A stretch of 40,347 nt of DNA from Coriobacteriales bacterium (GTDB taxonomy: Bacteria > Actinomycetota > Coriobacteriia > Coriobacteriales > UBA8131). The stretch spans positions 1-40,347 of the forward strand of contig JAISLY010000036.1 in the NCBI GenBank assembly GCA_031277035.1, in the 5' to 3' direction. Below, one piece after another: positions 1-40,347 of the stretch. Made by a program: the position numbers and the translations under genes. Positions within the stretch are counted from its first letter, which is position 1; each line of letters begins with the position of its first letter. A model generated the notes under the pieces. The model was not told the origin of the DNA. It worked only from the letters and a program-made list of their open reading frames with translations, and did not search any database.

Positions 1-538
1 TGAGCCCCCCCCCCCCCCGTCTTATGTGGGAGGACGTGCCTTGATGAGCCAGATAGCAGGGGCTTCCTGTCGCTTTCTGACACTGCTTTGTTGTTTTGTG
101 AGGTGTTCATGCGCCCGCGTCCTTCTTGTCACTTTGTGCTGTGATTGGTCTGTTTTATATACGCATACAGTGTAGCACGTTTTGACAGGGGCAGGTTGGT
201 AAGCAAAACCACAGAGACCGACCCTCCAGCTTCCTGCTTCCAGCTTCGCAAAACGCATCCAATTTCTGCGTTTTCCTGCACAAAATTGCGTTTGTGCGAA
301 GTTTTAGACCCCGAAATGGGGCCCTTCTCCCCACTTTGCCTGCAAAATGCCTGATGGGCAAAGAACAGGGCCGCCCGATTCTTCGCACAAACGCAATTTT
401 GTGCAGGAAAACGCGCAAATCGCTCAACAGAAGTTGACAAAAGGGACGGTTCCAAATTGTCAACTTTTTGCCCAGGGTTGCGAACTCGAAACGTTGTTCG
501 GAAAAGTTGACAATTTGGAACCGTCCCTTTTGTCAACT
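1..538. other. non-coding end region of the phn operon with two inverted-repeat elements
   Basis: I see no credible gene here; the short open frames overlap one another and resemble nothing I recognise. The region begins with a run of 14 C (5-18) and then becomes visibly more AT-rich than the flanking genes. It holds two long perfect inverted repeats (268-414 and 431-539), listed separately. The second abuts the stop codon of phnPP, so it may also end phn operon transcription. Confidence 0.6.
268..414. repeat. 34-bp perfect inverted repeat with 79-bp centre
   Basis: The left arm 268-301 and right arm 381-414 are exact reverse complements. Each arm is itself a small hairpin: GCACAAA (278-284) pairs with TTTGTGC (291-297). 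The centre holds further short complementary blocks, for example CTTTGCC near 334 with GGCAAAG near 357. The architecture, in which each arm folds on itself and also pairs with the other, is that of a REP- or MITE-like non-autonomous element. No transposase gene is visible in the window. Confidence 0.7.
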
Positions 539-539
539 T
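431..539. repeat. 38-bp perfect inverted repeat abutting the phnPP stop codon
   Basis: Arm 431-468 and arm 502-539 are exact reverse complements around a 33-bp centre. Each arm also has its own stem, AAGTTGACAA with TTGTCAACTT, around a core containing GGGACGGTTCC. I recall similar GGGACGGTTCC-type repeats scattered in anaerobic Gram-positive genomes, sometimes near REP-associated transposases; that is memory, not a search. Its right edge overlaps the TAA of phnPP (541-539), so it may double as the operon terminator. Confidence 0.7.
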
Positions 540-1609
540 TATGACAGGTCCAGGCGGTCAATCATGCAGAGCCCAACATGAGCGGGAGCACCGTAGCGGC
601 CGTGATAGTCTGAGCCACCGGTCACGATGAGCGCGTGATCCCGCGCCAGCTGTTCGACGACGCGCAGGTCGCGTTCGTTGTGGTCTGGATGGTATTTTTC
701 GATGCCGTCGAGCCCCGCGTCAACAAGCGCAGGCACGAATGCGAAGTTGTCCAAACGCCCGGGGTGCGCAAGCACCGCGATACCGCCATCCTCCTTGATG
801 GCCTGCACCGCGTCGCGGGCATCCACATACTCTATATCGCGCTCACATATGTTGCCATCCCGGAAGAACAGGCGATTGAGCCGCTGATAGGCACTGCTCG
901 CATACGGAGCGTCGGTAAGCTGCTCCATGATATGCTGCCGATAGAGTGCGGTCGCATCCTGCGCCGCCTGATATATCGCGGCGCGGTCAAACGCGACACC
1001 GTGCTTCTCCAGCTGTTCCATCTGCCAAAGCGTATTTTCGTGACGCCGCCTGAGAACAGGCTCGCACAGCGCCGCTATCGTAGGCGCATCCTCAGAAAAG
1101 AGCCCCAGTCCAAGAATATGCACTTTGCGATTCCGCTCAAAATCGAAGGCGCTTATCTCCACGCCACCTATGACCCGTATCCCATGCCGACCATCAAGCG
1201 CAAGCGCTGTGGACAGTCCACGGGTCGTATCGTGGTTTGTGAAGGCAAGATGCGTCAGACCCCACTCGCACGCCTGGTCGAGCACCTGCTCAAAGGTCTC
1301 GGAGCCGTCGGATACGGTGGTGTGGATGTGGAGGTCGGCCCGTACGGGAACGGGTGCAGCGGCGGCGCTTCGGCCCGCCGCGGCGCTTCGGCCCGCCGCG
1401 GCGCTTCGTCCGGGCGCGGCGCTTCGGCCCGCCGCGGCGCTTCGTCCGGGCGCGGCGCTTCGTCCGGGCGCGGCGCTTCGTCCCAGTGTGCCAACTCCGG
1501 GCGCAACGCTTCGGCCCGCCACAGCGCTCTGCCCAGGCGCAACGCTTCGGCCTGCCACAGCGCTCTGCCCAGGCGCAGCGCCGTCCCGTACAGCTGCCAT
1601 CTTAGCCAT
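539..1609 (-). CDS. phnPP: PHP-domain cyclic phosphodiesterase of phosphonate degradation (PhnPP)
   Basis: The predicted role is to open 5-phosphoribosyl 1,2-cyclic phosphate, the product of C-P lyase, and then remove the remaining phosphate to yield ribose 5-phosphate. That chemistry is established for the homologous PHP enzyme in the Eggerthella lenta phn operon. The metal-binding PHP motifs are visible: DLHIHT at residues 92-97, then NHDT, GVEIS, HPGR and DYHGR. The ATG at 1609 overlaps the phnL stop by 8 bases and follows AGGAAGG. Residues of roughly 11-88 are an Ala/Gly/Arg/Ser hexapeptide repeat encoded by an 18-bp array, which pushes the catalytic domain far from the start. A short variant could begin inside the repeat, but I see no better ribosome-binding site there. 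Confidence 0.88.
   Translation of the reverse strand: MAKMAAVRDGAAPGQSAVAGRSVAPGQSAVAGRSVAPGVGTLGRSAAPGRSAAPGRSAAAGRSAAPGRSAAAGRSAAAGRSAAAAPVPVRADLHIHTTVSDGSETFEQVLDQACEWGLTHLAFTNHDTTRGLSTALALDGRHGIRVIGGVEISAFDFERNRKVHILGLGLFSEDAPTIAALCEPVLRRRHENTLWQMEQLEKHGVAFDRAAIYQAAQDATALYRQHIMEQLTDAPYASSAYQRLNRLFFRDGNICERDIEYVDARDAVQAIKEDGGIAVLAHPGRLDNFAFVPALVDAGLDGIEKYHPDHNERDLRVVEQLARDHALIVTGGSDYHGRYGAPAHVGLCMIDRLDLS
1364..1489 (-). repeat. 18-bp tandem array in the 5' end of phnPP
   Basis: Seven units, the last diverged, start at 1364, 1382, 1400, 1418, 1436, 1454 and 1472. They alternate between two versions, GGCGCTTCGGCCCGCCGC and GGCGCTTCGTCCGGGCGC. On the minus strand they encode AAxGRS hexapeptides. 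Confidence 0.9.
1501..1572 (-). repeat. 36-bp tandem duplication in the 5' end of phnPP
   Basis: Two nearly identical 36-bp units (1501-1536 and 1537-1572) encode a 12-residue block on the minus strand. They lie just upstream, in gene direction, of the 18-bp array, so two expansions with different periods are stacked within one leader. Confidence 0.85.
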
Positions 1610-2297
1610 CAATAAAACCTTCCTGCATGTTGAACTCCCGATCACAAAGCCCCTCCATGAACTCCAGGTCGTGAAAGATGCCAAGCATCGTGCAGCCGCC
1701 CTGCTTCAAGCGCTCGATAAGCTCGCGCACCTTGCGTTTGGAAGCGTTATCAAGCGAGGCTGTCGGCTCGTCGAGCAGGAGCAACCGGGGCTTTTTAATC
1801 ATCGCGGCGGCAATGTTCAGACGCAGCTTCTCCCCGCCGGAAAAGGTCAGCGGGTACAGCTCCCACAGGCTCTCTGGCAGCTCAAAGTGCCTGAGCAGCC
1901 GTTCCGTTTCCTGCTCGGCATAGGCCCGGTCTCCCTCGCTCACAGCCTCCAGCGCACTTTGCACAACGGTGTCGTAGGCAGTGGTGCGGGGCAATACGTT
2001 GAGAAATTGCGAGATGTAGCCAATCTCAAAGCGTCGCAGGTACAGTATCTCGCGCTCGCTGGCCTTCATGAGGTCCAGCAGGCCGAGAGCCGCCGAACGG
2101 TAGAGGATGCTCCCATCCTGCGGCAGATTCGTGCGGTAGATGCTGCGCAGGATGGTCGATTTGCCGCTCCCACTGCGCCCGGTGATACCGACGAACTCAC
2201 CTGCCTGTACCGTGAGGCTGATAGACGAGCAGCCGCGAATGCTCCGACCGGCTTCATGGAGATAAAAGGACTTGGAAAGCCCCTCTATACGCAGCAT
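1602..2297 (-). CDS. phnL: PhnL, ABC-type ATPase subunit of the C-P lyase system
   Basis: With PhnG, H, I, J, K and M, PhnL takes part in loading phosphonate onto ribose and cleaving the C-P bond. It is an ABC-type ATPase not tied to a membrane permease. Walker A is GRSGSGKST (residues 40-48), the signature is FSGGEKLRLNIA, and Walker B runs into DEPTASLD. IGYISQFLNVLPR matches the Q-loop region of PhnL. I chose the ATG at 2297 because it follows GAGGG and matches the family start. In-frame ATGs at 2321 and 2345 also exist; the region between them is a 24-bp tandem duplication. The 3' end overlaps phnPP by 8 bases. Confidence 0.9.
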   Translation of the reverse strand: MLRIEGLSKSFYLHEAGRSIRGCSSISLTVQAGEFVGITGRSGSGKSTILRSIYRTNLPQDGSILYRSAALGLLDLMKASEREILYLRRFEIGYISQFLNVLPRTTAYDTVVQSALEAVSEGDRAYAEQETERLLRHFELPESLWELYPLTFSGGEKLRLNIAAAMIKKPRLLLLDEPTASLDNASKRKVRELIERLKQGGCTMLGIFHDLEFMEGLCDREFNMQEGFIDG

Positions 2298-2345
2298 GAA
2301 GCCCTCTTCTCTGCGCGACATACGACCTTCTTCTACGCGCGACAT
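2298..2345 (-). repeat. 24-bp duplication at the phnM-phnL junction
   Basis: Two diverged 24-bp units each begin with ATGTCGCGC on the minus strand. This gives phnL three possible in-frame start codons and lets it overlap the phnM stop. Confidence 0.65.
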
Positions 2346-3916
2346 GCGGCCCGCCTGCCCGCGTCGACTCCCCTGCCCGCGTCGACTCCCCTGCCCGCGT
2401 CGGCCCGCCTGCCCGCGTCGACTCCCCTGTTTTCGTCGGCTCCCCTGCTGTCCCGCTCATCATAGTGAGGGTAGCGTGTGTGAAACACCGATCGACCCTC
2501 CACAAAGACCTCCTCAACCACAGGAATGAGCTCGCCGCCCATATCGCTTTTACGCTCGCGTATGAGTAATATATCAGCACGTTTGCCCGCAGCCAGTTCG
2601 CCAAATTCGCGGTCGATGCCAACGGCACGCGCAGGATTGAGGCTTACGAGCGCAAAAGCATGCGGCAGCTCAAGACCGCAGCCGTAATGCAGTTCAAAGA
2701 CCGCGCGCAGCAACGCGGCGGGGCAATAATCGCTGCACAGGATGTCACAGGCGCCCGCGGTGATGGCTTCGCGTGCGGAGAGGTTGCCCGCATGTGAGTG
2801 ACCGAGAAGCACGTTCGGAGCGCCGCCGAGCGTATACATGCCGCGCGCGCGCGCGGTCTGCGCGACGGCCATCGAAATGGGAAATTCCGAGATGCCCGCG
2901 CCAATCTCTCGCATGAACGCGAGTTTCTCAACGCTGTCATCGTCGTGCGAGGCGATGGAAATCCCCCGTTCACGCGCCACGCCTGCCAGATGCCGCACCT
3001 CCTCAAGAGTGAGTTTGGCAGCAGTCTGCTGCTTGTCCACAAGCTCCTGCACCTGCTCATCGCTCAACTCGCCCTTGTAACTCTTAATCGTTTTGGCAAA
3101 AACCTCAAGGTCGCGATACTGCCCCTGCCCCGGTGTATGGTCCATGAACGAGACCAGGTCGACCTTATCCGCCAAAAGGCACTCCTCCACCTCGCGGAAG
3201 CGATCGACGGCGTCAAGCTCAAGACGGACATGCAGGCGATGCCGGATGAGGTGGTCGGTCGTCTCATGCGCACGCATACGATTGATGAGCTCGATGAGCC
3301 GCTCGACGTTCTCAAAGGCGCGGATGGGCTTGTGGTCAAAGATGAGCTGGCGATAGATCGAAAGCGAATGGTACATGGTGGTCACGCCGTAGGAGACGAG
3401 CAGCCGGTCAGCCTCATACAGGGCGGCGCGCAGGTCCAGGACAACGCTCGGCCGCGGCGAGGCGAGGGTCTCGATGTAGTCGGAGTGGATGTCGATAAAG
3501 CCGGGCGCCACGTAGCGACCGGTCGCGTCGATTACCCGCAGACTCGCAGAGGGGGTGCGCGGACGCCCCGGCTCGATGGCAAGGATGCGCCCGCCGGAGA
3601 TAAGCACGTCGTGAGCGGGCGCGAGGCGATCGGCAAGCACCACGGTACCGCCGCTTATGATGGTGGTCGGCAGGCCAGGGAGGTCGGATACCCGGCCGGC
3701 CGGCCGGCCACAGGCCTGGTCGGCTGCCTTGTCGGATACCAGGCCAGCCGCTCTGCCACAGGCCTGGTCGGCTGCCCTGTCGGATACCCGGTCGGCTGCC
3801 CTGCCACGAGCCCGGTCGGGCCCTGCGGCAAAAGGGACTGGGGGCCTCTGTTCCGTGAGTGTTCCCGTGAGTGTTCCTGTGAGTGTTCCCGTGAGTGTTT
3901 CTGTGTCTGTTCGCAT
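2333..3916 (-). CDS. phnM: PhnM, triphosphate-ribosyl phosphonate diphosphohydrolase
   Basis: PhnM removes diphosphate from the 5-triphosphoribosyl phosphonate intermediate, giving the 5-phosphate that PhnJ cleaves. It is an amidohydrolase-fold enzyme. DIHSDYIE matches the metal-binding strand, and SHDDDS, LGHSHAGN and CSDYCP follow in order. The catalytic part (about residues 81-485) fits the usual length near 380-400. The extra length is all repeat: residues 1-80 from a 12-bp and a 48-bp array, and about 40 C-terminal residues from an 18-bp array. The ATG at 3916 follows AAGGGAAG at good spacing and lies upstream of the 12-bp array, so the N-terminal repeats are probably translated. Confidence 0.92.
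   Translation of the reverse strand: MRTDTETLTGTLTGTLTGTLTEQRPPVPFAAGPDRARGRAADRVSDRAADQACGRAAGLVSDKAADQACGRPAGRVSDLPGLPTTIISGGTVVLADRLAPAHDVLISGGRILAIEPGRPRTPSASLRVIDATGRYVAPGFIDIHSDYIETLASPRPSVVLDLRAALYEADRLLVSYGVTTMYHSLSIYRQLIFDHKPIRAFENVERLIELINRMRAHETTDHLIRHRLHVRLELDAVDRFREVEECLLADKVDLVSFMDHTPGQGQYRDLEVFAKTIKSYKGELSDEQVQELVDKQQTAAKLTLEEVRHLAGVARERGISIASHDDDSVEKLAFMREIGAGISEFPISMAVAQTARARGMYTLGGAPNVLLGHSHAGNLSAREAITAGACDILCSDYCPAALLRAVFELHYGCGLELPHAFALVSLNPARAVGIDREFGELAAGKRADILLIRERKSDMGGELIPVVEEVFVEGRSVFHTRYPHYDERDSRGADENRGVDAGRRADAGRGVDAGRGVDAGRRAACRA
2355..2444 (-). repeat. 18-bp tandem array in the 3' end of phnM
   Basis: Five units of CTGCCCGCGTCGACTCCC and variants start at 2355, 2373, 2391, 2409 and 2427. 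On the minus strand they encode a G-V-D-A-G-R type hexapeptide tail on PhnM. Confidence 0.9.
3684..3788 (-). repeat. 48-bp tandem repeat in the 5' end of phnM
   Basis: The marker TCGGATACC recurs at 3684, 3732 and 3780, an exact 48-bp period. On the minus strand each unit encodes 16 residues containing RVSD or LVSD and ADQACGR. Confidence 0.88.
3855..3902 (-). repeat. 12-bp tandem array at the very start of phnM
   Basis: Four copies of GTGAGTGTTCCC or close variants start at 3855, 3867, 3879 and 3891. On the minus strand they encode a tetrapeptide repeat of T, L, T and G, only a few codons after the start codon. Confidence 0.92.
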
Positions 3917-3941
3917 AACTTCCCTTCAAATCTCTTCATGT

Positions 3942-4826
3942 TTACAGAAGCGAATGAACCAACTGCTGGGTGTACCGATGCTGCGGGTCTTCGAGTATCT
4001 GGTCAGTCAGGCCCCGTTCGATGATGCGGCCATCGAGCATGACCGCGCTTCGCTGCGCCAGCATGCGGATAACCCCAAGGTCGTGGCTCACGACCAGCAT
4101 GCTCACGTCGAGGTCACGACGCAAGGCGAGGACAAGATCGAGAACGGTCGCCTGCACCGAAAGGTCAAGCCCGGTAGTCACTTCGTCGAGCAACAGGATG
4201 GGTGGATTGTTCGAGAGCGCCTTGGCAATCTGGACACGCTGCTGCATCCCTCCCGAAAAAACGCGCGGTGGATCGGTTGCGCGAGAAAGCGGGATGTTAA
4301 CCTTCTCCAGAAGCGAGAGGCCCCGTGCGCGCATCTGCTCGACATTGCGGCAGCCCGCAGCAATCATCTGCTCGGCAATGTTTGAAAGCGAACTGAAATC
4401 CATACGGAGGCCAAGCCAGGGATTCTGATAGACCATTCCAAAAAACGCGTTGCGGATGGCACGCTTCTGTTGCGGCGAACACGCAAGGATATTGGAAGCG
4501 CCCTCGTCAACCAGCGCGGTGCGCACCGCCCCACTGCTGGCCTGCTGGTCAAAGGAAACACAGCGCATGAGCGTGGATTTACCGCTGCCGCTCTCCCCCA
4601 CAATGCCGACGATTTCGCCGGGATAGACCTCAAGCGAGACGTCGCGCAGGGCGTGCACGGTACCGCAACGCGGACAGACGTTGCGCTCAAGCTCGTGTTC
4701 AGGTTTGGCGCAAAAGGGGCAGCCCGTGCCAAAGGAACAGGAAAGGGATTCGATGGAGAGGATTGGGCGCTCAGTCTGCAGGGCTCCTGTGTCTGTGACA
4801 GGCGCTGTCGTTTTGCTCGCGCTCAC
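3942..4826 (-). CDS. phnK: PhnK, ABC-type ATPase subunit of the C-P lyase complex
   Basis: PhnK is the ABC-family protein that docks on the PhnGHIJ core. Walker A is GESGSGKST (residues 77-85), the signature is FSGGMQQRVQIA, and DEVTTGLD follows Walker B. Before Walker A lies an extra loop with two CxxC pairs (C36, C39, C51, C54) that resembles a zinc knuckle; E. coli PhnK lacks it as far as I recall. The start is GTG after GGGAGG. About 25 bases separate it from phnM and 61 from phnJ. Confidence 0.92.
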   Translation of the reverse strand: MSASKTTAPVTDTGALQTERPILSIESLSCSFGTGCPFCAKPEHELERNVCPRCGTVHALRDVSLEVYPGEIVGIVGESGSGKSTLMRCVSFDQQASSGAVRTALVDEGASNILACSPQQKRAIRNAFFGMVYQNPWLGLRMDFSSLSNIAEQMIAAGCRNVEQMRARGLSLLEKVNIPLSRATDPPRVFSGGMQQRVQIAKALSNNPPILLLDEVTTGLDLSVQATVLDLVLALRRDLDVSMLVVSHDLGVIRMLAQRSAVMLDGRIIERGLTDQILEDPQHRYTQQLVHSLL

Positions 4827-4887
4827 GGCTGCGCCTCCCTCTGCGGGTTTTGAGCGTCTGGTCGCGCCTGGGTCGTCCTTTGTGCGC

Positions 4888-5745
4888 TCACGTCTGCGCC
4901 TCCCGCCGCGTCTGCGCCTCCCGCCGCGTTTGGCAGTAACTGGTGTCGTTGCACTGGTGGAAGACCTCCCCGGTGTCGGGGTCGGTCAGTTCGTCAAAAT
5001 ACACGCCCTGAGCCCCACAGACGCGACAGCGGATGCCCTCAAACGTCTCGGGCGCAAAGGGGTAGTCCTCAAAATCGAGCGAGACCACCGAAGTCCAGGG
5101 CGGCACAGCGTATATCTTCTTCTCACGTCCCGCGCCAAGTAAGGTGAGATGCGCGGCATTGTTGAGCTTGTGGTTGTCAAAGCGCGGAATGGGCGAGGGC
5201 GCCATCACGTAGCGACCGTTTACGAGGACGGGATGATCCGCGCCCGTCGTCATGTTGCCATAGCGTACCACCTGCTCAAAGAGGCCAAGCCAGGCGCCCG
5301 TATAGTCCGCCTCGGCGTGAAGGCGGCGCGTTTCGGATTCGCGCGGTTCGATGTCGCGCAAAGGCTCGGGCGTAGGCACCTGCAAGACAAGCACCTGCTC
5401 GGCGGTCAGGGGTACTTCGGGGATGCGATGGCGCGACTGGATAAGGCTTGCCCTGGCCGTCTCGTCCGTAATCTCAACGCCGGTCGTCGCGACGATGAGC
5501 TTTTTGATATTGACCGCATTCACGCTCCCGTCATGCCCCTGATCGATGACCTTGAGCACCTCGTCAGGCCCAATGATGGCCAGCGTTATCTGAAGACCTC
5601 CCGTCCCCCAACCGCGGCCAATCGGCATCTCGCGCGAGGCAAACGGCACCTGATAGCCGGGAATAGCAATGCCTTTGAGAATGGCGCGACGAATCTCACG
5701 TTTGGAGCCCTCGTCAAAAAACGCGAAGTTATACAGCTGTCGCAT
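4888..5745 (-). CDS. phnJ: PhnJ, radical SAM C-P lyase
   Basis: PhnJ is the catalytic subunit that breaks the carbon-phosphorus bond of ribose-1-phosphonate 5-phosphate by radical chemistry, releasing alkane and the 1,2-cyclic phosphate. The four conserved cysteines are present at C240, C243, C265 and C271 (CxxC, then CNDTSYC). This is the spacing of the E. coli enzyme, where they are 241, 244, 266 and 272. Other family signatures are IPGYQVPF, GWGTGG, RHRIPE and GAGREKKIYAVPP. The ATG at 5745 follows AGGAGG and overlaps the phnI stop by 17 bases. The tail is a QTRREA hexapeptide duplication. Confidence 0.96.
   Translation of the reverse strand: MRQLYNFAFFDEGSKREIRRAILKGIAIPGYQVPFASREMPIGRGWGTGGLQITLAIIGPDEVLKVIDQGHDGSVNAVNIKKLIVATTGVEITDETARASLIQSRHRIPEVPLTAEQVLVLQVPTPEPLRDIEPRESETRRLHAEADYTGAWLGLFEQVVRYGNMTTGADHPVLVNGRYVMAPSPIPRFDNHKLNNAAHLTLLGAGREKKIYAVPPWTSVVSLDFEDYPFAPETFEGIRCRVCGAQGVYFDELTDPDTGEVFHQCNDTSYCQTRREAQTRREAQT
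4891..4926 (-). repeat. 18-bp tandem duplication in the 3' end of phnJ
   Basis: Two identical 18-bp units (4891-4908, 4909-4926) encode QTRREA twice at the C-terminus, immediately after the last cluster-binding cysteine. Confidence 0.85.
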
Positions 5746-6955
5746 GGCTGGCCTCCTGGCTTCCGTCTGTCCTTTCCTCCCGGGCGAAAGCGGCCCCGGG
5801 GACGTCTGCATCATGCCTGGTTCGCCGCACGCTGTTCAGCTTTGACTGGAAGGTCACGTAATGGGGCAGCTTCAGATGGGAGATAAAGCCCGTCGCCTCG
5901 ATGCTGTCGACGTGGTACAGCACAAATTCCTCATCCTGAGTGGGAAAGGTCTCGTCGCCAAGCGTCAGGCAGTGGTCGAGTATGCTCATCGCGATGGCCT
6001 TGCTCTCCGCGCGTCCGTAGACAAGCCCGTAGCCGATGGCGAAGCTCAGTTCGTGCGTGTCGTCTGCAGACGCCGCTTCCTGCTCTTCGCGTTCGACGCT
6101 GAACAGGCTCTCGACCTCCGTGACCGCAAGCGCACCCACGTAATAGGCATCCTCCTCATCTCCGGCCTCAAAGGGGTGGTCGACCAGCACGTCAAGTGTG
6201 CCGTAGCGCAACTCGCCCACCGTGGGATGCGCGGGGCCAAAGCCGCGAAGCGCGGCGTAGCCAAGCGCCATGACCGCCTGTGTCATGCCGCGTGCGAGTA
6301 TCTGAAGACGGACATCGCGACCCGCAGGAAAGCTCAGCGGCTCCATGGTGATGTCCCGGGGCGGCGTGTCGTCGGGCGGCGGAGGCGTGAGGAGGCCCTG
6401 TGCCCTGAGGGAGGCGGCGACTTTTGGAAGATTGGGAAAGCCCTGGGGCGCTTCCGCGGCGGGGGCGGACACGGCGGGGGCGGGGGCGGGGGCAGGCACG
6501 GCGGGAACGGGAGCAGGCGCCGCAGGACTGGCAGAATCGGAAGCCTGCTCTTCTCCGTCAAGGCGAAAATCAAGCAGGCGGTGACTGTAGTCGCGTGTCA
6601 CGCCCAGTATCTGTCCGCCGAGAATATCCTTAAAGGCCGCCGAGATTCGGCGTTTAACCCTCATGTTCCCCGTTTCGATAATCCGCGAGGTATAGGGCCG
6701 CTCCAGAGTCGAGCGAAAGGCCCGCAACAGGAAAACCGCCTCTTCCACCGAACCTCCCCCCTGCCTGAGGGCAAGCGCCGCAAGCGAAGGTTCGTACAGC
6801 GAACTTTCTCCCATCACCTGGTCGATAAGCTCGGGCAGGGCGGCGGCTATCCGCGCGCTGGCCACATTGGCGGCGGGGTCAGAGAGGCCCTCGGAAAGGA
6901 GCTCAAGGCTTGCCGCTATCGCTTCCTCGCCGCCGCTGACCGCTACATAGGCCAC
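5729..6955 (-). CDS. phnI: PhnI, C-P lyase core subunit
   Basis: PhnI, with PhnG and PhnH, attaches the phosphonate to ribose, displacing adenine from ATP. It forms part of the PhnGHIJ core. The start YVAVSGGEEAI matches the family, and family blocks such as RPYTSRIIETG and KRRISAAFKDILGGQILGVTRDYSHRLLDF-type text follow in order. The GTG at 6955 lies one base after the phnH stop and behind AGGAGG; a longer frame upstream has no such support. Residues of about 137-171 are a Pro/Ala-rich linker inside the protein, a repeat-like insertion. Confidence 0.93.
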   Translation of the reverse strand: MAYVAVSGGEEAIAASLELLSEGLSDPAANVASARIAAALPELIDQVMGESSLYEPSLAALALRQGGGSVEEAVFLLRAFRSTLERPYTSRIIETGNMRVKRRISAAFKDILGGQILGVTRDYSHRLLDFRLDGEEQASDSASPAAPAPVPAVPAPAPAPAVSAPAAEAPQGFPNLPKVAASLRAQGLLTPPPPDDTPPRDITMEPLSFPAGRDVRLQILARGMTQAVMALGYAALRGFGPAHPTVGELRYGTLDVLVDHPFEAGDEEDAYYVGALAVTEVESLFSVEREEQEAASADDTHELSFAIGYGLVYGRAESKAIAMSILDHCLTLGDETFPTQDEEFVLYHVDSIEATGFISHLKLPHYVTFQSKLNSVRRTRHDADVPGAAFAREERTDGSQEASHATAV

Positions 6956-6956
6956 T

Positions 6957-7694
6957 TCAGACCTCCTCAATACGCGCCGTGCGCGGCAAACCGACAAGCT
7001 GCCCGCCTTCGTCGATCAACAGAAGATCGATACCGCAGGGAAACTCGTCGCCACGCGCCGCGCGAGCGGTGCACCAGAAGGCGCTGCTGGCCCTGAAGAA
7101 ATGGTGCGTCTGGACGCCGGGGCCCGTGACGACAAAGCGATGAGACGGGGGCCTGGCTGCCGATTTTCTACGTGAGACGCTGCCGGCATCACCGGTTTTG
7201 GTGTCCTGTGCGAGAGAGGCACACTCAATCAGCACACTCGCTCCCCGTTCGGGCGACCGTGGCGTCCCACCGCTGAGCGCGGTCATGAGCGCAGTAGCCG
7301 TGTCCTCAGGCGCATCTTTGGCAAGAAGCAGAAACTGCGCCTCGTGCGCGGCGATGCGCCGTGCGTAGGTAAGCGTCGTTATCATTGAGGCAAGCGCATC
7401 GGCACCTGCCAGGCCGTCCGCGCCGTTTCCGTTCGTCCCCGCGACGCAAAAGCCGCAGCTGCTGTCGAACAGCATATGGACGAGCGTTTCCAGGCAGGGG
7501 TTTGCCAACAGAGGGCGGGGCGTCGGCGGTATCGTGCCCACCAGCCCCGGACGAGCCATGGCATTCATGCTGACGCGAAAAGCGCGTTGGGTCAGGTACA
7601 GTGCTTCGGCATGCAGGTCGGGGGTAAAGTCGCGGCCTGTCTGCGCCGCGCCCTGCACAGCAGCCTGTCTGCTGTCTGTTCCGCCGTGCGTCAT
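6957..7694 (-). CDS. phnH: PhnH, C-P lyase core subunit
   Basis: PhnH is part of the PhnGHIJ core with PhnG and PhnI. Family features are AFRVSMNAMARPG near residue 40, VTGPGVQ in the middle and FPCGIDLLL near the end. The ATG at 7694 overlaps the phnG stop by 4 bases (ATGA), indicating translational coupling. A linker of about 30 residues before VTGPGVQ (TKTGDAGSVSRRKSAARPP) looks variable. Confidence 0.92.
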   Translation of the reverse strand: MTHGGTDSRQAAVQGAAQTGRDFTPDLHAEALYLTQRAFRVSMNAMARPGLVGTIPPTPRPLLANPCLETLVHMLFDSSCGFCVAGTNGNGADGLAGADALASMITTLTYARRIAAHEAQFLLLAKDAPEDTATALMTALSGGTPRSPERGASVLIECASLAQDTKTGDAGSVSRRKSAARPPSHRFVVTGPGVQTHHFFRASSAFWCTARAARGDEFPCGIDLLLIDEGGQLVGLPRTARIEEV

Positions 7695-8356
7695 CGGCTC
7701 ATCGCCCCTCCCCCTGCGCGATCCTCTTCGGTCAACATGTCGGCAAAGCTGACTCGCGTCGCCTCAAGTCGGTCTCGCGCCGCACGCTCGTGGACAGAAA
7801 GCCGTTCTTCCTCCTGTTCAAGCGCAGCGCACCAGCCCGGCATCTGAGCGGCGATTGCCGGCACCGTCCGTGCACCAAAGGCCGCGTCGATAACCGCCAG
7901 TTCGTAGGCCCTCTCAGCCTTACGCCCGAGGATAAGCCCGATGCCAATGCTCTGACCAAGCCTGACCTTACACTCGGTGAGCAGTGCTTCGCCGAGATAG
8001 AACAGGCTGTTTTGGGCACTTTCTCGCACCTTGTTCATCAGGAGAATTTCGCGCGGCCCATCAAGACGCTCGATGGGAGCCAGCGCCTCAATCTGCGCGC
8101 ACAGCTCACGCGCAAGCCCTGCGTCCCCCTCAATGAGGACGCGGGTGCGACGCCTGCGCGACAGCGACTGGCCTGCGTGCGAATGCGTGCTCTGGTCTGC
8201 GTGCGAATGCGTGCTCTGGTCTGCGAGAGACAGCGGCTCGTCTGCGTGCGAATGCGTGCTCTCGCCGACGCGAGAAGGCGCTCGCTCGTCTGCGGAGACG
8301 GAGGCATGGGCACCTTCAGGCTGCCCTGCAAGGCGGGTCTCGGGTACCGACATCAC
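7691..8356 (-). CDS. phnG: PhnG, C-P lyase core subunit
   Basis: PhnG is a small core subunit needed with PhnH and PhnI for ribose-phosphonate formation. Recognition rests on KVRESAQNSLFYLGEALLTE and the following VRLGQSIG, typical of PhnG. The core of about 150 residues begins near residue 70. Residues 30-66 are a repeat of THSHADQ-type octapeptides from a 24-bp array. The start is GTG at 8356, overlapping the phnE stop as GTGA; the next codon is ATG and could be used instead. Confidence 0.9.
   Translation of the reverse strand: MMSVPETRLAGQPEGAHASVSADERAPSRVGESTHSHADEPLSLADQSTHSHADQSTHSHAGQSLSRRRRTRVLIEGDAGLARELCAQIEALAPIERLDGPREILLMNKVRESAQNSLFYLGEALLTECKVRLGQSIGIGLILGRKAERAYELAVIDAAFGARTVPAIAAQMPGWCAALEQEEERLSVHERAARDRLEATRVSFADMLTEEDRAGGGAMSR
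8173..8265 (-). repeat. 24-bp tandem array in the 5' end of phnG
   Basis: Units CTGCGTGCGAATGCG plus CTCTGGT start at 8173, 8197 and 8242, with a diverged 21-bp unit between the second and third. They encode STHSHADQ-like octapeptides on the minus strand. Confidence 0.88.
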
Positions 8357-9213
8357 GCGATGTACCTCTTTCTCAGCCGGGTTGCCACGATTTCCAGCAC
8401 AGCCGCGACCGCCAGGCAGCAGTAGACGATAGCTCCCACCTCGTGAATGTTGTGATAAAAGCTGCCCGCAAGATACAGCTCGTAACCAATGCCGCCTGCA
8501 CCAGCGACCGCACCTACGGCGACCGCGTTCACAAAGTTAATCTCAAAGCGAATAAAGGTCCAGCTCAGAAGTTCGCTCATCTTTGTCGGCACAACCGCTG
8601 AGAAGACGACCTGCCACCAGGATGCGCCGCTTGCTCGCAGCGCCTCGATAACGCCCGCATCAAGCTCCTCAAAGCTCTCAGAATATGCTTTCACGAGATA
8701 GGCGACGCCGTGAAAGAGCAGGCCGCAGACCGCCGCCTCGGGGCCAAGTCCGACGGCGACCGTAAACACAAGAACCCACAGGATGGTAGGCACTGCGCGA
8801 AAAAAGGACATGACGGCCTTGATGACATTGCTGAGGACACGATTGCTCAGATTCGCGGCGGCGAGAAGGCCCAAAACGAAGGCGATAATCGCACTGATGA
8901 AGGTGGTGAGCACCGCGAGCGCGAGCGCGACGATAAGCGCCTTGATGATCTCGCCCCAGGAGAAGTGCTTGTCGATGGAGGGCTGTGTCATCATCGTCCA
9001 GAAATCACCCGCGGCCTTTGCCAGGGCATCGAAAAACGAGACCCTGCCGTAGTCGATGCTCAACATCGTGTAGACCGTGAGCAGGGTCAATATCACCAAC
9101 ACGAGCGCGATGACGACATTGGCACGAGAGAAAACGCGCACGCGGATGAGCCCGTTTCTCGTAAAGCGGATGCTCGCCTCTGCCGAAGCGTCCCTGCCTG
9201 CCGGCGTCCTCAC
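8353..9213 (-). CDS. phnE: phosphonate ABC transporter permease PhnE (second copy)
   Basis: This is one of two consecutive inner-membrane permeases that would pair with PhnC and PhnD to import phosphonates. A transmembrane helix follows the first 25 residues, and several more follow. The permease-ATPase contact loop reads ALRASGASWWQVVFSAVVP, the usual EAL-x3-GA pattern. The start is GTG at 9213, overlapping the upstream permease stop as GTGA. Confidence 0.92.
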   Translation of the reverse strand: MRTPAGRDASAEASIRFTRNGLIRVRVFSRANVVIALVLVILTLLTVYTMLSIDYGRVSFFDALAKAAGDFWTMMTQPSIDKHFSWGEIIKALIVALALAVLTTFISAIIAFVLGLLAAANLSNRVLSNVIKAVMSFFRAVPTILWVLVFTVAVGLGPEAAVCGLLFHGVAYLVKAYSESFEELDAGVIEALRASGASWWQVVFSAVVPTKMSELLSWTFIRFEINFVNAVAVGAVAGAGGIGYELYLAGSFYHNIHEVGAIVYCCLAVAAVLEIVATRLRKRYIA

Positions 9214-10172
9214 AGGATCGCCCGCCTGATGAAGTTTGAGGTGAGTTCCAGCGAGATAACCACGATGACGATTGCGATGACTACCAGGCCGGCCGCAGCG
9301 TAGTTAAAACTCTTATAGTACAAATCGAAGACAAAGCCGATGCCCGTGCCTGTCAGAATGCCAATCAGGGTGGCGTCGCGAACGTTGGTCTCAATCATGT
9401 AGAGTATCCAGCTCAACACGACGGTTGAGCAAAGCGGTATGACCGCCTGAGCGATAATCTGCCCGTAGCTGGCCCCCGTGGCTCGCAGGGCCTCGACCGC
9501 ACCGCCTGAGACCTCGTCGATGCTCTCGAGAAAACAGCGCATCAAATAGCCGAAACTCGTAAGGAACAGGGCCAGAAAGCCCGTGAACTCGCTTTGTTTG
9601 AAGGAAAAGAGCAGGATGAGGGCCCAGGCAACGGTCGGGATATTCCGAAAGAGCGAGGCGATGGCGCGAACAATCAGCTGAGCGGGGCCACCCACGCCCA
9701 CCGAGCGCGAGCCGAGAACCGCAAAAACGAGTGCAAGCAGGGCAGAAAGGCAGCTTGCGGCGATGGAGACGAGCACGGTGGCGGCCAGCTGATTGAGTAT
9801 CGTCGGCAATTTTGCAAGCGATTCGACAGAAGGGATAAAGTTCACGAACATCCACGCGAGGCCCGCCGGCACGTCGATGAGGGTCTTGACGAGATCGAAG
9901 TCGAGGTAGTTTCCAGTCAGGAGATTGAGGAGCACAAGCCCTACAGCGACACCTATGATGACAAAGGTGCGGCGATGGAAAAATGCCGCGAGCCGCGCAG
10001 TGCCACTGGGGTTGAGGCCGCCGCCGACGGCAACAGCGGCAGCGGCGGGAGCAGCTGAGGCAACAGCGGCAGCGGAGGCGGCGGGGGCAGCTGAGGCAAC
10101 AGCGGCAGCGGGGGCAGCAGCCTTGCCGTCGGCGGCGGCGGCTGAGGCGGCCTTGCGTTCCTTTCTGCTCAT
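9210..10172 (-). CDS. phnE: phosphonate ABC transporter permease PhnE (first copy)
   Basis: Inner-membrane permease of the phosphonate importer, with a contact loop ALRATGASYGQIIAQAVIP. It differs enough from the next permease that the two probably form a heterodimer. The N-terminal 50 or so residues before the first helix are an Ala-rich repeat (AAPAAAVAS type). The ATG at 10172 overlaps the phnC stop as ATGA and follows AGGTGG. The C-terminus ends in GTGIGFVFDLYYKS and a last helix. Confidence 0.92.
   Translation of the reverse strand: MSRKERKAASAAAADGKAAAPAAAVASAAPAASAAAVASAAPAAAAVAVGGGLNPSGTARLAAFFHRRTFVIIGVAVGLVLLNLLTGNYLDFDLVKTLIDVPAGLAWMFVNFIPSVESLAKLPTILNQLAATVLVSIAASCLSALLALVFAVLGSRSVGVGGPAQLIVRAIASLFRNIPTVAWALILLFSFKQSEFTGFLALFLTSFGYLMRCFLESIDEVSGGAVEALRATGASYGQIIAQAVIPLCSTVVLSWILYMIETNVRDATLIGILTGTGIGFVFDLYYKSFNYAAAGLVVIAIVIVVISLELTSNFIRRAIL
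10030..10131 (-). repeat. 30/36-bp tandem array in the 5' end of phnE
   Basis: The block GCAACAGCGGCAGCGG recurs at 10030, 10060 and 10096, periods of 30 and 36 bp. It encodes an Ala-rich N-terminal extension ahead of the first membrane helix. Confidence 0.82.
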
Positions 10173-11065
10173 GCCACCTGTGACAGAGAAGGCGTCTGCT
10201 CCGCGTCCTTCTCCTCTTCGACCTTCATCCCGTACAACTCCTCAATGAATGCCGCACTTAAACTCTCAGGCGTACCGTCGTAGACAAGCTCGCCGCCGCG
10301 CAGAGCCAGGATGCGGTCCGAATACTCCAGGGCATACTCAACCTGATGCAGATTGACGAGGCAGGCGATGCCCAGCGTATCGGCGATGGCGCGCAGGTAT
10401 CCCATGATGATGCGGGAGGATTTTGGGTCGAGGCTGGCAACCGGCTCATCGCACAGCATCAGCAGAGGATCCTGCACAAGGGCCCGGGCGATACCAACAC
10501 GCTGCATCTGACCGCCCGAAAGTTGATCGCAGCGCACGTAGGCGAACTCGATGATGCCCAGCTGAGAAAGGACGTCAAGCGCCTTACGCTTCTCGTCTTC
10601 CGTGTAGCGCCCAATCATCCCCGCAAAAGTCGATTTATAGCCAAGGCGACCGTGCAGCACGTTCTCGATGGTTGTCAGGCGATGGACAAGATTGTAGTGC
10701 TGGAAAATCATACTGATGCGGCGACGCAGGGCGCGCAGATCGCGACGGCCCGCGCGCATCACATCCTGCCCGTCAAAATTGACGCTGCCACTGCTTGCCT
10801 CAACCATGCGGTTGAGGCAACGCAGCAGGGTCGATTTGCCCGCGCCCGAGGGCCCGATGACACTGACAAGCTCCCCGCGCCGCAAGGTAAAACTCACGTC
10901 ATGCAGGGCGGGGCGCTCGCGGGTGTAGTTTTTTGTCAGACTCTCGACGACAAGGAGAGGCTCTGTCTGCATTCCCTGGGCGGGAAACACTTCCACACGA
11001 GCAGGGCCCACGGGAAGGGCATCAGGGTCACAGGGCTCTACGCGAAGGGGCTCAATGGTGCTCAT
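10169..11065 (-). CDS. phnC: phosphonate ABC transporter ATPase PhnC
   Basis: This is the energising subunit of the phosphonate importer. Walker A is GPSGAGKST (residues 71-79), the signature LSGGQMQRVGIA, Walker B leads into DEPVASLDP, and the H-loop is VNLHQVEYA. The DEPVASLDP variant is typical of PhnC. About 35 residues precede the usual family start (near PLLVVESLTKNY). The start ATG lies 15 bases after phnD with only a weak AAGGG some distance upstream, so coupling to phnD is likely. Confidence 0.94.
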   Translation of the reverse strand: MSTIEPLRVEPCDPDALPVGPARVEVFPAQGMQTEPLLVVESLTKNYTRERPALHDVSFTLRRGELVSVIGPSGAGKSTLLRCLNRMVEASSGSVNFDGQDVMRAGRRDLRALRRRISMIFQHYNLVHRLTTIENVLHGRLGYKSTFAGMIGRYTEDEKRKALDVLSQLGIIEFAYVRCDQLSGGQMQRVGIARALVQDPLLMLCDEPVASLDPKSSRIIMGYLRAIADTLGIACLVNLHQVEYALEYSDRILALRGGELVYDGTPESLSAAFIEELYGMKVEEEKDAEQTPSLSQVA

Positions 11066-11080
11066 AGCGCGCGGCCGCCC

Positions 11081-12355
11081 TTAACCCATCTTACGAATAG
11101 GCTCATACCAGGCATCGTCCACCGGCAAAAGGCAGGTCTCTGGGGTGTCCCTGACAAACAGCGCGTGAGCGCTCTCGTCGCTCGGATCGCTGAAGATGCG
11201 CTCGTCGCCAGCAATCGCCTCAGAACAGAAGTACGCAACGATGGCATCGCGGCTTGCCTGGTCGACAACGTCCTCGTTGAAGCAGAAGGGCGCGTTGAGA
11301 ACCGGGGTGCTTGCGATGATGGTGAACTGTTTGCCGTGCACGTCGGTAAAGGGCTCGTCGGCATCGTCGCGCACCGCATAGACCGCACCGGGCATGTTCT
11401 TCTCACCGGAGATGAGCGTGAGGTACATATCGACATCAATGTCGTCAAAGGCAGCGGCGTCCGCGTCGCCATTCAGCAGATTGACGACCGAGCCCTGATG
11501 TGAGCCGCCGAGCAGAACCGAGCTGAAGAAGCTGCCGTTTTCCAGCAGAAGCTCGTTGCTCTCAAGGCCAAACTCAGCAACAATCTTTGCGGACGGCACC
11601 TTAAAGCCCGAAGTCGAAGTGGCCGAAACGAAGCTGAAGGATTTGCCTTCCAGCGGTGTAAGCGTGTAGCTCGAGCCCTGCTTATAGGCCTCCGCGTCCT
11701 CGGTCCGCACGCAAATGCGACTATAATAGCATGCTTCGTCAAGCGTGCCGTTCTCGTCACTGTTTGTAAAGCAGGCCTGCACGCTGGGGTTTTTGCGATT
11801 TGCCTGCACATAGCCTTCAGCGCCGAGCAGGGCCATGCCTGCACTGCCCGATGCGAGGGCTTCGATGGCGACATTGTAGTCCGTCGTGGTCATGATCTCT
11901 GCATCGCGCCCGCTTGCAGCCTTGATGCCCTCGCTGACCGCCTCACGGGAGGCAGACATGTCCGCCGAGGAGGCATCCGGCAGAAAGACAAAGGTGATGG
12001 GAGAGGTATCGGCGGCGGCGGTATCTGTCGCGGCAGGAGCGGCGCCATCGTCCGCACCGGGGTCCGCGTTGGCTGAGCCGCCGGTGTCCGAGCAGGCGGC
12101 AAGCAGGCCGCCAAGTCCCGCAAGGCCTACAAAGCCCGCGATGGCAAGTCCGGCGGAACCTGCAAGGAACTGGCGGCGGCCGATGGCGCCGCTGTGCGTA
12201 CTGTTGTCTGTACGAGCTGAGGCGTTGCTCGCGTGCGTGTCAGGCAGCTCGAGGCTGGCGGGATTGGCGGTCGGGTTGGTGGCGGTGGGATTGGGAGTGG
12301 TGGCGGGGTTGGTGGCGTGCGAACTGGTGGTGCTTTGACGTGTGCTGCGTTCCAA
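11081..12355 (-). CDS. phnD: phosphonate-binding lipoprotein PhnD
   Basis: This is the extracytoplasmic phosphonate receptor of the PhnCDE importer. The signal is Tat-like with a lipobox: RRQFLAG (R60-R61), a hydrophobic stretch and LAAC with C88 as the likely lipid site. The mature part has PhnD features such as SGSAGMALLGAEGY and LLGGSHQGSVVNLLNGDADAAAFDD. I chose TTG at 12355 because AGGAGGAG lies directly upstream; the ATG at 12412 has no comparable site. The 59 residues before the twin arginines are long for a Tat signal and rich in Asn, Pro, Thr and Ala. First gene of the operon. Confidence 0.9.
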   Translation of the reverse strand: MERSTRQSTTSSHATNPATTPNPTATNPTANPASLELPDTHASNASARTDNSTHSGAIGRRQFLAGSAGLAIAGFVGLAGLGGLLAACSDTGGSANADPGADDGAAPAATDTAAADTSPITFVFLPDASSADMSASREAVSEGIKAASGRDAEIMTTTDYNVAIEALASGSAGMALLGAEGYVQANRKNPSVQACFTNSDENGTLDEACYYSRICVRTEDAEAYKQGSSYTLTPLEGKSFSFVSATSTSGFKVPSAKIVAEFGLESNELLLENGSFFSSVLLGGSHQGSVVNLLNGDADAAAFDDIDVDMYLTLISGEKNMPGAVYAVRDDADEPFTDVHGKQFTIIASTPVLNAPFCFNEDVVDQASRDAIVAYFCSEAIAGDERIFSDPSDESAHALFVRDTPETCLLPVDDAWYEPIRKMG

Positions 12356-12556
12356 GGAAATCTCCTCCTGTTTGACGGTCAATGGGGGGCGACAGCATGG
12401 GGCGTGCCGCATACCCGAACAGTCTGGCAGGTGAAAATCAAGGAAAAATCGGTTTCCTGCAAAATCTGCGAAAAACAGAGAGGGCTTTTGTCAGGTTCCG
12501 GTAAAGAATGAGGCCCTTTATCAAATTCTGGCACGACCGGGCGCCGAAGACGGGCG
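12356..12556. other. gap upstream of phnD
   Basis: This 201-bp stretch between the EamA stop and the phnD start should hold the phn operon promoter if phnD is its first gene. It is AT-richer than its surroundings. I find no clear -35/-10 pair or recognisable regulator box. No regulator gene such as phnF is adjacent. Confidence 0.4.
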
Positions 12557-13447
12557 CTATTGCGTACCGCGCTGGGAGATGATAAGCCCCGCGATGATGG
12601 CGATGATGCCCACAATGCCTGCTGCGGCAATCGACTCCCCAAGCAGGAAGAACGCGGCGACGCTGCCGATTGCCGGCGGGAAGTAGAGGTAGATGCTCGT
12701 CTTGCCCTCACCGATGAGGCGCGTGGAGAGGCTGTAGAGGATGTAGGCGGCCGAGGACGCAAGCAGGCCGAGAACCAGCAGGGAGACGAGCACGTCAGGT
12801 GCGAGGAAGTTCACATCGCTGACATCAAAGCCGTAGAACAGCACGAAGGGAGCAAGTGTCACAAGGCCCCAGAAGAAGATGCGACGGATGCTCAGTATCG
12901 TATCGGCGCCGTCGCCCTCGTCGGTACGCCGCACAATGACGCAATAGTTCGCCCACAACACGTTACCCGCAAGTGCCAGGAGGGTGCCAAACAGGGTAAC
13001 CTGAAGACCGACGCCGCCCGCTGTCACCACGAGAACGGTGCCTGCGGTCGCGAGCATAAAACCGACGAAGAACTGCCATGTGGGGCGTCTGCGATACACA
13101 ATCCACATCGCAACGGAGACAAACAGGGGCCCGAGCGCACAGATGATGGTCACGAAGGATGCCGAGGTAAACAGCAGCGAACTGTACTCCAGCAGATAAT
13201 AAAACGACACGCCGCAGGCCCCACAGACGACAAAGGGCCACTCGCTGCGCCATCCGTTCCACTTTGGCAGACGTGGCCGAATAAGCCAAAGCGCCACGTA
13301 GGCAATCGCAAAGCGCAGAAACAGCGTCTCAAAGGTACTCAGGCCCGCATTCATCGCCATCTTGGTTGAAACGAAGGTAAATCCCCATATGATTGCGGTA
13401 CCCAGGCCACAGAGATGACCGACGAGGTGCGCATGACGGGGAGTCAT
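12557..13447 (-). CDS. EamA/DMT-family transporter
   Basis: A 296-residue membrane protein with about ten hydrophobic segments in two similar halves, as in the drug/metabolite transporter superfamily. The start GLGTAIIWGFTFVSTKMAM is typical of EamA domains, and the second half contains RLIGEGKTSIYLYFPPAIG followed by FFLLGESI. The substrate cannot be told. The ATG at 13447 overlaps the pth stop as ATGA. It sits between pth and phnD on the same strand, with no evidence that it serves phosphonate use. Confidence 0.88.
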   Translation of the reverse strand: MTPRHAHLVGHLCGLGTAIIWGFTFVSTKMAMNAGLSTFETLFLRFAIAYVALWLIRPRLPKWNGWRSEWPFVVCGACGVSFYYLLEYSSLLFTSASFVTIICALGPLFVSVAMWIVYRRRPTWQFFVGFMLATAGTVLVVTAGGVGLQVTLFGTLLALAGNVLWANYCVIVRRTDEGDGADTILSIRRIFFWGLVTLAPFVLFYGFDVSDVNFLAPDVLVSLLVLGLLASSAAYILYSLSTRLIGEGKTSIYLYFPPAIGSVAAFFLLGESIAAAGIVGIIAIIAGLIISQRGTQ

Positions 13448-14166
13448 TCGGGCCAATCGGGCGCGGGCGAAGATGCGGGGGTGGGCGCGGCGGGCGGAGC
13501 GGGCGGAGCAGGCGGAGCGGGATTAGGCGCGGGCTCGGGCGCGGGCGGAGCAGGATTAGGCGCGGGCGCGGGCTCGGGCGAGGATGCGGCGGGCGGCGCG
13601 GCGGGCGCGGGCTCGGGCGCGTGGTGCTCGTTCATCGCCTGGAGGATGCCATCTTTGAGGGCGGCGCGGGCGAGCTCAGCCGCCCGGGCGCAGGTCAGCG
13701 CAAACTCCTCCAACTCGCTGCCCTTCATGCGGGCCAGAACAAAGTCGGCAGCGTCCATGCGCCCGGGCGGACGCCCGATGCCCACGCGCAGGCGCGCGTA
13801 GTCGGAGCCAAGCGCCTGGTGCAGCGAGCGCAGGCCCTTGTGCCCGCCCGCGCCGCCGCCCAACTTCAGGCGCAGGGTGCCGGGAGAAAGGTCGAGTTCG
13901 TCGTGGATGACCAGCATGTCAACAGCGCTCAGGCCAAGGCGGGCAAGAGCCCCCTTCACCGGACCACCGCTGAGGTTCATGAAGGACTGAGGCTTGAGGA
14001 GCACGACCTTCTCACCCTCACAGGAAGCCACTCCCATAAGGGCATCGCCCGCAAGTTTCCAGTAGTTCACCTTCAGTTCGTCCGCCAGCAGGTCAACAAC
14101 GCGAAAGCCCGCGTTGTGGCGGGTATCGACGTAGGCAGGCCCGGGGTTTCCGAGCCCGACAATCAT
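13444..14166 (-). CDS. pth: peptidyl-tRNA hydrolase
   Basis: Pth recycles peptidyl-tRNA released from stalled ribosomes. The start MIVGLGNPGPAYVDTRHNAG contains the catalytic His and Asn region. GPVKGAL, VIHDELDL and GGGAGGHKGLRSL follow as in the family, and RLRVGIGRPPG is present. The ATG at 14166 follows AAAGG and matches the family; a GTG at 14187 is a weaker option. After about residue 185 the protein ends in a Pro/Ala/Glu tail of about 55 residues built from PAPPAPEPAP-type repeats, not part of the enzyme fold. Confidence 0.94.
   Translation of the reverse strand: MIVGLGNPGPAYVDTRHNAGFRVVDLLADELKVNYWKLAGDALMGVASCEGEKVVLLKPQSFMNLSGGPVKGALARLGLSAVDMLVIHDELDLSPGTLRLKLGGGAGGHKGLRSLHQALGSDYARLRVGIGRPPGRMDAADFVLARMKGSELEEFALTCARAAELARAALKDGILQAMNEHHAPEPAPAAPPAASSPEPAPAPNPAPPAPEPAPNPAPPAPPAPPAAPTPASSPAPDWPE
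13473..13621 (-). repeat. Pro/Ala-coding imperfect repeat in the 3' end of pth
   Basis: A purine-rich, very GC-rich run of GGCGGAGCG, GGCGCGGGC and GATTAGGCG motifs repeats irregularly. On the minus strand it encodes the PAPPAPEPAP tail of Pth. Unit boundaries are blurred, so I give no single period. Confidence 0.75.
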
Positions 14167-14204
14167 ATGAGGACCTTTGAGGGGCACCGCCGCGCCGTCG
14201 TTTC

Positions 14205-15167
14205 CTAAAGCTGAAAGTCGGGGTCGAACAGCTCGGAGACCGAGGCTTCCAAAAAGACATTGCTCACAGCCTTTGCCAGAAGCGGCGCCACGGTTATCAC
14301 CTTGATTTTGCCGGTCTGCTGCTCCTGGGGAACCGGCACCGTATCGCAGACGATGACCTCCTCGGCTTCCACATTGGCGATGCGTTCGTAGGCCGGCCCG
14401 GAGAACAGCCCGTGCGTCGCGCAGATGAAGATTGCCGTTGCGCCCTGAGCACGCAGGGCCTTGACCGCCGCGTCGATGGAGCCGGCGGTGTCGATCATGT
14501 CGTCGTTGATGATACAGGCCTTGCCCTCGACGTTGCCGATGACATTGGTGACCTCGGCGACATTGTGGTCGGGGCGGGCCTTGGCGAGGATGGCGAGGTC
14601 GGCACCGAGCATGTCCGCGAGTTTTTTGGCGGCCTTGGCACGCCCGACGTCGGGCGAGACGACGCAGAGGTTCTCAATACCCTTGGCCAAAAAGTAATCC
14701 GCAAAAATCGGCAGCGCCGTAAGGTGATTGACCGGGATGTCAAAAAATCCCTGTATCTGCCCCTGGTGCAGGTCAACCGCGATGATGCGGTCGACGCCGG
14801 CAACGGTGAGCAGATTGGCGACCAGTTTGGCGGTAATCGGCTCGCGCGAGGCCGATTTTTTGTCCTGTCGGGAATAGCCATAGTGCGTGATGACCGCCGT
14901 CACGCTGCGGGCCGAGGCGCGCTTTGCCGCGTCGGTCATAATGAGAAGCTCCATCAGTGCCTCATTGAGCGCTCCCGAGATAGACTGGACGATAAAGACA
15001 TCGCTGCCGCGCACACTTTCCAGATACCGGGCGTATATCTCGCCATTTGAGAAGGTCGTGAGCTTGATGTTGCCAAGCGACACGCCCAGATGCTGGGCAA
15101 TTTTCTCTGCCAGGTCGGGGTTGATGCGTCCCGTGTAAAGCTTCAGGTTCTTCGTAACTTCGGTCAT
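14205..15167 (-). CDS. prs: ribose-phosphate pyrophosphokinase
   Basis: Prs makes PRPP from ribose 5-phosphate and ATP for nucleotide, His and Trp synthesis. Motifs are [16 protein letters not shown], the catalytic [22 protein letters not shown], and the PRPP loop DDMIDTAGS. The length of 320 residues is normal. The ATG at 15167 follows AGGGGAGG and overlaps the glmU stop as ATGA. In the phn context it would convert the ribose 5-phosphate released by PhnPP back to PRPP, the step PhnN provides in E. coli; that link is inference, since glmU-prs-pth clustering is common anyway. Confidence 0.96.
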
Positions 15168-16576
15168 TGCGGCCTCCCCTTTGATTGTTCTTCCGGTGCG
15201 TTGTCTGGTGCTGCTGCCTCTGGTGCTGCTGGTGCCGTTGGTGCCGTTGGTGCTGCTGCCTCTTTTGATGCCGTTGGCGGTGCGTTTTCTGGTGGTGCGT
15301 CCTCGGAATGCGTTTTCAAAGCCCCTCTCAACACGCCTTTTGCCTTCTTCGCCTGTTGCTTCAGGCTCGCCCGGCTGTGCTGTTCGGCCCAATGCTCCTT
15401 GACGATCTGCTTGGTGCGTTCGATGGCAAGCGCACCGTCGGGCACGTCGCGTGTGATGACGCTGCCCGCACCGATAACCGCGTGGGCGCCAACGCGCACC
15501 GGCGCCACAAGCATCGTGTCGGAGCCGACAAAGGCCTGGTCGCCAATCTCGGTGGGATTTTTGGCCGAACCGTCGTAATTGCAGGTAATCGAGCCTGCCC
15601 CGATATTTACCTCAGAACCGAGTGTCGCATCGCCCAGATAGCTCAGATGCGGCACCTTGCTTCCCGGGCCAATCGTCGAATTCTTAATCTCCACATGCGT
15701 ACCGGCCTTGGAGCCGCGCTTCATGAGGGTGCCCGGGCGCAGATAGGCGCGTGGCCCCACCTGCACGCCGTCCTCAAGGGTCACCCGATCGAGGATGCTT
15801 TCCTCCACGCAACAGTCGCTCCCAATGACCGAATCGCTGATGCGTGTGTTTGGGCCAACTGTGCTGCCCGCCCCTATGCTCGTCGTACCCCAGAGCATGG
15901 TCAGCGGGAGCAGTTCCGTGTCGTTTTCGAGGGAGACATCCGGGCCGATCCACACGAGGTCGGGGTCCAGCATGCTCACGCCCGCCTCCAGGTGCGCCTG
16001 ATTGATGCGGCGCTGCATCGCCTTGGTGGCCTGCGCAAGCTGTGCGCGGGTCTCGATACGCTGGGGGCCGGGGCCGACTGACCCCTGCTGCTGTTGAGGT
16101 GCCGCGAAGGTTGCGATTTCCTGCGGGGTAAGCAGCGCCGCAGTGCCGTGCAGCACTACCAGCTCGCTTGCCCCGCCGGCCTTCTCCAATTCCGCACGAG
16201 CGGCCTCGATGGCGGCCTCGATGGCAGTCGCGGAGGTGGCCTCGGAGGCTTCGGGGGCCGCGGAGGTGGCCGCGGAGGGGGCCGCGGAGGCCTCGTCGGC
16301 CTCGGGGGTGGCGCCCGACGCGCCCGCCGCACCAGACGCGCCCGTCGTATCCGCACATGCAATGATGGTCGTATCCTGGACAAGCGACGCGAGCTGCTCG
16401 TATCCGCGCCCGTTGGGATCGAGGGTCACAAAGATTCGCTCGCTGCCGGCCGCCCAGGCTGCGTCTACAACCCAGCGTATGAGCGGCTTGCCGAGCAGCG
16501 TGTGAGCAGCCGTCGCACGACGGGACTTCATCTGTGCATCGGTGCCTGCCGCCAGTATTAACGTGGAAAATGCCAT
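15164..16576 (-). CDS. glmU: GlmU-like protein with intact acetyltransferase half and degenerate uridyltransferase half
   Basis: GlmU normally acetylates glucosamine 1-phosphate (C-terminal half) and couples the product to UTP (N-terminal half). The C-terminal left-handed helix looks functional: [24 protein letters not shown] with the catalytic His, and [13 protein letters not shown]. The N-terminal half does not. [11 protein letters not shown] replaces the LAAGxGTRM nucleotide loop, the metal-binding GD has become GT (residues 144-145), and the GVNNR motif reads RIETR. The half is shortened and carries an Ala/Ser/Glu/Thr linker (about 79-118). A repeat tail follows the helix. ATG at 16576 follows GAGGGAG. 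It is probably monofunctional. Confidence 0.88.
15196..15300 (-). repeat. Ala/Pro/Thr-coding repeat in the 3' end of glmU
   Basis: GGTGCTGCT, GGTGCCGTT and GCCTCT blocks repeat across the last codons of glmU and encode its [16 protein letters not shown] tail. Periods are multiples of 3 but irregular. Confidence 0.65.
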
Positions 16577-16711
16577 ACACGCTCCCTCAAGAATCGTTTG
16601 GCGTGCGACCCTTCCCGCAGGGATCGTATCTCTGAAGATGTCGTATCCAGTGTATCACGGAACGTGCGCTCCTCAGGGAGGCGCCCGGTTAAGTGCCGCT
16701 ACTCCCGGACT

Positions 16712-16735
16712 GAACGAGAGAACGAGAGAACGAGA
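16712..16735. repeat. 8-bp tandem array
   Basis: Three copies of GAACGAGA start at 16712, 16720 and 16728, and run into the stem of the adjacent hairpin. The array is intergenic and its period is not a multiple of three. Confidence 0.8.
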
Positions 16736-16764
16736 GAACGGGCGCCCGAGGGGCGCCCGTTCTC
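16734..16764 (-). terminator. strong hairpin terminator after the flavoprotein gene
   Basis: A 14-bp perfect stem (16734-16747 with 16751-16764) has a 3-base loop. On the plus strand it is followed by TTTT, and on the minus strand by a pyrimidine-rich, T-containing run from the 8-bp array. The gene ending nearest to it is the minus-strand flavoprotein (stop at 16810), which it most likely terminates. Confidence 0.75.
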
Positions 16765-16809
16765 TTTTCGCACAAGACTAGTGATTTGTGGTGCGCAGCC
16801 TCTCGTGGA

Positions 16810-18561
16810 CTACTGGCTCGTGATGTGTTTGGCGGCGAGGTAGGCCAGCACGGTTCCCTGGCCAAGGGTTGCACCGCCCGCCCAGTAGCCAGCCACTCCA
16901 GACGAGCAGTTGCCCGCCGCGTAAAGACCCGCAATCGGCACGCCGTCCACATCGAGCACCTGGGCGTTCTCATTGATATGCAGGCCACCACGTGTGCCGC
17001 CCATCATGCCCGGCACGTAGCGCATACAATAAAAGGGTGGCTTGTCCACCACACCCAGCACCGATTCCGGCAAAGTCGCGCCGGGAACCAAACGATAGGC
17101 GCCCATCATGGCGAGGGTATTGTTGCTGTTGGGTTTGCCGCGATGCCAGATGGGGTCGACGCCCTGTGCGGCGTTTGCGTTAAAGGTCGCCACCTCGTCG
17201 AGGAGCGCGTCTTTGTCGATACCCATGCCCTCCGCCAGTGCTTCAAGCGTGTCAAACTGCTGGACGAACTCGGGCACTTCGCCCGGGCCCTCGGTACCGG
17301 GAAACGTGAACAACTCGGAGAAGTGCGCGTCAGCGATCCAGTAGCCGGGGATGTTCACAAACTCATCTGAGCCCGTGTCATAGGTGCCAAAGGCGCGGGC
17401 TGCCGTATCGTACATGGCAGATTCGTCATGGAAGCGACGTCCCTTATGGTTAACCATGAGGCTGTGCGGAAAACCCCGTGGAGCAAAGGCGTCACTGCCG
17501 GCCTGGTCATAGCTGAACTCATCGGGCACGAATTCCTTCGTGGTCACAAAATGCGGGCAGCCAAACGTCCTGTCCATATAGGCAAGGCGGGCACCAATGC
17601 GGGCCCCCATACGCTGCGCATCGCCGGTGTTGTTCACAAACCCGTTGGAACGATAATACGGGAAGGCAAGATGAAGCCTGCGCATATCGGCATCGTGCTC
17701 AAAACCACCGGTACCCAGCACGACCGCCGCTGCCTTGACCTTGAGATCATTGGATCCGTCGTTGACAATCGCGCCGATGACTGCGCCGCCTTCGACGATG
17801 AGCGAGCGGGCGGTGGCACCCATGAGCAGCTCGATGTTCTCATGCGTATCCACGTATTCGCGATAGACCGGCCACTGCTGCGGTGCCATCAAGGGCGTCC
17901 CCTCGGCATCGAAAGGATACCAGCTGCCGTGCCCAAAGCCATCGGGCAGCGCGCCGGGCAGCACCTCGTAATAGTCACCGAAAGCCTTGTTGAGATGCCC
18001 CCACTTCGACCAGCCCAGGGTATCGAGCATGAAGTGCGCGTATTCGTCGCAGGTGTCGACAAATGCCTCCTGCACATTTGGATCCATGCGGCCATCGGCA
18101 GCACCGCGCATATACTCAAGCACCTGGTCGCGCGTATCGTTGATGCCTTCGTCGGCATTAAAGCTCAGCAACGCGAAGGCATGCCCACCACCAGAGGTAC
18201 TCGATGTGCCACCAAAGACGGCGGGATCCTTTTCGACAATGAGCACCTTTTTGCTTCCCAGCTCGGAAGCTGCGATAGCAGCCGCAATGACCGTACCCGA
18301 GCCGACAACCAAAACGTCCGCTTCCTTATCCCAGGCGACATCCGCTCCGCCGCCCGCACCTCCGCCTGCTGTATCGCCACCTGACGCCTGGCCGCCCTCG
18401 CCTCCGCTCGGGGAACAGGCGCTCAGTGCGCCTGCACCCAAGACGCTCAGGCCGACGAGCGCCGCGCCTCTCAATGCGTCACGTCTGCTGACCCCACGCG
18501 CGTGCCCTCCCTGCTCATCGTCGCTTCTCTCCTCGAGTCGTCCATCAATCCCTGTGTCCAT
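16810..18561 (-). CDS. Tat-exported FAD-dependent oxidoreductase (fumarate reductase/KstD-like flavoprotein lipoprotein)
   Basis: The protein has a Tat signal (SRRDALRG, R26-R27) with lipobox LSAC (C49), followed by a Gly-rich linker and an FAD-binding domain. FAD features are VLVVGSG near residue 85, EKD after the second strand, GGTSSTSGGG, GTGGF and the C-terminal GLYAAGN. The end, with YVPGMMGGTRGGLHI and GYWAGGATLGQG, resembles 3-ketosteroid dehydrogenase and fumarate reductase relatives. The dinucleotide loop reads GSGTVI, lacking the usual last Gly. It probably uses an extracellular organic electron acceptor, identity unknown. The ATG follows AAGGAGGAG. It is divergent from a LysR gene that may control it. 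Confidence 0.88.
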   Translation of the reverse strand: MDTGIDGRLEERSDDEQGGHARGVSRRDALRGAALVGLSVLGAGALSACSPSGGEGGQASGGDTAGGGAGGGADVAWDKEADVLVVGSGTVIAAAIAASELGSKKVLIVEKDPAVFGGTSSTSGGGHAFALLSFNADEGINDTRDQVLEYMRGAADGRMDPNVQEAFVDTCDEYAHFMLDTLGWSKWGHLNKAFGDYYEVLPGALPDGFGHGSWYPFDAEGTPLMAPQQWPVYREYVDTHENIELLMGATARSLIVEGGAVIGAIVNDGSNDLKVKAAAVVLGTGGFEHDADMRRLHLAFPYYRSNGFVNNTGDAQRMGARIGARLAYMDRTFGCPHFVTTKEFVPDEFSYDQAGSDAFAPRGFPHSLMVNHKGRRFHDESAMYDTAARAFGTYDTGSDEFVNIPGYWIADAHFSELFTFPGTEGPGEVPEFVQQFDTLEALAEGMGIDKDALLDEVATFNANAAQGVDPIWHRGKPNSNNTLAMMGAYRLVPGATLPESVLGVVDKPPFYCMRYVPGMMGGTRGGLHINENAQVLDVDGVPIAGLYAAGNCSSGVAGYWAGGATLGQGTVLAYLAAKHITSQ

Positions 18562-18906
18562 GCCGCTCCTCCTTCATTGTGCCAATGTTGCGAACCGTTC
18601 TCTCGCCTTCCCAGTATGCGACCACGGGATGCGATGAACAAAACCGGATTCTTGTGCTTGCAGCAAAACTATTAAAATGCCTGTATCGAAAAATCAGATA
18701 GTGCTATCGAGGTCATCGCGCTCTTACCGCTTCGCACGCCACCTGCCAAAGCATGCTCTGCAAAAAGCCCTGCGAATTTTGGAAGCGGCAGACCCTGTCG
18801 TAAAGCGTCTCGGTGAACCGTGCTTGCGTAACAGGTCAGAAGGATGGAGAATGGCGACAGAAGAGAAGGGCGTTACGAAGTAATCGCGGGCCAGGAGGAG
18901 GCGTCG
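18562..18906. promoter_or_regulatory. divergent promoter region between flavoprotein and LysR genes
   Basis: No gene is credible in these 345 bp. The middle (about 18640-18710) is AT-rich and contains the perfect palindrome GATAGTGCTATC at 18697-18708, plus two TATCGA copies (near 18684 and 18705). These are candidates for the LysR-binding site. Strong ribosome-binding sites lie at both ends. I see no -35/-10 pair clear enough to place. Confidence 0.45.
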
Positions 18907-19818
18907 ATGAAACTGGAATCGATGTTTGAGTATGTGACTCTCGTCAAAGAACAGAGTTTTACCGATGCGGCACGGAAGCTCTATCTCTCACAATCAACCC
19001 TCAGCTCCCACATCATCGCAATGGAAAAGGAGTTGGGGTTTCCGCTCATTGACCGGAGCGAGAAGACGTTTAACATTACGCCTGCCGGGGCAACGTTTCT
19101 TGAGTACGCTCAACAGGCCATTGAACAGTATGCTGAGGCCAAAGACCGATGCGTGCAGGTCGCAGGTCGCAAGCGACCGGTACGAATACATAGTTTCTCG
19201 CCGGTCTCCCCGTATTACAGGGCGCTGGATTCTCTGCTGGACGAGTCTTACACCTTTGTTGACCTCGATTTGGAGACGCCTCTGTTCGCTGCTCTGACAA
19301 AGGGCATTGTGGACATCAGTCTGAGCGTCGATTTTACGGACAATCCCGCACTCATGCGAGAAGCCGTGGAGAAGGGCATCGCGTATCTGCCAACGGGTAC
19401 CAGTCGCTCGGCCATCTGCCTGATGCGAAGCAACCCCCTGGCCTCCAAACCATCGTTGACGCGCTCCGATTTGTACGGCAGGGTCACGCTGATCAACAGC
19501 GGGGCGAACTTCGATAGCTGGAAGCATGCCGTTTTACGGATGTTGGGAGACGATGTTGGCCTGGAGTTCCGGGTCAGCCCGGTCAGGCACATCAGCAACC
19601 TGGTCAAGATCGACCTGGGAGACTGTCTTCACATCTGTGGGCTGGAAGCCGTTCGCACGTGGTTCGGACAGCGCGACGACATGGTCATTTTCGAACAACT
19701 GGACGGAAAAGACATGCTCCACTCCGAAGGCTTTGCCTATCTGAAGGCCAATGAACGCGCAGAGACCCTCGCCCTGAAGCTGTGTGAGGTGGCACAGGAG
19801 CGCAGCGTAGACACCTGA
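18907..19818 (+). CDS. LysR-family transcriptional regulator
   Basis: The 303-residue protein starts with a winged helix-turn-helix: FEYVTLVKEQSFTDAARKLYLSQSTLSSHI is the classical LysR pattern, followed by the LG-PLIDR and TPAG motifs. The rest is a substrate-binding-like effector domain. The ATG at 18907 follows GGAGGAGG; a longer frame upstream lacks a site. Its position head-to-head with the flavoprotein suggests that it senses the flavoprotein substrate or product; the ligand is unknown. Confidence 0.92.
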   Translation: MKLESMFEYVTLVKEQSFTDAARKLYLSQSTLSSHIIAMEKELGFPLIDRSEKTFNITPAGATFLEYAQQAIEQYAEAKDRCVQVAGRKRPVRIHSFSPVSPYYRALDSLLDESYTFVDLDLETPLFAALTKGIVDISLSVDFTDNPALMREAVEKGIAYLPTGTSRSAICLMRSNPLASKPSLTRSDLYGRVTLINSGANFDSWKHAVLRMLGDDVGLEFRVSPVRHISNLVKIDLGDCLHICGLEAVRTWFGQRDDMVIFEQLDGKDMLHSEGFAYLKANERAETLALKLCEVAQERSVDT

Positions 19819-19825
19819 TAGTCGC

Positions 19826-19853
19826 CTGCCCGGGCGAGAAAGCGTCCGGGCAG
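19826..19853. terminator. hairpin between convergent lysR-type and ABC genes
   Basis: CTGCCCGG (19826-19833) pairs with CCGGGCAG (19846-19853) across a 12-base loop, between two converging stops at 19818 and 19871. No T-run follows on either strand, so terminator function is only likely from position. Confidence 0.45.
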
Positions 19854-19870
19854 CAACATTCTCCGGTGCC

Positions 19871-22800
19871 CTACTCGCTTCGCAGGGCCTCCACCGGGTC
19901 CTTGCGCGACGCCACCGAAGAGGGTATCAATCCCGCCAGGAAGGTCAGCACCATGCTGATGACAACGAGTGCGCAGGCCGGCAGGAGTGGCAGGATGGCG
20001 ATGTCGACGATATCAAACTGCGCGAGCACGAGGGCGTTGGCCGGGATGGTCGCAAGAAAGGTGATGAGAACGCCCATGAGCCCGGCGACAAAACCGACGA
20101 TGAGCGTCTCCGCATTAAAGACGCGCCCGATGTCGCCCTTGCTCGCGCCGATGGAGCGCAGGATGCCAATCTCCTTCTTGCGTTCCAGCACGCTGATATA
20201 GGTAATCACGCCTATCATAATCGAGGAGACGACCAGGGAGATGGAGACAAAGACCACCAGCACGTAGCTGATCATGTTGATGATCTCTGTGACCGAATTC
20301 ATCAGCACGCCTACGAAATCGGTATAGGTGATTGCCTTTTCCTCCTGGCCGTTGTCCTCCATGCGTTTGTTATAGTCATCAAGGATGTCGATGACTGCCT
20401 GCTTGCTCTCAAAATCGCGGGGATAGATGTCAATGTGCGCCGGCTTGGCAAAGTCCGCATACCCGAGGCTGCGCAGATTGGCGTCAAAGGAGCGTTCCTG
20501 CCGCCCAAACATCGTCGTCATCAGCTGGGTCAGCTCTTCCTCGTTCATATTGAACTGGAAGGCGTTACGGAAGGCCTCCGTGTCAAAGCTCATGGCGTTG
20601 GCAAGATTGCTTTGCAACTGCCCCATGACCCCGAGCATCGAGGTCTGTATCTGTTGGTTGATGACGCCCATCAGCGTGGTCATATAGCCCTGCATGAGTG
20701 ACTGCATGTATACGGCGAACTGTTGCTGCACCTGCCCCTGGATGTCGGTGATGCCGGGGATGGCGTTCAGGGCAATCAGCAGTTGGGTCTGCACAGTGGG
20801 GTCGGCCAGATACTCTCCAAAGTGTTGTCCGAGATCCTCGGGGGTAAAGGGATAGCCGCTTGTGGCATACCAGACAAAATAGCCCTGGATAACCTGGTTG
20901 AGCAGAGCATTGACCTGGTCGGGAGGCACCTCGATGTCCAGATTGGCAAAGACCTCGGTAAAGTCCGGCTCGGGCATCGGCGGCATCTGTTCGGCGGCAG
21001 CCGCCGGGTCAAGCATGCTGCCCATCTGGATGTTAAAGGCGTTCGGATCCATCTCAAAGGCGTTGGCGATGGCATCTTCGTCAACCGTTATCAAACTCCC
21101 GAGGTCAAAATCCCCCATCGGGCTTTCCTCTTCCGTCTCCTCTTCCTCAGAAAAGCGCTTGCCGGTAAAGACGTTGACCCCCGGCTGTGCCAGCTGCTCC
21201 TTGACAATCTGAGAATCCGCCGCCTTCTCAATGATGTGGGTAACGAGGGAGGCGGAATAGTACAGCCCGGGGCGCAGCGAGTAGGTCGAGGCCGTGGGAT
21301 CGGGCTTGAGGATACCCACGACCTCAAGCGTTTCGCTGTTGGTGGCGACAAGGTCTTCCATGTATGCCTCATCGTCACGCTTGTCGGTCCACACGCCATA
21401 GTCCGTCTCGTAGCTGTAGTAATCCGTTGCATAGACAAGATGGAACTTCACATCGAGTATCTGCTCAAAGGTCAGATTGAGGGTGCTTTCGGGCACAACG
21501 ACTTCCTCGCCGTTGGCCAGGGCCGCAACCATGTCGTCAAGCTCCTCGGGGTCACGAAGCCCCATGAGATACAGTGCGTAGTCGCTGATGCCGCCCCATT
21601 CGCTGACAACCAGCACACACTCGTTATATTCTTCGGGCCAGCGCCCCGCGGCAATCTGATACTGGCTCTCAACGAGTTCTGTGTCCTCCACAAGCTGGCT
21701 GAACAGTCCCGCGCCCATGCCCATGGTGCCCATGCCCGCCGAGCCGCCAAACGTACCCAGGCCGATGCTGGCAAAGGTGTCATCCGGGTGTACCTGACGA
21801 ATCTCTTCGGCGGTATCCCAGGCGTATATCTGCGGTGTGACGCTGTAGCGGTACTCGATGGCATTCACATGGGGGGCAACACCGCTCTCCTCGCTGTCGA
21901 GAAAGGTCTTGAGCGCCTTCAGGTCGTTTGAACCAATCCGTGAGAGCATGTTGGAGAGAAAGGCAAACTCGCGCACCGTGCCGTCCTCGGCCTCGTCGAA
22001 GGACAGAGCGCTGTCGCCATCTTGCTCCCCATCCTCGGCCTCGGCAATCTCTTCTCCGTCTTCATCGCCGCCGCCTCCGCCGCTGAACGCGAGGAGCATG
22101 CTCGTCAGGTCGGTGCCGGTACTCTCAATCGAAAGCGGATAGACCGACAGAGTGTTTTCCTCCACATTTTTGATGTAGTTGTTCACCCCGTTTGCCAGGG
22201 AGAGGATGGCGGCGACGCCGATGATGCCAATCGAGCCGGCGAAGGCCGTCATCAGCGTGCGGCCCTTCTTGGTCATCAGGTTTGAGAAGGAAAGTGCGAT
22301 TGCCGTCAGAAAGGACATGCCGGAACGACGAATCTTCTCCGTGGTCGTCAGGGTCTCCTCGACAGGCGTCAGGGGGTTGCTGTCGGCGACCACATGGCCG
22401 TCGCTTAGGCTGATCGTGCGGTTTGCGTACTGCTCGGCAAGTTCGGGATTGTGCGTGACCATGATGACCAGGCGATCTGAGGCGATACGCACCAGCAGGT
22501 CCATAATCTGTACGCTGGTCTTGGAGTCTAGGGCGCCGGTCGGCTCATCAGCCAGGAGTATCTCGGGGTCGTTGATGAGCGCGCGCGCGACGGCGACGCG
22601 CTGCATCTGGCCGCCGGAAAGCTGATTGGGCTTCTTGTGCGCGTGCTCGGCAAGACCGACTTCCTCAAGCGCCTTGCGCGCGCGCTCACGGCGCTCCGCC
22701 TTGTTCACCCCGGAAAGCGTAAGCGCCAGCTCGACGTTTGCAAGCACCGTCTGGTGCGGAATGAGGTTGTAGCTTTGGAAGACGAAGCCGATGCGATTAT

Positions 22801-23044
22801 TGCGATAGGTGTCCCAGTCGCGGTCCCGATACTTCTTGGTCGAGACGCCATCGATGATCAAATCGCCGGAATCATAGTGATCGAGGCCGCCGACGATATT
22901 CAACAGTGTGGTCTTGCCCGAACCTGAGGGGCCGAGGATGGCGACGAACTCATTGTCGCGAAATGCCATACTCACATCATCGAGAGCTATCTGCTCAAAG
23001 CCGGCCGTCTTGTAGGTTTTCCGTACGTTGATAAGCTGCAGCAT
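19871..23044 (-). CDS. ABC transporter with fused ATPase and FtsX/MacB-type permease
   Basis: A single 1057-residue chain. Residues of about 1-225 are an ATPase of the MacB/LolD type, with Walker A GPSGSGKTT (38-46), LSGGQ (142-146), DEPTG (166-170) and H-loop His 198. One membrane helix (about 264-288) follows, then an extracytoplasmic domain of some 600 residues. It contains acidic and Gln/Met-rich stretches, and three helices of an FtsX domain end the chain. In B. subtilis-type systems such ATPase-permeases export or sense antimicrobial peptides or act on envelope lipids; the substrate cannot be told. No adjacent two-component or adaptor gene is visible. Confidence 0.9.
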   Translation of the reverse strand: MLQLINVRKTYKTAGFEQIALDDVSMAFRDNEFVAILGPSGSGKTTLLNIVGGLDHYDSGDLIIDGVSTKKYRDRDWDTYRNNRIGFVFQSYNLIPHQTVLANVELALTLSGVNKAERRERARKALEEVGLAEHAHKKPNQLSGGQMQRVAVARALINDPEILLADEPTGALDSKTSVQIMDLLVRIASDRLVIMVTHNPELAEQYANRTISLSDGHVVADSNPLTPVEETLTTTEKIRRSGMSFLTAIALSFSNLMTKKGRTLMTAFAGSIGIIGVAAILSLANGVNNYIKNVEENTLSVYPLSIESTGTDLTSMLLAFSGGGGGDEDGEEIAEAEDGEQDGDSALSFDEAEDGTVREFAFLSNMLSRIGSNDLKALKTFLDSEESGVAPHVNAIEYRYSVTPQIYAWDTAEEIRQVHPDDTFASIGLGTFGGSAGMGTMGMGAGLFSQLVEDTELVESQYQIAAGRWPEEYNECVLVVSEWGGISDYALYLMGLRDPEELDDMVAALANGEEVVVPESTLNLTFEQILDVKFHLVYATDYYSYETDYGVWTDKRDDEAYMEDLVATNSETLEVVGILKPDPTASTYSLRPGLYYSASLVTHIIEKAADSQIVKEQLAQPGVNVFTGKRFSEEEETEEESPMGDFDLGSLITVDEDAIANAFEMDPNAFNIQMGSMLDPAAAAEQMPPMPEPDFTEVFANLDIEVPPDQVNALLNQVIQGYFVWYATSGYPFTPEDLGQHFGEYLADPTVQTQLLIALNAIPGITDIQGQVQQQFAVYMQSLMQGYMTTLMGVINQQIQTSMLGVMGQLQSNLANAMSFDTEAFRNAFQFNMNEEELTQLMTTMFGRQERSFDANLRSLGYADFAKPAHIDIYPRDFESKQAVIDILDDYNKRMEDNGQEEKAITYTDFVGVLMNSVTEIINMISYVLVVFVSISLVVSSIMIGVITYISVLERKKEIGILRSIGASKGDIGRVFNAETLIVGFVAGLMGVLITFLATIPANALVLAQFDIVDIAILPLLPACALVVISMVLTFLAGLIPSSVASRKDPVEALRSE

Positions 23045-23340
23045 TCCTGTCTTCTTCCCCTCGTCGTGCGCGTCGACCCGCCAGATCTGGACGCTTTATA
23101 CAGTATCCCAGATGCGTCGGCGGGAGTTTACCGAGTAAAACCTACGATTGCGTAACGATTGACAGGGAGATTTGGCCTCCTTTAGCCTGTTTGGGGGGAA
23201 GTGTGAGAAAATGTTTGCCTGGCATCAATGCAACGGGGGCTGCACGGACGAGACAGAACGGTCGACCAAAGGACAGCGGGCACAGGAGCCGGCTGATTCT
23301 TTGGGCGGTACGAGCACTACTCGACAGAGAGAGGTTTTCG
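23045..23340. promoter_or_regulatory. divergent promoter region between the ABC and foldase genes
   Basis: This 296-bp stretch has no credible gene. A perfect TTGACA (23159-23164) on the plus strand is followed after 18 bases by TAGCCT, a possible weak promoter for the foldase. A GTATAAAG motif on the minus strand near 23095-23102 could serve the ABC gene. Both are tentative. Confidence 0.35.
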
Positions 23341-24834
23341 ATGAAGTTCTTCAAGGCTATCGGCGCGGCACTGTGCGCGGTCATACTGGCGGTCTCCCTT
23401 GTCGCCTGCAAGGGTGGCAACGACGCTGCCAGCAGCGGATCCATCGCCGCAACGATAGGCGGTGTTGATGTCCTGGAAAGCGATGTCACGGCGCGTATTG
23501 AGACCTACCGGATTGACCAGACCACCGGCGAGAAGATGGGCGATGTTGCCTGGGCCAAGTTGCTCAATGGAGCCGGCTTTACGCCCGAAAGCCTGCGTGA
23601 GTATGTGATAAAGCAGCAGTTCGCCATGCCGATTCTCATCCTGCAGGAAGCTGAGGCCGCGGGCATTGCGCCAGAGACGACCGCCGTCGATGACCAGATT
23701 ACCCAACAGAAGGAAAATCTTGGCGAGGACGGAGAGGGTTGGACGAACTACCTGACACAGATGGGCTATGCCAACGAGGAGGCCTACCGCCAGTGGCTCG
23801 AAGCACAGAATGTCACAACGGCGCTGCTTGAGGCCAAGGTTTCCGATGCCGCTCCAACCCAGGAAGAAATCGACGAATACATAACAGCGAACGCCGCAAT
23901 GTATGCCGGCAAGCGCTCCTCGGCCATCTACTTTGCGATTGACGATACGAATACGCTCGAAACGGTGCGCCCTGGGGCCGAAGAGGTGCTCGCGCGCATA
24001 AACGATGGTGAGGATTTTGCCGCCCTGGCAAGCGAGTACACCGAGGATGCCGCCGCAAAGGAGAAGGCCGGCGACATGGGCTGGAGCGTCTTTGCGTCTG
24101 TCCCCCAGCAGTACCTTGAGGCCCTCAACAGTCTGAGCGTGGGCGAGACCTCCGGTCTGGTGGAGACTGAGACGGGCATCTACCTCATCAAATGCACCGA
24201 TTCCTTCGCGGCAGGAGAGGACGGCACCGTCGAGCTGGCCTCCGTGCCCGCAGATATTGTCGAGATGCTCACCGAAAGCCTGACGCAGACCAATCTGAGC
24301 ACCAAGCAGCAGGCATACTTTGACGGCCTGCTGACCTCGGACAAAGTCGTCATCAATCCGATGCCCGAAGGGCTGCCCTATGCGGTGGATATGGAGCTTG
24401 CCAACGAGCCCGACGTTCCGGCAGAGGGCGCAGAGGGCACTGAGGGCGCTGGCGATGAGGGCACGGGCACCGAAGGCTCCGCCGATCAACCGCAGTCGAC
24501 CGGCGAGCTGGTGATAAGCGATACGACGGTCGGCACTGGAGACGCGGCCCAGATTGGCGACACCGTGAGTGTGCACTACACCGGCTACCTTGACGATGGA
24601 ACGGTCTTTGACTCCAGCTACGACCGGGGCGAGCCCTTCCAGCTCACCATTGGCGCCGGCACGGTCATACAGGGCTGGGAGCAGGGTATCCCCGGCATGC
24701 AGGTCGGCGGCAAGCGCCAGCTGATTATTCCGCCGAACCTGGCCTACGGCGAGAGCGGTCAGGGCTCCATCCCGCCCAACGCAACGCTGACCTTTGATGT
24801 CGAACTCGTAAGCATCGACGCGACGGCTCAGTAG
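23341..24834 (+). CDS. foldase lipoprotein with parvulin and FKBP domains
   Basis: A 497-residue extracytoplasmic lipoprotein: a short hydrophobic signal ends in LVAC (C23). A SurA/PrsA-like chaperone segment follows, then a PpiC-type domain (about residues 185-310, with the family pattern AGDMGW). An acidic Gly/Glu/Thr linker comes next, and a complete FKBP domain (about 388-497). The FKBP part has VSVHYTGYLDDGTVFDSS, VIQGWEQGIPGM, KRQLIIPPNLAYGE and IPPNATLTFDVELV. Both domain types catalyse prolyl cis-trans isomerisation, so this would fold secreted proteins. The ATG at 23341 follows AGAGAGG. Confidence 0.92.
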   Translation: MKFFKAIGAALCAVILAVSLVACKGGNDAASSGSIAATIGGVDVLESDVTARIETYRIDQTTGEKMGDVAWAKLLNGAGFTPESLREYVIKQQFAMPILILQEAEAAGIAPETTAVDDQITQQKENLGEDGEGWTNYLTQMGYANEEAYRQWLEAQNVTTALLEAKVSDAAPTQEEIDEYITANAAMYAGKRSSAIYFAIDDTNTLETVRPGAEEVLARINDGEDFAALASEYTEDAAAKEKAGDMGWSVFASVPQQYLEALNSLSVGETSGLVETETGIYLIKCTDSFAAGEDGTVELASVPADIVEMLTESLTQTNLSTKQQAYFDGLLTSDKVVINPMPEGLPYAVDMELANEPDVPAEGAEGTEGAGDEGTGTEGSADQPQSTGELVISDTTVGTGDAAQIGDTVSVHYTGYLDDGTVFDSSYDRGEPFQLTIGAGTVIQGWEQGIPGMQVGGKRQLIIPPNLAYGESGQGSIPPNATLTFDVELVSIDATAQ

Positions 24835-24886
24835 GGGCTCGGCTCAGCGGCGCCGCTCGAGAGGAGCGCGCTTGAGGGAGACGCCG

Positions 24887-24936
24887 CTCAGGGGGTGCCC
24901 ACTCAGGGGGCGCCCACTCAGGGACGCCACTCAGGA
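24887..24936. repeat. 13-15-bp tandem array between convergent genes
   Basis: CTCAGGG-led units start at 24887, 24902, 24917 and 24930, with spacing 15, 15 and 13. The array is intergenic between the foldase and MATE stops, and one unit has lost two bases. Confidence 0.8.
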
Positions 24937-24964
24937 GGGCTCGGCTCAGCAAGGGACATACGCG

Positions 24965-26647
24965 TTATGTGACACAGCGCGGCGCACCTGTTGCGTCGCG
25001 CTCGGCTATCCACTGCTTGACCTTGCGGGCCTCGATGACCATCAGCCAGGCCGCAGTGGCGACCGAGAGCAGGTCGGACAGGGGATAAGAGTAATACAGC
25101 GCCGCCAGAGGCGTAACGCCTGGGAAGAGCATTGGCATGACAACCGGCGCCAGGAAGAGCAACGGGGTCAGATACAGCACCGAACGGGTAAGCGCGAGTA
25201 TCGTCGACTTGCCCGGCTGCCCCGTCGATTGAAAGTAACTCGTTGCAACCAGCTGCAGCCCCATGATGGGCATCATGAACATCTGCACCCGAAGACCGAG
25301 CACCGAGAAGTCCACCAGATATTCCTCAATGCCAAAGATATTGATAATCGGGGCGGGGAACAGCTCAACCAGCGCCCAGAAAAAGACGCCGATGACCATG
25401 ACCCAGACGAAGGACTGTATGAAGGTCGTACGGACGCGCTCGTATTTGCGCGCACCGAAGTTAAAGCCGAAAATCGGTTGCACGGCCATGGCCACACCCA
25501 GGATTGGGAAGAAAATGAACATGCCCACCCTGCCCACAACGCCAAAGGCCGCCAATGCGCCCGAGGCGCCGATGTCGGTTGCCAGCATGCCGTACTTCAC
25601 AAGCAGATTGTTGAGGACAAAGGCATTGGCCGCCTGGGTGAGCTGCAGGATAAACGGAGCCGTACCCAGTGCGAGAATGGCGCGGGAAAGGGGCAGGTTC
25701 AGGCGCAGCGTGTTGCGATGCAGCTTCAGCGGCGAGCGCTTTGAGAACACGAAGAACCACATGACCAGTACGCAGCTTAAAGCCTGTCCGATAATTGTTG
25801 CCAGCGCCGAGCCCTCGACTCCCCACTGAAAAACAAGCACAAACAGCCAGTTGAAGACGATGCAGGCGAGCGTACCGGCGACCATCGTCCAAAGCGCACG
25901 ATTGGGGTCGCCGGCGGTACGGATGAAGTTATTAAAGGCCATGCCGAGGAACTGGAAGATGAAGCCCGCGCCAAGGATCATCATGAAATTCTTTGAGTGA
26001 TCCCAGATGTCGGGGGTCGCTCCTGAGATGACCAGGATTGGGTCGAGAAAACCGAACAGCAGCGCCATGGAGATTACGCAGAAGATGATGCAGAGCGTAA
26101 AGGTGTTGCCCAATATCCGCTCGGCCTCCTCACGCTTGCCTTCGCCCAGACGCAGCGCCGCAAGCGCGTTGCCGCCCTGCCCGACCAGCAGGGAGATGGC
26201 CATACCGATAACCATGAAGGGCATGGCCACCGTGCCGACCGCGATACCGGCGGCACCCACGCCGTGGCCAAGGAAGATCGTGTCGATAAAGTTATAGAGA
26301 CCGTTGACAACCAGGCCAATGATAGAAGGGATGGAGAATTCCAGAATCAGTCGGGGGATGCTCGCCGTTCCCAGGCGGTTCATCCGCTCCTCGTTGCGTC
26401 GCATCTGCTCGTCGTTGCGTCGCGCCCGTTCGTCGGCGTCGGGCGGCTGCGCGGCAGCGGGCGATTCCTGTTCGGCGACGGGCGGCTGCGCGGCGACGGG
26501 CGATTGTTCGGCAGCGGGCGATTCCTGTTCGGCGACGGGCGGCTGCTCGGCGACGGGCGATTGTTCGGCGACGGGCGGCTGCGCGGCGCCTGCCCCTGAC
26601 GGACGTCCCTCTCCCTGCGTACCTTTTGGCCTGTCTTCCTCTGGCAT
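24965..26647 (-). CDS. MATE-family multidrug/organic-cation exporter
   Basis: A 560-residue protein of the MATE fold: twelve hydrophobic segments in two halves after a soluble N-terminal region. The first half begins with IPRLILEFSIPSIIGLVVNGLYNFIDTIFLG and VGQGGNALAALRLGEGKR, typical of the family; the second repeats this pattern with FGFNFGARKYERV. It probably exchanges Na+ or H+ for cationic compounds; the substrate is unknown. The first 90 residues or so are PVAEQS/PVAEQP repeats and an Arg/Glu-rich segment, cytoplasmic by prediction. The ATG at 26647 lies 7 bases after the birA stop behind GAGGAG/AGGG. Confidence 0.9.
   Translation of the reverse strand: MPEEDRPKGTQGEGRPSGAGAAQPPVAEQSPVAEQPPVAEQESPAAEQSPVAAQPPVAEQESPAAAQPPDADERARRNDEQMRRNEERMNRLGTASIPRLILEFSIPSIIGLVVNGLYNFIDTIFLGHGVGAAGIAVGTVAMPFMVIGMAISLLVGQGGNALAALRLGEGKREEAERILGNTFTLCIIFCVISMALLFGFLDPILVISGATPDIWDHSKNFMMILGAGFIFQFLGMAFNNFIRTAGDPNRALWTMVAGTLACIVFNWLFVLVFQWGVEGSALATIIGQALSCVLVMWFFVFSKRSPLKLHRNTLRLNLPLSRAILALGTAPFILQLTQAANAFVLNNLLVKYGMLATDIGASGALAAFGVVGRVGMFIFFPILGVAMAVQPIFGFNFGARKYERVRTTFIQSFVWVMVIGVFFWALVELFPAPIINIFGIEEYLVDFSVLGLRVQMFMMPIMGLQLVATSYFQSTGQPGKSTILALTRSVLYLTPLLFLAPVVMPMLFPGVTPLAALYYSYPLSDLLSVATAAWLMVIEARKVKQWIAERDATGAPRCVT
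26437..26590 (-). repeat. 18/21-bp tandem array in the 5' end of the MATE gene
   Basis: GGCGACGGGCG and GGCAGCGGGCG cores recur at spacings of 18 and 21 bp (for example 26474, 26492, 26510, 26531, 26549, 26567). They encode PVAEQ-type repeats before the first membrane helix. Confidence 0.88.
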
Positions 26648-26654
26648 CCGATCC

Positions 26655-27257
26655 CTACTCCTCATGCCCAGCCTGCACATCCCCATATTCGATGAGCGGA
26701 CAACCCTCCTGTTCCCACCGCCGCATCCGCTCAATCAGAGCATCTATGAGCGCCGCGGCAAGAGGTTCTACCTGTGTATTTGCCAGATACGCCGCCCCCT
26801 CAAAGCCTCCGTCATCGGGCGGTGTGACGTTCAGTCCGATGCCGATGATATACGTTCCTTGCACATCGGTGTTCTCCACCAAAACGCCCGCAAGCTTGCC
26901 CGCAGGCGTCAAAACATCATTCGGCCATTTTATCCTAAGCGGTTCGTCGGTAAAGAGTGCGACCGCCGCACACACCGCCTGCGCCGCCACGAGCCCAATT
27001 GAGACGGCCTGCTGCGAACGTGCCGAGCTTTGCCAAAGTAACGAGAGGTAGATGCCGCCGACCGGCGAGGACCAGAGGTGGCCCTGACGCCCCCGGCCGG
27101 CGGTCTGCTCGGCGCTGATGACAACGAGCGGGCGGGTGCGGGCGGGCGGGCCTGCCTTCAGTCGGTGTCGGGCCTCGTCATTTGTTGAAGCGACCCTTCG
27201 AAGCACCATGAGCTGGCAGTCGCTTCTGATAAGCGGTATCAGGCGAACAGCGTCCAT
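26655..27257 (-). CDS. birA: biotin-protein ligase, short form without DNA-binding domain
   Basis: It attaches biotin to carboxyltransferase complexes via biotinyl-AMP. Motifs are STNDEA, the adenylate loop GRGRQGHLWSSP, GGIYLSLL, KWPNDVL and KLAGVLVE. At 200 residues it lacks the N-terminal helix-turn-helix of regulatory BirA. It also seems to lack the small C-terminal SH3-like domain, as the chain ends shortly after the GIGLNV helix region. The start ATG at 27257 has no good ribosome-binding site, so the start is uncertain. It lies 7 bases upstream of the MATE gene. Confidence 0.88.
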   Translation of the reverse strand: MDAVRLIPLIRSDCQLMVLRRVASTNDEARHRLKAGPPARTRPLVVISAEQTAGRGRQGHLWSSPVGGIYLSLLWQSSARSQQAVSIGLVAAQAVCAAVALFTDEPLRIKWPNDVLTPAGKLAGVLVENTDVQGTYIIGIGLNVTPPDDGGFEGAAYLANTQVEPLAAALIDALIERMRRWEQEGCPLIEYGDVQAGHEE

Positions 27258-27284
27258 GGGAGGACTATAGCAGAGAGCGCGGCG

Positions 27285-27412
27285 TCACGGGGCCGGTGCG
27301 TCGGCGTCACGGGACTGGTGCGTCGGCGTCACAGGGTCATGCGCCCTGCCAGAGTCGACGCGTCGGCGTCACGGGGTCATGCGCCCTGCCAGAGTCGACG
27401 CGTCGGCGATGC
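27285..27412. repeat. 22- and 40-bp tandem repeats between ribU and birA
   Basis: The core TCGGCG recurs at 27301, 27323, 27363 and 27403 with spacings of 22, 40 and 40 bp. The two 40-bp units are almost identical and contain GCGCCCTGCCAGAGTCGACG. The array lies between the ribU stop and the birA start and has no period divisible by three. It may separate the two transcripts. Confidence 0.85.
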
Positions 27413-27452
27413 GTTTTCTCAAAAGTCACCGCCTTGGCGACTCCCGAGCATC

Positions 27453-28043
27453 CTATTTGAGAAAACTGCGCAGGCTCTTGATCAGGATGAAGCCGAGAAT
27501 GCTGTTGAGCACAGCTTTTACGAGGTTGAAGGGCAAAAGCACCGGCAGAATCATCGCGATAACGGCCTCGACGGGCATCCCCGTGTAGATGGGAGTGACG
27601 AGCAGGTTCATCAGGATAGCAACGATGGTAGTCAGCACGATGCCGAGTGCAAAACCCCCGATAAGCACGCCGTTGGAGGCGGTATTCGCCGCGCGGCCCT
27701 GTTGCTCGGCTTTACGCGCGCTTGCTCGATAGATGAGCGCAATCGGCAAGACGTAGGCGATAACCACACAGCTGTTCATCACCGCGCCCCAGTAGTTGCC
27801 CGTAAACAGAACATGCACCCAGGCAACCAACAGACCCACCAGGCAGCCAGCGCCCGGCCCATAGGCAAAACCGGTCATCAGCGCCGGTACCGTTGAGGCA
27901 TCGTATTTGAGGAACTCGATGCCGGGTATCAGAGGAAATTCGATGAGACTCAGGATGACGCCCAGTGCGATGAAAAGCGCCATTGTGGTCAATTGCCGCG
28001 TGCTCCAACGTGCGTTCTTGCCTTTTGCCCTGTCTTGTACCAT
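27453..28043 (-). CDS. ribU: riboflavin ECF-transporter substrate-binding protein RibU
   Basis: RibU is the membrane S-component that binds riboflavin and works with the shared energy-coupling module. The 196-residue protein has about six hydrophobic helices. FLKYDASTVPALMTGFAYGP is the diagnostic flavin-binding segment, and the C-terminal helices contain LPFNLVKAVLNSILGFIL. The ATG at 28043 follows AGGAGG. An FMN riboswitch and terminator lie directly upstream, which confirms the assignment. The coupling genes ecfA and ecfT are not in the window. Confidence 0.94.
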   Translation of the reverse strand: MVQDRAKGKNARWSTRQLTTMALFIALGVILSLIEFPLIPGIEFLKYDASTVPALMTGFAYGPGAGCLVGLLVAWVHVLFTGNYWGAVMNSCVVIAYVLPIALIYRASARKAEQQGRAANTASNGVLIGGFALGIVLTTIVAILMNLLVTPIYTGMPVEAVIAMILPVLLPFNLVKAVLNSILGFILIKSLRSFLK

Positions 28044-28054
28044 ATCCGCCTCCT

Positions 28055-28085
28055 AAAAAAGAACACCCGCAGCAAAGACTGCGGG
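28055..28085 (-). terminator. riboswitch-controlled terminator
   Basis: On the minus strand a 7-bp stem CCCGCAG/CTGCGGG (28066-28072 with 28079-28085) is followed by a T-rich run that ends in six T and continues directly into the AGGAGG ribosome-binding site of ribU. It would be formed when FMN binds, stopping transcription. Confidence 0.85.
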
Positions 28086-28109
28086 CGGCAGCGCCAGAGT
28101 ATGGCACGG

Positions 28110-28241
28110 CACTGCTCTTCCATCCGGACTCTGACCGTCGGTTTCGGGTTCGCACCGAATCAGCTTGCGCACGTGGACTCGTGGCCGTAGAGAAGGCCCA
28201 TCACCACCGGTGAGGAGTTTCACCTCGCCCTGAACAGTAAC
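28110..28241 (-). ncRNA. FMN riboswitch (RFN element)
   Basis: Read on the minus strand, the conserved RFN blocks occur in order: CAGGGCGAGGTGAAACTCC, CACCGGTGGTGAT, GAGTCCACG, GATTCGGTG, GAACCCGAAACCGACGGT and AGTCCGGATG. The closing stem brackets the whole element. It should bind FMN and shut off ribU through the adjacent terminator. Confidence 0.95.
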
Positions 28242-28341
28242 TCGGCGAGTGTAACATACTAAAAATGTCGTTTGTGCGATAATCATCACAGAATCCGTTA
28301 GTGGCGCAGGGGGCGTGGCACAGATTATGGAAAAGAGAGCT

Positions 28342-28797
28342 ATGGAACAACCGCTGGTCGGCGTCATTGTAGGCTCGCAGAGCGACTTGAAGGTCATGGA
28401 GGACTGCACGCTGCAGCTCGAAGAGTTCGGCGTACCGTATGAACTGGTGATAGCAAGCGCGCATCGTACTCCTGAAAAGGTGTGTATCTGGGCAACAGGT
28501 GCCGCTGGAGCTGGCATGAGAGTACTTATCGCAGCTGCAGGCAAGGCGGCGCATCTCGCGGGCGTCGTCGCGGCCCACACGGCATTGCCCGTTATCGCCG
28601 TGCCCATGAAAACCTCGGATCTCGGGGGCCTTGACTCCCTGCTCAGCATGGTGCAGATGCCAACCGGCGTGCCCGTGGCGACCGTGGCCATCAACGGCGC
28701 AAGAAACGCCGCAATTCTCGCCACACAGATACTCGGCGCTGGCGATGAAGCCTGGCGTGCCGTCGTGACAAACTATAAGGAGATGTTGTCAGAATGA
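28342..28797 (+). CDS. purE: N5-carboxyaminoimidazole ribonucleotide mutase
   Basis: PurE converts N5-CAIR to CAIR in purine synthesis. Family motifs: GSQSDL near the start, [41 protein letters not shown] and GARNAA. The protein has about 151 residues, close to class I PurE. I chose the ATG at 28342 behind AAGAGAG; an ATG at 28327 and a GTG at 28315 are also in frame. The gene is divergent from the riboswitch-ribU unit. The stop overlaps the next gene as ATGA. No purK is adjacent. Confidence 0.92.
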
Positions 28798-29309
28798 GAG
28801 TCCTGCCCACCCGCAAGCTTGATAAACGAATCGTCCGTGTCTGGCGCCTGAGTGCGCTTTTTAACGTAGGACTCTGGTCGCTTGTCTGCCTCCTGCCGCT
28901 TGCCATCGTCTGGGCGGCCATGAGTGGCGGAGGCGCGGGAGCCAGAATGGCGCATTTTGTGCTGGGGATTCTGCTGCTTGTCGCAGCGGCACTTGCCGTG
29001 ACGGCGTTTGTCCTCTTTGTTGTAATCGTGCCTAAAATACGCTGGATACAGTGGAGTTTTGAGGTTTATGAAGAGGAGATTGACATCCACAAGGGCATCT
29101 TCTGGCGCAAGCGTATCATCATTCCGCTCATCCGCGTACAGAATGTCGATACCCGCCAGGGCCCCATCATGCGCGCCAACGGATTGGCTTCCTTCACGGT
29201 GGCAACCGCTGCCGGCGAACACGAGATTCCCGGCCTGGACGTGGCGGAGGCGGATGCGCTGCGCGACCGCGTTGCCCTGCTCGCGAGAATTGCGCAGGAA
29301 GATGTTTAG
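28794..29309 (+). CDS. YdbS-like membrane protein with bacterial PH domain
   Basis: Two membrane helices (about residues 25-45 and 55-82) are followed by a bacterial PH (bPH2, formerly DUF304) domain. It starts at [26 protein letters not shown] and ends with [28 protein letters not shown] is the usual core of the family. Function is unknown; such proteins occur as a pair with a longer YdbT-like partner, as here. The ATG overlaps the purE stop as ATGA. Confidence 0.88.
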
Positions 29310-31317
29310 GCCGCAGCAGGGCGTGCCGCAGCAGGGCGTGCCGCCACAGCAGGGCGTGCCGCCGCAAGGGATGCCGCAGGGTGTGCCGCCGCAGCAGGGC
29401 GTGCCGCAGCAAGGGATGCCGCAGCAGGGCGTGCCGCAGCAGCAGGGCGTGCCGCCGCAAGGGATACCGCAGGGTGTGCCGCCGCAGCAGGGCATGCCGC
29501 CGCAGCCGTCCCAGGGCGGCATAAGCCCCGGGGCGCACCACATTCACCCCGCCTACGTGATAACAAACACTCTGCGAACCTCTCTTGCCATTATTATCGC
29601 GGTCTTTTTCAGCCTCACCGGCGCTCTTCCCGCCCTTCGTTCCGGCAGGGTGGACCCACAGATAATCGGCCTTGTTCTCGGGGGCGTTGCGATCCTCCTC
29701 CTTTTGCTTATCGCTCTGATTATCTTCTTTTCCTATCTTTCCTATCGACGCTTCCTTTGGGAGCTGACCGATTCCGACATTCATATCTACTCGGGTATCC
29801 TCTTTAAGAAACAGGTTCACATCCCCTTCACCCGCGTGCAGTCCATCGATTTTCACGCAGACGTCGTCGAGCGGATACTCGGTCTGGTCAAGCTGAAGGT
29901 CGAGACCGCGGGCGGCGCGGCCAACATGGGGGTTATCATTCCTGCGCTCAAATTGAGCGAAGCCGAAGTCCTGCGCGCCGAAGTCTTCAGGCGCAAGCGC
30001 GCGGGTTCGCAGGGTATGGCCGCAAACGGCCGTGGTGCTGCAGCGGGCGGGGCGGCGTTGGCAGCGGGCGGGGCGGCGGTCGTGGCGGGCGGGGCGGCGT
30101 TGGCAGCGGGTGCGAACGCCCCGAGCCTTCTTCCTCCCCTCTCCGGCAGGCCCGCTGCCAACGCCTCCGTAGATACCCTCGTCAATGAGGTCGGTCGTGC
30201 GTCAGAGGACTTCCGCGGCCTGTTCGCCGACAGCTTTGAGGAGGACGCCCCCGTCGAATACGAATATGGGCTCAGCGCCAAGGAATTGCTCCTTGCGGCG
30301 ATCTCGGGGGACCGCACGCTCGTCATGCTTGCAGTTGTCGTCGGCTTCTTCTCGCAGATACCGCAATACATCAACCTCTTTGGCCTGGAGGATGATGCCG
30401 AGCGGCTCCTCCTCCAGGCAACCATGCGTGAGGCTGTACCCTACCTCATCGTCGGTGTGCTCCTGTTCGTGCTCCTCCTGTTCCTGCTCACCGTCGCGGG
30501 CACGGCAATCAGCTATGGTGGCTTCAAGTGTCGGCGGCGCGGTGGGCGCATCGAGATTGAGCGCGGCCTTCTCGCCCATCAATATAGAGGCGTAGCCATC
30601 AGGCGCGTGCAGTCGGTGGAGATACGTCAGGGTTTTATCCGCCGTCTGATGGGATACGCCGAGCTTCGCCTGAAAACCATCGATTCGATGGGCGATACCA
30701 ATCAGCAGAACAACGGACAGGCCACACAGATGGCCGGTTTGGTCGCGCATCCTTTTGTAAAGCTGGATAAGATTGCTCCCATTCTTGTTAATCTCGTGCC
30801 GGAGTATGTCGAGTGCCCCGCTGCTGATGAGGTGAGGTCTCTGCCGCCGGTCGCGCGGCGTCGTGCCTTCATGCGGCTTGCGCTTATTCCCATGCTGTTC
30901 ATCGGGGCCGTTCTTCTCGCTCTGGACTTCTTTGTCCTGCTGCCCTTCGTGCCCACGCACATCGTCCATCCGCTTCTCATCATATCCTGGACGGTGTACG
31001 GGGCCGTCTTTGCGATTTGCATCGTCGTCGCGCTTCTCTGGTATCGCCATGCTGCCTATGGCTACAATCGTACGATGCTCTACCTCCGGCAGGGGGCACT
31101 TGGCATGACCACCTCAATCATCCCGCGCAGGAAGATACAGTATGGCGGCAATCGGCAAAATCCCTTCCAGCGGCTTGCGCGGGTGGCCTCCATCACGGCA
31201 ACGACGGCGGCCGGCATCTCCGGCACGACGACAACGCTGCGCGACCTGCCCTCAAAGGAGGCCGACGCCTTTATCGACTGGCTGCGCCCGCGCGGCAAAG
31301 GGGGCGAGCTGGGCTAG
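29302..31317 (+). CDS. YdbT-like membrane protein with PH domains and repeat-rich N-terminus
   Basis: A 671-residue partner of the preceding gene. The first 70 residues or so are QQGVP/PQGMP repeats; two helices then lead to a bPH2 domain (ITRVQSIDFHADVVERILG style text). An Ala/Gly repeat, more helices, a second PH unit (RRVQSVEIRQGFIRRLMGYAELRL), further helices and a third (SIIPRRKIQYGGNRQNPFQR) follow. The ATG overlaps the previous stop by 8 bases, right after AGGAAG, which is very close to the start. The repeats are cytoplasmic by prediction. Role unknown. Confidence 0.86.
   Translation: MFRPQQGVPQQGVPPQQGVPPQGMPQGVPPQQGVPQQGMPQQGVPQQQGVPPQGIPQGVPPQQGMPPQPSQGGISPGAHHIHPAYVITNTLRTSLAIIIAVFFSLTGALPALRSGRVDPQIIGLVLGGVAILLLLLIALIIFFSYLSYRRFLWELTDSDIHIYSGILFKKQVHIPFTRVQSIDFHADVVERILGLVKLKVETAGGAANMGVIIPALKLSEAEVLRAEVFRRKRAGSQGMAANGRGAAAGGAALAAGGAAVVAGGAALAAGANAPSLLPPLSGRPAANASVDTLVNEVGRASEDFRGLFADSFEEDAPVEYEYGLSAKELLLAAISGDRTLVMLAVVVGFFSQIPQYINLFGLEDDAERLLLQATMREAVPYLIVGVLLFVLLLFLLTVAGTAISYGGFKCRRRGGRIEIERGLLAHQYRGVAIRRVQSVEIRQGFIRRLMGYAELRLKTIDSMGDTNQQNNGQATQMAGLVAHPFVKLDKIAPILVNLVPEYVECPAADEVRSLPPVARRRAFMRLALIPMLFIGAVLLALDFFVLLPFVPTHIVHPLLIISWTVYGAVFAICIVVALLWYRHAAYGYNRTMLYLRQGALGMTTSIIPRRKIQYGGNRQNPFQRLARVASITATTAAGISGTTTTLRDLPSKEADAFIDWLRPRGKGGELG
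29308..29515 (+). repeat. 15-bp based tandem array in the 5' end of the YdbT-like gene
   Basis: CAGCAGGGCGTGCCG units and variants with inserted CCG or CAG codons encode QQGVP and PQGMP pentapeptides. A longer block ending in GGTGTGCCGCCGCAGCAG is duplicated within the array, so expansion occurred on two scales. Confidence 0.88.
30043..30110 (+). repeat. 21-bp tandem array inside the YdbT-like gene
   Basis: GCGGGCGGGGCGGCG starts at 30043, 30064 and 30085, with a partial unit at 30106, giving a 21-bp period. It encodes an AGGAALA heptapeptide linker between two domains. Confidence 0.88.
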
Positions 31318-31367
31318 AGGAGAGCGACTCGGTGCCGGTACGGCGCCTCCTCAGAAAAACACGGTAC

Positions 31368-31388
31368 GGCGGTCGGCGGTCGGCGGTC
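31368..31388. repeat. 7-bp tandem array
   Basis: Three exact copies of GGCGGTC lie between convergent stops at 31317 and 31407. A run of nine C follows close by. Confidence 0.8.
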
Positions 31389-31406
31389 GACGTCCTGCCC
31401 CCCCCC

Positions 31407-31898
31407 TCAGAGAGGAAAGACCTCAAAATCGACCGTGCCCTCTGTGGTAAAGTCCGCGTCCTTGGCAAAATAGGGCTCACGGGTCGGCTCGGCACCGTCC
31501 AAAGGCGGAATCATTATCTCCAGTTGGATAATCGGCTTATCCACATGCACAATCTCCAAGGGACAGTGTACGAGCCCCGGCGGGAACCAGACCACTGTGG
31601 GCTGTGTGATGACATGCAGTTCCTGCTCCGGCCCAAAGTACAGATGAATCTTCGCCTCAAACTCCGAGGGGTCGTCAGGATTGCTGCCGTACCAGGCAAG
31701 ATACTCTTGGAAGTTATGGGTATGCGCCGGATTGTCGCTGACAAAGGGGCGGGTGATGAACTGGTGCCCGATATTGATGGCATGGCCAAACGCGTCGCTT
31801 CCCACCGTGAAAAGACCGTTGAAGATCACCTCCTGGGTCTTTTTGGTGGTCATTCGTACGTGTGCGGGCTCAAAAAGATACCTGTCGTACTGACCCAT
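31407..31898 (-). CDS. cupin-fold protein of unknown function
   Basis: A 163-residue protein with both cupin motifs: HTHNFQE (HxH then Glu) in motif 1 and FPPGLVHCPLEI (PPGLVH) in motif 2. All four expected metal ligands are present. Cupins of this size include isomerases, dioxygenases and sugar-binding proteins; no reaction can be assigned. The ATG at 31898 follows GGGAGG. It stands alone between the YdbT-like and toxin genes. Confidence 0.82.
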   Translation of the reverse strand: MGQYDRYLFEPAHVRMTTKKTQEVIFNGLFTVGSDAFGHAINIGHQFITRPFVSDNPAHTHNFQEYLAWYGSNPDDPSEFEAKIHLYFGPEQELHVITQPTVVWFPPGLVHCPLEIVHVDKPIIQLEIMIPPLDGAEPTREPYFAKDADFTTEGTVDFEVFPL

Positions 31899-32098
31899 GA
31901 ATACCTCCCGACCTCGTTTGGCCGATTGTACCACGGGTGTCGCAGATGATTGCAACACAACGCATTTGACAAACACAACGCATTTGATGCAGCGGCACGT
32001 CTGACAGCAGGAGTACCCCTGGGAGTTTCGAGGCGTCCAAAAGGCCGGCCCAGCCCATTCAGCGCATGTCAGGTTTTGTCCGGTATCCTCCCGGTATC

Positions 32099-32380
32099 TT
32101 ACAGTATCTCATCGTGTGTGCCGGTTCTCACAAACAACGCAGTATCCTCAAGCGCCTTATAAAGCAAAATCCAGTTCGATGCCCTTCCGTTGATGTGAAG
32201 CAGGCGGTATCCCTTCTTGTCGCCCCGTAGCGCATGGTCGTTATAGGAATGGGGCAGCGGCGTTTCGTCAGAAGCAACTACTGCAGCAAGCGCCGCATCA
32301 AGCAACTCCAAATCCCAGTGTTTCTTTTTGCAGCGCTTGACATCACGGGGGAACATTGAGCCGAAGTCGGGCCTATACAT
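32099..32380 (-). CDS. type II toxin, RelE/YafQ-like mRNA interferase
   Basis: A 93-residue protein with RelE-superfamily pattern: FKRDVKRCKKK-like start (FPRDVKRCKKKHWD), the central LLDAALAAV, NDHALRGDKKGYR and the end RTGTHDEIL, which resembles YafQ (RTGTH/RTGSH-DLF). Such toxins cut mRNA in the ribosome. The ATG overlaps the antitoxin stop by 8 bases, the usual tight coupling. A longer frame upstream overlaps the antitoxin and is not needed. Confidence 0.88.
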   Translation of the reverse strand: MYRPDFGSMFPRDVKRCKKKHWDLELLDAALAAVVASDETPLPHSYNDHALRGDKKGYRLLHINGRASNWILLYKALEDTALFVRTGTHDEIL

Positions 32381-32642
32381 CTCTAACCGCTTTTTTAAGC
32401 GCGGCCAGCATATCCACGACGTTGTCATAGCGCGCGCCCTCTTGAAGCATGCAATCGGCCTCATCCATGGCCGCGAGGGTTTCTGGATTGGTGACGGTTT
32501 CGGGTGTGCTTGCTGGATAGATTACGACCCACGGCTTGTTGTTCTTGAACACGGTGACCGGCTCACCCGTTCGATTGACCTCAGAGGTTATCTTCCCAAG
32601 ATTTGCCTTTGCCTCAGAAAGGCCAACGGTCATGGTAGGCAT
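32373..32642 (-). CDS. type II antitoxin, Phd/YefM family
   Basis: An 89-residue protein: TMTVGLSEAKANLGKI followed by NRTGEPVTVFKNNKPWVVIYP is a clear Phd/YefM DNA-binding domain; the C-terminal half would neutralise the toxin. It should also repress its own operon. The ATG at 32642 follows GAGGAG; an ATG nine bases on is an alternative. Confidence 0.9.
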   Translation of the reverse strand: MPTMTVGLSEAKANLGKITSEVNRTGEPVTVFKNNKPWVVIYPASTPETVTNPETLAAMDEADCMLQEGARYDNVVDMLAALKKAVRDV

Positions 32643-32661
32643 AGCTGCTCCTCTTCTCTGA

Positions 32662-32696
32662 TATTTGACTTATATTTTATACCCTATTTGATACAA
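32662..32696 (-). promoter_or_regulatory. toxin-antitoxin promoter and probable operator
   Basis: A conspicuous AT-rich island. On the minus strand TTGTAT (32696-32691) is followed after 16 bases by TATAAG (32674-32669). Two direct copies of TATTTGA on the plus strand (32662-32668 and 32685-32691) flank this and may be antitoxin-binding sites. Confidence 0.55.
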
Positions 32697-32831
32697 ACTG
32701 GCAAGAGCAGCTCGTCGCCAGGAAACCTCCTCTGCCAAGCCCATGGGGCCTGGGGTATCGCTATGAGCACCTTTGCGCACCGCCACCTCCCAGCCTCTCA
32801 ACGCAGACAGCTTTCGCATGCGCAGGCAGAA

Positions 32832-33986
32832 TCACCCTGCGGCGAGTTGCCCGCAGGCGCCGAGAATATCGGCGCCTCGGGAGCGACGTACGGTGGCCTC
32901 GATACCTCTGTTCGAAAGCACGTGTGCCGCTTCCCGCAGCCGCTGGGGCGACGCGGGCCTGAGGTCGGACGCGCCGCCAGCATTGAGGGGAATGAGATTG
33001 ATGTGCACCAGCATTCCCCGGCAGTATTCCGCAAGCGCGTTTATCTCCTCGGGCGTGTCGTTGATGCCATCGATGAGCACGACTTCCAACGTGGGACGCC
33101 GCCCGCTGGTCTGCGCGTAGGTGATGAGCGCTTCGCGCAGCTCATCGAGTGGGTAGCGGGCCAGCGCGGGCATCAGCATATCGCGGGTTGCCTGCACGGC
33201 CGAATGCAGCGAGACCGCGAGGGTAAACTGCTCGGGTTCAAGCGTCAGACGACGTAGCTGCGGAAGCAGGCCGCAGGTCGAAATCGTGAGATGACGTGCG
33301 CCGATGCCAAGGCCGTCGGGGGCGTTCATCAGCCGCAGGGCGGCCAGGGTCGCGTCGTAGTTGGCCAGGGGCTCACCCTCTCCCATGGCAACGGCGTTGG
33401 TGACGCGACAACCGAAGTCATCCGCCACAACAAGGAGTTGGTCGGCCATCTCACCAGGTGCAAGCTGACGGGTAAGGCCCAGGCGCCCCGTTGCGCAGAA
33501 GGCGCAGCCCATGGCACAACCGACCTGGGTGGAGAAGCAGACCGTCAGGCGGGTAGACGGGCGGTCGGATGAGTGGGTGGGCGACGAAGCGCTCGGCAGA
33601 CCGACCGCCTCGATACGCGCGCCGTCCGCCAGTCGCAAAAGATATTTGCGCGCACCGTCCTGCGAGTGGTGCACCTGGAGCAGTTCGGGCACGGCAAGCG
33701 GCGCGGCGGTATGCAGCCGCTCACGCAAACGAGCTGGTAGGTCGGTCATCTCATCGTAGGTCGCCACACCGCGACCATACAGCCAACGGAGCAGTTGCTT
33801 TGCGCGATAGGCGGGCTCGCCAAGCGATGCCAACAGCTCACGCAGGCCGTCCAGGCCGTAGCGCTTGATGCCGATGCGGGGGTCGTCGACGTCGGCGGAG
33901 GTCGCGGGGGTCGCGGGGGTCGCGGGAGCCGCGGGGGCGACGTCGGCGGGAGCCGCGCCAAACTCTGTCGGTACAATTGAAGTCAT
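32832..33986 (-). CDS. rlmN: 23S rRNA (adenine-2503 C2) and tRNA methyltransferase RlmN
   Basis: RlmN is a radical SAM methyltransferase acting on 23S rRNA A2503 and some tRNAs. The cluster motif is C157-x3-C161-x2-C164 (CAMGCAFC), the SAM loop is MGEGEPLANYD, and the second catalytic cysteine lies in GACGQL near the end. The usual MGMGEP is MGEGEP here. The core is of normal length, while residues of about 11-34 are an Ala/Pro/Thr repeat. The ATG at 33986 has only a poorly spaced GGGAG before it; I chose it because the family start lies downstream and no other start fits. Confidence 0.93.
   Translation of the reverse strand: MTSIVPTEFGAAPADVAPAAPATPATPATSADVDDPRIGIKRYGLDGLRELLASLGEPAYRAKQLLRWLYGRGVATYDEMTDLPARLRERLHTAAPLAVPELLQVHHSQDGARKYLLRLADGARIEAVGLPSASSPTHSSDRPSTRLTVCFSTQVGCAMGCAFCATGRLGLTRQLAPGEMADQLLVVADDFGCRVTNAVAMGEGEPLANYDATLAALRLMNAPDGLGIGARHLTISTCGLLPQLRRLTLEPEQFTLAVSLHSAVQATRDMLMPALARYPLDELREALITYAQTSGRRPTLEVVLIDGINDTPEEINALAEYCRGMLVHINLIPLNAGGASDLRPASPQRLREAAHVLSNRGIEATVRRSRGADILGACGQLAAG
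33890..33957 (-). repeat. Ala/Pro/Thr-coding repeat at the start of rlmN
   Basis: GTCGCGGGG 9-bp units (about 33900-33930) and related blocks encode the PATPATPA-type N-terminus of RlmN. Confidence 0.7.
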
Positions 33987-34280
33987 GCTCCCATTGTAGC
34001 CGTTGTCCTCTATAATGAGCGGAAGGCAGCCTGCGCCGGGGTCACCGAGTCGGCGGGACTGGCGACGGGGCCGCCAGCGGTGGGGCGTCGGGCCGACGGG
34101 GCGGCGGGTCGGCAGCGACAGCGACGGGGCCGGCAGCGGCGAGGCGGCGGACCGGCAGCGGCAGCGGCGAGGCGACGGCAACGAGAGCACAGCAGCCCGA
34201 CGGGGCGGCGGCAACGAGAGCGCAGCGAGGGCGCGGCCCGACAAGGGGGCAGCGCCGGACCACGGAGAGGAGTCTACGGG
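33987..34280. promoter_or_regulatory. promoter and GC-rich repeat leader of ddl
   Basis: A perfect TATAAT (34011-34016) stands out just upstream of a long GC-rich stretch; no good -35 lies at the usual distance. From about 34070 to 34260 there are imperfect GGCAGCGGCGAGG- and GACGGGGCGGCGG-type repeats. They are open in the ddl frame, but ddl appears to start after them. Confidence 0.4.
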
Positions 34281-35288
34281 TTGAGACAGGCGTATCCCAA
34301 CGATACAGACTGTCGAGCGATGGCACAGACCGCCGTCGACGCGGTTCGTGGACGCATACACACCGTCGCCGTCTTGCTTGGCGGTACCAGCGGTGAGCGC
34401 CCGATTTCTTTTGCCGGCGGCATCAACGTGGCACACGTGCTTGAGGCCGCTGGCTTGGCCGTGATGCGCATCGATCCGGCTGAAGACGACTGGCTCGCCC
34501 AGTTGCAACAGTGTGCGCCGGATGTCGTTTTCATCGCATTGCACGGCCAAAACGGCGAAGACGGCACCGTGCAGGGCCTGCTCGACCTTCTCCACATCCC
34601 CTATACCCACAGCGGAGTACTCGCAAGCGCGCTTGCTATGGACAAAGAGCGGAGCAAGGTGCACTATCGCGCGATGGGCCTTGCGGTGCCGGCGAGTGTG
34701 CCGGTGTGCCGGGGTGAGCATGTCGAGCTGAACGCGCTTATCGAGGTCGTTGGGCTGCCGTGTGTGGTCAAGCCGGTCTGCGACGGGTCGTCCCTTGGCG
34801 TCGCGATTCCCAAGACAATCGAAGCATTGACGGTGGCCCTTGAGGAGGCCTTCGCCATCGCCAGAGAGGTCATGGTCGAGGAGTTCATCGCTGGCGTAGA
34901 GGTCACGGTGCCTGTGATTGGCAACACGCGAGGACAGGCTCTGCCGGTCATCGAGATTATCCCTGCCGCCGAATTCTACGACTATGACTCCAAGTACCTC
35001 GAAGGGGGCTCCCAGCATATCATCCCGGCGCGGATTACCGCAACACAGACGACGCTCTGCCAGCACGCCGCCGTCTGCGCCCACGAGGCGCTGGGCTGCC
35101 GTGGCGTATCGCGAACCGACCTCATCGTCAGTCCCGATGGCATACCCTATGTGATTGAGACGAACACGATACCCGGCATGACCAACACCTCACTGGTTCC
35201 GGAATCGGCTCAGAAAGCGGGGCTTGAGCCGAGCCTGTTCTACCAGTATCTGCTCGCTTTGGCTCTGGAGGCGCAGGACGGTTTGTAG
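34281..35288 (+). CDS. ddl: D-alanine-D-alanine ligase
   Basis: Ddl joins two D-Ala for peptidoglycan. Motifs: GGTSGERPISF near the N-terminus, HGQNGEDGTVQGLLDLL, VVKPVCDGSSLGV, EVTVPVIG and the C-terminal IETNTIPGMT. I propose TTG at 34281 behind GGAGAGGAG; an ATG at 34320 is an alternative. Length (335) suits the family. A longer frame upstream runs through the repeat leader and is unlikely. The last codons resemble the units of the intergenic array that follows. Confidence 0.92.
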   Translation: MRQAYPNDTDCRAMAQTAVDAVRGRIHTVAVLLGGTSGERPISFAGGINVAHVLEAAGLAVMRIDPAEDDWLAQLQQCAPDVVFIALHGQNGEDGTVQGLLDLLHIPYTHSGVLASALAMDKERSKVHYRAMGLAVPASVPVCRGEHVELNALIEVVGLPCVVKPVCDGSSLGVAIPKTIEALTVALEEAFAIAREVMVEEFIAGVEVTVPVIGNTRGQALPVIEIIPAAEFYDYDSKYLEGGSQHIIPARITATQTTLCQHAAVCAHEALGCRGVSRTDLIVSPDGIPYVIETNTIPGMTNTSLVPESAQKAGLEPSLFYQYLLALALEAQDGL

Positions 35289-35381
35289 GCGCGCGGCGGC
35301 CCTGTAGGCGCGCGGCGGCCCTGGAGGCGCGCGGCGGGGCTTGAGGCGCGGAGCGCCCTGGAGGCGCAGGGCGGTTTGTAA
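35287..35381. repeat. 18/19-bp tandem array after ddl
   Basis: AGGCGC-led units start at 35269 (within ddl), 35287, 35306, 35325, 35344 and 35362, spacing 18, 19, 19, 19 and 18. The last unit repeats the final 24 bases of ddl with two changes. It lies in the gap before the thioredoxin-reductase-like gene. Confidence 0.88.
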
Positions 35382-35390
35382 CACTTCGTA

Positions 35391-36356
35391 ATGATTGGGG
35401 ACTTTGTGTACGACATTGCAATCGTTGGAGCGGGGCCAGCTGGCCTTTCCGCGGCGATAACGGCTCGCGCACGTAACAAAACGGTGCTGCTCGTCTCCAA
35501 CAAACCACAGGACAATCCGCTTGCCGCCTCATCGCGGGTCGATAACTATCCCGGCATGCCCGGCGCCACCGGCCTGCATCTTCTCAAGTGCATGGTCGAG
35601 CACGCCGATGGGCTTGGCGCGCACTTCGTCTACGCCCGGGTTATCGCCGTACTGCCAATGGGCACGCATTTCTCCGTCACAAGTTCCGATGCGGTGCTCG
35701 ATGCGCGCGCCGTCATCCTTGCGCCCGGCGCACAGCGCGCCAAGCCCATCGAGGGCGAGCGAGAATTCCTGGGTCGCGGCGTGAGCTACTGTGCAACCTG
35801 CGATGGCATGTTGTATCGGTCGGCCACCGTTGCGGTCGTCGGTCTGAACGCAGAAGCGGTGGCAGAGGCGAACTTTTTGGCCGGCTTGGGCGCCAAGGTG
35901 GTCTTTCTCGCTCCCGGGAACTCCAGGCAATCCGGAACATCGGGAAACCTCAAGACGCCCGAAGGAGCCGAGGGAGTCGAAGGAGCCAAGACAGTCGAGG
36001 GCTCCGGAGCGCCACACGGCCTGAGCAGAGACATCTTTGTCCAGGAGGGCCGTGCGCTTGCGGTCAAAGGTGGCGCAACGGGCGTCACCGAGCTGCAGTT
36101 CCTGGAAAACGGCACCCGGGCAAAGCGGAGCATTCCCTGCCAGGGCGTCTTCATCCTGCGTGACTCTATCGCGCCGAGCGCACTCATCGCCGGGCTGGAG
36201 CTCACGGAGGGCGCAATATCCGTCGACCGTCGGATGCGTACGAACATCGAGGGCGTCTTTGCCGCGGGCGACTGCACAGGCGCACCCCTGCAGGTGGCAA
36301 AGGCGGTGGGAGAAGGACAGCTCGCCTGCTTTTCTGCCGTTGAGTTTTTGGGGTGA
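35391..36356 (+). CDS. thioredoxin-reductase-like flavoprotein
   Basis: A two-domain flavoprotein of the TrxR family. GAGPAGLSAA (residues 13-22) binds FAD, the redox pair is CATC (134-137), and the C-terminal AAGDCTGAPLQVAKAVGEGQLA is intact. The middle domain differs: VGLNAEAVAEANF replaces the GGGDSA NADPH loop, and the HRR motif that follows is absent. A low-complexity insertion (about residues 178-209, TPEGAEGVEGAKTVEG) interrupts this domain. It may use another electron donor such as ferredoxin or reduced flavin. The start at 35391 lacks a good site; GTG at 35406 behind GGGG is possible. Confidence 0.85.
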   Translation: MIGDFVYDIAIVGAGPAGLSAAITARARNKTVLLVSNKPQDNPLAASSRVDNYPGMPGATGLHLLKCMVEHADGLGAHFVYARVIAVLPMGTHFSVTSSDAVLDARAVILAPGAQRAKPIEGEREFLGRGVSYCATCDGMLYRSATVAVVGLNAEAVAEANFLAGLGAKVVFLAPGNSRQSGTSGNLKTPEGAEGVEGAKTVEGSGAPHGLSRDIFVQEGRALAVKGGATGVTELQFLENGTRAKRSIPCQGVFILRDSIAPSALIAGLELTEGAISVDRRMRTNIEGVFAAGDCTGAPLQVAKAVGEGQLACFSAVEFLG

Positions 36357-36506
36357 CCGACAGGGCGCATCTTGAGGGTGAGCGTGTCGCCACGAAAGGT
36401 AACGGCGGGCGAACGGAGCGGCGGGCGGCAGAGCGGTAGGCGGTATACTGGAAAGAGGGCTGCCGTTACCCAGGTCAGGGGCGACCGTTGGCGAAGTGGA
36501 GATGCA

Positions 36507-37097
36507 ATGTCTGCTCGAAAGATGCCGACAGGCGAAGAGCCGCCCAAAGGCTACGAGTCGCTCATCGAGAAGCCGAAGACTGACGATGTGCAGGTCAAGG
36601 GTGTCTTTGCCAGTCAGCTTGCTAAAAGCGAGCGGGCAGAAATTGACGCTTTGCGCCGAAAGGCGCTTTCATCCATCAATTCGCTCGTCGGCCTGACGAA
36701 TGACATTCTCACCTTTGAAGATGAAATCAATGTCATCGCAGAGAAGAACCTCTCCGACAAGATGTTGTTTTTGGCACGCAAAGATACGGTGCTGGCAGGC
36801 TATGCGCTCGTGGTCATCGGTTGGCCGAATCCCGGCGTCTGGACGATTCAGCACATGGTTATCAACCCCGATAATCGACTGCAGGGCGTAGGCACAACAA
36901 TCGTGCAGAAGGTGGAGGGCTATGCCCTCACCTCGGAGGTCGCCTCGGAAAACATCTTTGCCATCCCCATCGAGCGCGCCGGAACCGGGTTTTGGAAGTT
37001 CCTCGGATATACGGTGGAGACCGGCCGGCTACCCGTACGCGTTGCCGGCCTGGATCATGAGTTGGTTATCTGCCGCAAGGAGCTCCCACCAATCTGA
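36507..37097 (+). CDS. GNAT-family N-acetyltransferase
   Basis: A 196-residue protein. The acetyl-CoA loop is RLQGVGTTIVQKVE (R/QxxGxG type), preceded by VWTIQHMVINPDN, the usual beta-4 strand, and followed by FWKFLGYTVETGR, the usual GNAT C-terminus. Substrate unknown. The ATG at 36507 follows GGAG. Codons upstream are open but unsupported. It is followed by a repeat-rich gap. Confidence 0.85.
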   Translation: MSARKMPTGEEPPKGYESLIEKPKTDDVQVKGVFASQLAKSERAEIDALRRKALSSINSLVGLTNDILTFEDEINVIAEKNLSDKMLFLARKDTVLAGYALVVIGWPNPGVWTIQHMVINPDNRLQGVGTTIVQKVEGYALTSEVASENIFAIPIERAGTGFWKFLGYTVETGRLPVRVAGLDHELVICRKELPPI

Positions 37098-37278
37098 GCC
37101 GCGTGCGGCAAGGCAGGGCAAGGCGCGGCGCGTGCGGCAGGGCAAGCCGAGCCGCGGCAAGGCGCAGCGCGTGCGGTAGGGCAAGGCGAGCCGCGTGCGG
37201 CAAGGCAGGGCGCGGCGCGTGCGGCAAGGCAAGGCAAGCCGCGGCAGGGCGCGGCGCGTGCGGCAGGGCAAGCCGCGT
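37098..37278. repeat. GC-rich imperfect repeats between GNAT gene and ispH
   Basis: GCGTGCGGCAAGGCAGGGC, GCGTGCGGCAGGGCAAG and GAGCCGCG blocks recur irregularly across the whole gap between two converging stops. I cannot define one period. No gene is credible here. Confidence 0.75.
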
Positions 37279-37280
37279 TC

Positions 37281-38213
37281 CTAAAGCTGCCCGAGCGCCT
37301 CTTCAACAGCAAGTATCTGCGATTCTGGCGTGGAGGCTCCCGCGGTCACACCGACAACCCGCACCCCCGTAAACCAGACCGCCTCAATCTCCGCGGGGCT
37401 CTCGATGTGATAGGTGCGCGGACAGACCTCCTGGCACAGTTCGGCCAATCGCGTGGTATTGCCGGAGTTGCGCCCGCCGACAACGAGAACCGCATCCACC
37501 TCGCCTGACAGCTTGATGGCGGCCTCCTGGCGTTGCCGTGTTGCAAAGCAGATGGTGTTACGCACCTGGGGCGCAACCCCGCGCCCCTCAAGCGCACAGA
37601 CGATGGCCTCAAGTGCCGCGGCGGACTGCGTGGTCTGTACGACAACGCCGATGCGCTGCGAAGGCAGGTTTTTGGGCAGGTCTGAAGGCTCTTGGACAAC
37701 AAGGGCTCCTCTGCCCGCGTACGCGCTGATTGCCTCGACCTCGGGATGCCCGCGCTCCCCCACCACGATGACGGTATAGCCCTCTACGCGCAGCTCCTGC
37801 GCAGCCTGTTGTGCCTTGGAGACGTGCGGACAGGTCGCGTCGACAACGGCCAGGCCCTTCTCGCAGGCAGCCTCGACGATCTGAGGCGCAACACCGTGAG
37901 AACGCAGCACGAGAACGCCCGCGTCTACCTCCGCGACCGTGGCCGCCTCGACAACGCCACGCTCGCGCAACTCGGCAACCACCTGCGGATTGTGGATCAG
38001 GGGGCCGAGGGTATGGACCGGCGTGGCAGAATCCGTAGGCGCGGCCGTGGGCGAGGCCGTGAGTGCGGAGGTTCCGAGGGGCGGTGCCGTGGGCGAGGCC
38101 GTGAGTGCGGAGGTTCCGAGGGGCGTCTGGGCGGCCACAGCCTGATCCACCAGCGCCAAAGCGCGCTCGACACCATAGCAGGCGCCGGCATAGCGTGCGC
38201 GAACGATCCTCAT
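37281..38213 (-). CDS. ispH: 4-hydroxy-3-methylbut-2-enyl diphosphate reductase
   Basis: IspH performs the last MEP-pathway step, giving IPP and DMAPP. The three cluster cysteines are present: GACYGVERAL (C12), VDATCPHV and RNTICFATRQRQ. GERGHPEVE, SGNTTRL and GVTAGASTP follow the family order. A Thr/Ser/Ala/Pro insertion from a 42-bp repeat (residues about 28-65) lies 15 residues after C12, between the first helix and the conserved GPLIHN motif. The ATG at 38213 follows GGGAGGAG and overlaps the plsC stop. Confidence 0.95.
   Translation of the reverse strand: MRIVRARYAGACYGVERALALVDQAVAAQTPLGTSALTASPTAPPLGTSALTASPTAAPTDSATPVHTLGPLIHNPQVVAELRERGVVEAATVAEVDAGVLVLRSHGVAPQIVEAACEKGLAVVDATCPHVSKAQQAAQELRVEGYTVIVVGERGHPEVEAISAYAGRGALVVQEPSDLPKNLPSQRIGVVVQTTQSAAALEAIVCALEGRGVAPQVRNTICFATRQRQEAAIKLSGEVDAVLVVGGRNSGNTTRLAELCQEVCPRTYHIESPAEIEAVWFTGVRVVGVTAGASTPESQILAVEEALGQL
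38044..38127 (-). repeat. 42-bp tandem duplication inside ispH
   Basis: GCCGTGGGCGAGGCCGTGAG begins at 38044 and again at 38086, a 42-bp period. Each unit encodes 14 residues (PLGTSALTASPTA plus one). Confidence 0.9.
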
Positions 38214-39007
38214 TGCTCCTCCCCGGGCGCCCTCAGCGCAGCCGGGCGCGGAGGCTCTTCGCCGGGCGCCCTCAGCGCAGCCGGGCGCGGAGGCTCCTCT
38301 CCGCAGACGACCGGGCGCGGGGGCTCCAGCGAATAGACACGCCGCATCACCTCGTCGGTAAAGGCCGCCAGCAGTGCATCCTTCTCCATATCCCTGAACA
38401 TTTCGTCGTCGAGGGAAAGCGGTTCGCCAAAGCGCAGGGTGACACGTGGCAAACGGAGGAAATGTGCGCCTTTTGGCCAGATGCGTTCGGTGCCCCAAAG
38501 GCGCACCGGCAACACCGTCGCCTTCGCAAGACGCGCGATAAGCGCAACCCCCTCGTGGTAGACCACCGTTTGGTCGGCGGAGCGGACGCGGGTGCCCTCG
38601 GGAAAGATGCCCACGTACTCGCCTCGTTTGAGCATCCGCGCCGTACGTTTGACGGCGGCGAGGTCGGCCGTATCGCGCCGAACGGGAAAGGCGCCGACCC
38701 AGGCGGCCAGTCGGGCGATAAGCGGGTGGAGGGTAAATATCTCCTCCTTGGCCATGAAGCGCACGGGGCGCGGCCGCAGCACGCTGAGCACGAAGAGCGG
38801 ATCGAGATTGGAGTGATGGTTACCAGCAATGATAAGCCCCTGCCCCTCGGGCAGTTTTGCTAATTGTTCATGCAGGTCATAGGCCCGATAGCGAAACATC
38901 GCGCCAAAAATGACGCGAATGAGCCCGGCAAAGAACGCGCAGAACTTCTGGGAGTAGCGACCTTCTCCCCAGCTCGGATTGTCGTAGAAGTAGTCGAGAG
39001 GTCTCAT
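38210..39007 (-). CDS. plsC: 1-acyl-sn-glycerol-3-phosphate acyltransferase
   Basis: PlsC adds the second acyl chain in phosphatidic acid synthesis. The catalytic motif is NHHSNLDP (residues 63-70) and the phosphate-binding motif FPEGTR (135-140). A hydrophobic N-terminal helix near residue 25 would anchor it to the membrane. The C-terminal 35 residues or so are a duplicated 13-residue unit (PRPAALRAPGEEP) outside the enzyme fold. The ATG at 39007 follows the cmk stop by 2 bases. Confidence 0.93.
   Translation of the reverse strand: MRPLDYFYDNPSWGEGRYSQKFCAFFAGLIRVIFGAMFRYRAYDLHEQLAKLPEGQGLIIAGNHHSNLDPLFVLSVLRPRPVRFMAKEEIFTLHPLIARLAAWVGAFPVRRDTADLAAVKRTARMLKRGEYVGIFPEGTRVRSADQTVVYHEGVALIARLAKATVLPVRLWGTERIWPKGAHFLRLPRVTLRFGEPLSLDDEMFRDMEKDALLAAFTDEVMRRVYSLEPPRPVVCGEEPPRPAALRAPGEEPPRPAALRAPGEEQ
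38224..38301 (-). repeat. 39-bp tandem duplication in the 3' end of plsC
   Basis: CGGGCGCCCTCAGCGCAGCC begins at 38224 and 38263, a 39-bp period. Both copies are nearly identical and encode the PlsC tail. Confidence 0.88.
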
Positions 39008-39009
39008 GG

Positions 39010-39828
39010 TCAGTTGGTCGGTGCCTTGCGTTCGCGAACCGGCCGTTCGTCTACCGGCTGCCCGTCTGTCGGCTGCGGCGTCTGCCGTTCGTCTGCCGGC
39101 TGCCCGTCTGCCGGCTGCGGCGTCTGCCGTTCGCGCACCAGGGCCACAACCTGGGAGACAACCTGCTCAATGGAAAGATCGGTGGTGTCAAGAACTCTGG
39201 CGTCCGGCGCTTTGGCCAAAGGTGCCGTCTTACGCGAGCTGTCATAGGTGTCGCGACGATGTATGTCGGCAAGGATGGCCGCCTCGTCAAGACCGGTATA
39301 CGGTTGCCCCTTGGCCCTGGCCTTCTTCACGTTCTGGCGGTGGCGACGACGCGCCCGCTCCTCAGCGCTGGCCGTCAGAAAGACCTTCAGTTCGGCGTCT
39401 GGAAAAACCACGGTTCCGATGTCGCGCCCCTCCATCACCGTATCCTGCGCTCGACCGATGGTGCGCTGCTGCTCGGTGAGCGCGGCGCGTACGCCGGGAT
39501 CTGCGGAGACCGGCGAGACCGCCACGTCGGCTTCGGCAGTGCGAATCTGTGCGGTCACATCCTCACCGCTGATGAAGACCTGGGATGGCAAGGGGTCTTT
39601 GGGCAGATAACCAAAGCTGATGGGCTCAACGGTGGCAATCTGCGCGATGCGCTCACGCGTCGTCTGGGGCAGCGGATCGCTGAGATCGAGGCCCTCCTCC
39701 AAGGCCCGCCAGGCAACCGAGCGATACATGGCCCCGGTATCCAGATAGGCAAAGCCAAGCTCACGAGCAACCAGTTTGGCAACCGTTGACTTGCCGGAAC
39801 TCGCCGGCCCGTCAATAGCGATAATCAT
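39010..39828 (-). CDS. cmk: cytidylate kinase
   Basis: Cmk phosphorylates CMP and dCMP. Motifs: MIIAIDGPASSGKST (Walker A), YLDTGAMYR, EGRDIGTVVFPDA, and the lid RRDTYDSSR followed by APL. A longer upstream frame runs through the 14-bp array and is not real; the ATG at 39828 follows AAGGGAG. About 35 C-terminal residues form a 14-residue repeat (RQTPQPADGQPADE). It is first in a cmk-plsC-ispH set, a gene order I recall from other Actinobacteria. Confidence 0.95.
   Translation of the reverse strand: MIIAIDGPASSGKSTVAKLVARELGFAYLDTGAMYRSVAWRALEEGLDLSDPLPQTTRERIAQIATVEPISFGYLPKDPLPSQVFISGEDVTAQIRTAEADVAVSPVSADPGVRAALTEQQRTIGRAQDTVMEGRDIGTVVFPDAELKVFLTASAEERARRRHRQNVKKARAKGQPYTGLDEAAILADIHRRDTYDSSRKTAPLAKAPDARVLDTTDLSIEQVVSQVVALVRERQTPQPADGQPADERQTPQPTDGQPVDERPVRERKAPTN
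39045..39128 (-). repeat. 42-bp tandem duplication in the 3' end of cmk
   Basis: GTTCGTCT begins at 39045 and 39087, a 42-bp period, with a partial third unit at 39129. The copies are nearly identical and encode the Cmk tail. Confidence 0.9.
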
Positions 39829-40074
39829 CAGGGCTCCCTTAATCTCAGTCAACACTTCATGCAGGGCAACAGGAACCATTGTACCATCTGAGGATTCGGT
39901 CAGGAATTTCCACACAGATATCATACGCAAACGCTCGGGCGACGGAAGGAAGGGCGCGAGAGAGGCGCTGGCCTGCGCTGCGATTGGACAGACTTGCAGA
40001 AGGCGGCATGGCCAGATAAGGAGTGCGGCAGATTGTGCGATTTTGTAGCGGAGCTCCGTCCCAGAATCCCGGCA

Positions 40075-40165
40075 TGCGTCCAGCGACCTGCGTCCAGCGA
40101 CCTGCGGCCAGGGACCTGCGTCCAGGGACCTGCGACCAGGGACCAGGGACCTGCGACCAGGGACC
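40075..40165. repeat. 14-bp tandem array upstream of cmk
   Basis: TGCGTCCAGCGACC and variants start at 40075, 40089, 40103, 40117 and 40131, an exact 14-bp period, then a longer unit at 40152. It is intergenic, since cmk starts at 39828. No gene is seen in the whole 39829-40176 gap. Confidence 0.9.
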
Positions 40166-40176
40166 AACGCGGGTGC

Positions 40177-40204
40177 TTGACCCTTTGCGACCGTCTGGTA
40201 GAAT
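40177..40204 (+). promoter_or_regulatory. sigma70-like promoter for the RNA at the window end
   Basis: TTGACC (40177-40182), a 16-base spacer and TAGAAT (40199-40204) form a good promoter reading towards the right edge. The next structured sequence begins about 60 bases downstream. Confidence 0.6.
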
Positions 40205-40262
40205 TATAAGGCTGCGCTCAGATTGGTACAGCGACTTGACGGTCGCTGGGTGTGGCAGGTAT

Positions 40263-40347
40263 GGTCGGGTAGCTCAGTTGGGACCGAGCGCCCGGGCGGG
40301 GTGCCAGTGGCACGCCGCCAGCGAAGGTCGGGTACGAGCTTGCGAGT
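40263..40347 (+). tRNA. tRNA-like structured RNA, cut by the window end
   Basis: The sequence GGTCGGGTAGCTCAGTTGG looks like a tRNA acceptor strand and D-arm (GCTC pairs with GAGC). What follows is not a normal anticodon arm but a hairpin of GGCGG/CCGCC and GTGCC/GGCAC with a 3-base loop (40295-40319). No anticodon or T-arm can be read before the edge. It could be a tRNA with an insertion, or another small RNA with a similar start. Confidence 0.3.

Follow-up and report, generated by a model that had tools for sequence, protein, structure and literature searches.

The closest precedent for the repeats described here is the tandem repeats of Borgs, linear extrachromosomal elements of archaea. 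Borg repeats are perfect and A-enriched, and they cover 0.3–1.0% of the genome when regions of at least 50 nt and at least three units are counted (PMC9879509). They are pervasive in genes and between genes, with in-gene units divisible by three and intergenic units mostly not; nearly every unit is unique, origins are recent and independent, the encoded amino acids are of the disorder type, and sites are reused within some proteins (PMC9879509, Schoelmerich et al. 2023). In bacteria, VNTR loci used for strain typing are thought to change via slippage or short-homology recombination (e.g. PMC2884548), and they are usually few per genome; in one E. coli comparison they made up 2–4% of the variable loci (PMC2884548). 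In prokaryotes, minisatellites are described as an underrepresented class (PMC3324548), and simple sequence repeats as biased toward gene termini (PMC2621210).

The arrays that we describe from a Coriobacteriales MAG resemble these systems in part. Like minisatellites and VNTRs, they consist of head-to-tail units of tens of bp, but unlike typing VNTRs they number hundreds per genome and include housekeeping enzymes. Like simple sequence repeats, they avoid the middles of genes; the terminal bias that Lin and Kussell reportedly found in 2012 is said to concern very short units (microsatellites), unlike the units of 8–93 bp in the window described below. Phase-variation contingency loci likewise have tandem repeats close to or at the start of genes; however, in-gene units of the present arrays preserve the reading frame and lie in core enzymes, which gives no reason to expect on/off switching. 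Repeated units between genes are also a feature of MIRU, REP/BIME and CRISPR loci. MIRU and REP/BIME share one unit family across loci, which these arrays do not, and CRISPR arrays combine identical repeats with unique spacers, whereas the units here are imperfect, head-to-tail and without spacers.

Tandem arrays in the window and the genome

The window analysed, the whole 40,347-nt stretch of DNA, contains 28 merged tandem arrays at a TRF score of at least 50, located between 1362 and 40166 (6.9 per 10 kb, 6.8% of bases). Twenty of the 28 are strong arrays, meaning a TRF score of at least 100. An earlier note on this DNA had reported at least 20 separate arrays at 1364–40165, a span that matches. 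The core genes of the window are bacterial (Pth, Prs, GlmU, PurE, Ddl, RlmN, IspH, PlsC, Cmk) and partly syntenic with the same-genus genome G001. The arrays are as follows, with the state of the sister (same-genus) gene for some.

1362–1484, minus: 18/54-bp array, AAPGRS-type; N-terminal extension of PHP-domain protein; sister has AGVAER repeat at same site
1500–1581, minus: 36-bp array; N-terminal extension of PHP-domain protein
2354–2448, minus: 18-bp array, 5.3 copies; PhnM C-terminal tail at PhnM/PhnL junction; absent from sister
3683–3826, minus: 48/24-bp array; PhnM N-terminal extension; absent from sister
3849–3912, minus: 12/24-bp array, TLTGTLTG; first codons of PhnM; absent from sister
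4891–4929, minus: 18-bp array, 2.2 copies (100% match), REAQTR; PhnJ C-terminus; sister has unrelated 33-bp array at same place
6457–6518, minus: 27-bp array, PAPAPAV insertion; within PhnI domain match
8160–8299, minus: 24/69-bp array; PhnG N-terminal extension
10029–10121, minus: 18/36-bp array; N-terminus of PhnE-type permease
13475–13621, minus: 33/42-bp array; Pth C-terminal tail, past the Pept_tRNA_hydro domain
15193–15298, minus: 42-bp array; GlmU C-terminal tail
16200–16312, minus: 42-bp array; within degenerate N-terminal part of GlmU
16712–16740, no strand: 8-bp array, 3.6 copies; intergenic, GlmU / FAD-binding protein
24887–24940, no strand: 13/15-bp array; intergenic, FKBP/rotamase gene / MATE gene
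26381–26588, minus: 57/18-bp array, PPVAEQSPVAEQ; N-terminal extension of MATE transporter
27280–27408, no strand: 22- and 40-bp arrays; intergenic, BirA-type ligase / ECF transporter gene
29310–29506, plus: nested 15/45/93-bp array, QQGVPPQGMP; N-terminal part of second bPH2 protein
30040–30110, plus: 21-bp array; linker of second bPH2 protein; sister has 24-bp LPPVAGGV array at same site
30460–30489, plus: weak 15-bp repeat; probably not a true array, just a leucine-rich transmembrane stretch
33876–33937, minus: 9/18-bp array, APATPATPATSA; RlmN N-terminus
34133–34227, no strand: 33-bp array; intergenic, RlmN / Ddl
35287–35367, no strand: 19-bp array, 4.3 copies; intergenic, begins at Ddl stop codon
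35960–35998, plus: 18-bp array, EGAEGVEGAKTVEG; within TrxB-like reductase
37096–37275, no strand: 39/87-bp array; fills gap between GNAT gene and IspH
38033–38125, minus: 42-bp array, 2 copies (100% match); 34-aa insertion in loop of IspH (LytB); missing from sister IspH
38215–38303, minus: 39-bp array, 2.3 copies; PlsC C-terminal tail, overlaps IspH start; missing from sister PlsC
39042–39133, minus: 42-bp array, 2.2 copies; Cmk C-terminal tail; sister has 33-bp AKLVESSTDQS array at same site
40075–40166, no strand: 14/28-bp array; immediately upstream of cmk

These arrays are a genome-wide trait and not a peculiarity of the window. We counted 356 arrays across 0.70 Mb of this MAG, with a median period of 24 bp (5–95% range 12–54) and diverged copies (median match 87%). 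By the Borg length and unit criterion, 182 regions (119 in ORFs, 63 intergenic) cover 2.7% of the MAG, or 1.1% at a match of at least 80%, compared to 0.3–1.0% in Borgs. As in Borgs, the arrays are pervasive. Unlike Borg repeats, however, they are imperfect (none of the 182 regions is perfect, and 26 reach a match of at least 90%), they are GC-rich or near-neutral in composition and not A-enriched (CDS arrays have A at 0.166, background 0.193, and are enriched in G and C), and they lie on ordinary contigs, in enzymes of the bacterial core.

Strong arrays occur at 2.2 per 10 kb in this genome, 2.0 in the same-family genome G011 and 0.9 in G001, compared to 0.33 in a pool of other Actinomycetota and 0.09 in diverse bacterial loci. 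Among bacterial chromosomes, such abundance is very unusual. The earlier note knew of no named system of this kind; that overlooks Borgs, but holds for bacterial chromosomes in the literature searched.

Placement, reading frame and turnover

Assigned by midpoint, 7 arrays of the window fall between genes and 13 no more than 150 nt from a gene end, leaving 8 at deeper positions. Of these 8, several belong to N-terminal extensions (PHP protein, PhnM, MATE protein) or linkers (bPH2 protein). True in-domain insertions are few: PhnI 6457–6518, GlmU 16200–16312, TrxB 35960–35998 and IspH 38033–38125. The last lies inside LytB but was counted as terminal because at most 150 nt separate its midpoint from the gene start. 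With most arrays terminal, in linkers or intergenic, the claim that nearly all occupy such places is right with 4–5 exceptions. Across the 0.70 Mb, arrays are enriched 2.87-fold between genes and depleted to 0.58-fold inside genes relative to random placement; rather than being equally frequent in conserved domains, they are depleted in conserved parts.

Reading frame follows the Borg pattern. In the 0.70 Mb, 218 of 224 in-gene arrays (97%) have a period divisible by three, compared to 56 of 132 intergenic arrays, although some "intergenic" arrays may fall in missed genes because the genes of this genome come from a home-made gene model. In the window, all 21 in-gene periods are divisible by three, and G011 repeats the rule (34/35 in CDS, 15/42 between genes).

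As in Borgs, units are unique to each array: similarity at E ≤ 1e-3 was detected for just 245 of 63,190 array pairs and was strong for 9, so that the units are essentially unrelated to one another. In 43 orthologous genes compared with the same-genus genome, no unit was common to both for any of 53 arrays, rather than arrays being identical in sisters. Nonetheless 22 of the 53 coincide with an array of unrelated sequence in the sister (6.2 expected), and 47 lie in termini or unaligned linkers. The two congeneric species thus show complete turnover. Sites are reused, and origins are recent and independent, again as in Borgs. These results support the proposal of independent expansions over one mobile repeat. 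The further suggestion that each array expanded whatever sequence was there lacks such support: nothing in the sister IspH corresponds to the unit of the IspH array, so a unit need not stem from sequence that the sister has.

RecG illustrates turnover at a single site: about a dozen family members have an in-frame insert of 81–303 bp near model position ~460, and it varies within genera (141 bp in G000 and none in G001; 81 bp in G005 and none in G023). The G011 insert, the only one examined for tandem repeats, holds 18-bp and 9-bp repeats.

Origin of the arrays

Strong arrays are DNA-level duplications, because most of them disappear once codons are swapped for synonyms or intergenic DNA is resampled. 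Composition-preserving resampling of intergenic DNA from the 0.70 Mb left 3–8 arrays compared to 129 observed, and synonymous recoding of coding DNA reduced strong arrays from 97 to 16–26, and those scoring at least 150 from 39 to 1–6. This bears on the idea that selection favours disordered Ala/Pro/Gly-rich tails and linkers, with DNA repeats as a by-product of biased codons. Pro, Ala and Gly, residues of the disorder type as in Borgs, are indeed enriched 1.7–2.2-fold in in-gene arrays, bulky residues are depleted, and some weak arrays survive recoding (about 100–126 of 222 at a score of at least 50). However, the fate of strong arrays on recoding, the intergenic enrichment and periods not tied to three largely refute protein selection as sole cause, and we consider it unlikely. 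That chance repeats simply accumulate in a GC-rich genome is hardly credible. Array GC is 0.72 compared to 0.60 elsewhere in the genome, and G062, an actinobacterium of 72% GC, reaches 1.25 strong arrays per 10 kb; but G037 and G033, of the same order and 64–65% GC, have none, and almost no arrays remain after resampling. G011 has the same density and frame rule at 45% GC (array GC 0.49), which rules out GC-richness as the cause. The excess of G-quadruplex motifs (30 of 152 arrays, 1 control) is probably an effect of base composition. Array DNA showed no excess hairpin stability (folding z +0.15, controls −0.26), and hairpin-driven expansion was rejected.

Chimeric or mis-joined copies from short-read metagenome binning are a very improbable source, even though the genome is a MAG of 62 contigs and 72.7% completeness. 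Copies are diverged, frame is kept by 97% of in-gene periods, and the same pattern recurs in the separately binned G001, G005 and G011. Moreover, assembly error was reported to collapse perfect repeats in Borgs (PMC9879509), so any bias would be toward undercounting. A specific machinery that actively adds units, such as a template-copying polymerase, nuclease or integrase, has been speculated for Borgs; here we regard it as quite unlikely. Confinement of very high density to some lineages, independent origin at many sites and the novel IspH unit would fit such a machinery, but the arrays lack a common unit, no candidate enzyme was found, and the range of periods and nested higher-order units can be explained by ordinary slippage.

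The repair genes tested do not explain the distribution. MutS1 had no match over the cut-off among 41 genomes of the order, and a search of five Coriobacteriales genomes found no NucS; these absences extend beyond the repeat-rich genomes and are therefore not sufficient, which excludes mismatch-repair loss as the specific cause. SbcD had no match in 22 of 25 family genomes, whereas 8 of 16 genomes from other families of the order had one that passed the cut-off. Since the family members G003, G006, G010 and G024 also lack SbcD yet are repeat-poor, its loss is at most permissive. Loss of the PolA 5' nuclease, RecJ or XseA is ruled out (all three were found in this genome), as is Ku-dependent end joining (Ku in 0 of 41 genomes). 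None of the genes tested accounts for this genome and G011 being repeat-rich compared to other SbcD-lacking relatives.

A probable process of local duplication and its consequences

The arrays probably reflect local tandem duplication and slippage at a raised rate, combined with fast turnover and selection against arrays that break frame or fold. An ongoing, genome-wide mutational process would create minisatellites: short stretches, mostly 12–57 bp, would become tandemly duplicated, and the duplicates would expand, contract and vanish through slippage during replication or unequal exchange between sister strands. Selection would then set survival, tolerating any period between genes and, within genes, almost only periods that are multiples of three at a terminus, linker or surface loop. 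The molecular step is presumably slippage, most arrays appear to be near-neutral, and the duplication rate seems to be raised in this lineage. Gaps in repair may contribute: neither MutS nor NucS was found, and most of the family has apparently lost SbcD.

Minisatellites here account for several percent of a chromosome and occur in core enzymes, with complete turnover between congeneric species at conserved sites. Errors of a predictable kind are likely in the start codons, domain edges and short-read assemblies of such genomes. The genomes offer a natural system to measure the rate of short tandem duplication and the repair functions that restrain it, and to follow the birth of new disordered protein segments. 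We tentatively raise the possibility that some lineages of the family are "tandem-duplication mutators", in which a specific change in replication or repair drives continuous minisatellite birth across the chromosome. If so, this would take place in a background that has neither MutS nor NucS and, for most family members, no SbcD either; core enzymes would have their tails, linkers and loops rewritten faster than congeneric species diverge, and the process would be a bacterial counterpart of that behind Borg repeats.

Array density in the genome and its relatives

Between positions 1362 and 40166 of the window, TRF detected 28 merged arrays with a score of at least 50, and 20 of these scored at least 100 (hereafter strong arrays), in agreement with the earlier note, which had counted at least 20 separate arrays by eye. 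The arrays are a genome-wide trait that extends beyond the window, with 356 found in the 0.70 Mb sampled of a 1.82-Mb MAG (62 contigs, 72.7% complete, 4.5% contamination). Judged by Prs, the closest named relatives of this MAG are uncultured Coriobacteriia and Eggerthellaceae MAGs, and it probably represents an uncultured member of the Coriobacteriales. Strong arrays occur at 2.2 per 10 kb in this genome; the window lies at its upper end (5.0 per 10 kb; other stretches 0–5.8). Since assembly may have collapsed perfect long arrays, the true density could exceed the measured value. Several relatives were sampled at 4–60 kb only, so their individual densities of strong arrays are rough: 0.9 per 10 kb in the same-genus genome G001, 0.7 and 2.0 in family members G005 and G011, and 0–0.8 in the remaining sampled family and order genomes. 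The corresponding values are 0.33 for other Actinomycetota (367 kb) and 0.09 for unrelated bacteria (71 loci). At one locus of the same genome (L202, 4152–6173), two big arrays of 653 and 876 bp are similar to one another, at 74% across 636 bp, and perhaps belong to a long repetitive protein.

Independent origin and placement of arrays

Resampling intergenic DNA from its own dinucleotides yielded 3–8 arrays, compared to 129 observed, which rules out chance as their source. Redrawing synonymous codons with the protein unchanged left 16–26 of 97 coding arrays with a score of at least 100, and 1–6 of 39 with a score of at least 150, ruling out protein bias as the only source. Therefore, most strong arrays are DNA-level duplications. 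That unit sequences differ from array to array, as the earlier note had stated, held across the 0.70 Mb sampled: only 245 of 63,190 array pairs have any similarity.

We compared 43 orthologous genes with G001 (mean core identity 72%), which hold 33 arrays in one genome and 20 in the other. None of the 53 shares a unit with the other genome; in this comparison with a sister species, of the kind proposed in the earlier note, the arrays are not identical. Nevertheless, 22 of the 53 coincide with an array of unrelated sequence in the other genome (6.2 expected at random in the same genes). Examples, window versus G001, are the PHP protein (AAPGRS vs AGVAER), the bPH2 linker (AAGGAAL vs LPPVAGGV) and the Cmk tail (TPQPADGQPADE vs AKLVESSTDQS); the PhnJ tail is a further such site. 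Termini or unaligned linkers and loops hold 47 of the 53 arrays. Lin and Kussell reportedly described, in 2012, a bias of prokaryotic short repeats to gene termini. Within the LytB domain of IspH, a 34-aa insert consists of two identical 42-bp units and is missing from G001 IspH.

By our home-made gene calls, periods are divisible by three for 218 of 224 in-gene arrays and 56 of 132 intergenic arrays, the small surplus above one third among the latter probably reflecting missed genes. Arrays occur at 2.87 times random placement in intergenic DNA and at 0.58 times in gene interiors. In the sampled sequence of G011, whose GC content is 45%, the corresponding periods are 34 of 35 and 15 of 42, and intergenic DNA makes up 18% of sequence yet holds 55% of arrays. 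Among the residues encoded by in-gene arrays, Pro, Ala, Gly and Thr are enriched whereas bulky ones are scarce, a composition that would be expected of disordered segments.

Several individual genes deserve mention. In GlmU (window 15164–16576), the hexapeptide domain is recognisable, but the nucleotidyltransferase domain has no Pfam match at E≤1e-5 and an array breaks up the N-terminal region; this protein may lack uridylyltransferase activity. The PolA gene (L259, contig C27) carries four arrays, two without a counterpart in G001 PolA. PhnL of G001 (L116, contig C8) contains an in-frame insert, GQKGTVPVSPFTADDKMGHGNRSLLSSGEPRDIE, that is missing from the window PhnL and may be a coding palindromic element akin to Rickettsia palindromic elements.

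Repair genes and palindromes

MutS is missing across the order, NucS had no match in the Coriobacteriales genomes searched, and Ku is absent. The PolA 5' nuclease, RecJ and XseA are all present in this genome, which rules out their loss as the cause. SbcD had no match in 22 of 25 family genomes and is above cut-off in half of the order's genomes outside the family. Its absence is a possible permissive factor; repeat-poor members also lack it. The arrays show no excess of hairpin stability. Long perfect palindromes fit with the absence of SbcD. Two palindromes and a riboswitch in the window are:

262–301/381–420, arms of palindrome 1, 95% identical
431–468/502–539, arms of the adjacent palindrome 2, 38 nt, 100% identical, motif AAAGGGACGGTTCC
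28108–28241, FMN riboswitch, ordinary, upstream of an ECF riboflavin-type transporter gene (27453–28043)

The 432–538 element is a MITE- or REP-like family, present at about 20 places on both strands of the genome.

RecG resembles the array-bearing genes in this respect, but across the whole family. About a dozen family members carry an in-frame RecG insert of 81–303 bp, always near model position 460, which varies within genera and is lacking in some genomes; the one insert read, in G011, holds 18-bp and 9-bp repeats. RecJ matches are interrupted in G005 and a further genome, G019. Together, these suggest that repair enzymes are themselves insertion hot spots.

Known systems and a proposed mechanism

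We found no published description of such arrays in Coriobacteriia in a search that missed most subscription journals. The arrays fall within the general class of ordinary bacterial minisatellites (PMC2884548), and a bias of prokaryotic short repeats to gene termini is described in PMC2621210. Like the tandem repeats of Borgs, the arrays are pervasive, have in-gene lengths divisible by three and unique units, and are of recent, independent origin. However, Borg repeats differ in being perfect, A-rich and located on linear extrachromosomal archaeal elements (PMC9879509). Thus, the arrays work like Borg repeats but are not a member of the Borg system.

The intergenic excess and unconstrained intergenic periods argue that the supply is mutational rather than driven by protein function. 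The simplest account would be an abundant supply of short tandem duplications; slippage or sister-strand exchange would then cause these to grow, shrink and decay. Which arrays persist would depend on selection for an intact frame and fold, and hot sites would be common to both genomes because each gene has few insertion-tolerant places.

Follow-up and report, generated by a model that had tools for sequence, protein, structure and literature searches.

The window analyzed here, a stretch of 40,347 nt, carries a glmU gene with an ordinary acetyltransferase half and a strongly altered uridyltransferase half. This raises the question of whether the altered domain is dead and, if so, how the cell would make UDP-GlcNAc. 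The window is contig C51 of genome G000, a MAG of an uncultured member of the Coriobacteriia with 1.82 Mb in 62 contigs (72.7% complete, 4.5% contamination).

The glmU locus and its uridyltransferase domain

The gene at 15164-16576 (minus strand) is one uninterrupted reading frame of 470 aa. A sequence-only reading of the window had proposed a glmU ORF here and the ORF proved real, matching the NCBIfam glmU model (TIGR01173) at E=2e-91 with a strong stretch at residues 174-400 (model positions 223-450). The protein fell below the equivalog cut-off of this model (307 compared to 366.85 bits; 276.9 bits in the genome search) because the N-terminal domain scores almost nothing. A PDB search gave a weak N-terminal GlmU match at residues 5-68 and a strong match over the acetyltransferase. 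The glmU stop codon overlaps the ATG of prs (ribose-phosphate pyrophosphokinase, 14205-15167, minus strand) as ATGA, and pth (peptidyl-tRNA hydrolase, 13444-14166, minus strand) completes a glmU-prs-pth operon in the usual gene order. In a tree of the acetyltransferase domain G000 was placed inside its family beside G008 (support 94/81). Operon order and domain phylogeny identified the gene as an ortholog of bifunctional glmU. No other GlmU was found in the window or elsewhere in the G000 assembly (72.7% complete). By sequence inspection, the window also contains a phosphonate cluster of the C-P lyase type at 1602-11065 (minus strand). It includes a phnM-like amidohydrolase gene, genes for two ABC proteins, phnJ-, phnI-, phnH- and phnG-like genes, phnE-type permease genes, a phnC-type ATPase gene and a gene for a substrate-binding lipoprotein.

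The uridyltransferase (NTP-transferase) domain was reduced to a remnant of residues 1-172 (16061-16576; this and all further glmU features are on the minus strand) where about 229 residues are expected. All five uridyltransferase motifs (the GxGTR loop, the PK lysine, GTGHA, GD and GVNNR) were altered or absent. The nucleotide loop at residues 8-18 (16523-16555), LAAGAGTRMKS in relatives, was degenerate as the sequence-only reading had described. ATAAH (16502-16516) replaced PKVAH or AKVAH with loss of the catalytic-loop lysine (K to T22). A low-complexity Ala/Ser/Gly/Glu linker at residues 75-118 (16223-16354) replaced the uracil-binding QEERLGTGHAVM motif. GTAALL (16130-16147) replaced GDTPLL or GDTPLI with loss of the metal-binding Asp at G144-T145, and RIETR at residues 173-177 (16046-16060) replaced GINSR or GVNNR with loss of the metal-binding Asn. 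Both of these replacements had been read correctly. The substrate-contact changes were G13D, T14A, R15Q, K22T, V23A, D to T, P to A, G to R and N to E. The sequence-only reading had further described about 40 residues as replaced by an Ala/Ser/Glu linker. The linker is present but the main loss is a separate and larger one, a deletion of approximately 95 residues compared to family GlmU that starts directly behind the GDTPL block, stops shortly ahead of GINSR and is bridged by residues approximately 165-172 (16061-16084). Judged by position, the deleted residues would include the counterparts of sugar-site contacts (Glu166, Tyr185, Thr211 region) of M. tuberculosis GlmU, the pocket residues of which are listed in PMC9105790.

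Block alignments with 23 relatives were used to separate motif loss from general divergence. In the first N-terminal block 14 of 19 near-invariant positions were kept and the five lost were all in the catalytic loop, while in a leave-one-out control on the same block intact relatives retained 89-100%. Identity over this block was 55% between G000 and its relatives compared to 66% among the relatives. Chance or sequencing error is an unlikely source of the motif loss, since the lost positions are substrate contacts and the surrounding block is mostly kept. Compensated frameshifts were rejected as a source, the codon-level comparison indicating in-frame substitutions. The loop after GTGHA tolerates inserts in this family because several relatives carry Ala-rich inserts there, directly after an intact GTGHA in G013, G018 and the close relative G008. 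The linker of G000 lies at this site, and its unusual feature is that the QEERLGTGHAVM motif before the linker is also gone. Given a correct assembly, the uridyltransferase domain has very probably decayed. The apparently dead domain of the sequence-only reading was borne out in that every catalytic motif tested was lost.

The acetyltransferase half, the relatives and the need for UDP-GlcNAc

The linker helix and left-handed beta-helix acetyltransferase domain occupy residues 178-405 (15362-16045). On this side 79 of 80 near-invariant positions were kept, the one lost being the uridyltransferase metal Asn. The catalytic residues E296 and H310, equivalent to E348 and H362 in S. aureus and S. 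pneumoniae GlmU, were present, in agreement with the earlier view of the acetyltransferase as intact. Identity of this half to relatives was 65%, compared to 64% among the relatives themselves. A 35 nt stretch of the acetyltransferase coding sequence (15845-15879) was repeated with 97% identity at G000:C21:14557-14591 (L105:1501-1535), near rubrerythrin-like and pheA-like genes. The protein ends in an Ala/Pro-rich tail (residues 406-470; 15167-15361). Ala/Pro/Ser-rich linkers or tails were observed in several housekeeping proteins of G000 and its relatives, among them glmU (the tail just given), pth (13444-14166) and tig (L116:6841-8220), and low-complexity insertions are apparently a habit of the lineage.

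A GlmU match was found in 29 of the 32 other genomes of the family (30 of 33 including G000). Motifs were normal in every readable N-terminal half among the relatives, including the nearest. Where the domain was fully assembled these were LAAGxGTRM (GKRM in G013), the basic loop lysine, GTGHA or an equivalent, a GDTPL-type motif and G(I/V)NxR. G008, the closest neighbour of G000 in the acetyltransferase tree, retains intact LAAGAGTRM...GTAHAVM; the loss is therefore recent and, as far as sampled, confined to the G000 lineage. G000 is the one genome in which the degenerate form was observed. For G001, the only same-genus genome, the assembly lacks the region of glmU and prs. The bifunctional form had been taken as normal for this lineage, and this was upheld by the alignment with GlmU from relatives, in which, among the readable N-terminal halves, the catalytic motifs were lost only in G000.

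Contig C24 of G000 encodes, in order, mraW, ftsL, a penicillin-binding protein, murE, murF, mraY, murD, ftsW, murG, murC, murB and an ftsQ-like gene, with names assigned by recognisable sequence. Six Mur-ligase-domain matches were found in G000, the same number as in relatives. No murA was found in G000 at E<=1e-5 and G001 gave a weak match that was not full-scoring; both assemblies are incomplete. Wall loss was rejected on the basis of the complete murE-murB cluster with murG and mraY and the Mur-ligase matches as in relatives. The gene content indicates that the cell still builds peptidoglycan and would therefore still need UDP-GlcNAc.

A stand-alone nucleotidyltransferase on contig C37

The sequence-only reading held that another enzyme must make UDP-GlcNAc and saw none in the window. 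A candidate was found outside the window on contig C37 of G000; its turnover of GlcNAc-1-P and UTP is suggested by gene distribution and context. The recommended genome search for a second GlmU or a UDP-sugar pyrophosphorylase returned no second GlmU and, at E<=10, no UDPGP/AGX-type pyrophosphorylase, in an assembly that is 72.7% complete. Two further nucleotidyltransferases of G000 were less suitable, one on C1 being an NTP transferase fused to an HTH and matching NCBIfam models weakly and one on C25 being MobA/DVU_1551-like.

The C37 enzyme is a stand-alone nucleotidyltransferase of 327 aa (G000:C37:8213-9196). It is a full-length homologue of PDB 3PNN (E=5e-61), its only PDB homologue by sequence, and that entry is titled 'conserved domain protein' with no substrate named. 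The motifs LAAGxGSR...K, WGTAHA, NADD and GVTY are intact and common to its homologue in a second genome, G320. Its hhalign alignment with the N-domains of intact GlmU extended over 232 columns (E=1e-6). The NCBIfam matches of the enzyme at E<=0.01 did not include the galU model TIGR01099. None of the 32 other family genomes has the 3PNN-type enzyme, which was found in two of 400 genomes of the class, G000 and G320.

The ATG of the C37 enzyme gene overlaps the stop codon of tig (trigger factor) by 8 nt. In relatives, including G001, tig is followed by galU; a search of G000 (72.7% complete) gave no GalU. From this arrangement the gene likely replaced galU in place. Beyond the pair with tig, gene order upstream and downstream is not syntenic with G001. 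The tetranucleotide correlation of C37 with the window was 0.96-0.97, compared to at most 0.77 for contigs of relatives; one stretch of C24 gave a lower match to the window of 0.74. The tig of C37 was closest to that of G001 (73% identity). C37 was rejected as a contaminant because its profile is nearly identical to that of the window and its tig is closest to that of G001. The C37 enzyme was probably acquired horizontally and probably now performs the lost uridyltransferase step.

G320 belongs to another family of the order (93% complete, 19 contigs, 1.51 Mb read). No GlmU was found in the 19 contigs and 1.51 Mb read. G320 has prs-pth, MurA, GalU, an RmlA-type enzyme and glmM. Its glmM adjoins a gene for a 270-aa stand-alone LbH (beta-helix) acetyltransferase, the best NCBIfam match of which was the C-terminal part of Arch_glmU (129 bits). 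The 3PNN-type gene overlaps the gene that follows it, which encodes a kinase predicted to make N-acetylhexosamine 1-phosphates; the matches of this kinase to N-acetylhexosamine 1-kinases (NahK) of solved structure reach E about 1e-80. G320 is the single independent observation of a 3PNN-type enzyme without a GlmU uridyltransferase, since G000 prompted the search.

In G320 the region 117117-124946 of contig C4 (L156) encodes MurQ, PTS, MupG, the 3PNN-type nucleotidyltransferase, the NahK-like kinase and an MFS transporter. This amino-sugar cluster is possibly a route that salvages wall sugars and yields a UDP-sugar. The pairing of kinase and nucleotidyltransferase follows the same logic as AmgK/MurU recycling, in which a separate anomeric kinase and a sugar-1-phosphate uridylyltransferase are used (PMC13046382), but MurU works alongside an intact GlmU and the families differ from the G320 pair. 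The 3PNN-type relatives on Ruminococcus and Parabacteroides plasmids had no NahK neighbour, a point against the proposed role. In Ruminococcus albus 7 a beta-helix protein and a 3PNN-type enzyme are carried on two plasmids. With related split parts present in Clostridia, splitting of the UDP-GlcNAc pathway may be older than the G000 case and more widespread. The beta-helix protein at NC_014824.1:357505-358173 (L246) is annotated 'UDP-N-acetylglucosamine pyrophosphorylase'; its homologue in G320 (51% identical) gave acetyltransferase-type matches only, so the label is probably a misannotation.

Competing explanations and significance

The explanation that we consider probable is that GlmU of G000 acts as an acetyltransferase only and that the acquired C37 enzyme makes UDP-GlcNAc. 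With the uridyltransferase site decayed, the trimeric acetyltransferase would still turn GlcN-1-P into GlcNAc-1-P. The step from GlcNAc-1-P and UTP to UDP-GlcNAc would be performed in trans, most likely by the horizontally acquired stand-alone 3PNN-type nucleotidyltransferase. Coverage of the step in trans would have relaxed selection on the N-terminal catalytic site of GlmU. In the order that we reconstruct, the catalytic residues would have drifted, the insert-prone loop would have become a linker and about 95 residues would have been deleted, while the segment in frame with the acetyltransferase was retained. The case for replacement draws on two genomes, of which one (G000) is an incomplete MAG.

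It is unlikely that the domain is dead but the step is performed by a second GlmU or another pyrophosphorylase encoded outside the assembly, with the C37 enzyme a GalU substitute making UDP-glucose. The missing 27% of G000 leaves room for such an enzyme, and the C37 enzyme, standing behind tig where relatives have galU in a genome in which GalU was not found, might serve Glc-1-P only. A mere GalU substitute fits G320 poorly, however. That genome has the same enzyme together with an intact GalU and without GlmU, which makes it the unassigned candidate there for GlcNAc-1-P, and its kinase neighbour is N-acetylhexosamine-specific by homology.

An assembly artefact, a strain chimera or a recent pseudogene, with the true glmU of the organism intact, was judged improbable. 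The gene is known from a MAG, and its linker is repetitive and rich in GC (0.75 GC), which makes assembly errors likelier there. Against an artefact, independent substitutions beyond the repeat stretch have hit catalytic residues while the rest of their block is conserved. The reading frame is uninterrupted, the remnant has a normal GC3 (0.68-0.75), the downstream domain is strongly constrained, and the window and C37 share one composition.

Residual uridyltransferase activity through a rebuilt active site is very improbable. The AlphaFold model of the 470-aa protein (mean pLDDT 59.7, 7-row alignment) was confident for the beta-helix and not for the N-terminal remnant. The prediction still gives some of the Rossmann-like half a fold (strands at residues 3-8, 45-52, 70-73 and 138-143). 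However, the protein lacks the Asp and Asn that bind metal, Arg and Lys of the loop, the GTGHA motif for uracil binding and the entire half that binds the sugar, and model confidence at the site is below 50. Foldseek matches of the model were GlmU entries with low TM-scores and lend weak support. It is scarcely credible that the lineage no longer needs UDP-GlcNAc for its wall and that the whole pathway is decaying, as the murA results and the G001 assembly without GlmU might suggest, given the complete murE-murB cluster, the Mur-ligase count and the fully conserved acetyltransferase.

The G000 protein shares with bifunctional GlmU (TIGR01173; E. coli 1HV9/2OI6, M. tuberculosis 3SPT) its operon position within the family, the beta-helix with conserved acetyltransferase residues and the first part of the N-terminal fold. 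It differs in having no uridyltransferase motifs, in being about 95 residues shorter in that half and in falling under the equivalog cut-off. The GlmU acetyltransferase fragments PDB 4AA7 and 3TWD (chains of 231 and 222) are a precedent for this half folding as a separate unit, but those are crystallography fragments whereas the G000 state is natural and keeps the remnant domain. In the LbH protein of G320 and its relatives labelled 'UDP-N-acetylglucosamine pyrophosphorylase' (Ruminococcus albus pRUMAL01, Vescimonas) an acetyltransferase-type beta-helix is separate from any nucleotidyltransferase domain. Unlike G000 GlmU, the G320 protein is only distantly related to GlmU C-domains and is not a decayed GlmU. 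For the 3PNN sugar-phosphate nucleotidyltransferase family, of which the C37 enzyme is a full-length homologue, GlcNAc-1-P is proposed here as substrate. No account of a naturally monofunctional GlmU, or of its replacement by the 3PNN-type family, was found in a literature search with most subscription journals outside its scope. What appears new here is the intermediate, a half-dead GlmU.

GlmU is a standard antibacterial target and, to our knowledge, is usually treated as the sole bacterial route to UDP-GlcNAc. A natural lineage with a dead GlmU uridyltransferase and a candidate replacement suggests that this step can be displaced. Annotation by best hit would label the G000 protein bifunctional, which serves as a warning. 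The proposal offers a testable substrate for a structurally solved enzyme family (3PNN) without an assigned function, and the GlmU of G000 offers a snapshot of a fused bifunctional enzyme coming apart. More tentatively, one acquired 3PNN-type enzyme may have replaced both GalU and the GlmU N-domain, and this orphan family may be a general stand-alone UDP-GlcNAc pyrophosphorylase. If that were true, G000 would be an intermediate stage, halfway from the fused pathway to the complete split of G320.

Follow-up and report, generated by a model that had tools for sequence, protein, structure and literature searches.

A tandem array between ddl and trxB in a repeat-rich Coriobacteriales genome: a probable origin from the last codons of ddl without a general preference for gene ends

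Simple tandem duplication arises by replication slippage at short homologies. Two-copy cases of this kind are found at other gene ends of the genome studied here (e.g., L165 3388–4437, a gene end present twice with a 40-nt shift and 45 nt matching), whereas the array located between ddl and trxB has more copies and shows more drift. Among the prokaryotic satellites with long repeats, most have units in multiples of three inside genes, as stated in PMC6749651, and the bacterial minisatellites or VNTRs presented there share with our case the short, local, and degenerate array (18–19-nt units here) as well as genic units that are multiples of three. Measured against these, the ddl array differs in having its first unit in the end of a housekeeping gene, in belonging to no family and being unique in its genome, and in lying in a genome whose array density is high relative to most relatives. 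The tandem repeats of Bacillus, as outlined in PMC8161180, have constant units of 20–21 or 51–53 nt and form families; they too are tandem arrays outside coding sequence, and in many of them the unit length is no multiple of three, but in our genome the unit sizes vary freely and the ddl array is a single one. Titles and abstract openings retrieved in a literature search contained no description of tandem copies of bacterial gene ends, which is no proof of their absence. Prokaryotic satellites have thus already been described, and the ddl-trxB array is a further, newly found example, in which the origin of one intergenic array appears cleanly visible, its first unit being linked to codons that are conserved in a housekeeping gene.

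The window, i.e., the whole stretch of DNA analysed (40,347 nt, contig JAISLY010000036.1, here C51), belongs to a Coriobacteriales MAG (GCA_031277035.1) of 1.82 Mb in 62 contigs, with 72.7% completeness and 4.5% contamination. The gene order ddl-trxB is common to the window and its relatives; the named relatives in the genome collection are mostly Coriobacteriales MAGs, several of them with isolate codes that presumably refer to termite-gut samples. In the window, the two genes are separated by a spacer of 117 nt, given the GTG start of trxB that was chosen by homology (an in-frame ATG lies upstream at 35391). The features of the locus are collected in Table 1.

Table 1. Coordinates of the genes, array units and spacer remainder at the ddl-trxB locus of the window
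Feature	Position	Strand	Basis or remark
ddl, D-alanine-D-alanine ligase	34320–35288	+	Pfam PF07478 and PF01820; gene call; start by codon score
Source stretch, end of ddl (codons A-L-E-A-Q-D-G-L-stop)	35262–35288	+	sequence match; A-L-E by homology
U0, ddl unit, 18 nt	35266–35283	+	unit alignment
U1, 19 nt, contains the ddl stop TAG	35284–35302	+	unit alignment
ddl stop TAG	35286–35288	+	gene call
U2, 19 nt, same sequence as U1	35303–35321	+	unit alignment
U3, 19 nt	35322–35340	+	unit alignment
U4, 18 nt	35341–35358	+	unit alignment
Distal copy of the ddl end: U5 (35359–35376, 18 nt), then TGTAA	35355–35381	+	sequence match
Spacer remainder, 24 nt	35382–35405	+	GGGGA ahead of the GTG start
trxB, FAD/NAD(P) oxidoreductase, thioredoxin-reductase-like	35406–36356	+	PF07992; ddl-trxB synteny in relatives

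The last 24 nt of ddl (35265–35288, CTGGAGGCGCAGGACGGTTTGTAG) recur at 35358–35381 (CTGGAGGCGCAGGGCGGTTTGTAA) with 22/24 identical positions and an offset of 93 nt, which places the distal copy in the reading frame of ddl and confirms the two-change recurrence noted in the preliminary description of this DNA. In its longest extension, the match comprises 24/26 identical positions (35262–35287 and 35355–35380). The local score of this outer copy (21) was equalled by none of 20,000 Markov shuffles of the spacer (maximum 16) and by none of 6988 other 117-nt segments from both strands of the own-genome sample (maximum 14.5). When a 23-nt pattern of the copy was searched with up to 3 mismatches in the whole 1.82-Mb assembly, two hits were obtained, forward only and both at the ddl-trxB locus. 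A dispersed repeat family (REP/MITE-like) was considered and rejected, the pattern being restricted to this locus and the next best match in the genome having an E-value of only 0.195.

The units are arranged head-to-tail with lengths in the range that defines a tandem array (~ 7–100 nt), and the GC content of the array is very high. TRF reported the array at 35287–35367 with a period of 19, 4.3 copies, and 84% matches. Identity to U0 amounts to 13/19 for U1 and U2, 14/19 for U3, 13/18 for U4, and 17/18 for U5, while the inner units are identical to one another at 14 to 19 of 19 positions, versus 13 to 15 when compared with the end units. The likeness of the inner units to U0 or U5 was equalled by 28 to 200 of 20,000 shuffles (moderate evidence). 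The earlier proposal, in which they would be degraded versions of the ddl end, is therefore plausible as far as this moderate likeness to U0 goes, although they are mostly closer to each other. A second weak copy of ddl coding sequence was observed inside the array (35217–35231 and 35334–35348, 14/15 identical, offset 117 nt), near the limit of chance.

For comparison, 23 other distinct ddl-trxB junctions were used, the nearest ddl being only about 57–59% identical to that of the window (in the same-genus genome G001, the ddl homologue is distant, with 39% identity). The residues A-L-E are present at the Ddl C-terminus in 15 of the 23 related junctions, and their codons in the window (35262–35270) lie within the copied stretch; because these conserved codons sit inside it, copying probably went from the gene to the spacer. 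The relatives' spacers measure between −8 and 169 nt (median 31, n = 23), and the 117 nt of the window minus the 93-nt array leave 24 nt, likely the original ddl-trxB spacer. The array was found in none of the 23 related junctions, and its DNA gave matches in three of 32 family genomes (E 3.5e−4 to 0.003), on contigs other than that of ddl. Since these matches are few and weak, the array is, on sequence comparison, specific to the lineage of the window, in which it most likely grew from the 3′ end of ddl, judging from the copied A-L-E codons, the array-free spacer length that fits the relatives, and the lack of this array at the related junctions. This part of the preliminary description was thereby upheld. 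The case named there as contrary evidence, the same array in relatives with a different ddl end, was encountered in none of the 32 family genomes, which is a weak test at the ddl distances given above.

Our preferred reading, to which we give a probability of about 0.82, is that the array is a local minisatellite that began as a tandem duplication of the final ddl codons, as part of a general process that does not target gene ends. The last codons, with the stop or right up to it, would have been duplicated in tandem, probably by replication slippage or unequal exchange. Because the first copy would preserve the reading frame and stop of ddl, the extra copies behind it would be selectively near-neutral, and being near-neutral they could multiply and drift. 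An inner 19-nt unit would later have been amplified (U1 = U2), the outermost copy would have kept the ancestral sequence together with its original link to the trxB spacer, and the probable driver would be the general tendency of this genome toward tandem duplication; the order of these events is our reconstruction. Two observations speak against parts of this account. First, the inner units for the most part resemble one another more than the end of ddl, so another source is possible for them. Second, the last unit has been conserved far better than the inner units; a single array that simply drifts would not be expected to show this, and either a later amplification of an inner unit or a second, late copying of U0 has to be assumed.

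As to the source of the array, the same explanation has a sub-variant with another order of events, in which ddl originally ended at the distal copy. Here, ddl would have grown in frame, in steps of 18 nt (L-E-A-Q-D-G), into a longer Ddl that ended at the TAA at 35379–35381, until a G-to-T mutation in U1 (TGGAG to TGTAG) restored a short protein and the rest became spacer. This order would fit the offset of 93 nt (31 codons) with a frame uninterrupted between the TAG and the distal TAA, the nature of the three differences between 35262–35288 and 35355–35381 (one synonymous, one D-to-G, one stop-to-stop), the distance of a single base between U1 and TGGAGG, and the longer Ddl C-terminal tails of some relatives (G019, G011). 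However, open frames are not unusual, as at least 30 open codons follow the stop in 178/340 own genes and the array stretch was open in 3095/5000 shuffles; an offset divisible by three has a one-in-three chance; each of the three 19-nt units shifts the frame; and the Ddl of most relatives ends within a few residues of A-L-E. We regard this order of events as possible but unlikely. Translation of the array by read-through of the TAG was also considered and rejected, such an open frame being commonplace in the own genome. Clearly less probable still is that an older spacer array was captured when ddl lost its old stop, the gene now ending in the first unit of the array: in G010, G018, and G009, the stop follows directly after A-L-E or G-L-E, so A-Q-D-G-L may be new, but the copied stretch starts before the end of the conserved A-L-E, which belongs to ddl by homology.

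The regular 18–19-nt spacing and the GC-rich sequence could also point to a functional array between ddl and trxB, i.e., an RNA structure, a terminator, or protein-binding iterons, yet the predicted fold of the spacer was no better than that of shuffles (z = 0.30), neither a terminator nor an Rfam match was found in it, and the sequence is unique in the genome and not conserved in relatives, which makes such a function very improbable. The search of the ddl-trxB spacer for a promoter was likewise negative. Least probable of all is an artefact of MAG assembly; assemblies are known to go wrong at short repeats, but the copies differ from one another except for U1 and U2, the array (about 117 nt) is roughly as long as one short read, so its invention is unlikely, and similar arrays are present in other MAGs of the family.

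The preliminary description had extended the origin from ddl to a wider pattern, with gene termini as the source of arrays. In a sample of 411 kb of the own genome (342 gene calls, home-made caller), each gene tail was compared with the 150 nt downstream (score of at least 12.5), together with gene heads and with six mid-gene points per gene. Downstream copies were detected for 12/318 tails (null 0.13%), upstream copies for 10/298 heads (null 0.07%), and downstream copies at 32/1470 mid-gene points (null 0.38%), the latter from 23 genes; at a score of 15, the corresponding numbers were 7/318, 9/298, and 22/1470. Copy shifts were divisible by three in 30 of the 32 mid-gene cases and in five of the 12 tails. 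If two thirds of the mid-gene duplications are lost to frame-breaking, the underlying mid-gene rate would be at least as high as that of the tails.

The 160 TRF arrays of this sample were distributed as 100 genic (128.5 expected under random placement) and 47 intergenic (16.3 expected), with six over a stop (6.1 expected), two over a stop and a start (3.3 expected), and five over a start (5.8 expected); the ddl array is counted as intergenic rather than stop-crossing, as TRF places its start at 35287. Gene ends do get copied, but without preference, because heads and mid-gene points show similar copies and the total of stop-crossing arrays (8 vs. 9.4) is near expectation. The idea of duplication specific to gene ends was thus not borne out, tail copies being no commoner than those of heads or mid-gene points. 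The comparison of intergenic arrays with the adjoining gene ends that had been suggested earlier did yield matches at p ≤ 0.01 for nine of 52 array/3′-end pairs (about 0.5 expected), but 5′ ends matched as well (7/48), and most intergenic arrays had no match to a neighbouring gene end. This suggests that the apparent rule of array growth out of gene ends reflects the choice of sites inspected.

Array periods were divisible by three in all 100 genic arrays, a figure that is partly by construction because a caller requiring open frames favours in-frame arrays, versus 20/47 intergenic ones. Given this difference, copies that break the frame are removed within genes and tolerated outside. With so many tandem duplications in the genome, some are bound to lie across stops, and these can persist as the gene remains intact; other gene tails of the own genome also carry stop-crossing duplications. 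An array at L163 15615–15736 (36-nt unit, 3.4 copies) runs from a gene end over the stop into the next start and extends two proteins, in different frames.

The repeat-rich background was quantified as arrays per 100 kb. The own genome reached 38.9 (160 arrays in 411 kb), while 19 of 20 other genomes had 0 to 15, the exception being G005 with 35.0 (40 kb sampled); values of 26.0, 34.6, and 7.9 were obtained for G001, G011, and G010, respectively. In the controls, no array was present in 50 kb of E. coli and 0.0 per 100 kb in a Markov version of the own sample. Tails with a downstream copy numbered 4/98 in G011 (ddl included) and 2/103 in G001, and within the sampled stretches 0/116 in G010 (its ddl end lying outside the sample) and 0/29 in G005. 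Loss of repair genes was considered as a reason for the repeat richness and rejected: within the order, only 5/60 genomes contained MutS_V, and the own genome (an incomplete MAG) has RecJ, so that neither distinguishes the species rich in repeats from those poor in them. All five genomes with the MutS_V domain belong to the family of the window, including G001, G010, and G011. A repeat-rich lineage such as this could be used to examine how the need to keep the frame selects among duplications.

Two related junctions carry duplications of their own. In G010 (L004), an unrelated duplication with a 37-nt shift crosses the ddl stop and the trxB start, and in G011 (L135), a 28-nt copy of the ddl tail, unrelated to the window array, lies behind the stop; none of 60 Markov controls matched the duplication score in either junction or in that of the window. 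Two further junctions (p 0.017 and 0.033) scored only 10 and 11 and were counted as chance. Tentatively, and with more doubt than belief, stop-crossing duplications could be a recurrent, tolerated source of spacer DNA and protein ends in this Coriobacteriales lineage, having arisen independently in three of 24 ddl-trxB junctions. If so, any period would be permitted as long as the first copy holds the stop, and a later point mutation could shift the gene end between copies.

Several smaller observations were made along the way. The 37-nt duplication of G010 has left the spacer with a decoy start codon and a short ORF. At three genes of G011 (L261 95–1594, 4988–6670, and 10644–11522), the last 27 to 38 nt are repeated right behind the stop, and in two of these genes the repeated stretch takes in the stop codon. 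Three stretches of the own genome (L162, L167, and L168; C25 1–20000 and C58 20001–60000) have 0 arrays in 60 kb, with no clear difference in base composition from the rest, while the density elsewhere reaches up to 15 per 20 kb and the window has 27 in 40 kb. A dense array with a 93-nt period (window positions 29310–29505) lies at the called start of the gene at 29416–31317; this start may be miscalled and the array coding.
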